Below, in pieces: positions 1 through 64,000 of a stretch of DNA of 64,000 nucleotides. This DNA is from Lineus longissimus (taxonomy: Eukaryota > Nemertea > Pilidiophora > Heteronemertea > Lineidae). Positions within the stretch are counted from its first letter, which is position 1. Each line of letters begins with the position of its first letter. A program made the position numbers and the translations under genes. The notes under the pieces were generated by a model, which saw only the letters and a program-made list of their open reading frames with translations, was not told where the DNA came from and ran no database searches. The stretch is taken from assembly GCF_910592395.1 (NCBI RefSeq), contig NC_088310.1:22079501-22143500 (forward strand), read 5' to 3'.

Positions 1-244
1 AGCTGTAAAACCCATGTCATAATATACATGTAGGTACAGCACATATAAAGTCAAACAAGGTGGAAAATACATATCATGATATTATGTCAGACAAGGTAAC
101 TGATGGCATCAACGTAACTCATTATGTCCCTCTCTCCATTGACGTATTGTTTCAATGCGTACATATGTGGCTCTCCTCGGGTTTGGTCGGTCAGTAAGGG
201 ACGGTTCATATTCCTACGTCTGTGGGGAGGTTAGCAATACATTT

Positions 245-324
245 GAATAGGCGAAACAGGAATAGGCGAAACAGGAATAGGCGGAACAGGAATAGGCGAA
301 ACAGGAATAGGCGAAACAGGAATA
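245..324. repeat. 15-bp tandem repeat, five copies
   Basis: The unit GAATAGGCGAAACAG is repeated five times head to tail; the third copy has one A-to-G change. A partial sixth unit follows. Confidence 0.95.
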
Positions 325-980
325 CACCGGAGTGATCCTCTATTTGATGACGGCGGACCAATACGTGGCAACGGCTAAATTTCCAGATAGCCAATCGATG
401 CAGTCATATATACTTATCAATTCTATCTTACCGTTTTTATCTTCAGCCAAAACAGTCTGTAATCCGATTACGAGCAAAATGCTAAGTATGAACGAAGCCG
501 CCATGATGTTACTTTGTCAACGCCCAACAGGATAATATAAGATTTCCAACTTTATTAAGGTCGTTTAAAACAAATATTAACTTTTTGTGTGAAAGTGAAG
601 TCTGGCATTGTATGCGAGTCAATCATTGTCATCTGGAGGTTACTCACACGTATTTGTTTCAAGTCAAGGCAACCTGACAAAGCGGCAATTCCCGGTCCTG
701 CTCATGATTTCTTTTGGCATCAACTTTTATCCAATAAAGTAAATCCTTTACTATCCATCCACAAATTCAGGTTGTGTTCCGGTTAGTATGATATAAAAAT
801 ATACTCTTATAATCCGGGGGTTAAGGAAAATAATGCAGATCGCCTTAAACGTCGAAGATTGGCTTATTTTACATCGAAATGTTGCGTTTATGTTTGAATG
901 TGTCAAGATTAAGTATTAGATACGGCACAAACAATCGCCCTTCTATCGGAGATTCTGCATCTATCCAAAGTCCGTTTCTA

Positions 981-1068
981 TCACATGAAAGTAGAGTGGG
1001 CCATGTAACTTTATTGCGTTAAATTCACATGAAAGTAGAGTGGGCCATGTAACTGTATTGCGTTAAAT
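981..1068. repeat. 44-bp tandem duplication
   Basis: Two adjacent 44-bp copies begin TCACATGAAAGTAGAG. They differ at one position (CTTTATT versus CTGTATT), so the duplication looks recent. Confidence 0.95.
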
Positions 1069-3292
1069 TCTGTGCGACTTGAATAGAACATCGGAGCCGA
1101 GGAATTTTAGAGCAGTTACTGGTATTACAAAAGGACCATATTGCTGTGAATAAAGGTGATGGTTCAGCTTTAACGCAGAACTGAACTGTGCTAACCGAGA
1201 GAATAAACATCTGGTTACACTCCTTCTTGATTTACGATGTCGTTGACTTGTCGATTTAAGTGACGTCAAGTAAAATTATCACATCGTATGAAAGTCGAGT
1301 TTATGGCAACAAGAATTCATTCAGCGATACATCGTTCCTGGTAAGGATACTTCTTCTGCTGCTGCCCAATCAAGGGAACCCATTATCAATCTCCCGGTCT
1401 TCGGTCCGTCTGTCGAATTTTACATGCACCCGCTGAAATGTTCACATAGTAGATCGAGTGTGGCTTGACAATGATGATCACCATTGACGACGCTTAGAGA
1501 ATGAGCCATTATAAGAGAATTTTTAACCGTTATCATGTTAATACGACTGCAAGCTGAGTTAGTTACCGTCGGAATCGGGCTGGGACAGACATTTTGCCAA
1601 GACTTTTTACTTCACAGACTTTTTACCAAGAGATCAAGTGCTGCTCCAGTTAGAGATCACAATCATCAGGCCCGAACAAAGATAGACCTACTTAATTCAT
1701 TCATTGGCACTTACCTGATGAGGCTTTGCAATATTAATGCAATTATATATCATAAATGAGTCCGTTAGAAATGAATTTAAGGTGGGATTTGGTCAAAGCG
1801 TCCGTTGAGAGAAGCAAACCAACCATGAGGTGCAAGTAAGCCGTGAATCAACAGTGTGAGAATGATTTTGATCACTGGAGATATAAAAAACTATGGGGTA
1901 TGGGCATACATGCATTAGATTGGCAAATAACCTTCATCCTTGACATGTTCACACGCTTACTCACATCAATATATACCCTTGGGTTACAGTCAGCTGTTAC
2001 AGAGTTTGAAGGTAAGTCATCGAAGCCTAGATTTCTACTATGACAATAACTACACATCGAAGAGAAAGCCAGCAGAGTGAGGTCGAACATAGTCAAGCTT
2101 CCTTCGATGACAGTGCAGGTTGTCGATTGCTGCACAGAAACAGTTACCGCTATACCGTCAAGCATTCGCCTCTTGAAATCGGTGCTTCTACCGCATTGGC
2201 AATAACACGCTTCTACTCTACTCAAGGAAAAACACTTCGGTACGCTTCAAGGGATTTCTTCGATTTGCACCTTTATTTGATTAAAATTAATTTCGGAATT
2301 TGATTTTAGTCTTTAACTCGGCATTTGAGTATACTGAGACATGGCGCCTTCAAAATTTTGGCTGAAAACGGTCCTGCAAATTATCTTTACCTATTAGTTC
2401 TGGGACCTCTATCAGATTAGCATTTTTATGGATCATGTATCAAGAACGAAGTACATGTATTTCGATAACAAATACCAATGAATAGGAAACCTATTTATGT
2501 CATTGGTGACATTGGCATTCAAAGGACATTCGACGGTGATGTCAGGTATCGATAGATGTATATTGGACACAAACCTAACGTGTTTACTTAAAAATGACAA
2601 AATTCAATATCACACGCCTTTTTCTAATTCTCCCCGCGGCGCTTTCAGAATTCGATGCAATTTAGGTTAATGTAAATCATGAGGAATTTGCTCCTCGGCC
2701 ATACATGTATATATCTATGTTGAACACGGCTTGGAGTAGTTTGTTGTTATAACGGCACTCTAATGGTTTGGCTGGATTGAAAAAAACTGTACCCTTTTGG
2801 CCTCAACATGCCCAATGCACTGAGGAAATAACGTCTACTCTGAGGACCTCGCAATACTCGAGAAATAGCTCATACATTCGGCTTGACCGGGAATACATGT
2901 AAACTGTGCACCTCACTGCAGCGGGGAATACCGTTATCTGCAATAAGTATATCTAAGGCCCTGACTGCACGGGAAGAAGGCTGAGTGAGCTTGGTGACTA
3001 AAAGAAGAAAAAAGATTGTCTCCAACTACACATAGCATATTTTCAAACAAGCCAACAGAGCAGTGAGGCGTGTTCACAATATCAGTCATTGAGTATTAGC
3101 CTTGTTTAAGGATTATTGGTAACGAATGAAAGGCTTATATCTGTTCACCATGGAATCGAAATAACAAATTGATTTCACCTTGGATATCACGTGAATGCAC
3201 ATTTCCGATCGGAAATATCTCTTATATCAGTTATACAATTAATCGGGGTGTCGTGTTGTACGGTTAACGGTTGTGAGCAATAGAAGGGCAAG

Positions 3293-6200
3293 ATGATGAC
3301 AGTAGAACATACGACGGTGGCCCGGGCCCAAGCAGGGCCAAGTGACATGGCCAAGCCCAGGCGGAGTGTGGTTAGGTTTTCTGGTAAGTACTAGGAATAA
3401 AGAAGTTGTTTTTGAATGTGCCCAGAGGATACTCTAGATCGCTTAGCGGGCGGCTCACTGCTTGCTCATCAGAGCCGGACGATAACCACCATAAAAGGCA
3501 GTCAGTCATGAGCCTCCTTTCATGTCTTTATTTGTCAAGTACATCATCGTCCAAGACATCATCGTCACACAACATTAAAAAACCCAGTCTTTAGTGGATT
3601 ACTTTCAATGGTGAAAATAGAAACTCCAACTTTTTGTATTATAATTATTTGTAGTTGATATCTCGCTGCAGATATGGCCGATGAGAAAGAGATGATGGAC
3701 ATAGAGGAGTTCGACGACTGGCAGAAGAAGGTGGAGATAGTCACCAGCCCCGATGATGAGGACTCGGGTACTGACCTTGACATCAATGGTAAGCAGAACT
3801 GTTTTATTGATGATTGCACTGAATAAATTACACTCAGTGTGACAGACAACAACACATTCTCAAAGTTCTCGATGTAAAATATTGGTCTCTCTGCAGATTC
3901 AGCACCACATTTCCCGATCTCATTCCTCGGTTCGGCTTGGTTCGAGGTTAAAAGACATCCCTTTTCCCGAGGTCCTCTCGCAAACCAGCAGCAAATGCCA
4001 CACTTTTTCATCAAAATCACATTTAGATGGATCGAAAGTGCTTATACTACTACTACTAGGGGTGATTCTTGTTTCATTCTCAGATTCGAAGAATCGGCTC
4101 ACCACAAACCAATAGGTTGAGAAGTACATGTAATTATCTTGTCATATCACTTGCATTTCTTGACATTTATACGTCTACCTTTCACTTTCTCCTTTAGAAA
4201 ATGAAATGGATGAGATACTTGGTAGGAAGAAGAAAGATCGGAGTGACTGTAAGATCATGTACGCAGCAGCCTGCAAGAGGTTCGGCGTGGTGCCCTCTTC
4301 TCAGTTCATCCACCAGCTCCAAGGTTCCAAGGTGCACATGACACATCTTAACCTGGAAGATAATGAGATCAAAGCAATGTGCATTCCCCTTTTGGTAGGT
4401 TTCATGGTTTATCTTGTCATTGCGGTACTAGCTGTATTACAGGAAGGAACCCATAGTATTTCTTAGTATTATGAAGATTCATTTATTCAGGGAGATCGAC
4501 CTATAAGTTAACTTCGATATCTTGATGTCACTGACGTATTGCATACTTTAGTGTTTCTCAGTTGGGAATAACGTGTTCCTTGTGCCATGTCTGGCCCGGT
4601 GGGGCGTATATATCGAGTATTCACACACGAGCTTAGGGTTTATCAATATAAAGATAATGTAGTAGAATACATGAACCAGATATTGAAAGATTAATCTTGT
4701 GCGATCGAGAGGCCTTTTAAATATTGTTGTTATGGACTGATTAACACATTCAAAAAGTCAGAAGGTCAGAAGTGATTTGCCCTTTGGTGAATATACGAAA
4801 ACGTTTTAGGCTTCCTAGCTTTAAACTGAATACAACTCTGCAGGTTCTCATCAGACTCTTGATTTTCCTAATATCCTAGTAATAACACACAGTTACTGGA
4901 CGAGAATCCTCAGTGTAGTCTTAGCATTCTGTCGGGTTCTGTACTCGGGTTGTCTGCTTCTCTGTTTCAGTATAACACGACTGTGACAGCCGTAGACTTC
5001 GCTGGGAACCATTTTACTGTACAAGGCGTCCGACACATTTTGGAAATGCTCAAAGAAAATGTTTACATAACCGAATTGGTAAGACACATGTAGCACGTTC
5101 GTTCACAATTCATGTTTGACGATGATGTACATATACGCTGTAGCCTATTCAGCCCTTAACCAAATTCATACAAAGATCCGTATCTGCAAGGGCATGATTG
5201 GTGAAGAACAATATATTGATATTTAATTCGTAGATCTGTGTGTTACAAAAATGCTCACTGGAGCAAAATGCATTACGATACTCTAATAATTTGAAGTTGT
5301 GTATAAGTAATATGTTTGTCTCATCAGTTTGTGAACCTTGACGATATAATGTAACAGCTCTACTCTTTCAGGGGTTAGGTGATAACAACTTGGGACTGAA
5401 AGGAGCTCGGTGGGTCTGTCGTATGCTACAGACTCACCCACGAATAAAAAGGATAGACCTGTCGGGCAAGTCGTTTAATTGGCATTGATATCCATTTTGC
5501 TCCTGATCAGGAGCTTCAGTATATACGCAAGATGATAACGTTCATGAGTGAACAGAAATACTTCTTGTAAATGACCGAACAATTCATAAAACTTAGCAAT
5601 ACTTTGTCCATACATGTTTACTATTTTTCTCGTTGGTAAAATAGCTAACAGTAACTGTTTTATTCAGGAAACAAGTTTTCTGAGTACGATGCTCGTGAAT
5701 TCGCCGATATGCTTAGAGTAAGTTTGAATTATTGCGTTATCAAATTAAACAAACATGTTATCTTATCACAATCAACCATCTCACTTAAAATTCAACCTAC
5801 ATATAAACTGCATTGGAAACATACACTGCAAATTAAGAACAGGGCTTGTCGAAGATGCGTGACTAACCATATATCAAAAGGAAGAGAATGTTCAACAAGA
5901 ATAAATTATACTCTACATAAAACAATTACAAATATTGTTTTACGTGATTCACCACGATTGTTTGCTCTTGTTTCACAGCAAAATGTGGTCATCAAGTACC
6001 TCAACCTCAGTCACAATCTATTTGGAGAGAAAGGCGGCGCTCTGATTGGTGCAGCGCTGGCGGAAAATATCAGTCTGGATGAACTTGACCTTAGCTGGAA
6101 TCACATTCGCCTCAATGGCGCCATCGCGATATCGAAAAGTCTAAAGGTATTTGTTGTCAAAGTTTCTACAATAGAGAGGATTTATCTCCTATACGTTCTT

Positions 6201-8952
6201 GACACGAGTGATTTCTACGTGTTGTTCCATTTGAAGGTACCGACACTTACACTTTAAAAAAATACTTTCTGTGTAAAAGCAAACATATATACTGTATCTG
6301 TAAAATTTAGTTCTTGTCGAGTTCGACTACGGCCAATGTCGGGATTTTTTTAGCATTAACGTGCATCAACCATTTGCCTCCATAATATAATGGCTTACAT
6401 GATCGAAAACAAATGGCTCACGAAGAGCATCATCAAGTATTTTGTAAAAATGGAACGAATGTGATATGTTTCCGTTTTATAGGAGAATGAGGTTCTAAAA
6501 AGGCTAAATGTTGCTTGGAATGGCTTTGGAAATGATGGTGTCAAGGTCCTTGGCGAAGTCCTTGCTGAGAATACAAGCATCCAGGAACTTGATCTGTCAT
6601 GCAATAGGATCAGCGTAGAGGGATTGGCTTACCTCCTGAAGGGACTGCAGGTGAACGAAGGTCTTACTGTTCTCAAGGTAAGATGTATTGGGCTAGGGTG
6701 CCCGTTCTGTGAGTTATTAGGTTGCAGCCCCTCCAAATATTTCGTTTCGACCATATAGTCGAATCGGAGGGGTATGAAGGGCCAAAGAGCTTGATCATGC
6801 TCCCTTGCCTCACTAGTTAGTCTCATTCAGCTAGTTTAGGAAAAATCCTTGCGGAAGCCCTGTTATTCGGCCAATGGTTAAAACATCAATGTGATTTTAT
6901 TGATATTCAAGTAAGAACCATTTTTTAATATCGCAACTACCTTGTATTGTTGGTGATCTCTTCAGTTGAGAAGCAATCCCATTTCGTCAGTTGGTGCGGA
7001 GGCGTTATTAAAGGTCCTCAAAGACAGTGAACAAACCAAGATGGTGGAAGTAGATATCGATGTAAGTAGTCTCTTGTAGTTCCAGTTAACGGCTAAAACA
7101 TTATTGTAGTTTTCCAGATGGAATTCGTCACAATTGCCTTTGGTCCCCAATCAAGGTGGAAGTGTAGCGACAGTTTCATTCTTCCTGCCAGTCTTATGAC
7201 TGACCAGGCAAGGATGCTGACTGCACTCTCATTCTATAACCCGGGGAATAAGAACATTCGCGTGCTTTTTCGTTTACCAGGATGTCCCAGTGACGTACAA
7301 CTTTGGTGTCCTCCTTGAGCAACTGAAGGAGCTCAAGAAGGATCTGGACGTACACCACGACTGCTACGTTCGCAATACAGACTACTTGGCCAAGGGCAAG
7401 AATGAGTTGATTGCTGACCCACTCAGGCTGGTGAAGATGTACGTCCGGGAGAGAAGCGTCCACCTCGTTAATTACTTTGTTGACTGTGAGGAAGAGACGG
7501 AGCTGTTGTTGAAGGAGGATCAGTTCAGGAACGCCATAAAGGTAGAGTCAATTGGAGTTCCTCAGATCATAAAATGGCACGTTTTCAATTGAGACATATA
7601 AGTTCTTTGAAATTGCTAAACTAAATATGCAGTTTCTCTTCATGTGAAGTATAGATCAAGGCAGCATGATGATGGTCCAATTTGGTAACTCGTTTTTTTG
7701 TCAAATATTTGTTGGAGTCATTGGCAAGCCGATGTGCGTTTTTGGGCTTTTGATACTCAACTACCATCTTTTCAGTTAGCCAGCATACCAATCAATGACC
7801 AACAGCTGGACGAGCTTGTAAAAGACTTGAAGATTAAGGACGAGGAAGGTGTAGACCGCGGTGTTGACTTAAGGTAAGGCAGGAATCAGCCATTATTATA
7901 TCAATCCTTTCCAGGAGTAACAGTTATCGTACTGCTGTTAGCGTCATGTTGAAAGTCAATGCTAGCACTAAGAAAAAACCTTCACTAAAAAACGAACTTA
8001 AGAACTTATCATTTTACTTTGGACTGAGTAACCGATGCTGCAATACAATGAAAGATGTGATCAATAAGCAATGATATTGAAGAAGAATCGCGATATATTT
8101 TCTTATAGAAATTAAATAGTGACGCGACAAGGCTCTCGAGGCAAATTTTTATGTGAGACTTGGCGGCCGGACCGAATACACTGTGTCCGGGGAATACCTT
8201 AGCCGAGCTTATAAGCACACCTATCTTACTTCAGTAACCTGGTGAACCAAAGAGAATACCGTAGCAAGCGCCGGAAGAGGAAATTGGCAGCAGCTGCTAT
8301 GGCGCCAGATGAAACAGAAGCGGGAAAACAGCTAGATCTGTCCGATGGCGAATTATCCGAAGCGTCTGATTTAGCAGAGGAGGTTGACATCATCTTAGCT
8401 GACGGTGGAAGGGCATCTTCTGTTGCAGACGATGTCAGCCACGTTGAGAATGATGACATTCTAAACAAAAGTAAAAGTAGTGCTCGAAATAGCAAAAGTA
8501 GGGCTGAAATTGTTAGCAGGAATGGTGCCATCAGTGGAAGAAAGAGCAGGAGCGGCGATGCAAATGCAAGGGAGAGCAAAAGTGGTGGCAGTGCTCGAAA
8601 CAGGAAAAGCGGTGACCCCAGCACAAGGGATAGCAAGGCTGGTGATGTTGGTGGACGAAATAGCACAAGTGGCGATGCCAGCGCAAGGGAGAGCAAAGAT
8701 GGTAACACATGTGGTCGAGACAGCAAACTAGATGATGTCAGTGGTCAAATAAGCAAAGCTGGTGACGTCAGTGGACGGAACAGCAAAATCGATGACATCG
8801 GTGCACGTAATAGTGCCAATAAAGACATGTTTGATGCAGCGGAGGAGAAAAAATCTAACTCGAAACAAGAAAGGAGTTTGGAAGAGGAGGACAAGGCTTT
8901 TCCTCTCACTGAGCCTGAGCCAACAATGGCCAGTATAGTGCCGGACGACTAA
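3293..8952 (+). CDS. LRRC74: LRRC74-like leucine-rich repeat protein, 12 exons
   Basis: The exons are 3293-3383, 3672-3788, 4198-4394, 4971-5078, 5372-5465, 5668-5717, 5979-6146, 6483-6677, 6966-7061, 7281-7541, 7776-7873 and 8235-8952. They join in one frame to give 730 residues. The start is the first of two adjacent ATGs and was chosen because the phases fit from there. An acidic N-terminus leads to a YAAACKRFGVVPSSQF segment typical of LRRC74-family proteins. Ribonuclease-inhibitor-type LRRs of about 28 residues follow (roughly residues 110-370), with motifs such as LNLEDNEI, IDLSGNKF, LNLSHNLF and LDLSWNHI. Residues about 373-490 resemble a degenerate EF-hand region (QLDELV...VDRGVDL). 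The last exon encodes a basic cluster SKRRKRK and then a long low-complexity tail not expected in the family. Likely an intracellular scaffold; the role is inferred only. One intron is GC-AG. Confidence 0.85.
5466..5667 (+). other. LRRC74: GC-AG intron in the LRRC74-like gene
   Basis: The exon ends after the first base of a Gly codon and the next bases are GCAAGTCG, a strong GC-type donor. The acceptor is TATTCAG. Joining the exons restores the canonical LRR stretch DLSGNKF, which supports the unusual donor. Confidence 0.85.
8500..8820 (+). repeat. LRRC74: degenerate coding repeat, Ser/Lys/Arg/Asp-rich tail
   Basis: Within the last exon of the LRRC74-like gene, about a dozen imperfect units of roughly 11 residues repeat the themes ARESK, GRNSK and SGD. 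The DNA repeats too (forms of AGCAAAAGTGG and GATGATGTCAGTGG), so it arose by slippage or unequal exchange while the frame stayed open. It would form a disordered, charged tail. Confidence 0.85.
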
Positions 8953-9484
8953 GCTGTATATGTTCAAGGACTTTTATTGTTGGCGCCACATTTTCTTCCA
9001 CATTTGGGTTGCGCACTAGAGGGGACATAAAATAACTACCATGTCATGTAATAAATCGATCAGCTAAAGATTCTGCTAGGACACATGCGTGGTCAGAAAA
9101 CTAGATTCTCAGAACTGATTTTGTGCAATTCTGGCCAGAATCATTGGATACATGACGATTCCGCTCGCTTTCGTTTTGAACTTGTCGGTTCACGCCAACG
9201 GTAGAATCTGATTCGACGAATCAGTTGGGCATATCTATTGGAACTACGAGGACATCGTATTTGTGGTATCATGGTATTTGCTACATGTAAACATGATATA
9301 CATGTACTTATTTTCAAATGTGCTATATTACAAATTAGCTACATGTAGATATATATGGTCCACGACCTGAGGACGTAAACGTACTAATAGACGATATATT
9401 TATAGCTGGCATCAGGATTTTGAGTTAAAATTTTTGAAATATATGTCATTTTGTTGTATTTCTCATGGATGATATAGCCTACTA
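8953..9484. other. 3' flank between convergent genes
   Basis: This gap separates the 3' ends of the LRRC74-like gene and the LamG gene. It holds a candidate polyadenylation signal and several ACATGTA words. No other coding signal is seen. Confidence 0.6.
9050..9055 (+). terminator. candidate polyadenylation signal
   Basis: AATAAA lies about 100 bases after the stop codon of the LRRC74-like gene. Confidence 0.5.
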
Positions 9485-11140
9485 TCAGTCATGCTTATAG
9501 TTTGGAGTATTATACAAGTCTGCAATGAGTTCTGCAGATAAGCTCTTTTCCCAAACCATCAAGTCATCAATATACCCATTAGGGTAATAATTAGCCTGAC
9601 TGAAGTCGCTTAAACTAAGAATATTGTTTGGTACCCCGATGGTGAAGTTCCTAGAGATGTCAACAGTGGTTGTCTCATCTTTTCCTGTCTTTTGCTCGAT
9701 TACAAGATGACCATTGAGATAAATTGCAAGACCATTATCGGTGCTCCAGGTGATTGCAATGTGGTACCAGATTTGAACTGACATTTTAACGCTCTTTGAC
9801 CACTTCATTCTCGATGTTTTCAATAAACATTTGATGTAGTCTCCGTTCGCGTCGTTGTAATACACCAGAGCCATCCCTATGCTTGCAGTCTGACCACCAG
9901 TAGAGAGAAAGTATCCCCCGTGACGATTACCATCAAAATTATACAACCACATAGCAGCCGTCCAACCGCTGCTGCATTTATCAAAGTTCCCCAGACATCT
10001 GTGACGTTGGTCCCCATAATCCAGATAAGTTGGATATTGCATTCGGATTGCGTTGCCGTCTTTTCCGGGTTCGAAAGCCGGTTTGACACCAAAGGTTGGT
10101 ATAAGTCCATAACCAACCAGCTTGTCATCCTTTATTTCGTCCATGGGCAGGTAAGATACGGCACCTGTGAAGAAACCAAGGATCGGAATTTACTCCAAGC
10201 TACTCTTTATATTTGGAAACAAACTGACATCTTTCGATTCGCTCTGAGTTATTCCCTACGAATAGTGCTTCCGCTGCCTGATCGCAATGATTCACGACAA
10301 TGCCATTTTCATATCCTAAATCATTCGAATACCATAACAAATAAAGCTATTGTTCATTCCACAATCATGACAGCAAGAGAAGATGAGGCTCCCATATAAT
10401 ATGCTAGGGCATATGTTTGAAGGACCATCATGCACTTACCAATGGCAATGATATTGATGTTGCAAGATCTTCCTCGGTAGGTTTTTGTGCAGCTGCATTT
10501 CGATCCTTTGCATTTCTGAAAGAAAGTCAACCTTCATTTAACTTGATAGAAATTACCACTAACATTGTTTTGTAGTATGTGTAAGGCATGCTATGGGCGG
10601 TAATTAATCGGTTCCTTGTGGGGCATCCCTTTCCGTTGTAAACCAGAGTTTTTCTACCTTGAGCAAGCCAGTCCGGCACTGGTTTCCCATCCTGGTGCTC
10701 ACATTATTGTTTCCCTTAATAAGTTTGATTGGACCGTTTCAGCGTTTTTCACCAAAGGTTTGGTATGCCGTCAATGCCCGCAGTGCATTTATATTTCATC
10801 AAATTGTTAACTGTACACTATATCAACCTACCTGTTGGATTTCAAAATATTTGGAATTCACTGAGTCTGTCTCCACCACAAATCCAGTGCATTCTTTATC
10901 AGCCACACTAGAATACATCCGACATTCACCATTGTAGTACACCGCCAAACACAGGTGGTTCTCTTCGCACTTCTTCACACATTCCACTGTAGATATTGCC
11001 TCGGAGGTCCAAATCAGTGCCTGTGATCTTGGTACCTTGCCCGGGCACTGTTGTGGTCGTGAGAGCATCCAATTCATTGCTAACGACATGGAAAACGCAT
11101 GAAACACGAAAGATAAAACAAGAACAGATTTGTTAGCCAT
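9485..11140 (-). CDS. secreted PAN/EGF/LamG-domain protein, 3 exons
   Basis: On the minus strand the exons are 11140-10832, 10515-10440 and 10164-9485, joining at phases 0 and 1 to give 354 residues. The first exon starts with a signal peptide (MANKSVLVLSFVFHAFSMSL) followed by a cysteine-rich stretch with C..KCEE..LC and YYNGECRMY, resembling a PAN/apple domain. The small second exon gives CKGSKCSCTKTYRGRSC, an abbreviated EGF-like piece. The third encodes a LamG/concanavalin-like sandwich with WTAAMWLY, WYHIAITW, LAIYLNGHLV and a final YIDDLMVWEKSLSAELIADLYN. LamG domains usually bind glycans or extracellular proteins; the partner here is unknown. The gene ends with TGA and is convergent with the LRRC74-like gene. 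Confidence 0.85.
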
Positions 11141-12664
11141 TATTTAAGAATATGATTGGAGAATGAAACGCCCTGAAGATTGAATTCTGCAATCAGAGTG
11201 AAGTCCGTAATCGGCCGCCCCAGTACTCCAAGCTCCAATGACCAAACCAACTGACATTCTTGATATTTTACCTGTAGATTTATAGCACATGTGCATGAAA
11301 GGAGTAAGGAATCAATCAATCCTTTTGAATTCCAGATAATTAACCTATCATTAAGAACCCAAATGGAGTTGTACTGCTGTTAGCAACGAATGTCGCCAAA
11401 TTACAGATAAATGGGTAATGTATGGAAATGCGCTAAAATTTATTTATTGGTACATTACAGCTTTATGTACATGTACATGAACATTACAACGTCTCTTAAA
11501 TTTCTTTGGCAACGAATGCAAAGGAATAAAGAATACTCTCGATAGTGATATTCTGACAAAGCTTTGCACTTTTCCTTGTTGGCTTATACTTCCGCACTCA
11601 GGATATTGCCTCCTCAACCAATTCACAATTCCAACTTTACTCAACAATACGTCTATATGTAGGAAAACATCTTAATGCTAGAATTACAACTTGTAGATTA
11701 TGTGTGCAATATTCTTTGCCTCCGAAGTGCGAAATAAGTGCCAGTCGCCCAGGCAACTAACAGGCCACAGAGCACATAAATCGCCGAGTTATCAGATTTT
11801 TAAACAATCCCGTTATAGAAGTGTCTAATCATGCTGTTGTCGTGGTTCTGAATCTTTATCGTGACAGGAGCACTCTCTGATCAGGTTGTTTAGTCAATGC
11901 GTCAGCGCGAAGATTTGTTTTCAAAAACAAACAAGTGGAGAAGACGGGAGGATATGTGATCCTTTGAGCAAGGACTGGACCATTTCGGCATTGTAAACAA
12001 TCACTTAAAACCCCAACATATTGAGTCAAAGGCTACAGCAAGCAATTCCTTATCACACACAACAAATGTACAAATTCAATCAGTGCGAGACCCTCGACAG
12101 TGGAATGCATTGACATGATTTGGTTGTTCTAGAACTTCTGAATGGTATGTGTATCCATCGATAATTCTAATGCTATTCAACAGACTAGTAGAACCAGCCC
12201 GGCTGTCATGTATCCTGGGACCAGCCGCATTAGTTTGTCTAACGGACATTGGCTATGACAACCCTCTGATGACCCAGGTCGTATCACATCCGATGACATT
12301 TTTATTCAGGTGGAATGATAACTGAGTCAACTGTTTACGATCAACACCATTTCATAACATCATAGAGATCCAAATCGTGACAAATTACCAGAGAACCCAT
12401 TAGCAGTGACATGTGCACGCCTAGTTTCAGCCGAGACCACTTCGATCTGAACAAGCACACAATTTCCGTTGACACTGTATGTACACTTTACCAAACACTG
12501 TATCAGTGTATCCTAACATAAGGGATCGGCAAGTTCCCATCTGTTAAGTCAACAACGTAATATAAATGCTTGCATGTGACACTAGTTGTGGTCAAATAGT
12601 GCTGTTGGTCACCTACTCGTCTTCAGTAGGGATTGAAATGGTGGTGTTAATCGGAGATCGAAGC
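11141..12664. other. intergenic, divergent promoter region
   Basis: This 1.5-kb gap lies between the 5' end of the LamG gene (minus) and the first TRPV-like gene (plus), so it should carry both promoters. A TATAAAT word sits at 12561-12567. A pyrimidine tract ending CTTCAG at 12621-12626 could be an acceptor of a 5'UTR intron for the channel gene. No gene is seen inside. Confidence 0.5.
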
Positions 12665-14440
12665 ATGAGTGTCGCATCGCTTGACTCCGTCACTGACAAA
12701 AAACCGAAGCTTTTGCAAGACGAAAATGTTCTGAAATGGAGAAGAGGTCTTTTTCGAGCAATTAAAAAACGTGATTGTGTTGATGTTGCCGCCTTATTGG
12801 TAAACAATCCCCCATATGACATCGCTGATCTTCTGAATTGTGTACCGTTGGAAAAGGAAAGGGCGAAGAACGCAGAGAGAAATGAAGAAGAACTAACAGG
12901 CGATGAAAAAGTAACACTTCCAATCATCCTTGCCGCCGTATTTGGTGACATTGACATCATTGATCTTCTCTATCGCAAAGGAGCAGATGTCTACAGAATG
13001 GAGGTTAACGGAGAAAATATTATTCATAAGCTTATATTGGTTGTGGCTTTCAAACCGTCACTTGAAAGAAGTCGTTGCCAAGTGTTCAGCAAAATAATGG
13101 AAATGGTCGGTTCGGATGAAGGAAAAATGAGACTCCTTCATGCAGAGGACGAGATGGGACTCCGGCCACTCGAGCTAGCGGCAAAACTTGGTTGCTTTAT
13201 GTTTCTGAATTCGATAATAGAGACCGAGGGTGTTTATAAGTCTGTCGTAATGGAGACCACCATTGGTGCGATGGTACAATACGATGTGTCTGAGTATGAA
13301 TGCTTCGGGCCAGTCAGTAGGCGCCATCTTACCCCGCTTGAATTCCTACGCCGTACCATGGTCTCAGATCTCCAGAAAGACGGATTTAATGAGACATTTC
13401 AGCATCCTCTGTTCAAGAAATGGATAAAATCCAAGTTCAGTGAGATCCGTTTTGCAATTCTAATACCTCTCATACTTTCTTTGATTTTGGTGATATCATT
13501 CATAACAATGGACGAATATGGCCAAAGCGACTCGTGCCCTGCAAATGTAACTGTTCCTGTAATCAATGTCGACATTGGGGTCAAACAAGCTATACTTTAC
13601 TGGTCGATTCTGTTGGATACTTTGCTTAAGATAATTACGGTCTTATCAGAATGCAGGCGGTTCAGAAAATCACACGGGAGATATGGTAAGAAGAGGTTGA
13701 TCAGACCAATGCTTTATCCAGAAAAACAAGTTTACTTGGTATCAAATAAAACCTTTACGATATTCTACATTTTCAATACATGTGAAATGTTTTCCTACAT
13801 GCTTGTGACATTGACAGTGCCAGACTGGCAGTACGGATCAACGGGAGAGGTCATGTTGCTGGTTCGTCTCTTCATCGAAATATCGTTGTGGTGGTTGTTA
13901 CTTTACTACATTCAGATTCTGCCAGGGATAGGACATCTTGTTATTGGTGCATTCAGATGTTTCAGCGTCTTTACCTATTTCCTTATAATCTTTTTACTAT
14001 TCTTTGTTGCATCGACAGAAGGTATGCGGTCAGTCGCGCGGTACTATTGCCTGAACAAAATCGGATATTCCTTTGATAGCAGCTACTCAACCTTTTTGAT
14101 AATGTTGAACATGATAAACACAAAAGATATGAGCAACAGTCGAACAGGGACGCCATTCGCCATCATTTTGATGCATGCCCACGTGGTGTTCATTCTTGCT
14201 ATTCTACTGGTCAATTTTCTTATCGCTCTCCTCTCAGAGGAGGTTGGGCAGATTGAGAGACACAAATCAATCATCCGGGCTTTGACAAGTCTGAATGTTT
14301 CTCTAGACTCAGTAGCCGTGTACGATGGTGTCTATGATCTATTACCAAGATGCATGCAATCTAGGCGCCAACAGTTCGTTATTGAGCATGAGGAATACGC
14401 AATTGATGACTTGATCAGCTCATGTGAAGGCTTTAAATGA
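12665..14440 (+). CDS. TRPV-like ankyrin cation channel, copy 1, no introns in the frame
   Basis: The frame encodes 591 residues from the ATG at 12665. I chose it over in-frame ATGs upstream because its MSVASLDSVTDKK beginning aligns with the starts of the two paralogues. Ankyrin-like segments lie near residues 84-115 and 156-190 (motif GLRPLELAAKLG). The next part (YDVSEYECFG, then FKKWIKSKF) matches the linker of TRPV channels. Six hydrophobic segments follow at about 262-281, 308-327, 362-385, 398-420, 432-452 and 505-527, with a pore-helix-like stretch FLIMLNMINT before the last. NFLIALLSEEV resembles the TRP S6 end, and HKSIIRALTSLN a TRP helix. At 591 residues it is shorter than usual TRPV proteins and has fewer ankyrin repeats. 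Plasma-membrane channel activity is inferred from family. Confidence 0.85.
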   Translation: MSVASLDSVTDKKPKLLQDENVLKWRRGLFRAIKKRDCVDVAALLVNNPPYDIADLLNCVPLEKERAKNAERNEEELTGDEKVTLPIILAAVFGDIDIIDLLYRKGADVYRMEVNGENIIHKLILVVAFKPSLERSRCQVFSKIMEMVGSDEGKMRLLHAEDEMGLRPLELAAKLGCFMFLNSIIETEGVYKSVVMETTIGAMVQYDVSEYECFGPVSRRHLTPLEFLRRTMVSDLQKDGFNETFQHPLFKKWIKSKFSEIRFAILIPLILSLILVISFITMDEYGQSDSCPANVTVPVINVDIGVKQAILYWSILLDTLLKIITVLSECRRFRKSHGRYGKKRLIRPMLYPEKQVYLVSNKTFTIFYIFNTCEMFSYMLVTLTVPDWQYGSTGEVMLLVRLFIEISLWWLLLYYIQILPGIGHLVIGAFRCFSVFTYFLIIFLLFFVASTEGMRSVARYYCLNKIGYSFDSSYSTFLIMLNMINTKDMSNSRTGTPFAIILMHAHVVFILAILLVNFLIALLSEEVGQIERHKSIIRALTSLNVSLDSVAVYDGVYDLLPRCMQSRRQQFVIEHEEYAIDDLISSCEGFK

Positions 14441-14979
14441 TCGATTGGTCGGTTCTGTATACATAGTTCGGCATTGATAAGGGTGTAACCAGGGTACAGC
14501 TACATTTAGGCACTATTTGATTGCCAGTCAAGCATGTTCCACCTGGTCCGAATTGTGCTATCTAATCCATGTGACATGACATCGCAGACCTAGGGCGGAC
14601 CAGCAACATCGTAATTGAATGGATACCCTTAACAGTTCCATCCGGACGGATATCTGTTGGCTCGGACATAAAATCGGATATAATACATGTTTACAATTCT
14701 CATCGATTGCAAAGCAGAGCCTTTACAAACCGAAATGAGATGCAACCATTACTGATGATTAAATCAAGTCAACACGCCTACCCATTTGCAGCAGGAATAC
14801 CAACCAATTTGACGTCTGCCTCGCACACCATCTCTTGTTAACACTGGAATCTTTGTATTTATATTACCACAACATTGGTCAGGGTCGATAATCCCCATCA
14901 GTAAAATCACTACATTTGTTGATGTTGATTGCTGGCACTTGGTCTCTGATACAGCCTGGTGCGGACATGAACCTGCGCC
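14441..14979. other. spacer between tandem TRPV-like genes
   Basis: A 539-base spacer separates copies 1 and 2. No coding signal or clear promoter motif is visible. Confidence 0.5.
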
Positions 14980-16743
14980 ATGAGAGTCACTCCTGTTAAT
15001 TTCGTCACTGACGATGAGCCAAAACTGACCAAAATTGTTGATATTTTGACATGGAGGATCAGTCTCATTCGAGCAATTAAAAAACGTGATGTTGTTGAGG
15101 TTGCTCTGTCGGTAAACAGCCCTCCGAGTGACATTGTGGAAATGTTGAATTGGTCCCCTTTGGATAATGAAGGGGAGAAATGCGAAGAGATTAATGCCAG
15201 TCTAAAGTCTGATGGCAGGTTTACACTTCCGATCGTCCTCGCTGCCATATTTGGTGACCTTGATATCATTGATCTTCTCTACCAAAAAGGAGCGGATATC
15301 TACAAAAAGGACGCAAAGGGAGACAATGTTATACATGCAATATCTATAGTTGCGGCATACAAGCCATCACTTGAACCAAGACTTTGCCAGGTGTACGGCA
15401 AAATGATGGAACTTGCAGGAACAGTTGAAGGAGAAAAGAAGCTTCTTTATGCCGAGGACGAGATGGGACTGCGCCCAATCGAGTTAGCGGCTAAACTCGG
15501 TTGCTTTATGTTTCTGAATACGATAATAGAGACAGAAGGCGTGTACAAGTTCGTCGTGAAGGAGACCACCATTGGTGCGCTAGTCAGGTACGATGTTTCA
15601 GAGTACGAGTGTTTCGGGAAAGCGAATCGGCGTCACCTTTCACCACTTGATTTCCTACGCCACGCTGAGGTAACAGATCTTCAGAAAGATGGCATTAAGG
15701 ATACATTTCAGCATCCACTCTTCAGGAAGTGGATAAAATCGAAGTTAACTGAGATCCACTATGTCATCATTGTTCCATTTATTTTGTCTTTGATGCTGGT
15801 GATCTCCTTCATCACAATGGATGAATATGGTCAAAGCGATTCGTGCCCAGCGAACACAACTATATCCGTATTCAATCTCGATGTGAGGATCAAATACGGT
15901 ATATTTTATTTGTCCGTACTCCTGGATACTTTCTTAAAGTTCCTTGCTCCTACTTTAGGATTCCGGGCACTAAGAAAGGCGCAAGGTAAAAATATAAAGA
16001 ACAGGTTTATAAGACCAACAACTAACTCTGAAAAACGCGCTTACTTAGTATCAAACGCAACTTTTACGACAATCTATATATTCAATTCAGTTTCAATGAT
16101 CGTCTACACGATTGTGACATTGACAGTGCAAGACTGGGAGTACGGGGCAACGGGAGAGTTTATGTTACACGTTCGTATCTTAGCTGAGGTGTCGGTGTGG
16201 TGGTTGTTGCTGTACTATATTCAGATTCTGCCAGGGATAGGACATCTTGTCATCGGTGCATTCAGATGTATTGACGTGTTCATGTATTTTATTTTCATCT
16301 TTTTGTTGTTCTTCGCTGCATCAACAGAAGGAATGCGGTCAGCCGCACGGTACTATTGTTTGGAAAAAATTGGTTACTCATTTGATAGCATGTATTCAAC
16401 CCTTCTGATTATGTTGAACATGATAAACACACAAAACTTGAGTAACAGTCAAACAGGGACGCCAGTTGCCGTCATTTTGATGCACGTCCACGTGGTGTTC
16501 ATTCTTGTTATTCTGTTGATAAATTTTCTGATTGCTCTCCTCTCAGAGGAGGTTGGAAAGATTGAACGTCACAAATCAATCATCCAGGCTCTGACAAGAC
16601 TGAATGTTTCTCATAATTTGATGGCAATGTACAACGGCGCCTATGATCTGTTACCTCGGTGTTTGCAACTAAAGCGCAAAACTTTCTATATTGAGCACGA
16701 AGAGTATAGTATCGATGCACTGCCACGGGTCAGATCAACTTAA
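14980..16743 (+). CDS. TRPV-like ankyrin cation channel, copy 2, no introns in the frame
   Basis: This 587-residue frame is a paralogue of the gene just upstream and in the same orientation. It shares the N-terminal motif AIKKRDVVEVA, the ankyrin-like region, the invariant loop MDEYGQSDSCPAN after the first membrane segment, LLLYYIQILPGIGHLV, the pore-region LLIMLNMINT and the C-terminal IEHEEYSID. The start is the first ATG in frame and aligns with the other copies. It diverges most in the S2-S3 linker (FRALRKAQGKNIKNRF) and in N-glycosylation sites after S1. By eye the three copies share well over half of their residues. An open frame with no intron in all three suggests spread by retrocopying or duplication of an intronless ancestor. 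Confidence 0.85.
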   Translation: MRVTPVNFVTDDEPKLTKIVDILTWRISLIRAIKKRDVVEVALSVNSPPSDIVEMLNWSPLDNEGEKCEEINASLKSDGRFTLPIVLAAIFGDLDIIDLLYQKGADIYKKDAKGDNVIHAISIVAAYKPSLEPRLCQVYGKMMELAGTVEGEKKLLYAEDEMGLRPIELAAKLGCFMFLNTIIETEGVYKFVVKETTIGALVRYDVSEYECFGKANRRHLSPLDFLRHAEVTDLQKDGIKDTFQHPLFRKWIKSKLTEIHYVIIVPFILSLMLVISFITMDEYGQSDSCPANTTISVFNLDVRIKYGIFYLSVLLDTFLKFLAPTLGFRALRKAQGKNIKNRFIRPTTNSEKRAYLVSNATFTTIYIFNSVSMIVYTIVTLTVQDWEYGATGEFMLHVRILAEVSVWWLLLYYIQILPGIGHLVIGAFRCIDVFMYFIFIFLLFFAASTEGMRSAARYYCLEKIGYSFDSMYSTLLIMLNMINTQNLSNSQTGTPVAVILMHVHVVFILVILLINFLIALLSEEVGKIERHKSIIQALTRLNVSHNLMAMYNGAYDLLPRCLQLKRKTFYIEHEEYSIDALPRVRST

Positions 16744-18084
16744 ACTTGTTCAAAAGTAGTCCATATTTTGACCGTGTGCTCTTTATCAGAACCACATTAC
16801 ATTACACCACGAATGTATCGCACTAACACAGGCCGATACATCCGTGAAATCTCAGTTTGATCCTTCGCTCATTTGCATATTACATATTTACATTCGCTTG
16901 TTGTATAAAATATGTTGTATTGATATACATGTAATAGTTCAGGATTGTATAATGAGGTACATGTACTATTTCATCTCTGCAATTATAATGTAATTTATAA
17001 CACTTGAAATGTAAGAATCCTATCGCTAATATACCAGTATATAACTTTTTATCGGCTCTTCGTTAACCCTGCAGCTGCAGTAATTTTACGTATTATTATG
17101 CAGCCACCCATCCCAGTTCGCATGATACTGAAACTTGTCAATACAAAGATGATGTCAACTTTTGATTCTTGGCGCTTCCGCTGTTTCGATGTGTTTTTTG
17201 TATATACTGTTACCACTGTTACCATTATGACTGAGGCACCCGACGCAACTGATGAACTCGTGATACATGAATGTCACTGTGAAAAGTCATCACTGAACCC
17301 AGTCTATTTTAGCAGTTAATAAATTTGCGTATACGATCATTGTGTTGTCTCTAAATTGTTTTCCCAAGCCACAATTAGTTAGTAGTACAGATAACGATTA
17401 ACGGCGTGATTAAAACACCGCATATCTGATACAACCCAGTCCGTGATATTATTGACAAAATTATACATATGAAGTGAATAATACTGGAAAGTTGAGGTAT
17501 AAATCGACGATAATCCAGAAGAGTTTGCCCAATGAAGGGTCTGTCATGGAAAGGTATGCCCTGTTGACAATGACCAACATTGACGGGTCAGTTGTTGGCC
17601 TGACGCTCATTTTCGACCGCTCCCTTGACGATTTACGGCGATGATTCCTATGTTGCTCAAAGTATAATCGCGAAGAGAAGTGTGCCGACGGATACCAACT
17701 GGATTTTATATGAAAAGAGGCTCGAGCAAGTGATGATCAGGGGTTGAGAGTGTCTGCAAAATGTATTTCATAGCGGGCTGTAGTGCCGACCCTGCCCGAG
17801 AAAATATGTGCAGGAGAAGACACAACGGAAATACAAGAATGACAAACCTCATGTATCCCATTGCATTATGAATTTCGTCGACATATATTTTATTTCGCAA
17901 AAACAATATCTAGGTGAACAGTATTATAATTTTCGTACTATTGAAGGAAATCACTCGAACAAGGTAGGAAATGCCTGATGTGCCACACTGTCTCATATTT
18001 TGAATTATTGGTAGGCTTATCGCGGCGAATGTTACTCTGAATTGTTTTATTATGTACAGATTATTATTGTAACCTGGTGATTGG
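16744..18084. other. 3' flank between convergent TRPV-like genes
   Basis: The gap is about 1.3 kb, AT-rich with ACATGTA words and no convincing gene. It contains the polyadenylation signal of the minus-strand copy. Confidence 0.6.
18046..18051 (-). terminator. polyadenylation signal of TRPV-like copy 3
   Basis: TTTATT on the plus strand reads AATAAA on the minus strand, about 35 bases after the stop codon of the third channel gene. Confidence 0.6.
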
Positions 18085-19812
18085 TTATATGTTGTATTCT
18101 TCATTTTCAATATAAAAGTGATGACGCTTCGATTGCAAACGCCGTGGCAGCAAGTCAGACAAACCATCGTACATCGACGAAACATCAAGTGAAACATTCA
18201 ATCTTGTCAAGGCCTGAATGATCAATTTGTGACGCTCAATATTTGCTATCTCTTCTGAGAGAAGAGCAATCAAAAAATTTATCAATAGAATTACAAGAGT
18301 GAATACGACTTGAACATGCATCAAAATAACGGCAAATGGAGTCACTGTTTGATTATCCAAGTCTCTTGTGCTGATCATGTTCATCATAACCAGGAAGGTT
18401 GAGTAAATACTGTCAAATGAGTAACCGATGTCGTTTAAGCAATAGTACCGAGAAACTGACCGCATTCCTTCTGATGATGCAGCAAAGAAAAGCAAAAAGA
18501 TGAAGATGAAATATGTAAAGACCCCGAAACATCTGAATGCACCAATAACAAGGTGTCCTATCCCTGGCAGAATCTGAATGTAGAACAGTAGCATCCACCA
18601 TAATGATATCTCAATCATGACACGAACAAGCAACATAAACTTTCCCGTGGTTCCGTACTGCCAGTCTGGCACTGTCAATGTCACAATCATGTAGGCTACC
18701 ATTACAAACGCATTGGAAATGTAGAAAGCGCCAAAGTGTGTATTTGATACCAGACGAGCGCTTATGTCAATCATGGGTCTTGTCATCCTCTTCCTCCCAT
18801 AGGTTCCGTGTGCCTTTCTCATACCCCTAATTGACGTTCCTAAACCGATGAACTTTATTAACGCATCCAACAGAATCGACCAGTAAAGTATAGCAATTTT
18901 GACCCCACTGTCGATACTGATTACAGCCATAGTAACGTTTGCAGGGCACGAGTCGCTTTGGCCATATTCGTCCATTATCATGAAGGATATCACCAAAGTC
19001 AAAGACATAATGAGTGGTATTATAATTGCAAAACGGATCTCACTCAACTTGGACTTCATCCATTTCTTGAACAGAGGATGCCTAAGTGTTTCTCTGATAC
19101 CGTCTTTCTCGAGATCCGATACCCTAGCGTTGCGGAGGAATTGAAGTGGGCTGAGATGGCGCCTATTTTCTTCACCGAAACAGTCATACTCGGAGACATC
19201 ATATCGTACAATCGTTCCGGTGGTGGTCTCGGTCACGACAGACTTGTAAACACCCTCAGTCTCTATTATTGTGTTCAGAAGTAGAAAACAACCATATTTT
19301 GCCGCTACCTCGAGTGGGCGGAGCCCCATTGAGTCTTCGGCATGCAGAAGTCTTTTTTTTCCCTCATCGGATCCGACTATTTCCATTAGTTTGCCGTACA
19401 CTCTGCAGAGGTTTTGCTCACGAGATGGTTTAAAACCAGCAACCTTGGAAAGAGCATGGATAACATTGTCTCCTTTTGCGTCCTTCTTATAAATATCTGC
19501 TCCTTTCTGATACAGAAGATCGACGATGTCCATCTGGCCAAAAATGGCAGCAAGAAGCAGAGGAAGTCTGAACCTTTCATTGCATTTTAAACTCTTATCA
19601 TGTGCTGCCTTTCCTGCTACTTCCAATTGTTCATAGTTATTCAGTAGTAAAACAATGTCATTTGGTGAATTGTTCACCAAAAGGGCAACCTCCACAACAT
19701 CACGTTTTTTAATTGCATGAATCAAATCGATCCTCCATTTCAAATCAATCTCATCTTGGAGCAGACTGAGTGTTGGTTTTTCTGTGACGAAATCAAATTG
19801 TGCCCTGCTCAT
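18085..19812 (-). CDS. TRPV-like ankyrin cation channel, copy 3, inverted
   Basis: This 575-residue frame on the minus strand is the third paralogue, lying convergent to copy 2. It starts MSRAQFDFVTEK and ends YIENEEYNI. It has the same ankyrin-like N-terminus (LPLLLAAIFGQMDIVDLLY), the loop MDEYGQSDSCPAN, LPGIGHLVIGAFRC, a pore region LVMMNMISTRDL and the S6 end NFLIALLSEEI. The pore segment differs slightly from the MLNMINT of the other two copies. No intron interrupts it. The family is known for gating by temperature, chemical or mechanical stimuli; what gates this one cannot be read from sequence. Confidence 0.85.
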   Translation of the reverse strand: MSRAQFDFVTEKPTLSLLQDEIDLKWRIDLIHAIKKRDVVEVALLVNNSPNDIVLLLNNYEQLEVAGKAAHDKSLKCNERFRLPLLLAAIFGQMDIVDLLYQKGADIYKKDAKGDNVIHALSKVAGFKPSREQNLCRVYGKLMEIVGSDEGKKRLLHAEDSMGLRPLEVAAKYGCFLLLNTIIETEGVYKSVVTETTTGTIVRYDVSEYDCFGEENRRHLSPLQFLRNARVSDLEKDGIRETLRHPLFKKWMKSKLSEIRFAIIIPLIMSLTLVISFMIMDEYGQSDSCPANVTMAVISIDSGVKIAILYWSILLDALIKFIGLGTSIRGMRKAHGTYGRKRMTRPMIDISARLVSNTHFGAFYISNAFVMVAYMIVTLTVPDWQYGTTGKFMLLVRVMIEISLWWMLLFYIQILPGIGHLVIGAFRCFGVFTYFIFIFLLFFAASSEGMRSVSRYYCLNDIGYSFDSIYSTFLVMMNMISTRDLDNQTVTPFAVILMHVQVVFTLVILLINFLIALLSEEIANIERHKLIIQALTRLNVSLDVSSMYDGLSDLLPRRLQSKRHHFYIENEEYNI

Positions 19813-20621
19813 GACTTGTGTTTCCAGTCCCTTAGCAATAAAATAGCTGTAAACAGTTGGCGAGACCTTGAATTTAAATTAGATGATATCCCTGTAGTAA
19901 AAAGCGAGACATATATGCGGTTCATGAAAATTCATCAACGTTTTATCTTATCAATTGCATGTATATTGCTTCATAGTCACAACAAAACTGTATGATGGCT
20001 GCTCGGGATGTATCACGGCCTGCGGGTGCGGACGGAAGGTGTTGGGTAATGGTCGCGACGAGTGAAGCATGTGAATGTGAATCTGTGCCCAGCCTCTGAT
20101 GCACTTGACGTTCGTCTAAACGTTGGTCGAGTCTCTGGTGTCTTGTAACAAATCCGAATGGATCCTGAGATCATAACTGTTCATTTGCTATTTACCATAA
20201 TCTCATAATTGAATAAAGGTTTAAGCTATTCATAGTTACAATTCCATGCGAGTAATGTTACAGAACTCCATAAACATATGAAGCCGTTACGCGATTTGAG
20301 TTGATGTTGCCAGCAAGGCCGGCTTTGACAAGTTCACAGAACTCGTTGATGTAGCGTGCATTAGTTGATATGACCACAGATCAAATGAGGAAATACAAAT
20401 ATTGACATCAAAATATGCCAGAATATTCCATTGTCCACCTGGAAAGGTTGTACCATTCAACATGATTGAAGCCTGCTTCTATGAATGGCAAATTGATCTG
20501 CTGCAAACATTTTTATTCATTAGTAAAACACATAAAGGGGAGGGAAACCAGCTTCTTTGTTTCAGCTTATCTGAATAATTTTCAGTCAATGCTAGTTGTG
20601 TGTTTGGAAGTTTGTGGGAGA

Positions 20622-20637
20622 GGGGGGGGGGGGGGGG
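20622..20637. repeat. poly-G run of 16
   Basis: An uninterrupted homopolymer of G. Its length may be uncertain in assembly. Confidence 0.9.
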
Positions 20638-22965
20638 TCATGACGTACATGCAGTAAATTTCGGTATGCCTGATACTACACAATGCCACGTTTCCTGTTG
20701 GCAGTGCAGTAACCATCGTGACTGGCCCATGGTTACGGCCGGACGAATACCACGTCCGATAGGAGCACGGTTCCTGTGATTGCTGGGAAAAGCAATCATC
20801 CGACTCCAATACACAATTAAGTCAATGTCAGTAAAACATTTTGGAATTTACAATTCCTGAAATAAAATATATCAGTTGCAATAGTCGTCCTCTTGTTCTT
20901 CTTCTTGCAAGCGAATCCTCTTTAAAACTTTTCATAGATAAAAAGCCCTGGGCATCGTCATACACTTGAATAAAATTATTTCCCGGGATTCTTTCTGTGA
21001 CCGTTATACATGTATACAATCCGTTACGCGATGCACAAGTCGATAGAAGATAACCTTCATTTTTTAGACTAGCAACTATCAAACACGACAGAAAACCTTT
21101 TAGACTGATACATTATTTACGAGGTCGTGCTATCGAATACCTTGCAATAAGCTAACGATTAGTCATCAAGGCCTATCTGGGGCACTTCTTCTTTCGTATT
21201 TCTGCAAATGGAACGCCGTATGACTTGATGCATGTACATGTAGATGCTTCTTGCAGAATGAATATTGAATTCTTCTTCTTCTTCTTCTTCTTTTTCGTCT
21301 ATTTTAGTTATACAAAATGACATGATAGTCGGTGCTTTTTCAGTACCGAGGTCGAATGTCCAACATACTTACTGTTTTACTGTTTTCGTTTTCAATGATA
21401 TATCCGTAAGACTTTCATGTGTAATCAAACAGCATGAATATTTTACTAATAATGAATTTGTATTTTTTTTAATTTATATTGAACCAAGAATTCATAAAGA
21501 CTATTGAACCGTATTCATAAATAAGAATTTAGAACCAATAATACAGCATCTTAACTAGCACTAGGTCCAAAATTTTGACAAGAGGGGGATTTTGCAAGAT
21601 AACTCTATTTAATGGCTATCACTACTATTGGCTGGTTGTTGCTTGGTTCTTGTCAAAAAATACATGCTTCAAATAGTGCTCCTCGTTTAGTAGCGATTAT
21701 ATGTATAAGGTTAATAAGGAAATGGTATTTTAACGAGGTTTTAAAACCCTTCTAAGACAAAGAATGCCCACCATCACGCCATCGAACGGGAAATTAATTA
21801 GACGGGCTGGACGTCGATAAAATGCATTTATATACATATTTTTCGCACGTGGTGAATGCAATCATTTATCTGACTGGGACGCGTATTTTGATTACATGTA
21901 TTTATTCATATGGGGTTTAATTACCTGCGATAAATTGTTTAGGCCATTTGCTCACCATTTCTTTCTTGAAACAGTCATACCCGATGATGGCAATGAATTG
22001 ATTACGCTGTGAATTCCTTAATAAGCAGCGTACATAGTATAAAGTAGAGTCGATATTTTTTGTATCTATAGCTATGGCAGAAACTGATAAGCATAGAGTC
22101 TGGTATGATTAGACTTTAATCTGGCGAATGATTTATGAATTGACGAGCTATTCATAATTTCTTATCACATACTCTAAAATGACATGACTTATGGGTAAGA
22201 AACGTCTATACATGTAGCTGCGAACAAAATTGATAGTGAACAAGAATGAGATGGCCAACTGGATTGGTAAGTGCTAAATCTATCCGAAAATTTTAGTGCG
22301 CATGAAAAAATTCTCGACGCACTCAACGGTTCCTTCTTCTGCTGGACTCTTTTGTGGTCGATCATGTGACGGTGTCAGGGCAGTATTCACAACGGTGCCA
22401 ACCAAAGTTATTTAGGCCAAACACTAAAAGACCGTCACCATGAATTGAAAATCAAAACAATCTCATGGAGGCACTTTTATCATAAATTGAAAAGCTTCCT
22501 GGTTGAATCACCCCTGACGTTTTGTGTGACATTCATAGATCCAGGCCTAGCATCATTCTTAGCTAGAATAAAAGGTTCCGCCGTCGCGCCTTACACCGAT
22601 TCACAAATTTGACGCAGGATACGAAGGTAGGTCAGTGCTAATCTTCCAGCAAACTGTGGATATTTCGTTGGATAATATACTTTCCAGTCGTATTTTATAA
22701 TCAATAACGCTTTTAGATCTTCGTCTTCCTTCAATTAATTTCATTTAAAACAGAAACATGAGACTAGTAGCGTTAGGACATCACGCCAACATGCTACATG
22801 TAACGCCGATTGAGCAACAAGGCGCTGTTCTTTAAGTATACATAATTATATATGTTGATTACTATTTCCACAGCTCGGTTTTCTAATATCTATATTTAAG
22901 TGTCTTGATCAAGAGTACGAGAGTCGAATCAGCGTCTAGATCGGCAGATTCCCTACCAATTATAC

Positions 22966-23708
22966 CATATGTACGAAAGCCCAGAAGCCTCATTCCAAAT
23001 TCCAAATTCCAAATGCGAAATTCCAAATTCCAAATGCGAAATTCCAAATTCTAAATTTCAAATTCAGTCCTACTCTCGTCAGATAGCCAATGTGCATCCC
23101 CTCAATGTAAAAAACAAATCTTAATTTGGATGAAATGTAATTTTACACATCTTATCAGTGCTAATTACCTATCTATCTGATGCCCGGGCTGGATAAACAC
23201 TCATTCTCGAAATGCGAAATTCGAAATTCGAAATGCGAAATTCCAAATTCCAAATTCGACATAATCACGTGACCTCAGCCTGGTACCGCTGGTACCAAAG
23301 TATTTTTCATAGAATAATTTTAGAGATAATGTTTTTTACGTATCATTATGACCAACTCTCCATTATCAAAGGACGGCGCTAAACAAACGACAGCGTTCAT
23401 CCATTTTGTCATCAGTTCATTTCGATTGGGCTTTGTGAAAAACAATCATTTAATCATTCATGAAGAACTGCGTTATAAAAGCGAAAAAAGCATCGATTAT
23501 CAGTCTTCCCAGTGGTGTGACGTCATTATCTATTTATAGACGGTCGGTGTAACCGCGCCTCCGTCCGTTCATACCACACCGCTTCAGACGGTGGCCGGCG
23601 GTACCAGGCTAATGTCACGTGGTTATGTCGAATTTGGAATTTAGAATTTGGAATTTCGAATTTGGAATTTGGAATTTGGAATGAGCCTTCTGGCCTTTCG
23701 TACATATG
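22966..23708. mobile_element. foldback (inverted-repeat) element rich in AAATTCC words
   Basis: The left end CATATGTACGAAAGCCCAGA and the right end read from the other strand (CATATGTACGAAAGGCCAGA) match apart from one base. Both run inward into strings of ATTCCAA/AATTCGAA words. A second matched pair lies inside: TCGACATAATCACGTGACC near 23255 against its near reverse complement at 23610-23630. The element is about 740 bases, codes for nothing I recognise, and resembles a nonautonomous foldback or MITE-like element. Confidence 0.75.
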
Positions 23709-24265
23709 CCCAACCGGGAACAAAATCTCGAAATTTTGTTTCCTTTTACGCCGATCGTGGCGCTAATTCAAACTAATAAAAAAAGGAATATCGGCCAAGT
23801 CGTGGTATGATTTATATTTTATACTGGTTATTGGCACGGTAGGGCGTTTACCAGAACAAACAGACATAAAGGACGGCCAAAAATGGCTTCGTGGTCTAAA
23901 AAACTAATTGCGACGCTAACGTCTTACTCTTTTCTCAAAACCAGTTGGAGATTTTCCTATCATTTAAAATGCATTTTGTTCTGTTTGAATGGCGACTATT
24001 GAGGAGATGAGTCAGCAAATACTTTTGTTCGCTTTATACTGTAGTGCGGCGCATTATGAAAAGCCTCACACAAATTTTACCTGAATACGTCTTTCATGAA
24101 AAAGTAAATAACCTCATGCGGCATATAGGCACGATTTTTTAACTTGCTCGGGTTGGTAACTACAATGTACGATGTTTTCAACCAGCCAAGTTTAACTAAA
24201 TCACAACTGCTCCCTTTGGATTTTTTTCAGATTTCAAAAGCATCATTGAATTGAATCAGTCAGAG

Positions 24266-24338
24266 ATGAAAATTAACTTCTTATTGCCCCTTTTAGGGGT
24301 AATACTGGGGTCCTGTTCGGGTGTGTCTGCTACATCCA
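24266..24338 (+). CDS. giant gene exon 1: signal peptide
   Basis: The exon encodes MKINFLLPLLGVILGSC and continues to ATS, a typical cleavable signal peptide. It ends at phase 1 with donor GTAAGT. No methionine further upstream is needed. Confidence 0.85.
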
Positions 24339-27300
24339 GTAAGTAGATACATGTATAAACCGTGTTACATATTCCACCTACTTAGGCATTTTTTATCAAT
24401 CTCTGAGAGAAATGAAAATTGGCAAACGCGCAATACGAGATGGAAGTGCTTCTTGCGCAGTGATTGCACAAAATTTCACGGCATGCTTCAGACTGGCCAA
24501 CTTGACTAAGAAAGTGGATGTACTCGATTATTATTTTTTTGTCTTTTTTACCTTTGTTCGACGAAAGAGTGACATTAAAATTTTATATGTGTTTTCCCAT
24601 ATCTCTGCTATTTTGGCTATGCGGTATTTATAGTAACATGTTTGTTCTCTCATCAGTTTATTATGTACCCTGCCCTGAAGTCTTCAGTGAATATGAGAGG
24701 TATGTGGTAACAGTACAGCCGAATACTGCTATATCAGAGATAATGCAAGGATTATCTAATCAAAGTGTCAGAGATGCTCTTTCACAAAGGGAACCCATGA
24801 TGAAGACATGTTCACAGGATAGTGAATGTGCTGTGCCTGGAATGACCCGGACGTGTAAACCAATAATCCTTCATGGGAAGACATTCGGAGTGAAATTGTG
24901 CTGTGCTCACGCGCGATCAGGTATGCATGATTTCATGTATGTACATGTAGCTTCGACAATTTTAATTCCTTCAAGGGTTTAAAATTCAGATATTCCCTAA
25001 TCAGCTGAGCGCCAGTCCTCTGGCCTCTTGTTAAAATTCCGTTAATTTTCTTCAGATTATTAGTTTTCATAGTCAAAGAGAGATCCGGATACATTTGTCT
25101 ATTCCTTCAACACTGAGCTGCTCCTATAACCAAGTTGTTAGTATACGATTTGCTACAGTTCTGTTCAAAAGAGACGTTTTAACAAATCAAAATGCATCCA
25201 TTTTGTCTGGCCAGGAATTTTTATTTCGCTCCCGTTTGCACTTACATGTAGCTTTGAATCGATCGGACCTATATTGAGCGATCTTTTAGCTAAGATATAT
25301 ACCACGTGTTCAAAACTTTGTTAGCTTTAACAGAGTCGTTAAATCTTAACGGGACAATTTTAGGGGGTCTACCTGAAAACGATAACCTCCTTAAGGATAC
25401 TTAATGTAACGTTAGGGATACGTGACTTTAATGCTTTTGAACAGCCGAGGCCAGTACTTAGAGGGTTCATGTTCATTCTGGTCAATTGAGTTGTCGTGAG
25501 AGTGTTCAAATGAGTTTTATACATTTTTGCAGTTCCTGCGTTGTTTATGTTGACCAATCAAGCTCTCATGATGGCTTTCAGCAGTCCTTCTTCATCAGTT
25601 ACGCCAGGTTAGTCATGAGTCAGTTTTTTCCCCTATTAACCAGGTTGCTTTACTATGAGGCGCCATGTGGGAATTAAATTATTTGACGAAATTATTTGAA
25701 ATAAGCAAATTATATCGAAATAAATGAGTGAACGAAGTCAAGATTATTTCCAAACCATAAATTTGCTTATTCCAATTGTATTTAAACCATTTACTGTTCC
25801 TATCGATATTGTTTCAAACAATGAATTTGCTCTCTTTTGATTATATTCATCCAATAAAACAACGTAACTTTATTGTTTTCAAATAATACATTTTCTGAAT
25901 ATCCGTGGTTTCAAATAATCAAACTGTCTCGAAATGATGGTTTGTTAAATAATCTTGCATTCCAGCAACGTTTTTTCAAACCATGAAAACGCGAACTCTG
26001 ATTGTTTCCATCCAAGCAAAACTACGTTCATGGTATGCGCACATGGTTTGCGCAGTAGACGGGTTTTATTAAGTTCAAATTCAAACCCGTCTTCTGCGCA
26101 AACCATGTGCGCATACCATGAACGTAGTTTTGCTTGGATGGAAACAATGACTTTTGGAAGTGATTGGATGGAAATAATCAGAGTTCGCGTTTTCATGGTT
26201 TGAAAAAACGTTGCTGGGATGCAAATAATCAACATTAGATGAGTACAATTAGATTGTATACAAATAATTTCGTGCACACTTTCATGATTTGAAACGATCA
26301 GCTTGTTAAAGTGATGGTTCGGAAATAATGATTTTGTGCGTGATTGTTTATCATCCAATGCAATGGACAATTTCCTGGTTTGAGAAACCATGACTTTTTT
26401 AGTTTTGATTATTTAACAAACCATCATTTACGGGCTTCATTTGGTGCTCCGTGTATAGGAGAATTTCTAATAGCAGGTTATAAACAAATGACATGACGGG
26501 TTGCCCTTCATTATAGGAGATGTAAAAAAGAGCTCATTTCGTAGTCACGGATATATGATATAGATCGTTTTTATCCAGATTATGTCGTCGATCCGGCCTT
26601 AGTGCTTTGTATCACGGACTTATATGCATAAACTAATCGTACCAATTCTCATATTATTAGAAATTCCTTGACCTCCTCTTTTTGTGATTGCAGTTAGACT
26701 TATAAAGAAAAATGTACTATCAAAAATAGAAACCAAAAATATGAGCATCCCGACATATCAGCCATTTCACTTGATACATACTTACTCCCTCAAGCATAAG
26801 GAGGAGTCATGTTGGCAAGAGGATGAAATATGAGTTAAGTTTGTCGAATCGGACTTGGTGCTCTTTTGCAGGAATGCTTCGTCATGAGATAGGAAGGATG
26901 CTAAACGACTATGAGAAGGTTAAGGAAAAACTGAATCTCATGGTCTTCACTACGACGGCGATCCGATATAAAGAGCTCACGAAGAGTGTAAATTTTCGCT
27001 GTCCAAAGATCAAGTGCAGCCAAAACTGTGCTTTCGGTTACAAGATGGCCAAGCCTAATAGTACGCAAGCTTTGTGTCCCGGTTGTGACTGCGAGCAGGA
27101 TCCATGCAAGGCAAGTAAACTGATCCGAAAAAAATCCTTGGACAAATACTAGTAAAAAATAATCTAAATCCAATTCTAAATTTTCCACGTGCTGAATCTC
27201 TTTTTTAAATTTTCTTATCGTTTTAAACACTGGATCGGTGGTGAGGGCAAGCTATGGTAAGAATCGTGCGCTTTTCTATAAATGTCTTAACAGTCTTAAA

Positions 27301-30300
27301 TGATTTTTTCAATGATTTAGTAAATCGTGAGTGTATGTTGATGTGAATAATACAAGCTTTTTGCACTTTATATGCGAACAAGCGTGTTATTTTTCATGCA
27401 GACAAATCCTTCAATTTGCAAGTCGGAAGAAAATTGCCATTTGATCCGGTTTCCTCCGCCCGCTATCCTTAGTTATTCTCTTGATCCGAAAATGTTCTGG
27501 GTGTTTGCTGAATGTAGGAAAAGTAAGTATGTCCTGTGTTTACTTCGAATATACGTCACGGTTCAGCTGGTATTTTTTTCTGTATAAATGTATTATAAGT
27601 TGCATTTTATGCCATAAAAGTCCGTGCATATGCTGATGAAATCAACACTGAACTTTTAGATGAAAATAAAACGTTGCCGACGAAAAAGAATCCGTAAGTT
27701 ATAGTACGTTAGCCCCCATGACTAATGCTTCCGGTACCTTTATACCCGGCTTTTGACGTTGCTTATTAATTCTTACTCCAAGACGTCCAACATCTTTGTG
27801 TTCACCATTTCCAGTTGTGAAGCCAGGCTCCTGCCCATTTGGTGGCATGTCTTTCTTTGATTGTGGCAACTGCGCGTGGAAATGTAAATCGGACGACGAG
27901 TGCAGAGGTCGTGGGAAGTGTTGTGCTACCATGTGCGGAACGAAGTGTGTCCAACCAAGAGGTCTGGAGCCAAACGTTCCACAGAAAAGTAAGAGATCCT
28001 GCACCAAACTATTGCAATAGACGATTTCAGATAACGTGTTAAATTCACCAGCCTCTATTAGTTGTTGCTTACTAACTGATTCGGATTTGACTTCGAATTC
28101 GCAAAGATTTGACCTAACGGAGCATTACATACGTGTAATACAATTTTCATTATACCTCCTGCATCCTGGGGAATATAAATTTTATTAGGGTTTCCACGAC
28201 ATTTTGTTGTTGTACCATCTTTCCTCGAAATCAACTGATAATTTCTGTATAATGTCGGCAGAACAAAAGCTTGCTGACTGTTCATATTTTATATTAGTCG
28301 CCAGTGTGTGGCAACGTTCTGGTCTGGCTTCTCTGAAACTTAACGCAAGAGAGTGGTGGCGTCACTCTAAGGAAAGTAGTGGTTACATTCACTTCTTCAG
28401 CCCTGCACACCGTTAGGGCCGGAGCTTCCTCACAATTTTTTATAAATCATTTACTGTTGGTACTTAATAATAAAAGAACGATTAAGTTGATCATTCTGAT
28501 ACTTAGCACCAGCTCGGGCTCAGACTGGAACATCGGCCGACCCACCAGTATCACCACCCGGACCTAACAAACCGAATATGACGAAGCCAATGCATCCTCC
28601 CAAGCCATGCAGCAAAAAATGTGAGTATTCTGTCCTTTCCCACGCACTCAACATGCATGATACGTTACTGTATTCATTACGTTTTTTGCCCCTTTACCTC
28701 TCAGTTGTAATAATTCAGGCCTCGCCCAATACACAGTCTATTGTCTTTAAACAAAGCCTGCTCGCACCGAGGCCTTAATTCCCTTTGTTCTACTGTCTAT
28801 CGAATGGTTATTAGGTTAAATCTTAAGAGCATCGATTCCCAAGCAAACAGCTTTCATAGGAATCGATAGGCCTAAAACGACACGGGCAAATAACGGAATG
28901 TTTGTTATTAGCTGTGTCTTGGTCACATTAAATTCCCAAGGCTGTTCATTTCCCTTCCCATAGGGAGGGAAGAGCACCTGGTGCACTAGGAGAACCTCCA
29001 TGCATGGTAATGAAGGAGTGAATGAGCGGTGATTGTCAATGTCTGTGCTCAATCTCCTTTTTTGAGGCCCAGTTTTTTAAAGTCAAAGTGGAACAAACAT
29101 TTTATTCTTAATGGCTTTGGCAACCCCTGGTGCTTTACATGGGTATGGAATGCAGTCCGTGGTACTTTAACTATAGCCTAAGGAGGCGACGGGCAACTGA
29201 TTAGAGATCCAAAATAGGCAGTCACCAACGGCACAAGAAGGAGAGAAAGAGTATGCGTTTGCTACTTATTGCAGTCCATTATCTTTTTCCAGGGAAGCCA
29301 GCTGGAGACTGTCATAAAAAGCTTGACGAGGCCATAAAAATGCTCCTGAAGGACCATAACTCTATGCCATTCTTGCCGAGGTGAGTTCCCATGCATCGAC
29401 ATCAAATAAAGGCAACGAAAACAGGCTTTGAACATTACCGACCCCGCTCAAGTGTCAACGTTGCTCAGTTACTTCCTGTAGGTAGATCAAGCACTGTTCA
29501 AGCAGAAACATTTCGAACACAGCTATTTTTTTCTTCCCTTCTTGGCCGTGTACTTCCACTCTAATAGTATGCGGGTGGTCTGATTATTCTATTGTTCTTT
29601 AATGACTTACCAAGAGAAAAAAGAGTCATGATGATTCTTGCAATGCCCATACAGCGCCACCACCAATTATGGCCGGCGACTGTACCGAGCCCATAAATAT
29701 GGGCCACATGTAATACGGAAATAATATCACCAAAAGAATGTATCGTGACAATATGGCACGATGATGCAAAATGGGAATTCCTCGCATAGGAGAAAAGTTC
29801 AGAACTCTCACGATAAACGACAACGGAAACGACAGGGACGACTACCTAAAAATCGATTACCGATTCAACTGTCATTCTTCAGGTGTAACTGGGACGGTTC
29901 TTGGCAAAAGGTCCAGCTTAATGATGCGACTGGCATCAGTTGGTGTGTGAATCAGACAGATGGCAAACCAATCGAAAGGACCAAAATAAGAGGAGTCGCT
30001 CAATGCGAAGGTAAGTAACGAGTTGTGGGTCGTCTTCCGAAGTATAAACGCATGTTAACAATCCTTTCTAGTGCTTGCTGCATGGGGTGATAACTGGTCT
30101 TCCTGGCGCACACCACCACCCTTTCCGAAGTCGTTGCCTTATCTTTTCTTGGACAGGGCTTGGAGTCCGATAGGTTGTACCAAGGCGACTAGTCACCATA
30201 ATGCAACTGGATCTGGTTGACTGGGTGGCCCGGATCTGGTTGACAGGCCCAATTTCTTAACAAATGTATACACAGTTGTGATGATGCACTGTGATACAGT

Positions 30301-33300
30301 AGGGTCACCTGTTAATTAGCCCATTTTAATTTCCCTGCCTACTGTCTTTGTCTCCATGTGTTACTCTTTTTGGAAAGAATTTTCAAAACTGCAGTATTCT
30401 GTCAAGCCCCCCTCCGAATAGGGAATAAGTTTGTCATCTGATCGCCGAGCAAATATCAGATTTACGGGATGTCCAGAACAAAGACTATTCCAGCCAATTT
30501 TCTATAATACTGGTGCATCAATTTTCATGACGCTACCACTTTTTGTAATTAAGGCCTTGTGCCAGTCACTCATACACAACCATACTGGTTGCACATTTTC
30601 CAACAAAAATAAAAAAACAAATAGAATCGTTACCCCTCTCAGATGGTGTAGAGTACATGTCATGCGAGTAGGGAGTCATCCCGGAATACGAGCGAAAGAT
30701 ATTGGAAGAAGCAATAAAACGAGGTCAAGCTACAGCAGATACGCCGATATGGACGCTAGTCCTTTTCATAACTGAACAGAATGTCCGGGACGTTATCAAA
30801 GAACTCGAACCCCTTGCGAAGTACTGCACACAGGATAGCGACTGCGCCGTGACTGGTATAACTCGAACGTGCAAACCAATCATTCTCGGTGGAAAGCCAT
30901 TCAGAATGAGCCTGTGCTGCCCACACGCACGAAAAAAACTAGGTATGGAATACACGGTTTCAGTTCCAATTGGGAACTTTTCCTTTCCTCTGCTTGCACA
31001 TGCTTTTCCCTCGTCTTCCATCTTCTCGACCATATTGGTTCTTCTTTTTTCAGTGGATCATCTCCGACCATCATATTCTCACTACAGTCAATCAAATACA
31101 AAACCAACTAGCATCCATGGTGAACTTGCTTTGCGCCCAATGCTTCGCCGTCAAAGTACATGCACTACCGGTAATTAAGAAATGTGGTATCACGATAAAT
31201 TGTTTACTTTCTCATACTTTTCCTGCCATCTCATTTCAGTCCAGCAAAGTCTAGTTGATGGTAAGTAAATATTCCAAAACACCTTGGTAATGATGTAGTA
31301 TTGTAATGAAGTACTTTGCCTCATTCTGGTGACAGCAGTTATGGCTAGGCATCCATAACCGCTTTGGTTGGTGCAATATACGAAAGCAGCCAAAATTAAA
31401 TTTGAGTGCTTCGTTTTGGGTATATTGAAGTAAAAAATATACCACACAACTCTGGTGGAGCTGCCATTTCGCCAAACATCTCGGCTACCGCTTCGGTTTG
31501 GCCAACATTATAGCTTCATCCTTGCAGTGTTCGGTGGAACAACCAATACTGACAGTGAAATATCGATTTCCTATGCATAGAAGACAAATGATGTCAAAAA
31601 AAGCGCGCGTATTTCTTCTTTTTCCATACACGTACCCTTCGATTAGATGTACATGTACTTTTTCTTTATCTAACTTATCATACCCTCTTGTGATACATGT
31701 ATCGTATCCCATTTTACGCAACTGTATCAGAGTCTCTATTATGGTCGAAGATTACACCAACTCTCGTGCCTGGACAAGCCTAGTCACTTTCAACATAGGG
31801 GTTAGTGCTATGTTGGGGTCCCATGTCCAAATTTAAAAAATAATCTTTATTTACAAGGTTCTTTGTCTACATGTAGTTCTCCAAATCGCAATAGGAGGAG
31901 AAACTCCTGTGGTGAATTTTTTTCACTGGTGAAGATAAGTCTTGTTAATTATCAGCCCAGTTACCGTCAGTTTGTTGCAGTTGGTGTGCTTATTTTCAGA
32001 GTGCCAGGGGAAGAAATGTCCCATTTCTTCGTGTTTTATGCGCCCGCCATGTCAAGCGTTCCCCACGGCAGTCTGCAGGGCGAATCCGTGCAATAACTGC
32101 AGTGCTCTTGAGTTCTACATGCCAGGAAAGTCGAAACCAGTTGACTGCTACAAAGGTATGCAAGCACAAAATCAATCAAGTCAAATAAGTGGCAGCATTG
32201 GCCAGCAAACGATTCGACACATACTTCGCTGTATGGTAAATTCATTACTTTTAAAAGAGAAATCATAAAAATTCCACGTTCATTTATCATCGGCTTTTTC
32301 GATGTGAATCCGATGTGTCACGAAACCTTTACTGGAAAGTGAACATAAATAAAGCTGCACAGTCGTGATGGATTCCATGTTCAGTTTTGAGGCTATTGTG
32401 AAAGAGTTTGAATAGGTTCGAATAGCTGAAACATGAAGTTTAACTCTTTCAGCACCGTTGTTTAACAATATTGATTCTTTCAGCAACGTGGCTGAACCGA
32501 TATTGACAGACTAGTAGTTCGGCCTCATCCGTTAGGTTTTTTTTTAAAGAGTTGAATGCGCTAATGATCAATCGTCGGTTTTGGAATTGAATTCAACAAG
32601 AGGATCCAGAATTTCTACCCGATTTATTGTGATTATTTCTTTCTTGGTTAAGATATCAAAGCGTCAACCTGTTTGAAGCAACGAGATGACGCGAACCGTG
32701 ACTACCTGACAAAGATGCTCACCACCACCCTCCAATTTTACGGAGAAGATAAACGAATGACCGAAATTTATTCTCCCTTCATGAGCCTAACTATAAAGAT
32801 ATTTTACGGTGGACTTTACGATCAATTTTTAAGCGATGACATCAGACGTGAGTACTTATAGTCTCATCAGTGACTCAGTGCATCATCTAAGGATGCGAGC
32901 CGGACGAGGATTGTATTCACATCATTATTCGCCAAGAAGACAGAATCGGGGTTTTAATTGACTTCAGGAAAGTGATGAATAAAAAATATAAATTCATGGC
33001 CTGATGTTATGAGAAGAAAAGACATGCGTACACGAACTGCCATCGCCCTATAACAACGTAGTATTCCATGCAATCTGCTATTCCCAACTGCCTAGATATA
33101 TTTTTCTACTGATTATTATCTCCCAAAACATGGAACTCTCTCCCCAGCCTTGATAATGCCGTGTGTTGTCATCAGGATGCCGTGATGGCCAAATGTCTAT
33201 GTACTACAGTAATAATGTCTCTCCCTTTCTTTCCAGTGGAAATGGTAATGGACATTTATAAAGGCATAATGGACGTGTTGCCTGTCCAATCGCCTCCAGG

Positions 33301-36300
33301 TGGTACAAGCGGTCGCAAGAAACGGTCAACGAATGCAGTTCCCACAGACCTCCTCTCTGATGAGACAATCAGCATGGTGAAGGATATGCTAAGTGTAATC
33401 GTGGATATGAGTACGAACATGTTGGACTGCTTGCATTCAGGTGTCGAGGATATGGTCAAGTACAGTATGGACTACGTTATGCACTTGGGCAATTCTTATA
33501 ATATATTGGAAAAGATCTCAAATGCCACATTGGATCTTCGTGCATTCAGCGGGCTAATAGAATTTGGCGATAATGTGAACCGAGGAATGGCCTTAAGGTT
33601 AATGTCTTTAAACGGATTCGATATGTCTTACACCGACAGTGCCTTGATGATGGTAACGAAACTGCGCCCACTTTACGAGACGATCTTGTATTCAACTCCA
33701 TTCAACTTTACTATCGGAATGGTGAGCGATCAATTCGTTGAAAAGTTCATGACCTTTGGAGTGGGGTTGTTACTGACGACCTCGGGGGCGTCACAAGGTA
33801 TTGACTACACTGTAACCATGACATCAATGCTTGGAAGAGTCATGCGCACCCCTGGCCTCGAACCGACTGGAGCGGATGCATTTAAAGGTACATGTATATA
33901 TATGAACTCGCCAAAAAATCATTATCTGCCACAAGTTTTTGCAAAGCCACTGAAACATCAACGCATACGCCTATGCCATTGTTCAACGTCATGACCACGT
34001 TGTCTAACAATGTGATAAAAGTGTTACTGAGCGTTTATGTGTTCCTCCTTTGCCCATTTAAAATAACAGAGATTTTAGACAATAAGGTACCGCTGCCGTA
34101 ACAATCGGTCAATATTTTGACGACCTTCCTTGGTTTTCAGGACTCTTCTTTTAATGACTTGGCAAAATGATTTAGTTGCAGATGAAATAATGCCAGTGAC
34201 CAAAGTCCAAAGTCGAACCCAAGTTGAAATAAATTTCAGTTAGACTGTGAAGCTAGGTAAAAGCACGCTTTTTGAACCCTTGCACTGCATGATTGATATC
34301 AATGAGAGAAAGTATGTTAGTCAGTGCTAGTTCCTTCCAGAAATACGGCCAACCCCATCAATTATATACAAATGAAGGCCTACTTATCTGGTTCACTAAA
34401 GACGTGCGCCCGGGCCCGTATTATGTGCCGTATTGACATTGTTATTTCATTTGCAATTTCTTTTATTTCTAGCTACAGGATTCTGCGCCCGGCAACCGCC
34501 ACCAGGTGATAGCATCTGCCGAATGATTGCCCTCTGCGATCCGAATGCCAACATACCCGAAGAACCGAACAAGGAGAGTTGGAAAGACATGTTTTATTTC
34601 GATGTTAAGAACAGTACTTTCAAAAAATACACATACAGTACTTTTTGTGCAGCATTGAAACAGGGAACTCTGTTCATGTCGAAATGGGGTGGGGAAGCAA
34701 TGTGTGGGGCAGGTAAATCTCTATTTATCTCAATCTCTTCTTCGACAATGTACTTCTTTGCGATCACCAGACAGTATAATCTCGATCTGTTGATAAATCC
34801 AGTTATTCTACGTAGCTGTTTGTCTCCATAAAGTTAGTTTGCAGGCAGGTTCCTTAAAACCAAATGTCATTCCTGACGGTGACATGATTCATTTCAGTTA
34901 GGGCTCTTGACATGAATTTGAATAATATACTACTCGAGCCCAACTCTCAAACAGCCGAACCACTTAGATATGTGCCTACATCCGCGCAATACATGCACCA
35001 TCCCGTATACTGCTGTTTTTTATCAGCTCATCCGTCCAAATATAAAAAAATTGTACGGTAGTCCTTTAGGTTTACAATAAATAGAAAAACCCAATTTGAT
35101 ATTTTCAGTACCTTACTTCAATGGCATGCACGTACCTGTGTGCATGGCGGATGGCACGTTCAGATCCAAGCAGTGTCAGAGCGGTATCTGCTGGTGTGTA
35201 AACGACAATGGTCTTCCGATTAGTCAGACCCACACCACAGGCCCTCTGACATGCGGTACAGCAGGTAAATGAATTTGTCAATCGACGCTCGGACAGTCTC
35301 AACCTACTCAAGTGAAGTGTTTCTTCGATCGGCTTTTGCGATATTCGTTGTGTTCAGTTACGTCTTTCACAGCATTTTAAATATCTTATATCCTGTAGTT
35401 GTCTTGACTTATATTTGAGTTGGGACCAAAATTGTATTTCTAAACATAATGATGGTACCATCTCAGACATAATTACTTAAGCAGTTTTAAGCCGTTAAAA
35501 GCGGAATGAACAAACTCGATACGATATGTTAGATTGTTGGTGTAGTAAAGGGGATACACCTTTTGTTATGTGTGTTACATTCTCCAATGATGTCTTCATT
35601 GTTTCAGGAGCAACACGGATACCCAAACCAGCAAGTAAGTCCGCGTAACTTAATAAACAATCCATGTTTGTGAAACTTGTGGCAGAATGTGAAAATCACA
35701 TCGTTTCCATAAATTATATTGTATCCTTCCACTTGAATGATTGAGTTGCGGCGAATGCATAAAGGTCACCTCCTTCTCCATACATGTATATGTCCACTTC
35801 CACTTTTGAAAAACTTGTGATTTTCATATGACGTATATCTTGATATACAGAATTTAACAAGATGATGTTTGTATCACAGTTCTGTACATGAACATGTACA
35901 TCTGGTTGAAATTTTCGCACCACACGAAAGTCCCCTCCCCTCATACACATGGGTATGTCCCCTCTCAGTTCATGTTCCATTTCTATATGTAACACGATGG
36001 TAATGGAAGTACATGTAGTTTTGGTTAATCGAAGTGTCCTTACATCCACTTGATCTGTAAGGTACTTTTCTTAAGGTAACATTCACTTTGATGATATCCC
36101 CTTTAAGCAATTATACAGTCCCTCTATGGTTTCTGATTATACCAAAACATTTCTTCCTTTTAGAATGTGGTGATGGTTTCCCTTTCAAGAACTGCAAAGA
36201 TGCCTGTAAAAATCAGGTTGATGGGACCAAGTTCTGTAGGGCTGACCCTTGCAACAACTGCACGCTAAATTTCCGTGAAATCGCAAAGTACCCAAAAGAA

Positions 36301-39300
36301 GAGAAGAAACAGAGTAAGTGTTCACCTCAATTTTCAGTCTCCTTAAGACAACAATATCCTACACAATTTCATATGTGGGAAACTTGTCACATGAATCCTT
36401 TTCTAACAATTTTGAATAGGATTCCAAGGTTTGAGTTAGGGGAAGGGGAAGGGTCAAAACTGGAATGAGGACTCACACGTTAGAATAACCAGTGCCGTAA
36501 AGGAATGCATTACAAAAATCACATAAATATAGCTGCAGTCTTTATCAACAATTATTATTGATTATATATGTACTAAATTTATCATATTGATATCTATATT
36601 ACTAAAAACGAGCAAACATTCCTATTAAAATCATATTTTTCCGCCTGCATTTTTTTTTAACCTGTCAACAATTACCATGTTATGTTCAATGCTTTTGGTA
36701 CAAGTCTATAAAATATGATACAGACCTCTTCCTCGTGATTGATTTTCAGCTCATTGTCACCAATAAAACGCTTATTTTATCTTCCAGTCAAGTTTAACCC
36801 GTTTGTTGAGCCAGCTGTCCAAGTTCTTAGGAACATTACACTGATGTATTCTCTCATGCCCAGCAGCTTAAAATCACAGTCTGGTAGGTCAGAGCATACC
36901 CTCTACTTCTTTAACTAATGAAATGTGCTGCAACGACACTCATTTTACATGTACATGTATTAAGGCTGACCGATTGTTTGCTTTATTGATCGATGTTTGG
37001 CACTAATTAAGATTCCAGCAACCGAGTGGTTTACGTTTTATTAGAGTCGATACTGCAAGTAAACTTCATCACCCCCATCACCCGTTCTTTCGAAGGATGT
37101 GTAATTTCTCTCGTGATAGTTTAAGATCTCTGTAGGCAACAAAGATTTTTTTCTAACTTTTTCCTGTCTGTTTCCAGTTGTCGTAACGCGATACATGAAC
37201 TTGATTGGAGGATTGCCGCCTCAGTCGAAACAAATACTCCTCCGAGAGTTGACCCTTCGCATGGTGAATCAGACCCTGGCTTGTCCAAATAAGTGCCCGA
37301 GTGACAAATGCCCGGTGGCTGGAGTCAAATTGGTTGACGGGTGTCCCGATGCGTCGCCGTGCGTCTGCGCTGATGATCCTTGCAAGGTACAGATGAAGAT
37401 TTGCCTATTATTTTATCAAATAATCGATAGATCTGTAGATATGTTACTGAATCCTCATCCATATCTTTTATGTAGTTGCCATCTTGCTTTCGGTAGAATG
37501 TATATACATGTATAGTATAGTATTTTCTGTGCCCGTGTTCTAAGCAGGAGTTGCATTTCTTTTTATTTTCAGAGTAGCCTTTGCTATTTTCGGGGTTCGG
37601 AATGCAGGGTTAATAGACCAAAGGAACCACTCGGAGTTCTCTTCCCTGCTTGGGCCGAGTGCAGGTTAGGTAAGCCAATGATTGTTGATAATTTTGCTGA
37701 TGTTTTTTCACAAAAGGTTGGTGGATACATTATGCACAAATTCACATTGTTACTATTATCAATATTATCAAGTTGAAAAAGTCTTTGGTGCTAAGTTTAC
37801 CACGACGTTTTAGAAAAACATCAAATTTCGTTGCTAAACAGGGAGCATAAGATCTCGTTTTCAAAACTGTTCCAGCCGACAAACCTGGTAACTGCCCATG
37901 CAAAATGGACCATGATGTTAGCTGTAAGCGAGAATGCAACAACGATCTGGATTGTGAGGGGACCATGAAGTGCTGCCGTTCTAGTTGTGGTGCCAAGTGT
38001 GTCTCTGTGAATAGAACAGAAGCACGAAAAGCGATGGGTGAGCAAATAAATTCAACTGGGGACTATATACTTGGTAGCTTTAAAAGTCGTTTTATCAATG
38101 AGATCAGCTCAAATTTGTGAGAAGTTGGTCCTAGAAGTGCCATTGGCGGCTTGACAATGACCAGCAAGAGTGCAAAACTGGGGGATTTCAGGAATGACAT
38201 GACGTGACGTGATATGACGGTTATAGCAAACCTCTCTGTATGACGGGAGCGTGACAGGAGCGTGTCGGGAACGAGACCACCGAAGCCGATAGATTCCCAG
38301 GTGTATAAAACGACGAAATTCGCGTTACAATGAGTCGCCTAGTTTAGCGACCAATATTGATACTTGTCATCTTCCATTATTCATATCACCCCCAACCCCA
38401 ATCATTCGACATTCTCTTCACATATATACAGGTATGCAGATGATGGAGATGAAAGGAATAACTTGGGTACGAGATATCGATGATAAGAATGCTTGGATGG
38501 GTTTCAAGAAAGACGGTTTGAAAAAATGTGACACTGACAAAGATTGTGACAAAGCTGCAATGGAGAAGTGTGTAAAACATTCCATGCTGTCCACCTGTGA
38601 TGTATCCATCAGCGTTTGTACCGTTGTACACAAGATGAGAGAAGGTTGGTTTGATTATCAAATTAGTTGACAACTTCCCCGGCCTGACAGTCGTGAGTGG
38701 TTCGTTTTTGACAAAGCCCCATATAATTTACACCCCTACATCCTGACATCAGAGGCTATTGTTCAACCTGTGCAGGCCCCCTGCCCTACACATGGTAAGT
38801 GTGAAGGCCCGGAGAAGCCACTCCCAAGGACGGAATGCTGAGGGTTGCTGGGGAGCTTTCATGACGTTGGAGGAGCATGTGTCTGCATCTAGTGACATAG
38901 GCATGAGAGGACTATTTATCATAAGTGAGGAGACATGTAAATATTTCTGAAAGTTCTACTTGGCTATAGTCAAAAAAATGATAGTACTGTGCTTCATTTT
39001 TGTTTGGATTCTCTTCTGCCGTTGCATATAAAAGCTCTATAAAAACAGTGCAAAAGTTCTATCTTTACGAAAAGCTTTCTCGTCTTCAGGACCAAAGTTC
39101 ATGCCGATGCAACCCGAATGCAAGAACAACACCACTGGGAAAAACGCATCAATACTTGGTGCGAAACCTGATGGTAAGCTATAAGCACGAAATTCTATAG
39201 AAGTCTGTGATTTAAGCGAGTCCACTGACCAACATTGGCCTGCGAAGGCACGGACTTTTTATACACCCTTCTATATGACGAAAGGGATGTTGAACTCTTC

Positions 39301-42300
39301 ATCGATGTTTTCAAGGCACGATTTATGGTGGTCTTATGGTGGGCCTGTCATCATCAGATCTGAAATTCGGTCATTTTAGGAACTTGAAGTTAACATTATT
39401 TCTTTGTGAATGCAGGCAGCTGTAAAAGCACTCCATTACCCTTACCAATGCAATCATTCACCATCAACTATACGAGGTGTTTTGCTTTAAATATGCATTG
39501 CCTATACAGAAAGAAAATAAAAGTATTTAAACACTGCAGTCTCACGATCCAGACATATAGAGCAAATATATATCTGAAAGAGCGAAGCATGAGTGAGAAA
39601 TTTCTTAAGAACTAAAATTTCTTTCCGTAAGAACTAAAATCATATATATACGAATGTCAGATGGGGCATTGTAGACACCTTAAAATGATAAACAGGGAGG
39701 TTATCACTTTCACAGGAACGACGGCTTCCAAACCAGAGAATGATTTGCCCATGGATACCCAGTGTCACAAAGAATGTGAGAACGATAATGACTGTGCGGA
39801 CATGATGCGATGTCAACATCGGGGTTGCAGTAGCAACTGTATGTGCGTCAAGCGTAAGTTCAAAATACTAAGATGTCCTTTCCAATGCCATAACGAAAAG
39901 CTTAACCAAAGTCTGTGACCGACCATACCGAAAAAGTAACAAGCAGGTGCATATGAAATTACTATCGAAGTTTAACTTGCATGACAATACTACACGTACA
40001 TACTATACAAATAGGAGCGTAATGCGCAAAAATATATAAGCTGTTTCCCTTGCAAGTATGCGCAGATCGTAAGAACCGGCATCTTGAACATCAGGGCAAC
40101 ACTCGGCACAAACGACCGAGCTCATGCAGCATACGCCGACTGACTCTGGTATTCGAGGATAAAAGACCGACTACAACAACTTACTGCTGGGAGGGTCTCA
40201 TGCTTCAGCAGCCATTGGATAGAATGTTCCCTTCACCGACAACCTCGTTTCTGGCTGCTGAGTGTGTTCTCCCGTCCTCCAAGCTTTTGCGCTCCACTGA
40301 CAAAAAAGTCCGACAAATGATAAATACAACTAAACGATTTCATATTTTAGAAATTCTCCTAAACAAATATTGTTTTTGCGTCCTTACTCCCACGCGTTTG
40401 CGTCTCCACTATCGGGCTCCACATTGGAGCATCTCAAAGTCTTTGGGGTAAGACTGAATCGATGTTTTGCGGTTTACAGAGAAGGTTACGGGATGTCACC
40501 TTGAATTGAAACAACAAATACAGGTTCTCCGCCACAACCCAGATCAACCGACCTTCCTCCCGAGGTAAGAGACTGAAATGTTGCCGTTGCCTTATAACGT
40601 GGTCGTCTCGACATCGCTTCTGGATCTGTTCATGCTCCTCTGTAGTCTGACGGAGATATGAAAAGAATTTTGTTTAATCTTGTATCTCTCCATGAAGTCT
40701 CTAGCATCAGGTGCACCAGAATCAGATAGATATTTACGATAATGGCAGAAATATACACCAGGATATAATGATTATGCTGGCGTGCTATCTGTTGTGAGGA
40801 TTATCAGCAAACACTACCCTGTCGTTCCAGGTGTAATAAGGATGGCACATACCAGGTAGTACAACTGCACGATTCCCTTGGACTGAGCTGGTGCGTCCAA
40901 CCTGATGGCCAAAAGATAAGTGGAGTACAAAGGGGAGAAATCAGCTGCAGTTGTGAGTATTTTTTCCTAATTCTAACTGTGGGTGATGAGGTTACCAGGC
41001 ATGTTGAAAGAACAAAAACTGATGTATTGGGGACCGTATGAATGAGCTAGGGATAGAGAGGCGTAGTAGGCCTATATTGAAAATCCCCAGCTGGTTAAGA
41101 GGATGAAAGTTCCTGTACCGGTGCAGAACCAATTTCTATAGACTGTTTACTTCGGTCGGCCCACGACTCGATGTTGCAGAAGCGTCATCAACAAGCCTAC
41201 TATAAACTCTGCAGGCTTATATTTTCACACGACACTGGTAGTATCTCGATGCATACCACCATTATATACCCTTACTAGTTTTGAATTTGAACAGAAAATG
41301 TTTTAAAAGTACATGTATAAAAGCCGAAGACCGAGACAAAATGGCTCTTCGCCCGTATGAATACGATACTCTTACGGTCAATGAGGAAATGATAAAGGTA
41401 AACATACCATTGAAAATATTTCGAAGCGCAATTCCATTTTGTGGGCATTAGTCTTGCGTCCTCCAAAATTCTGTCTAGCGCAACATGGTCCGCCTGATAG
41501 GTTCACAAAAAGACCAACAATGTATTAAAGAAAGTGGCCTAGCACCACACCCCTCTGGCTTGGCACACATGCACGTGTGGTGTTCACCGTGCTAATGGCA
41601 TGTTTTCCGGATGGAACTATTAAAATGAGGGAGGTTTGCTTATTTTCATAAAATATGCGAACGTCACTAAAAATAGATCAATAGGGTGAGCCAACCAAGT
41701 GGACTTGAATCCATCCCCATTCAGCTTGTCAGTGGATGTTGTATGTAATCGGGAGGGATTCATACTCGAAACAAACAATTTTTCTGCACTAGCTGCCTCC
41801 TGTGGTTGCGGTCAGTGTGTGGTCACCTGGGGAATGATTCCTACTGGAGACCAATTTTAGTCATCTACGAGGGATTCATACTGGAGATAAACCATTCAGC
41901 ATATACCCTGTTGATGTTGTCACCTGGGGACTGATTCATACTGGAGATAAACCATTCAGAATAATGGATTCTGTGGTTGTGGTCACCTGGGGGGAGGGAT
42001 GATTCATACTGCTGATAAATCATTCAGTATGGATTCTGTGGTCGTTGTCACTTGGGGGAATGATTAAACTGCAAATAAACCATTCAATGAGGACTCTTGA
42101 TTTCTAAATCATCTGAGAGAGGGATTCATACTGGAAATAAACGATTTAGTGTGGACTTTGTGGTTGCTTCACCTGGGAGAGGGATTCATAATGGAGATAA
42201 ACCATTTGGTATTGACTCGGCATGGTTGCTGTCACCTGGGAGGGATTCATACTGGAGATAAACCATTTGGTATTGACTAGGCATGGTTGCTGTCAATTGT

Positions 42301-45300
42301 GAGGGATTCATACTGGAGATACACCATTTAGTATTGACTCTGCACGGTTGCTGTCACCTGGGGGAGGGATTCATACAGGAGATAAACCCTTTTGTATTGA
42401 CTCGGCTTGGTTGCTGTCACCTGGGAGGGATTCATACTGGAGATAAACCATTTGGTATTGACTCGGCATGGTTGCTGTCACCTGGGGGGGGGGGGGGTTC
42501 ATACTGGAGATAAACCATTTTGTATTGACTCTGCATGGTTGTTGTCACCTGGGAGGGATTCATACTGGAGATAAACCATTTAGTATTGACTCTGCATGGT
42601 TGCTGTCACCTGGGGGAGGGATTCATACAGGAGATAAACCATTCAGTATGGACCCTTGTGATTGTGGTCATCTTTACCCAAATTCTTCAAATCAGTCAGA
42701 TTGTGAACGAAGGATGCTCGATTTCCTGTGTTTGTCCTCAAGAAATAACATATAATGTATAGTTTTCCTTCCCTTTTCAGCCAAAATCCTGCCTCAGAAT
42801 GACGAACCAGGTAATAAATATAATAAATTGCCTAGTTAAGACATTAAGTTTAGCACTGTTTCTAACCGTTTTTCCCTTTGCTGTTGAGAAGACCAATTAT
42901 TGGTCACATTTGGCCCATATGAACAAGTACTCTATCATACACAATTCATGGTTCATGCATTAGTGTCTAAAGTATTGCTCTGTTTCAGTTTGTGCTGTTG
43001 GTGAGAAAGTGCATAACTGTCCCCCTAAAATGTGCACGATATTCAAGAAGCTGTGCCCCGGTGACCCGGCTGCAGTCTGTCGTGTCCACCCTTGTAATGG
43101 ATGTTTCGTAAAATTCTTCAACGGAACTACCAGTGCAACCTGTAATGGAAGTAAGTAAACTCATAATCTATGTCGATTTCTCTCATTACCTTTCTCTGCC
43201 ATTGTCTCCAAATTGAATTACACCTGACATGTTGGTTCGATACCCTTACAAAATCTGTATCCCTGGTAGATCTAACGTTAACAAATGTCTTTTTTATCAG
43301 CCAAGCCCTGTTTGACAGAGAAAGTAGCTGAGTTGAAACAGAAGGCTTTCAAGGCAATGCAAATGATGATGAACATGGAGAAAGAAGAGTTGGATATGAT
43401 AAGCAACGGCCTATACCTGATGCACTCTGGGCGAGGCAATGAAGTTAAAATGATGATAGGTGAGGTGATACTCATTCTAGTCTAACAAGAAAGAAGAAAG
43501 TTTTCGTCTATACCATGTACGAATACAGGCTATACAAGAACAAGGGATCATTCTTCACTGTGCAGGGTATTCTCTACTAGAACATTATGTCGAATAACAG
43601 GCAAAAGACTTTGATGTATGTGCTATATATAACTGTTTCAGAACTCCATACATGGTGTAACAAAACTTCAACCCAAGTCCAGGTAATGAGTAGCATATTT
43701 TGAAATGTATACCACTGGTAATTATAGTTCCTTGATAAGGTTGCCGAGTTCCAATCATGGTTTGATGGCTTCTGAAACACAGAGGAGGACGCTGTTTCAA
43801 ACAGATAAACCTTACCGCATTCGTATTTTCGTATTTTTTGATACAGAATTTCTCTATATCTTTGCAGGAGATTTCATGACAGAGAATTTCATGTCCATAT
43901 TAAATGAAATGGAAATGGCGAAGAAGACCATGCCAGATCCACCTGGAACTGGATTCACAAAGAAACCAAACACGACCACGACCAGGGAACCTGTGAAAGC
44001 ATCAGAGGTTATGTTCAAATGTCGCTTGGAAAGGATGATGTTCAAGGTCAAACAGTTCCACAAGAAAATGACTTGCAAGGGTTTCGGTGTCTCTGATGAC
44101 TTTGTTGGAGAGATCATACGCATGGGAATAGGGAAGTTCCTGTCCAGTATCTTAGGGAAAACAATGCGTATGCCCATGGGTATGGGTGAGGGACTTGGCA
44201 TTGGTAAACCCAAAGGTGGAGAGGGCATGGGAGGGGGTTTATTTGGTCTGATTGAGGACAACTTCATGGACATGCCTGAGCCTGATATAGATGCTATGCC
44301 TGAAAAGATGAAGGAAATATTAGTAAAGATGCTTGGCGGTGATGGTGGTGAAGGAATGCCATGTGCTAAAGGTAATGCCTCGACACCAAGGCCAAATGTA
44401 AACTGCTCAAATCACACCTCATCAGGAAAGCCCTCAGGAACTTCTTCAGGAGGTGGGGGAGGAACTGGAGTATGTGCAGGTCAAACATCAACACTGATGC
44501 CTCCTAATTGTGGCAATGCATCTGAGCAGATGATGCACAAGTATGACAGAAAAGACTTAGATCTGTATTTCTTCGAAATGGAACATCGTGACGATGATGT
44601 ATTCTGCCTCCATAGTGATATGAAGATGGAAAATTACAATGAAGAAAAGATGTGGAAAATAATGCAGAACTTGACTTGTGAGTTTGTATTCTGTTTTTAG
44701 ATTAGAACACAATCAAGGCATTTCATCATGAGGAAAAATGACAATTATGAGATATATAAATATAATTCTCTCCATTCCAAATGTGATCAAAACTAGAGGA
44801 ATAGATATCTCTCTCTCTGCCTCACTCATCTGGCCACGCCAACTGCTTTAAGATCCAATAACAGTCTGTACATAGGCATCAAGTTTATTTCTTGCCTCCC
44901 TGATCTGACTAGATCAAAATCCACCATGATAGAGATCTTGAATAATTTCAAAATTGTGTCCAATGCTAACAACAGCTCCTCTTGTCTTACTATTAAGGAC
45001 AATACATTCTATTGTTTCATGTCTTCCACATAATTCAAGATATCCGAACTGATATTTGTTCTTCAGATTTCTGCAACATGCCACCCCCGGATCTGAAACA
45101 ATGCACAAGAGAACAAGCCAGGAATAAGAATAAGACTGTGCCTGAACAAGACTGCAAACCAAAGGACCTAATCACACTTGTGAAGTCTGTATTCCTTGGA
45201 CAAAATTCATATAAAATGAGGACGAGGTATTATTACAATTCAACGTCAAAGACTTGTAAGAAATACGAGGACACAGGATGTGGGAGAAATGCAACTGATT

Positions 45301-48300
45301 TCACAACTATGCTTGGGTGTGAGATGATCTGCAAAAGTAAGTCAAGAAGGCTCCTAACTTATTGTTTCTGCAGATAATACTTCAGAACATTCCTTGTGAC
45401 AACACCAGAAGATGACTTGCTATAACGAAATGATCTTTTCAAAAAATGGACTAAATGAGCACATTTAAATGTGACAAGTCACTGATCAAACCAGTCTGTA
45501 CATTTACACAGCATTGATATAATATACTATTGAGATTGAAATAGTTTTGACCTTTTTTTATCTGTGTGACACCGAAATGTTTGTTTTGTCTTTGCATTTA
45601 GATGCGTCTCTGTTTGAGGGAAAATTTGCCACCAAGTGTAATGGGACTACCGGCGGCTTCATGTCCAGGCAGTGTAAGAATGGCATGTGCTGGTGCCTCA
45701 AGGATGGCAAGCCAGTTGACAGTACGCTCAGTTGGGGACCGATTGAATGTGACATGTCTGGAAAGAGGTTGAAGCCACTGAATGACCAAAATCTTATCAG
45801 TAAGTTTAGAAGAAATGCATCCAAATAATGGTGTATGCTTTCAGTCATCCAGTTTTCAATAACCTTAGAGAGCAATGGCTTCCTCAGGACTGACGTTAGA
45901 TATATAGATGTTCAGGCTGATAGTGTCAGGAGTACCAGTTTGGTTTTGACTCATTTTTATATTTTTTTCGTATAGAATGCAGTAGTGGGAACCAACCCGA
46001 AGTCGCTAAATGCCTTCCAGCATGTCGGGACAAGCCAATGTGCTGGACTGCTGAAGGAAAAGAAGCTATCTGTGTGGCTAATCCCTGCAATGGCTGTATG
46101 GCAACCTTTCAGACGTATGACGGAAAAAGTGCTACTTGTATCGATAAAGGTATCTATTCCATTATAGACCATGCATGGTGTGATTTCTCAGTGATGAAAA
46201 TGGAAAAAAGCTTTGACTCTTTTACAGCTTTGGAATTGTTTCCTTTTGTCATTGTACATGTAGCCTGTTAAGCCACTGCACAGGGACCAAAGCAGGTTAA
46301 ACATGTACTCATCAGGGGTACTAAGAATTCGGGGCTAGTGATTGCCCCCAAAATTACAAGAATTATGATGATTGTTATGACTCTTTCAGATAGAATGGCA
46401 GCTACTCGATTTTTGGAAATCATTTTTGTCTGTTTTGTGACTGTCGCATATGTGTCATCCGGAATCTCTTCTGCTTTCAGTAGAAATGTGCCAATTCAAA
46501 GCAGCAGATTATGCCACTCCAGACTCTAAGGGTTGCTTCAAACTGCAGTGGCGTTATGATGCCACCAGCTCCAAGTGTAAACCATTCACAAATAATCGCT
46601 GCGATGCAAAGTATGTCAAGTTCCGAAGTGCTAAGATGTGTCAACACATGTGTATCAACCCTCAGTGTAAGTTGTATTACAATTTCCCTTACTTTTTCAT
46701 GGAAGCTGATGAATGGTATGAAAATCCTTTAACGTTTTTGAGCAATTTCAGTGTCAGCACATTGAGACAGACATTTCCATTTATCTGGCCTCAAATGTGC
46801 ATTTCCTAGCTCTTGCATCAGGGTAAAGTTATTAGTATTCGGTCAATTCTGTAATTTCAGTTATTTCTGTGATTCTGTTGCGTAGTTGCTGATTAGAAAA
46901 GAAGAAGAAAATTACATATATAAGTTCTCATGTCAAGGATGCAAATAGCCCCCCCCCCCCCACATCCTTTGGGGAAAATATTTGAAATTGACTTTAGAAA
47001 GCCCTTTAGCTTAAAGATAATTTGAAAATTAAACAGAAAATCCTTCGTTTTATTGAAAAAGGACCCTCATTTTGAAAATCGCCAACGCCTAAGCTGATGT
47101 GATTAGTCTCATACCAATCCTTTGGTTAAAAGAAATTTGTTCTCTCTAGCCTCCCCAATCAAGTGCAAAAGTTCAACAGACCAACCAAAGGTTTGCTATC
47201 CAAGCCCATGTCCAAAGAGTTGTCCAAAGGGAGTGAGGTGTATTGTTGACCATTGTACTTGTACCTTCAAGTTATATGACATGAATGGTGGAAAGGAAAT
47301 ACAAAAATGTGAAGATGCTCGAGGTAAGGTTTGAAGTTACTGCCACTTTAAAGTAGATCAGGCTCTCTGTTGGAGGGTACACGGGTTCAGAATAAATTAG
47401 CGTACCCTTAAGGAAGTTGAGGGTTAATTTTATGTTCCCAAAACAAAATTTTGTGTTGTTAACTATGCAAGGGAACAGGTATTTTGTCAGATGACGCTTA
47501 ATCCTAATGCCATAATTCCACCAGTGTTTGGTCCTTTAGCTAAATTTCCTTCTCATTTTGTAGTTGGTAAACTTGGCCCTGATGGGATTGCACAGAATGA
47601 ACAGTTCATGGCCTTCAACAAGACATGCATGGTCAGCGGAACAGACCATGGTAAGATGATACTTTAGATACCAGAGACGTATAACTCAGGAAAGCAGGCG
47701 GGCTACTGCTCCCTGACGTCGGCTTATAACATGTTTTTTTATGCAGATATTGGACAAAAAAGGGGTGCTCTCTCCCCTGATCACCAAAAAGTTAAATACT
47801 GCCCTGGATAAGTACCACATTTTGTCAGTGTATCATCTGTTGTTTTTGGAAAGGACAACTAGGCTCTTATGTTTTTCCTTTTCCAGATACATTCAAGAAA
47901 TGCCTCAGTGACCGATATGTTCTCTTACAAAAGTTGCCAAGCAAAGAGCTCATGATGGCTGCCCATGACACCCTCAAAATTGAGCATCTGTCCTCCCTCA
48001 CAAAGTGTCAGGCTGTATGTGCTGATTGTGCTAACACAACGTGTCCCTTTGGGTTTGCTTACAAACGAGTGAATGATGTTATGTGCCAGGATGGGTGCAC
48101 CTGTGTCAAGACTAACCCTTGCCCTGTAAGTACTTTTGTTTGTGACATTCAGTTAAACAGCATTTGTGTCATGGATGTCTTGAAGTAAGGTTTGTGGCAT
48201 TCAGTTAAACAGCATTTGTGTCATGGATGTCTTGAAGTAAGGTTTATCCTTTGATTCTAATCCTGTGGCTGGGCCCTGAAACCTAAAAATGACTTCTTCC

Positions 48301-51300
48301 TTACTCAGTGACTTTGAAAGCCAATACAGTATTGTAAATAAGTATTGGTATGAATACTGCTTTTGCAAATATAACTATTAGTTAATGCAGCTAAAACTCC
48401 ATCTATGTTAACCGTGTTATGAATACATTGCCAAACATCTTTTATTTCCAGGCACTGAACTGCAAGTCTGGTGAAAAATGTGTTATGAGTGGACAAAACA
48501 TGCCATTTGGTCCAGTTGCTGAGTGTGTGAAAGGTAAGTAGTTCATTAATTTTGTGAGGCGTCGGATGGTCTAGCATTTCTAGATGTCAAGCTCAGTCAA
48601 ACTCAAATTATATTCCTGGGAGACAGTTTCAGTTGCAATTGTTTATTGTAAATGCTTATAAAAATTATACCATCTACATATCATAATGACCTTTTTTCAG
48701 AAAACAAACCCTGGAAATGTCCATGTGTCAGACCTCCATACGCCGGCGTCTCATGTGAGATGAAATGCAAAGACGACGGTGACTGCCCGTCCAAAGACAA
48801 ATGCTGTAGCACAGCATGTGGAAGAAGCTGCATGAAAACTGAGGAGAGCATTGTTGCTGGTAGGTCCTGGCTGTTCACTCAGAGCTCTTATCCATGTTAT
48901 ACTTGCTAAGGATATCAGCCTCCACAGTTCTTTCTGTTGGGTATGTTTGACAAAAACACTGAGATCTACTATTAATGAGTGTCTGAAGCATGCTAAAAAG
49001 TTCATACAGGATAACCGTGGACAAAAATCCGATCCAAATAACATCAGCTGAAGATGGCAGCAGTAAGACTGAATGACCAATTGGCAGAAACCACAGAGAA
49101 TGAACCCAAAGGAGAACTGTGTTTTGTTTTTTTTGCTGATAACCTTTCCTAACTCTGGCAGGCTACCTGAAATCCACCATCCCAATGATGCGAAGCAATC
49201 CATGTGTCAACATGATGAATACGCCAAGTTTTAGGATTCCTAAATTCGACTTCTGCAAGGTGAAAATGTGTTCAACTGAGAAGGACTGCGATGGCAATCA
49301 CTACTGCCAAGCTCCATTTTCAATGTTACCAACAACAATGCGCATATGCTGTCCGAAACTAAAAACAAGTAAGTCTCAGTTTATCATGTTTTAAAAAGTT
49401 TCCTGCCAACAATGCCGGCCTCTCAAAGTCCTCCACGTCACTCAAATGATCACCTGACCAAGACAATATGGTAATAATATGGGCAGCAACATTAGAGGAA
49501 TGAATCGCATGATATATTTCATGATCTGCAACTAAAAAAAGGCTGGGTTTATATATGATTCACATTAACATGATTCACTTGTCACGAGCCTGTTCGTTGA
49601 CATAGGCGAAAAAAAATAAACAGATGACATGACAGTGAGAAGTGACATTGTGAATCCTACATGTGTGTACCCACTTTGGAAATAACTTGTTTGTTCTTAA
49701 AAGTGGCATCACAAGTGACAGCGTGAACTCTATAAACCCAGCGTAACAGCACAGACAATCTAATGATAACTTAACAATTTCTTCAGTTACAGTATCATTG
49801 TTCAATTATGGACCTAAAGCCAGTCAAATTAACGTGTAGACCTCCATGGTCCTGGGTACAACTCCTGCCCAAATACTTCTACGTATTAAACTAATCAATT
49901 TTCTTTTCATACAGAGCCTTGTCTATTGAAGTGTCCATCAAATCAAACATGCCAATTTGAAGTTGCTCCATGTCTAGTACCACCCTGCCCAAGATTTCCA
50001 AAATGCAAAGGTATGACATGAATGGATATTGGGGACTTGTTGTATCATAATACAGAGGTACTAGTGCATCATTTACGACCCCCACTTCGACTGCAATGTG
50101 GTGATGGCCTATTGAGAGAAATAGAAATTCACAAAAAATTATTTACTGATGTTTGGTTACGCTTGGACCCAAAATGTAATTGCAAAAGAAGGTATACAAA
50201 AACACTTTTTTCATTCCAGATCCATGTGCTCTCAATTGTAAACCTGGCTTGATGTGCAGATTTGTGCAAGTCCAATGTGTCCGTGCACCCTGTCCACCGC
50301 AGCCACAATGCGTGGGTTAGTATACTGAAAACCACAAAGTTTTTGCGCCTCTTAAATTATTGTTCACCCAAAAAAATAGGTTGAAGTTTTTTGCAGATTT
50401 CACATCAAGCTACCGGTATTTCTGATAACTGCCAAAATGACTTAACTGAATTTTAACTGAACAGTTCACTTGATCCCGACTTATTCATGTAATAGAAATA
50501 TCAGCTATAAACTATCATAAGCATAAATGGTAGCCTTCTATTACTCAACAGTCTTGAAAGTCCTTTCAATAAGATTATTTTTTATTCTGCAAACTAGGAA
50601 ATTTCAGCAAATTGCAAGCTGCGAAGACGTTTTTATCGTTGTTGAATGTCAAGACGAAGGATGAAACAATCTGATGATCAGCCCTTTTGTGTTTTCTTTT
50701 TCCAAGGTTTTGAAGATGTTCAATGTGTCCAAAACTTAGGCAGTGAAGAACAAAAGAGTTCATGGAAAGTTCTTGGATCAATCTGGCATTGTCCAATTTT
50801 TTGTGTAGAAACTGGATTGTGAATGGGCATCCTAAAGATCATCTAATCAATAACCATAAACGTGCTGACAATGCCCACCATTATATCCCATTTCATACAC
50901 ATTTTCAGCTGGTGTTGCGAAACAGGCTGACAAGGAACCCAAAAAGGAGAAAGAAGATAGGATGAAAAAAACATTGGAAGGAATGGGACTCAAGTGTATC
51001 AAAGAACGTGAGTGTGTCCTGATAATTTACTGCACCAAATCCTCACAAATTCTTGTGCAACTGATGATAAGGTTTGAATTTCAGACTGCTGACTGCTCAA
51101 AATGTCCTTTTTGTCAAGTGAGTAGTGAATTAGGCGCAGCTTCTATCCCAAAGCATAAATGACCTTATAATGATAGTCTTTGTAAAGCGCTTTATGGCAA
51201 ACCGAGGTCAGTAAATGTGCTATGGAAAAACCTATTATCATGATTATTAGATTGCTTGTATTCAGATTCGTCATATTTCTGAATTACAGTCCCGAGTTGT

Positions 51301-54300
51301 CGTAGACAGTTGGCTGAAAAGGTGATGAAGATGAAGAAAATGCACAAACAACCTGACTTCCTACCAAGGTATTAAATGATTCATGGCATGTTATACTCTG
51401 TACTTCACCATTACCAGCTTTTTGTGACCCCAGGGGGTTAATAAATGCGGATGATTCTCAACCAAAGCTAACTTGGCCGTAATTTGCTTCGCGTCTTATC
51501 GCTCTTTGCTATTTTATACTAAACCTGTACTTTCTGTTTTGTATTGAGCAAATGAAAACCAAGCTCTTGCCATGCAGCCACTTGATGTTGCTGGTCAGAT
51601 GTCTGTGCTATTCACCTGACAATGTCGCCTACCTACATGTACCCTACTGTTCAATCTCGTTTTCAGATGCACGCAAGAGGGCAATTGGCAAGCAGTGCAG
51701 TGCTATGATAACGTTGGTATCTGTTTCTGTGTCAATGACAAGGGTGAACGGCTAAAGGACACTACTGTCCGGGGCATTCCAGATTGCAAGGACATCAAAA
51801 GTAAGTGTACCGATAATAGGTCTTCACAGTCAAAGATGCCAGACAATACCTCAAAAATATCGGTGAACTCAATAATTAGTGGAATATTAAGTGAAGCATG
51901 AGGTGCATTGTAGGGCCATCACTGCAATAAACTGTTACTGATGTTAGCATATAATTTGCAAAGGAGAGTAAAAGCTTAAGCTTTGAAAATCTTTGCCTAA
52001 ATGAATTCACATGACATTGCTCAGTTTCAAACATCTCCATTATCATTGTATTTCATTTTGAATTTAATTTACCTTTTCAGCAAAGACAGTTGATACAGAA
52101 CCCTATGATGGTAAGAAAATTGTACAGATTTTCCTGACATTTTCCAGTTCCTTGAATGAATTACAAAACTTGGTTGTGGTATTGATTTCAAGCTTCAGAA
52201 TCTCAAGGCAGAGAGTCTCATCCTTTGATTATAAGAATATAACTTGACAATTAGAATATACCAGTATTATTTGACAAAGGAAATCTAATCATATCAATCA
52301 TTAGATAAACTTTATCAAATTAAACTCAAATAAAATATTATCAAACTTGTTGTTTGACAAATGTCAAAATTCATTTTCAGATGCAAATGTTTGAGATAAA
52401 TTCTTTCATCTCTTGATGTCTTGATTTGCAGTTTGTCAAGGCCAAGGCACTCCACTAATGTGTAACCCCACGATGTGCATGCAAATGGGAAACGGCTGCC
52501 CTAAGCATCCAACCGCTGTGTGCCGTATCAACCCCTGTGGTACCAAGTGTAAAACTGAATACTTCTTGACAGGTTCTACTCAAGTAACTGATTGCTATCC
52601 AGGTAGGTGAAGCCATTATTTCTGGTTGTGTTGTACACGTAGACTGGAATTGAAGTCAATCTTTGTTAGGACTTCAGTTTTCTGGCTGTCAATGCAGATG
52701 AGATTTGTTCCAATCTTAACAAATTCTGAGTCCTGATTCCTCATATTACAGTAGATTAAACCTCCAGTGGCGGCATGCTTGCTAAGTGCTCCAGCTAATT
52801 CGGCCCACTTTGGGTGGACTCCGAAATGTAAGGTGACCCAGCCGCGTCGGCACTGAACAAATTAAGAAAGAACTAAGCTGCTGGAGACAGAAGGGAATGG
52901 AGGTTACCTCATTGTTGACATAATAGATCATCGATTAGACATCAGAGGTTAATAAAATGTTTAGTAATTGGCATAAAATTCCTTCCTAATTTAGCTATCG
53001 GTATTTTAATGAAAAATTGTTGTTTGCCACGACAGACACAAGTGCCACATCCTGCCAGAGTAGACGTGTGGCAGCGATGCATATTCAACATCTAAACAGT
53101 ATCATCAACATGAAAGGCACGATGATGAAAGAAATGCTGATGAAGCATATGCCAGACATCATTTTCATGCTCCACTCTGGAATGCTGGGAAATGTGGCTA
53201 GAATATTCCGTGAGTTGCCTTTGAATTCTACATGTATGTAAATTGAATTGAGACCTTGGTTCAAGGAACTGTGACTTTACATGAAATTGTTGCAAACTGA
53301 TCTGAAATTTCTATGACATATTTCGACAGCTTTGATAGTTGAAACCATTTTGAAATATTTTAGTTTTAAAATGCAGAGTTTATCAATGAAACACCTGTGC
53401 ATGGTCTGCATTGATACATCACATCAATTAGACAGGAAAAGCTTCCCTAGTTTGTTGAGCCAAACTACAGTATATACTGGAAGGAAACAGTTGCAGACTA
53501 TTATTGAATTCTAAGTGGTCCTTGAATTGCTGGAAAATGATGCAAGCTGATGAATTGATGTTATTTATCTAGGTGACGTGGTACAGAACAACAAAGACAT
53601 GGAAGGACCATCCATGCCTAGTTTGTTCCGTGATGCTCTAAAACCATGCAAACCACCTGCAATGAAGTGGGAAGAAAAGTTCGAACTTGTTGAAGAAATG
53701 CTTGAATGTACCAAAATGGAACCGATGAAGGACCTTATCTTTGGTCTTATTAAAAATGTTGTGGGCGATGACAAAAAAGACCCAGAAGACAAGATGGAGA
53801 ATTTTGCTGGTCTTGATATGATGTTTAGTGGTATGATGGCAATGGAAAAAGGAAAGGGTGTTGAAATGAGTGAAGGACAAGATAAAGGTGAATACAAGGA
53901 GATGGGCGGCCGGGAGGAAATGGGCAGTAGTGATCGTATGATGGATATGTTTGGTGAGGATCTTTTCGCCATTGATGCAAAGAAGTACAGCTTCATCGGC
54001 AAAATGGGTGTTGGTCAAGATTGTCCTAAAATGGCAGACAAAGACAAGGAAGGAGAGATGGATGAGAAAAAGAAGAAAATGGAATCGATGACTAGTAAGC
54101 TATTTTCCCATAGCGAGGGTTTATGTATTCTTCTACAGTGCCAAGAAGGGTTATTGGCCAAGTAATGGTATCTCAAGAAGAGAGAATGTTTAATCACAAG
54201 GCATTGTTTTTTCACACTGGAAGGGGTCTTTTGGCATAGCCGGGCCTCCGCACCAGATAGGTGTCCGAGTTGATTAAATGGTTAGGACAGTGGAAGAGTA

Positions 54301-57300
54301 CAGTTACTATTGCCAAAGATCACAATTAATAAAACTTGCAGTCCATGTGCAGTTATCAAATCACCTATCCCTTTAGGTTTTTAACTTCTCATCATTTCAA
54401 CTTATAATTGTTGGGCCCAGCCGAAATTTTTGTCTACCTTTCATTATAGTCGAGACTTGAAAATGTGATCTGGCTTTGGCTTGCAAACTCCATATTTGTA
54501 AAATGTAGTGTGTTGTCCTGGTCTCCTGAGTTGCTTTTGGAGTGTCCTATATGGAGTGATGCTGTGCCAAAGTGTTTAAGCAGGTGGAGGGTCACCTGTA
54601 AAATAGGCCTGTTTTGTCTGTAAAAGGCGTTTGTGAATAAGATCTGCCAGTCCCAGCTTAAACATGACAACACAGTGTATTTAAACTTGGTACTGGTGGC
54701 ATAGCTTATACTTGGTCCTCCCTCTGATGTAAAGCATTCATAATCTCTCCAGTCGAGATGATGTGCAATCGTCGTCCCCTTTTGGAAAGATGTGACAAGC
54801 CAGGATCATCCAACTCCTCTGAGAAGATGAAGCCGTACCCTATGTATTACTATGATGGCGTCTCAAAGATATGTAAACAATATTTGGAATACGGATGTCT
54901 GAAGAGTGCTACCACATTCAAAACTAAGAGCGGATGCACGCTGTTCTGTCAAGGTTAGAAGATATTGTTTGCACAAAAATTAAGCTATAGGAATTATATA
55001 TCCAACATATAATGGATGTCAAATCTCTGTTGGCTCTAATAATGGTGTTGCACTGCGTTAATATCTACAACAAGAAAGTTAAAGTTGGGAGAACATATGC
55101 ATGGTAGTTTCATAAATCAATCCACCTATTCGAATATTTTAAGTTTTGCACACATGTTGTTTTAGCAATTTTAGGAGAGTCAGCTATATACATCACCATA
55201 TTTTTGTTTTCTTCCTTTCAGTGGAAGCATCATTTGTTGGTGTTTATGTCCCACAGTGTAACATGACAACATTCAAATTGAATTCAAAGCAGACGCTCAA
55301 TGGTGTCTCTTGGTGTGTGAATGAGAACGGTGTTGCAATGCCAGACTCCCTCCACCTTGGCTGGGACTTGCAGTGTGACAGTAATGGTAAGGCTGCATTC
55401 TTTATCACTTGACTTGATAAAGATACGTTATTGATAATGCTTGTTAAGACCAAAACTTTTACAGTGAATATAAAGTAAACTCTCACGTTGAGTATGGTCG
55501 CTTAAGTATTAAGTGTATACACGTATAGGAAAAAATTTCATCTTCAGTATAAGGTATTACAGTCACCTGAATCGGTTCAGGATATTATAATTGAGAGAAT
55601 GAATTCCATTTTTCTATTTGAAAGATCCATGTAGTTTCTCAAGCTGTTAGATAATTTCATATTGATTCATGTTAATTTTCTTGTTCACATTCCTGTATTT
55701 TCAGGTCAAGCTTCAACAGGACCAAGGTCTAAGAAAGTCAGTAAGTGTGCAATAATTACTAATGTTGTATATTGTCCTCGGTCATTGTAATGCTGGACAG
55801 TTGAAGAGGCACTGTAGTCAGCCTGACCATAAGTACATGTACATGTATTGTTAAAAATTACAGTATCATCATGCTATCTGATTTATTTTGAACCTGCGTC
55901 ATATTTCAGCCTGCCCCGGTGGCAAACCACCAAAGATCTGTGACAAGTCATGTGTCAAAGTTGTTGACCACAACGAGAAGGGAATTGTGACCTGTCAGGC
56001 GGACCCCTGTGATGACTGTAAGGAGACATTCGTAAATGCATCTGGAGCACCTGTCGCTACCACAAGTGAGTTTATTTGATAGATTTCTTAATTTGGAAAA
56101 CATCATACCTTCGAAGTCTTACATTAAAATCTCAATTCTGTAGGCTGAATTAAGTTAAGATGCAATCATCACCTTTTTTGTAGAAGAAAGATGGAGGGAC
56201 TCATATGTTAAGTACAAATTTGATTTTCAGCCAATCGATGTGATCGCCCCGCGACAGTAGCAAGTAACACCACTGACCCGAAATGTATGAAGAAGCAGTA
56301 TTACTATGATGACAGTAACACAAAAATGTGCACGATGTACATAGTGGATGGATGCATGAAAACAGATGACAAAGAAAAGAAGTTCGACTCGCTTCAGGAT
56401 TGCATGATGATTTGTGGTCGTGAGTGTCATCCCTGTACAAAGGCAATATGAGAGTCTGGTAGCAAGGGCTGTTTAAGTTGCTACAATGAATAATCATGAT
56501 TATCTATACGCAAAAGTATTAGGGCTAGATGATATCTGAACATGCCCCAAAAGATTTAATCCTTTTATGGGTCTGGATTTATTAACAAAAACAGCGGCTT
56601 CAGGATTTAAACTACATATACTTAAGTACCGGAAATAAAGTTTATGATTGAACTAAAATGTCTAAATGGCATCCCAAACTTTGGCAGCTAACACTGTAAA
56701 CTGAGAGTGAACCTTGCTGAAAAGGTTCTCCAGCCCCTGTTTCCTACTTTCAGTCATCAAGGAGGTCAAGGAATGCGCCCAAGGTACGAAACGGCTGATC
56801 TGTGGAAAGGACAATTGTAATACAAGATGTAACCCAAATACTGACCCTTTGAGGAATGCCGTCTGCATGATGGACCAGTGTGATGACTGTAAGCCGAAGC
56901 TGTATCACAATGAGACTTGGAAAGAGGTCTCAACCTGTTCTCAAGAACCAGGTTCGTTAATAAATTATACAGGGTGTCACGAAAAGGCTCTATTATGTAG
57001 TGTTAGCAAAAAATTATATACTTGTATTCAGTTTTTTGCTAGGGTGAGAATTTACAGTACCTTTCACACTTACCCACTCTCTTGCTCTCTTTAGCATAGG
57101 AGTGTTTAAAATGTTATTCAAAGAACTGTGCGAGAATGAGCCGGGTGCCAGAACCAGAACCAGGTGTATGGTGAGCTGTGCAATTTTGTTTGGAGTAATC
57201 CAATGTTTCAATGGTAGTTCTCAGCCTTACATGATATGATATTTAAGGCTATTTATTTCAATTCAGTTACAAAACCACCCTGCAAGCCAGAAATTCCTCT

Positions 57301-60300
57301 CGATGCTGTTCTAGACAGGCTGAAGGGACACAAAGACTTTGCTGCACTTGTTAACATCATCCAACCATTCAAGGGAGCTTATCCAGGTATATTATGAGGC
57401 AGCGTTTCAGTTTCGATATCCCATAAAATTCTATTTCATTCCAGTGGTTAGTGGATATACATTTCTTTATGATAAGTGCTTGGTGTCTATCCGCTCCTTC
57501 TATCGATCTTCATGTACACGTTTTTTTATATACAATGCCAACCCTTAAAGGAAGATTGTCGAAAGGAGCCAGGTGCACAAGGTTAAGTTTGACATATAAG
57601 TTCCCTAAATGTGCAAGTCACCTTTGGACCACCGAGTCGATCCTTTATTCGTGCCAACAGGCCCCTTCAATTCCTAGGTATGGCCGTTTTTCAGATTTTA
57701 GTGTTTCGATTGGCAGATATATCCTCAGGCTTTGAGTTCATATGCCCATTCAGAGATAATCCACTGTCTGGCTAAACAGGATGATATTGATAGACAAAGC
57801 ATTTCATTTTTTAATAACGGCTTGTAAAACACGCTTCCATGAAAACTAAAATACTTCAATCTTTTGCAGAGGACATAAATATCATCCAAAAAGTTCATGA
57901 TTTCCTTGGGAAGTCCAGTTTCTCTGATTCGGACAAGAAGCTGTTGCGCATGGCATTAGGAATCTGGCTGACTTATCACAGCAAGTGCCCAACCGGTTCA
58001 GACTGCAAATACAATGCTTGTATTAAGGCGAGTTGGCTAATCTTTGATTAGTTGTTTCTGCCGTATTAGTTGTGTCAATCACTGCTTGATGACCCCTGGA
58101 CTGATCCTTGTGACCTTTGACCATCTTGTTTGGACGTGCTCTAAAAGCATTGTTCTTATGATTTCTCTTCCAATTTGGTATTTTACACATTTGTAGAGAA
58201 TACACGACGCATAAACTTCATGATGCTTTCTTCATCTTCTTATGCATTTACTCTTGCCTGGAGGAATAATTCTCGAAGGAGGAGTATATACGCTATCAGG
58301 ACTTCTTGCAATGCTTGATCCAGGAATACGAGAGAATGCAGCCTTTATACCCATCAGAGACAACCGAATGTGTGATCTTCGAAACAATGGGATCTGGCCC
58401 CTTCTTCAGAAAAACGTGGCTGATAATATGATGGACCTATTTCTCTTATTCAATTACTTTCTTATGTTTTAGATTAAGTGTCAATCGGGGCAGGCATGTG
58501 CAGACTTTAAATTCCCACCAATTGGAATCCATACGTGGAGAGCCAGAGAATGTCGCAACGGTGAGTAAGCTGAATGTTTTGAATGGGGATTTGCCCGATG
58601 TATGGTGGCAACTCGGTTATCAGGAGATATGAGGTTTAGATATATATCTGCAGAGGGTCGTCTTCTGCATTCTTCTGCATTCAGCAAGTCTGGTGCAACT
58701 ACTTTAATGCCAACATGTCAGTTATTTGTAGAGCATATCCAATAGTGGTCATTTGAAAACAGGGGCAAACAACCGAAATTAGGTTTTTATTGCGTTCATC
58801 ACGGATGCTGTCTGCTTCAAATAAATATGATAGATGGCTCCCGATTGGTTAATACTGTCTGGAACACCTCACTTGCTGCTTGAGGAAAGTGGTAATCTTC
58901 TTTTCCTGGGCTATGATTTCAGTGACCAAGATTGGCATGTGCCCATGTCCAGCTCATATGCTCTTCAAAGCATTCCCCACTGAAAGGAAGTGTGACAATG
59001 ATGGACATTGCCCGTTCAAGAGGAAGTGCTGCAGGGGTGGATATAGCAGTATGTGTATGGAACCACTGGACCCTAGGCAAATGGAGAAAGGTATGAGAAC
59101 ATCAGTTTCTTCACTTAACGTGAAATAAGTACAGAATGTTGCCTGTCTTATTAAAACTTGGATTCGAACAACAAATCTTTGGATGACTTATCCAAATATC
59201 TGTGTATCGAAGCCCAGTGAGGAAAACATGATTTTTCGGTACTTATTTCATTCAAAGGCAGAGTGAACTGATGTTTATTTCACATTTGTTTCTGTAATTG
59301 TCTCGTATCTTGAGATCAAATATGAACAAATGTGAAATATGTTTATTACGACAGCCTCGTGCTACAGTGCGCGATCTACACAGGTGGCGCCTCTACCGTT
59401 ACAGGGTAGCACTAATTGTCTTATGGTTGTGACGGTTCAGAACCGACTTTACATACTATTACATCTTTCCCTTTTTAAGACAACGCATTTTCAATAATTT
59501 CATGATATTGCACTTGGCCCCAGTGTCCACTTTCATCGTTGTCTTGACATTGTTCACATCTAGCACAACATGAAGGTCCTCTTCTGATCCTCCTTGTTTT
59601 TTTCAATTTCAATGTAGAGCATATCAGAAAACTCAATGTACATTTCGAGCTCACCGACAGTTTTGCCAGGATTCCCAGGCGGGTTGTGGTTATTATGCAG
59701 CATAGCTCGGCATACGGACACGAAATGATTCCACTTAGTGCATTTGGTGCACTGTTTACCATAGGCTGGGCACAAAGATCTAGACTTGTCAGCATGTTTT
59801 TGGTACCCGCAATAATCAAATTTGCTTCCAGATTTAGGCATTTCTGGCTGTTTCCCTTGCATGGGCTTGAATTTACGATTGAATTGGGGTTTGGAAGTCA
59901 TAGTGTCAGGTTTAGGAAACTGTTTTTTTCTAACGTAGGCCTAAGGCACATCCCTTTCAGGGTTTATTTCCTTCGCATCCTTTTCGGAGATTTCATGCAC
60001 TTGGCAGACTCCAATTGCTTTTTCAAGTGTAAGATAGTTTTCGTGCAGCAAGATCTTCCTGACGTTTTCTTTCATTATACCGATGACGACAATCGGATCA
60101 CGGATCATGTCGTCCTTTAGTTCCCCATTGTTAGCTCTGGTTTTCAAATCAGACAGGAACGTAGTAAACAACTCCCTGGATTGCTGTGCACAAGAATTGA
60201 ACTTGAACTGCTCCATGATCGAATTTGTTCTGGGGTTACAAAGTTCTTTGAATATCTGTTTGAGGACAACTGGATTGTCCCTACTTTCAGCGGCGACTGC

Positions 60301-63300
60301 TGCAAGACGTGGACCCCCTGCTGGGTTGTCGCGAGCGTTCTCCATCGATGGCTTCACTGCCAGCTAGGTTGAGCAATATGGCAGCTTTGACTGCATTCCC
60401 TTTGTCACTGTAGCCAGCATTATGTATATGTCGTACTCTCTTTCAAACATACGCCAGTTTTCTGCGACGTTGCCCTCAAAGCTGAGAGCGGTTGGCTTCC
60501 GAAGCACGACGCCGCCATGTTGTTTTTTGTTTACGAATAGGTGGAGTAAGTGCGAGAAAACTGTCCTTTTCAGGCCTTTCAAAAGTTCATTTTGAGTTGA
60601 TGAGAGGTTGATAACCTGCTTGGGTTCTTCATCGTTCCATATTACTAGAACTGTCACTTTGACACCATGTAAATGACTCGTATCTTGAGATCAAATATGA
60701 ACAAATATGAAATGTGTTTATTACGACAGCCTCGTGCTACATGTGCTACAGTGCACGATCCACACAGGTGGCGCCTCTATCGTTACAGAGTAAAACTAAT
60801 TGTCTTATGGTTGTGACGGTTCATGACCGACCTTACCTTACATACTATTACAGTTTCAGCGATTCTCAATTACATGTTAATTTTGTTTCAGTACAAACAT
60901 ATCATTTGAAGATCAAAACCATATGAAATATTTCGAATAAAGTGCCCGATCTTTTATGTTCACGATTTTCCTTGTAGAAAGAGGAGGAAAAGAACAATGT
61001 GAGAAAGAGGAAAAGAACAATGGCAGGAAAGATGACAAGAAAGATGACAAGTCCTGCATACCTGTCCCTGTACCAACACCACCATCAAAACCAGGTAAGC
61101 GGAAATATTTGTTTTCATCTAGAGCAATTGCTCATTTCACTGTCTTGTGATGCAACTGGTGTGACATGTGTGACTTACATTGAAGGTGTTGATAAGGAAG
61201 CTTTTAAGTATGCCGCAATGGAATTTGGGAGCCATGGCAGTTGGTTATGCATGAGGTTAAGTATTGTCAACTGTTTCTAATTCCATTGTATGTATCCTAT
61301 TAAATGTAAACTGGTTATTGATATCTATGCCCAATTCCTGAGCCCACAAAATGTGCCATTTTCTTTACATGATTCTGCACAGTAACAACCGGCCTTCTGA
61401 CTAATTGTGACTTGCATCTCGACTTGCGTTGATATAAGAATACATTGCTTATTTCAGCTAAACTTCCTGGTGTGTGCCAGACAGAATCTGATTGTGGCAC
61501 TGGATTTAAATGTACAAATAACTTTTGCACTTGTGGTAAGTTAATGGTTTGGAATATTTTTTTAGATTTAATTCAACTTATTTTTCATTATGATAATGCC
61601 AATTTTGTGGTTCTTTCTATAAAAATGATATACATGTACGCCACTGCCTTATCCATTTTAACAGCGCCAGAGAACACTGGAGGTAAATGATATGATAACC
61701 AGCAGACAGTTATCCATGACAGCTCAAGTGCATAATGCCCTAGATTAACAAGCAACAGTCAAAGAATTATTATACCAACTATATACAACATGCATTATCA
61801 GTATCACACCTGGTGTGAGAGTGGTGCACTAGATATAATTGTGGTTGGACAATATACAATGAAGAGAAATGTCATAGGCCCTCCTTCATTGCAAAACACC
61901 ATCATAGTACTTTGGCAATTAATGGTTATATCGTAATTTTTTACTCTGCAGACGAAGACGTCCAACTGGTTGATCCCGAAACCTGTCTTGGCAAGCTTTA
62001 CAAGGTGCAGCGTATGTTGAAACAGCTGGGTAGTAAGCTCCCTCCAACTAGAATGGTTGGGATCTTTATTCCCAGGTATGTACCGTGTGTGTATTGCCAA
62101 GGGTTTTGATGCATTAAGAAGTATGGTAGTCAAAAATAGAGAGTCACTTTATAGAGGAGGGGCGTTAAGTACATTGCTTGATGAATTAGCATGACATCAT
62201 TGAACCCAATTGGATGGCTTGATGTAGCACAGTGCGACCATGCACGTAAGTGAAAACAAGAGTCGTTTTTTTCAAAATGACTAGAATGTGGATTACCATG
62301 CTCTTGCAGGCACCCCTTGTTTGAAAAATTGGAAGCTGCCGCAGAGACGAAGTCACCAACTAAAAACATGAAAATGTATAATTAGAATGTTCTTAAATCA
62401 TTTAAGGTGCCACGAAAACAACACCTATCACACAGTACAGGTCTATGATCATCTCGGCCTTATGTTCTGCGTTGATCCAACGACTGGCCAGCCAACTTCA
62501 GACAGAATTCGTGGAGTTCCTGACTGTACAAGTAAGCGATGTTCATCAAAATCAAATATCCTGTTGTCTTTATTGACTATCGTCTGATAGATAAGAAATT
62601 GGCATATAACAAAATCAGATGATGAAAACCTCAAAGATGACAGGACACGTCATTTTGTTGGGTATTTCTGTTCAGTATATTTTGAAGTCGCCTTAGAACC
62701 ACTAAAAACTATCAACATCGAAACTCTATTTTGTCTTAGGTTGACATTATATAATTGATGACTATGCACTTTTTTATTTGTAGAGCCGGAGAAGACAGGC
62801 ACAGAGGCAGGTGAGTCTACACTTCAAACCTAAGGACAAAGTTTTGCAACCAAATTTTATTGAGCAGATAAAAAACAACAAGTTTATTGGGGAATGTGTT
62901 GCCTTTGTGTTTATAAAATGCTAAAGTCATTGGACATGATGATATATTATCTTCTCGACTAACTTTATTATATTATTCTTCAGTGTGCCAAACTGGTAAG
63001 ACCACTTTCTGCCCAACGTCGATATGTGAGCATGCAAAGTGTCCTGACCACCCAGATGCCACTTGCCTCATCAACCCATGCAGTGGTTGCAAGCCGGAAT
63101 TCTACAGGAACATCAGCCAGCCCCTTGAATGTTTCAAGAAGCGAGGTAATTTTTTTACTAAATTTTCCTTGCAATGAAGCTGTTTCTTTTTCAAATGCGA
63201 TACTAGTAGATTTTGGTTAACTTTTATCTAAGGGCATTTTATGGTATCCAAAAAAAACTATTCCAACAGTTACAGGGCATATGAAGGGGTCTAAACCAAA

Positions 63301-64000
63301 CTTAATCTTATTCTATTGTGTTCGTTGAAATTCTTTACCAGCAGGCCAAACCAATCTAACATATGTTGTAAACCACCAAATTTTCCCCGGCTATTTTTCA
63401 CGAATCTTTTCATGCATTTTCATGAATTGCCAAAATAAAGTGGTGGGAAAAATTTGTTGTTGATAGTCAATAACTTTGCAACCCTTGATATTTGTTTCGT
63501 ACACCACATTATTTTCAGATGCCAGTGCAGACTCATGTCAGAAGAAACTGTATCGAAACATCAAAGCTCAAGTTGACCAGAAGACCAAGATTATGGATCC
63601 TGCCATGACACCAAGCGCAGCGATGATGGAAAACATGATTGATCATCTTATCATAGCTAGGTCGGGGATGATGCCAAGCCTAGCGAGGGAACATGGTAAG
63701 CGAATAAGGCCTAAAATGGGGGGGGGGGGGCTTTTATCAGGAGAATATAGGCAAGTGTTTTGGATACTAAAAACATGCAGTGGGTCCCTAGGTAGGAATC
63801 TGTTTTTGTCTGCTTATATACTGTCATGGAATGATGTTTTCCTGACAGATTTGGTATTTGAAAGTGACTAAGACCCTCACTATATCTCATATCTCAGAAT
63901 CCTACATCACCCCCTGTTGAGGCCGATGATTTGTCAATACCCTCAATTAACAGAATGTGGTCAATATCTTTCAGCGAAAACTAAGGGGACAAAATTCCTG
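24266..64000 (+). CDS. giant modular secreted protein (Tg1/WAP/Kunitz/antistasin/NPCxxC), 67+ exons, continues off the right edge
   Basis: The gene starts at ATG 24266 with a signal peptide. I traced 67 exons to 64000, all with GT-AG or GC-AG borders and matching phases, totalling about 10.67 kb of coding sequence (about 3,558 codons); the 3' end is outside. The symmetric exon 30643-30942 is left out of this count because it has an in-frame stop. Almost all introns are phase 1, except phase 0 within the antistasin/four-Cys pair and phase 2 within split Tg1 modules. Domains occur in a fixed order repeated every 10-11 kb. The product should be a very large extracellular protein with many disulfides, built from families whose members often inhibit proteases. 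Papilin-like matrix protein, mucus or capsule protein, or defence inhibitor are all possible; I cannot choose. The prediction could also hide more than one transcript. Confidence 0.85.
24657..24920 (+). CDS. giant gene exon 2: EB-like cysteine module (A1)
   Basis: An 88-codon symmetric exon begins with YYVPCPEVFSEYER and ends with CSQDSECAVPG, TRTC and LCC. The Cys spacing recalls EB or WAP-type four-disulfide folds but is not a full match to either. A close copy lies at 30643-30942. Confidence 0.8.
24921..26871 (+). other. long intron 2 of the giant gene
   Basis: A 1.95-kb intron. Its right half is an unusual patchwork of ATTATTTC, GGTTTGAAA and CAAATAAT words and contains a large palindrome (25932-26429). 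The minus-strand open frame inside it is a product of that palindrome, not a gene. Confidence 0.7.
25932..26429. mobile_element. palindromic element (MITE-like), about 500 bp
   Basis: The first 23 bases, beginning AAATGATGGTTTG, are exactly repeated in reverse complement at the right end (26407-26429). An inner palindrome has arms of roughly 100 bases (25965-26070 and 26089-26214) around a short spacer; the right arm carries about 36 extra bases. No protein is encoded. No target-site duplication was confirmed. Confidence 0.7.
26872..27110 (+). CDS. giant gene: helical lead plus antistasin-like module 1
   Basis: An amphipathic lead (MLRHEIGRMLNDYEKVKEKL) is followed by CPKIKCSQNCAFGYKM and CPGCDCEQDPCK, the Cys pattern of antistasin-family inhibitors. 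It ends at phase 0 with a GC donor (AAG then GCAAGT). The exon otherwise aligns with 37178-37386, 47887-48125 and 57870-58027. Confidence 0.85.
27402..27522 (+). CDS. giant gene: four-Cys exon after antistasin 1
   Basis: It continues the DPC of the previous exon with ICKSEENCHL and a final FAEC. The pattern DPC..C..GE.C....AEC is shared by the homologous exons in later units. It runs from phase 0 to phase 1. Confidence 0.8.
27815..27988 (+). CDS. giant gene: WAP domain 1
   Basis: A full whey-acidic-protein core is visible: GSCPFGG, CGNCAWKC, DDECRGRGKCC, MCGTKC. WAP domains commonly inhibit serine proteases. The exon is symmetric 1-1 and 58 codons long. Confidence 0.9.
28507..28620 (+). CDS. 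giant gene: Pro-rich linker exon, unit 1
   Basis: A 38-codon symmetric exon with PPVSPPGPNKPNMTKP and a terminal PCSKK. It is a flexible linker between WAP and Tg1. Borders are CTTAG and GTGAGT. Confidence 0.7.
29293..30010 (+). CDS. giant gene: split thyroglobulin type-1 domain 1
   Basis: Exons 29293-29380 and 29883-30010 join at phase 2. The first half gives DCHKKLDEAIKMLL and FLPR. The second gives CNWDGSW and SWCVNQTDGKPI, ending GVAQC. The third and fourth Tg1 cysteines are both missing (KVQL, ISWCV). Tg1 domains are structural or inhibit cysteine proteases. Confidence 0.9.
30643..30942 (+). pseudogene. extra A-type exon with in-frame TAG (candidate poison or alternative exon)
   Basis: This symmetric 1-1 exon is a close relative of exon 2 (TRTCKPIIL, EYER, LCCPHAR shared) and has good borders (CCTCTCAG and GTATGG). 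In the only frame that fits, codon 30669-30671 is TAG, just after MSCE. Downstream the frame stays open and conserved. It lies out of order between a Tg1 and a mini-exon. Skipping keeps the frame; including it would end the protein at about 409 residues. Confidence 0.7.
31240..31260 (+). CDS. giant gene: 21-nt mini-exon
   Basis: VQQSLVD is encoded between TTTCAG and GTAAGT at phases 1-1. It occupies the Tg1-to-NPCxxC position where other units also have mini-exons. Confidence 0.6.
32000..32155 (+). CDS. giant gene: NPCxxC module 1
   Basis: The exon reads ECQGKKCPISSC, PPCQAF, AVCRANPCNNC and ends DCYK. It belongs to a nine-copy Cys-rich family in this gene with a central C-x-x-[ND]PC-x-x-C core followed by an aromatic residue. 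Confidence 0.85.
32653..32847 (+). CDS. giant gene: helical exon, unit 1
   Basis: A single-Cys exon (STCLKQRDDANRDYLTKM) predicted mostly helical. It is symmetric 1-1 and aligns in position with 43301-43459, 53036-53209 and 63519-63695. Confidence 0.75.
33237..33887 (+). CDS. giant gene: long variable exon, unit 1, with furin-like site
   Basis: A 217-codon symmetric exon, mostly helical and hydrophobic with a single Cys (LDC). It carries GRKKRS at 33311-33328, a good furin-type cleavage site. It shows almost no similarity to the long exons in the same slot of units 2 and 3. Confidence 0.8.
34473..34712 (+). CDS. giant gene: degenerate Kunitz-like exon, unit 1
   Basis: It has YFDVKNSTFKKYTYSTFC, recalling the YFYN...C part of Kunitz domains, with FCARQPP, ICRM and ALC before it. 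The last two Kunitz cysteines are not clear, so an inhibitory fold is doubtful. It sits where clear Kunitz exons occur in units 2 and 3. Confidence 0.7.
35109..35264 (+). CDS. giant gene: single-exon Tg1 domain, unit 1
   Basis: VCMADGTFRSKQC, GICWCVNDNGLPI and LTC give a canonical CWCV Tg1 core. The first Tg1 cysteine is not in this exon and may be the last Cys of the preceding exon. Confidence 0.9.
35608..35634 (+). CDS. giant gene: 27-nt mini-exon
   Basis: It encodes GATRIPKPA between TTTCAG and GTAAGT, phases 1-1. It is a linker between Tg1 and the next NPCxxC module. Confidence 0.65.
36164..36313 (+). CDS. giant gene: NPCxxC module 2
   Basis: KCGDGFPFKNCKDAC is followed by FCRADPCNNCTLNF and a Lys/Glu-rich end (PKEEKKQ). 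Confidence 0.85.
36788..36883 (+). CDS. giant gene: short helical exon before antistasin, unit 1-2
   Basis: A 32-codon exon without Cys (FNPFVEPAVQVLRNITLMYS). It occupies the slot of 47564-47650 and 57267-57386. Confidence 0.75.
37178..37669 (+). CDS. giant gene: antistasin-like module 2 plus four-Cys exon
   Basis: Exon 37178-37386 carries CPNKCPSDKCPVAGVKLVDG and PCVCADDPCK, the cleanest antistasin-like copy. It ends at phase 0 with a GT donor. Exon 37573-37669 adds LCYFRGSEC and AWAEC. Confidence 0.88.
37876..38037 (+). CDS. giant gene: WAP domain 2
   Basis: NCPCKMDHDVSCKREC, LDCEGTMKCC and CGAKC give a full WAP core plus one extra Cys near the start. Symmetric 1-1. Confidence 0.9.
38432..38644 (+). 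CDS. giant gene: EB-like exon, unit 2
   Basis: A Met-rich helical lead is followed by KKCDTDKDCDKAAMEKC, STC and VC. It follows WAP, as in unit 3 (49162-49368). Confidence 0.75.
39090..39173 (+). CDS. giant gene: linker exon with one Cys, unit 2
   Basis: A 28-codon symmetric exon (FMPMQPECKNNTTGKN) between TCTTCAG and GTAAGC. Confidence 0.65.
39716..39853 (+). CDS. giant gene: WAP-like exon, unit 2
   Basis: QCHKECENDNDC, MRCQHRGC and NCMC resemble a shortened WAP core in which KCC has become RC. It is an extra copy not seen in other units. Confidence 0.75.
40480..40952 (+). CDS. giant gene: split Tg1 domain 2
   Basis: Exons 40480-40564 (GCHLELKQQIQVLRHNPDQ, FLPR) and 40831-40952 (CNKDGTY, LSWCVQPDGQKI, ISC) join at phase 2. 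As in split copy 1, the third and fourth cysteines are absent (VVQL, LSWCV). Confidence 0.88.
40953..42780 (+). other. long intron with minisatellite
   Basis: A 1.8-kb intron between split Tg1 2 and a mini-exon. Half of it is a roughly 61-bp tandem repeat, listed separately. Open frames across the repeat are not genes. Confidence 0.8.
41753..42668. repeat. minisatellite, about 14-15 copies of a roughly 61-bp unit
   Basis: Each unit contains GGATTCATACTGGAGATAAA, then CCATTTGGTATTGACTC, GGTTGCTG and TCACCTGGGAG. Copies in the middle (42183-42660) are most alike; the left ones are more diverged. A poly-G of 14 lies at 42484-42497. One frame of the unit reads HTGDKPF, like the linker of C2H2 zinc fingers. 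Confidence 0.9.
42781..42810 (+). CDS. giant gene: 30-nt mini-exon, unit 2
   Basis: SKILPQNDEP between TTTTCAG and GTAATA at phases 1-1. Confidence 0.65.
42989..43150 (+). CDS. giant gene: NPCxxC module 3
   Basis: VCAVGEKVHNCPPKMC, KLCPGD and VCRVHPCNGCFVKFF, ending TCNG. Confidence 0.88.
43301..43459 (+). CDS. giant gene: helical exon, unit 2
   Basis: PCLTEKVAELKQKAFKAM runs into a Met/Glu-rich helix and LMHSGRGNEVKMM. One Cys. The words LMHSG and MLHSG are shared with unit 3. Confidence 0.82.
43868..44677 (+). CDS. giant gene: long variable exon, unit 2 (Met/Gly-rich)
   Basis: A 270-codon exon, the largest in the gene. It has a Thr-rich stretch (NTTTTREP), MGMGEGLGIGKPKGGEGMGG, and a Ser/Gly linker before GVCAGQTS, with seven cysteines. 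It shares slot and symmetric phase, but little sequence, with 33237-33887 and 53573-54094. Confidence 0.85.
45067..45336 (+). CDS. giant gene: Kunitz domain with expanded first half, unit 2
   Basis: The second half is clear: YYYNSTSKTCKKYEDTGCG, then FTTMLGCEMIC. Between the second Cys and YYYN lies a long insert with an extra Cys (PEQDCKPKD). The usual GPC[KR] reactive site is not recognisable. Confidence 0.85.
45602..45799 (+). CDS. giant gene: single-exon Tg1 domain, unit 2, fused with linker
   Basis: KCNGTTGGFMSRQC, GMCWCLKDGKPV and IECD form the Tg1 core. The exon runs on into a linker (LKPLNDQNLI) that in units 1 and 3 is a separate mini-exon. Confidence 0.9.
45976..46149 (+). CDS. giant gene: NPCxxC module 4
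   Basis: KCSSGNQPEVAKC, PACRDKPMC and AICVANPCNGCMATF, ending ATCIDK. Confidence 0.88.
46481..46666 (+). CDS. giant gene: Kunitz domain, unit 2, second copy
   Basis: All six Kunitz cysteines are present: MCQFKAADY, KGCFKLQWRYD, SKCKPF, NRCDAKYVKF, KMCQHMC. The residue after the second Cys (P1 position) is Phe, not Lys or Arg. Confidence 0.9.
47150..47323 (+). CDS. giant gene: NPCxxC module 5 (divergent core)
   Basis: KCKSSTDQPKVCYPSPCPKSC, then RCIVDHCTCTFKLYD. The NPC core has become DHC, but spacing and the aromatic after it are kept. Confidence 0.85.
47564..47650 (+). CDS. giant gene: short exon before antistasin, unit 2
   Basis: A 29-codon exon with QFMAFNKTCMVSGTDH; the slot precedes antistasin module 3. 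Confidence 0.75.
47887..48533 (+). CDS. giant gene: antistasin-like module 3 plus four-Cys exon
   Basis: Exon 47887-48125 has a helical lead and then KCQAVCADC, TCPFGFAYKR, DGCTCVKTNPCP, ending phase 0 with GTAAGT. Exon 48452-48533 gives ALNCKSGEKC and VAECVK. Confidence 0.88.
48139..48242. repeat. 52-bp tandem duplication in an intron
   Basis: Two adjacent copies, each with ATTCAGTTAAACAGC and GTCTTGAAGTAAGG, differ by very few bases. It is recent and lies within the antistasin 3 intron. Confidence 0.9.
48701..48859 (+). CDS. giant gene: WAP domain 3
   Basis: KCPCVRPPYAGVSCEMKC, GDCPSKDKCC and ACGRSC give the eight WAP cysteines plus an extra one near the start. Confidence 0.9.
49162..49368 (+). 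CDS. giant gene: EB-like exon, unit 3
   Basis: NPCVNMM, FCKVKMCSTEKDCDGNHYC and RICCPK. It is the clearest relative of exon 2 outside 30643-30942. Confidence 0.8.
49915..50010 (+). CDS. giant gene: PCPP-type six-Cys repeat 1
   Basis: KPCLLKCPSNQTCQFEVAPC followed by PPCPRFPKC. It is tandem with the next exon, same length (32 codons) and phase. Confidence 0.85.
50220..50315 (+). CDS. giant gene: PCPP-type six-Cys repeat 2
   Basis: DPCALNCKPGLMCRFVQVQC followed by APCPPQPQC. It resembles the DPC/four-Cys unit after antistasin, suggesting common origin. Confidence 0.88.
50909..51007 (+). CDS. giant gene: Lys/Glu-rich linker exon, unit 3
   Basis: KQADKEPKKEKEDRMKKTLE with one Cys near the end (LKC). 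Symmetric 1-1. Confidence 0.75.
51290..51800 (+). CDS. giant gene: split Tg1 domain 3
   Basis: Exons 51290-51368 (SCRRQLAEKVMKMKKM, FLPR) and 51667-51800 (CTQEGNWQAVQC, GICFCVNDKG, PDC) join at phase 2. This is the only split Tg1 in the window that keeps all six cysteines; CWCV is CFCV. Confidence 0.9.
52081..52110 (+). CDS. giant gene: 30-nt mini-exon, unit 3
   Basis: TKTVDTEPYD between TTTTCAG and GTAAGA, phases 1-1. Confidence 0.65.
52432..52602 (+). CDS. giant gene: NPCxxC module 6
   Basis: VCQGQGTPLMCNPTMC, GCPKHPTAVCRINPCGTKC and DCYP; one extra residue in the core. Confidence 0.88.
53036..53209 (+). CDS. giant gene: helical exon, unit 3
   Basis: TSCQSRRVAAMHIQHLNSII, then a Met-rich helix and MLHSGMLGNVARIF. 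One Cys. Confidence 0.82.
53573..54094 (+). CDS. giant gene: long variable exon, unit 3 (Met/Glu/Lys-rich)
   Basis: A 174-codon exon with PCKPPAMKWEEKFELVEEML, an acidic Met-rich middle, and MDEKKKKMESM at the end. It shares only the start theme with unit 2 (a Cys followed by a helix). Confidence 0.83.
54753..54953 (+). CDS. giant gene: Kunitz domain, unit 3, first copy
   Basis: MCNRRPLLERCDKPG, then an insert, YPMYYYDGVSKICKQY, EYGCLKSATTF and SGCTLFC. Six cysteines are present. The P1 residue would be Asp, which argues against trypsin-like targets. Confidence 0.9.
55222..55386 (+). CDS. giant gene: single-exon Tg1 domain, unit 3
   Basis: YVPQCNMTTFKLNSKQT, VSWCVNENG and LQCD. The third and fourth cysteines are replaced by Thr and Ser. 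Confidence 0.88.
55705..55740 (+). CDS. giant gene: 36-nt mini-exon, unit 3
   Basis: GQASTGPRSKKV between TTTTCAG and GTAAGT, phases 1-1. Confidence 0.65.
55910..56065 (+). CDS. giant gene: NPCxxC module 7
   Basis: TCPGGKPPKICDKSC, then VTCQADPCDDCKETF. Confidence 0.88.
56231..56419 (+). CDS. giant gene: Kunitz domain, unit 3, second copy
   Basis: RCDRPATV, PKCMKKQYYYDDSNTKMC, DGCMKTD, and FDSLQDCMMIC. Six cysteines; the P1 residue would be Met. Confidence 0.9.
56754..56951 (+). CDS. giant gene: NPCxxC module 8
   Basis: ECAQGTKRLICGKDNC, then AVCMMDQCDDCKPKLY and STCSQ. Confidence 0.88.
57267..57386 (+). CDS. giant gene: helical exon before antistasin, unit 3
   Basis: KPPCKPEIPLDAVLDRLKGH and a helical end; 40 codons, symmetric. 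Confidence 0.78.
57870..58560 (+). CDS. giant gene: antistasin-like module 4 (shortened) plus four-Cys exon
   Basis: Exon 57870-58027 keeps the helical lead but only CPTGSDCKYNACIK of the antistasin part. It ends at phase 0 with a GC donor (AAG then GCGAGT). Exon 58473-58560 gives IKCQSGQACADF and AREC. Confidence 0.83.
58923..59090 (+). CDS. giant gene: WAP domain 4, lacking two cysteines
   Basis: MCPCPAHM, RKCDNDGHC, RKCCRGGYSSMC. Relative to copy 3, the second and seventh WAP cysteines are missing while the rest remain. Confidence 0.85.
59299..59463 (-). repeat. LTR, downstream copy for the minus-strand element
   Basis: It shares CGTATCTTGAGATCAAATA, GGTGGCGCCTCTA and TCTTATGGTTGTGACGG with the other LTR. 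Length 165. Confidence 0.85.
59464..59476 (-). promoter_or_regulatory. candidate polypurine tract
   Basis: TCTTTCCCTTTTT on the plus strand is an AAAAAGGGAAAGA purine run immediately before the downstream LTR on the minus strand. Confidence 0.65.
59560..60657 (-). pseudogene. gag: decayed gag remnant
   Basis: Open segments on the minus strand encode a capsid-like stretch (ENWRMFEREYDIY, then LFTTFLSDLKTRA) and a CCHC zinc knuckle at 59710-59751 (CTKC, H, C). A stop at 60364-60366 and an apparent frameshift just before it separate the segments, and a further stop precedes the knuckle segment. The pattern is that of Ty3/gypsy-type Gag in invertebrates. It is not functional as it stands. Confidence 0.8.
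60651..60667 (-). promoter_or_regulatory. candidate tRNA primer-binding site
   Basis: On the minus strand the sequence TGGTGTCAAAGTGACAG starts six bases after the LTR, and begins with the TGG typical of primer-binding sites. The matching tRNA was not determined. Confidence 0.55.
60674..60852 (-). repeat. LTR, upstream copy for the minus-strand element
   Basis: Near copy of 59299-59463, longer by a short internal duplication (GTGCTACATGTGCTACA) and a few bases near the end. The differences suggest an old insertion. Confidence 0.85.
60978..61094 (+). CDS. giant gene: charged and Pro-rich linker exon, unit 4
   Basis: RGGKEQCEKEEKNNGRKDDK, then SCIPVPVPTPPSKP. Symmetric 1-1; functionally a linker like 28507-28620. 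Confidence 0.75.
61458..61535 (+). CDS. giant gene: short EB-like module, unit 4
   Basis: VCQTESDCGTGFKCTNNFCTC, a compact five-Cys module of EB/EGF-like look, 26 codons. Confidence 0.8.
61665..61682 (+). CDS. giant gene: 18-nt mini-exon, unit 4
   Basis: APENTG between TTTAACAG and GTAAAT at phases 1-1. The smallest exon proposed; less certain. Confidence 0.5.
61952..62531 (+). CDS. giant gene: split Tg1 domain 4
   Basis: Exons 61952-62075 (TCLGKLYKVQRMLKQL, IPR) and 62407-62531 (CHENNTYHTVQV, LMFCVDPTTGQP, PDC) join at phase 2. The third and fourth cysteines are replaced by Val and Met. The acceptor is TTTAAG. Confidence 0.85.
62784..62810 (+). CDS. giant gene: 27-nt mini-exon, unit 4
   Basis: KPEKTGTEA between TTTGTAG and GTGAGT, phases 1-1. 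Confidence 0.65.
62984..63145 (+). CDS. giant gene: NPCxxC module 9
   Basis: VCQTGKTTFCPTSIC, KCPDHPDATCLINPCSGC and KPEFY, ending ECFKK. This copy best resembles a Cys-rich module I recall from mollusc multi-inhibitor proteins. Confidence 0.88.
63519..63695 (+). CDS. giant gene: helical exon, unit 4
   Basis: DSCQKKLYRNIKAQVDQKTK, a Met-rich helix and ARSGMMPSLAREH. It aligns with the helical exons of units 2 and 3. Confidence 0.82.
63975..64000 (+). CDS. giant gene: next exon, truncated by the window edge
   Basis: After TTTCAG the frame opens as AKTKGTKFL at the expected phase. By position it should be the long variable exon of unit 4. Confidence 0.65.

Follow-up and report, generated by a model that had tools for sequence, protein, structure and literature searches.

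The exons that run from 24266 to 70700 in and beyond a 64,000-nucleotide stretch of Lineus longissimus chromosome 3 (C3 22,079,501-22,143,500; hereafter the window, in whose coordinates all positions are given) belong to one predicted gene. Its product is, at a probability of about 0.6, a giant type I membrane glycoprotein and a nemertean relative of the arthropod CG5639-type proteins, with cassettes serving as multivalent inhibitors or decoy substrates at the cell surface and with a cleavable juxtamembrane domain. The host is a nemertean, within Lophotrochozoa, and the assembly searched comprised 391,118,348 bases in 30 contigs, C3 being 29,083,594 bases long; the available text of PMC8593623 gives 391 Mb for the assembly and 29.08 Mb for chromosome 3. 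The top protein match of our hand-checked gene model was NCBI LOC135484230, an "uncharacterized protein" of 4210 aa (P0001). It matched the genome letter for letter through 77 coding exons (24266-70700, forward strand, single frame), of which 66 lie fully inside the window, one crosses its edge and the last 10 lie beyond it.

Three exons precede the cassettes: exon 1 with the signal peptide MKINFLLPLLGVILGSCSGVSATS at the N-terminus (24266-24338, phase 0-1), exon 2, an X-type Cys exon without Pfam match (24657-24920, 1-1), and a linker (exon 3, 25533-25607). When the antistasin-slot exon is taken as the first of each unit, four complete cassettes follow; they contain 15, 18, 20 and 16 exons and span 9.4-10.5 kb each. 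The order is an antistasin-slot pair, WAP, X or linker exons, split Tg1a, CRD, spacers, Kunitz, Tg1b and CRD, and an extra Kunitz and CRD stand after the slot-B CRD in cassettes 2 and 3. The preliminary description had proposed a tandem super-module of roughly 20 exons and 10-11 kb; the ordered tandem of a multi-exon cassette of about 10 kb held, and the exon counts and sizes are replaced by those given here.

Cassette 1 (26872-36883) opens with an antistasin-like exon (26872-27110; E 1e-5 with the beetle antistasin HMM and 0.0054, which misses the cut-off, with Pfam Antistasin) and its partner (27402-27522; joined pair E 4.3e-6 with the beetle HMM). A WAP exon (27815-27988), a Pro-rich linker (28507-28620), the two halves of Tg1a (29293-29380 and 29883-30010), a micro-exon (31240-31260), the slot-A CRD (32000-32155) and two spacer exons (32653-32847 and 33237-33887) come next. 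It ends with a degenerate Kunitz-like exon (34473-34712), Tg1b (35109-35264, 1-1), a linker (35608-35634), the slot-B CRD (36164-36313) and a last linker (36788-36883). Cassette 2 (37178-47650) consists of the antistasin-slot exon (37178-37386) and its partner (37573-37669), WAP (37876-38037), an X-slot exon (38432-38644), a linker (39090-39173), a second WAP-like exon (39716-39853), the Tg1a halves (40480-40564 and 40831-40952), a linker (42781-42810), the slot-A CRD (42989-43150), spacers (43301-43459 and 43868-44677), Kunitz slot 1 (45067-45336, E 5.4e-8), Tg1b (45602-45799), the slot-B CRD (45976-46149), Kunitz slot 2 (46481-46666, E 6.8e-5), the slot-C CRD (47150-47323) and a last linker (47564-47650).

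In cassette 3 (47887-57386), the antistasin-slot exon (47887-48125) and partner (48452-48533) are followed by WAP (48701-48859, E 5.1e-8), an X-slot exon (49162-49368), two DPC-type exons (49915-50010 and 50220-50315; beetle DPC HMM E 6.7e-4 and 7.6e-7), a linker (50909-51007), the Tg1a halves (51290-51368, and 51667-51800 with E 2.4e-10), a linker (52081-52110), the slot-A CRD (52432-52602), spacers (53036-53209 and 53573-54094), Kunitz slot 1 (54753-54953), Tg1b (55222-55386), a linker (55705-55740), the slot-B CRD (55910-56065), Kunitz slot 2 (56231-56419), the slot-C CRD (56754-56951) and a last linker (57267-57386). Cassette 4 starts at 57870 and continues past the window end at 64000 to 67274. 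It carries a diverged antistasin-slot exon (57870-58027) with its partner (58473-58560), WAP (58923-59090), a linker (60978-61094), a short X-slot exon (61458-61535), the Tg1a halves (61952-62075 and 62407-62531), a linker (62784-62810), the slot-A CRD (62984-63145) and two spacers, the first at 63519-63695 and the second starting at 63975, cut by the window end and running to 64577. Beyond the window, Tg1b is separated from the juxtamembrane exons by two CRD exons (66145 and 67083) and a micro-exon.

Pfam scanning of the whole protein detected Tg1 in eight stretches (2.2e-52), WAP in four (7e-16) and Kunitz in four (9.5e-16); the other Kunitz-like and WAP-like exons were assigned by similarity within the gene, and spacer exons were covered by this whole-protein scan only. 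Some Kunitz, Tg1 and WAP copies exceeded the Pfam cut-offs singly, the Tg1 of cassette 3 in two scans, while no match was returned for the CRD (two), X and DPC exons submitted. The 11 CRDs share six invariant cysteines, and comparison with PDB sequences gave nothing better than E 0.13. A fold resemblance to NvCI, the Nerita versicolor metallocarboxypeptidase inhibitor, is no more than a lead, as sequence tests failed or were marginal: NvCI was absent from the nine Foldseek matches at E≤10, the Z score was low and may be due to chance, and hhalign gave 0.7%. Three of the 11 CRDs exceeded all but at most 2.2% of shuffles against NvCI and eight did not, and with the slot-A HMM 59 of 1000 shuffles that kept the cysteines fixed scored as high.

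These cassettes would hold many disulphide-rich, protease-binding folds out from the cell surface, where the folds may inhibit extracellular cysteine and serine proteases multivalently or serve them as decoy substrates. Several of the domains, judged by eye, seem ill-suited to canonical inhibition. Cys3 and Cys4 of Tg1 are both kept in three of the eight copies and both lost in five, a joint fate expected if they pair in the folded domain. The distance from the second to the third Kunitz cysteine, 15 in BPTI, ranges from 13 to 33, which makes canonical inhibition doubtful for several copies; in addition, the Kunitz-like exon at 34473 is degenerate and the fourth WAP copy has too few cysteines. 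An alternative keeps the gene and topology but has the inhibitor folds reused as a stable structural scaffold: the protein would form a long stalk on epidermis or gut, adhesive or belonging to the glycocalyx, and would inhibit no protease. We regard this as a substantial possibility, yet one that falls short of an even chance. Besides the degenerate Tg1, Kunitz and WAP copies, it draws on the 49 N-glycosylation sequons and on the Met-rich spacers (4.5-16.7% Met in eight spacer exons, e.g. in 43301-44677 and 53036-54094; 5.56% in the whole Lineus protein against 2.15% in beetle P0004). The modelled arthropod membrane-proximal part also resembles EpCAM/TROP2, and the Tg1 of EpCAM is, according to the available text of PMC7349879, cut by proteases rather than inhibiting them. 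Against a pure scaffold stand the Kunitz, Tg1 and WAP copies that singly exceed Pfam cut-offs, and on the sequence evidence the display of inhibitors or decoys appears slightly more likely than a scaffold or adhesive role.

The preliminary description had called the protein secreted, which was not borne out as stated: past the window the same frame enters a hydrophobic helix, FSCSIGGVVLLTIALLLII; behind it come LLCRKRVQDEKKK and 25 more residues, the tail measuring 38 residues from LLCRKR. Because the frame reaches this helix and short tail, the protein is predicted to be a type I membrane protein, though it may be shed; topology was assigned by hydropathy alone. By the same measure, the signal peptide, the single C-terminal transmembrane helix and the short tail are arranged as in the CG5639-type family. 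If the RefSeq C-terminus were wrong, the product could instead be a secreted inhibitor of nemertean mucus, in keeping with the antistasin-like inhibitors of nemertean mucus proteomes (PMC11768458, available text). This is unlikely, as the transmembrane exon joins in phase and a C-terminal hydrophobic helix is present in 118 of the 120 relatives among the matches listed (a hydrophobic start in 100 of 120).

SEA domains have a beta-alpha-beta-beta-alpha-beta juxtamembrane fold with a G-S autoproteolysis site. This topology is visible in the model of the arthropod protein P0074, and Gly-Ser is present in the Lineus protein at KKGSINISF. Pfam reported no SEA domain there, only weak DUF5305 or DUF7355 matches below cut-off. 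The juxtamembrane domain, residues 4022-4130 of P0001, may be SEA/EpCAM-like and could be a site of ectodomain cleavage and release.

The conservation of exon order among the cassettes exceeded chance, the summed collinear matches being 41 against a maximum of 29 in 1000 null sums. Intron positions are slot-specific: Tg1a is split 1-2/2-1 in all four cassettes, Tg1b is unsplit in all four, and the antistasin-slot pair has phases 1-0/0-1 in all four. Copies also resemble one another slot by slot, for CRD slots A, B and C (none of 3000 label shuffles scored as high) and for the Tg1 a/b labels (permutation fraction 0.025, near the floor of 2/70 for 4+4 labels). The phase-1 borders allow in-frame tandem duplication, by which the cassettes would have arisen. 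Comparison of the cassette DNA, introns included, gave no similarity by blastn at E≤1e-3, so such duplications would be old. That the domains were gained singly and the repeated cassette is mere resemblance is very unlikely in view of the exon order, the slot-specific introns and the slot-by-slot likeness of the Tg1 and CRD copies, even though exon numbers differ between cassettes, spacer exons are mostly unalignable and Kunitz copies show no significant slot grouping by label permutation (fraction 0.25).

Three further elements lie within the gene. An additional copy of exon 2 at 30672-30942 (46.5% identical over 86 aa, with an open frame) is absent from RefSeq; its acceptors score -2.6 and -3.0, the lowest of the 76 annotated acceptors scoring -0.40, and it is probably a decayed exon. 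A possible DPC-type exon relic at 38698-38808, 35% identical to 50207-50317 and likewise absent from RefSeq, sits in the slot where cassette 3 holds its two DPC-type exons; no splice-bounded exon candidate was found there. A minisatellite of about 61 bp in 12.6 copies occupies 41869-42653 inside an intron. One of its frames reads HTGDKPF, which resembles a zinc-finger linker, but the length of its repeat unit is not divisible by three.

The exons at 24266-70700 are one predicted gene, LOC135484230, as read from the genomic sequence. The hand-checked model, which predates the finding of the RefSeq protein and was extended into the neighbouring DNA, has 67 exons, begins with an ATG at 24266, ends in a stop at 70703 (C3 22,103,766-22,150,203) and encodes 3855 aa with no internal stop; both it and the RefSeq model were built on the same assembly. 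An exon finder, seeded with 27 hand-picked exons and retrained on its own output without the RefSeq record, returned an unbroken frame across a chain of 54 exons spanning 26872-63695; 46 exons were phase 1-1, and 48 of the 54 were identical to RefSeq exons. In the RefSeq protein 55 of the 77 exons are phase 1-1, and the internal donors are GT except for GC at 27110 and 58027. The two GC-AG introns occupy the same antistasin slot of cassettes 1 and 4, where cassettes 2 and 3 have GT. The RefSeq map and the finder chain agree with the earlier proposal of a single giant lophotrochozoan protein with a signal peptide in one frame; its 67 exons correspond to the 66 RefSeq exons inside the window plus the one at its edge, and the frame-breaking borders looked for were found at none of the 76 RefSeq junctions. 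Several separate genes wrongly merged in both models were rejected as extremely improbable, given the lone signal peptide at the start, the lone transmembrane exon and stop at the end, the 76 in-frame junctions and the mostly identical chain of the independent gene finder.

Several features were observed outside this gene. Tandem single-exon ORFs at 12662-14413 and 14977-16722 (forward strand; 584 and 582 aa) are 66% identical and match ankyrin weakly. The segments 5979-6149 and 6483-6653 are similar (45.6%), the first matching leucine-rich repeats (Pfam LRR_6, 2.4e-8). An upstream gene at about -19800 to -5970 contains repeated short, mostly 1-1 exons with CPxGY...C motifs, followed by F-type-lectin-like sequence (named by eye), and PARP1-like exons, also recognised by eye, lie downstream at about 81542-89094.

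A profile of three Lineus modules, compared with 2422 candidate proteins at E≤0.001, matched only beetle P0003 (2.2e-20) and P0004 (9.9e-17), in each of which Pfam detects WAP, Tg1, antistasin, lustrin and Kunitz domains. A search with one of these two beetle proteins gave 180 proteins at E≤1e-20; the named ones among the 120 listed were insects and crustaceans, and one carries the name CG5639 (Drosophila busckii). Many CG5639-type members have no Kunitz entry among their Pfam domains, so Kunitz is not obligatory for the family. By motifs, P0004 reads Tg1, antistasin-DPC, lustrin; the same again; Tg1, antistasin-DPC; and Tg1, antistasin-DPC, lustrin, Kunitz, Tg1, Tg1. This motif order misses the WAPs seen by Pfam, and P0031 and P0108 give fewer units by the same motifs.

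The Lineus chain combines Tg1, WAP and Kunitz, all above Pfam cut-off. With the beetle antistasin and DPC HMMs, exons 26872, 50220 and 49915 scored above all 2000 shuffles, and when the antistasin and DPC HMMs were joined, one shuffle outscored exon 49915; clear antistasin/DPC similarity is limited to cassette 1 and two exons of cassette 3. The X exons, first considered by eye to be likely lustrin domains, are short and diverged, have no Pfam match and did no better than shuffles with the beetle lustrin HMM, which thus did not confirm that assignment. The arthropod juxtamembrane profile scored the Lineus domain at a level reached by 0 of 1000 shuffles (an earlier form, 0 of 2000); hhalign gave only 15.8% and 38.5%, the second with an unexplained query depth in its header. 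For the Tg1 domains, position profiles were built from the 58 of 120 listed relatives that have exactly six Tg1 motifs. All four Lineus Tg1a copies scored highest, among the six positions, at arthropod position 5: 68.8 against at most 39.7 in cassette 3, 36.4 against 31.1 in cassette 1, 24.7 against 18.4 in cassette 4, and 37.6 against 37.5 (0.1 bit) in cassette 2, for which a thyroglobulin Tg1 profile was higher still (37.9). The Tg1b copies were best at the mixed positions 4, 6, 5 and 5, and two other Tg1 domains of the genome preferred position 4 among the six. The Lineus protein appears, from these sequence comparisons, to belong to the CG5639-type ("WAP-antistasin thyropin") family.

Elsewhere in the Lineus genome, a gene at C3:1.36 Mb, presumably papilin-like, has Kunitz, antistasin-DPC and WAP units, and tblastn with P0001, P0003 and P0004 detected no Tg1 in the 30 kb around it. 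WAP gave at least 8 genome matches and Tg1 at least 16, four of each inside LOC135484230. No other locus with WAP and Tg1 close together occurred among the matches listed, the nearest being on C13, about 144 kb apart, and the same tblastn queries detected no Tg1 in the 30 kb around each of the four WAP places outside LOC135484230. Only Tg1 was found in the 20 kb around two Tg1 domains at C3:6.98 Mb, a gene we assume to be SMOC-like. This search for a conventional CG5639-type gene left out the Tg1 places on C1, C20, C17 and C13. No lophotrochozoan relative was named among the protein matches listed (self, thyroglobulin, insects and crustaceans), within the limits of a word-based search.

The arthropod relatives also touch on EpCAM and TROP2 (TACSTD1/2). 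EpCAM is small and is not known to carry inhibitor modules. The model of one cockroach CG5639-type member matches EpCAM/TROP2 over Tg1 and the juxtamembrane domain; Tg1 directly before the C-domain and transmembrane helix is seen in this modelled arthropod relative and not in Lineus, where two CRDs and a micro-exon separate Tg1b from the juxtamembrane domain. With the arthropod juxtamembrane profile, EpCAM scored above 999 of 1000 of its own shuffles; with the arthropod profile of Tg1 plus domain, EpCAM aligned over positions 9-88 (E 1.2e-5) and TROP2 only over 9-38. PDB sequence searches with the juxtamembrane domain alone did not find EpCAM, either from beetle (best E 0.59) or from Lineus (best E 2). 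By hhalign EpCAM and the arthropod domain gave 4.6% and Lineus and EpCAM 0.1%, and the direct Lineus-EpCAM comparison did not reach significance, 582 of 1000 shuffles scoring as high. One paper, in its available text, reports no TROP genes in invertebrates. Tentatively, and with less than even odds, the CG5639-type proteins may be the invertebrate counterparts of EpCAM/TROP2. The latter would then retain only the part next to the membrane (last Tg1, C-domain, transmembrane helix and tail) of a multi-inhibitor membrane protein present in ancestral bilaterians, and the bootlace worm would have enlarged the inhibitor part of that protein to a giant by amplification. If so, a Kunitz-type inhibitor and an EpCAM-like protease target, separate in vertebrates, were once parts of one chain; and should the fold match be due to common descent, flies and worms would allow a direct test of where EpCAM/TROP2 came from.

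Among known systems, thyroglobulin, the second match of the Lineus protein (1.8e-12), shares Tg1 repeats, but its Pfam list consists of Tg1, carboxylesterase-type and ephrin-receptor-like entries (given as accessions only), with no WAP or Kunitz. The CG5639-type proteins share WAP, Tg1, antistasin and DPC units, which recur in order in beetle P0004, as well as a juxtamembrane domain, a C-terminal transmembrane helix and, in many members, Kunitz before Tg1. Thyropins with WAP and antistasin domains were described as common to insects, crustaceans and mites in the available text of PMC3407033 (2012), by which date, according to that text, no arthropod thyropin had been characterised; the available texts of the literature searched mention CG5639 in passing, in tables or lists. 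The architecture had at first not been recognised. Its kind is in fact known from these arthropod proteins, with WAP, Tg1, antistasin, lustrin-type and often Kunitz domains and a transmembrane helix, whereas the giant amplified form is new, no paper on a giant nemertean form having been found in the literature searched. Lustrin domains are not recognisable in Lineus, and the beetle sequences lack, by eye, the CRD-spacer-Kunitz-Tg1b-CRD block. What is new in Lineus appears to be the size (4210 aa, against about 1350 in beetles and up to 2207 in crustacean entries), the added CRD and spacer exons and the amplification of an enlarged cassette. The gene is a clear case of a whole 15-20 exon cassette amplified to four within one gene with intron phases preserved, and it brings together research on the arthropod multi-inhibitor thyropins and on the clinically important surface proteins EpCAM and TROP2.
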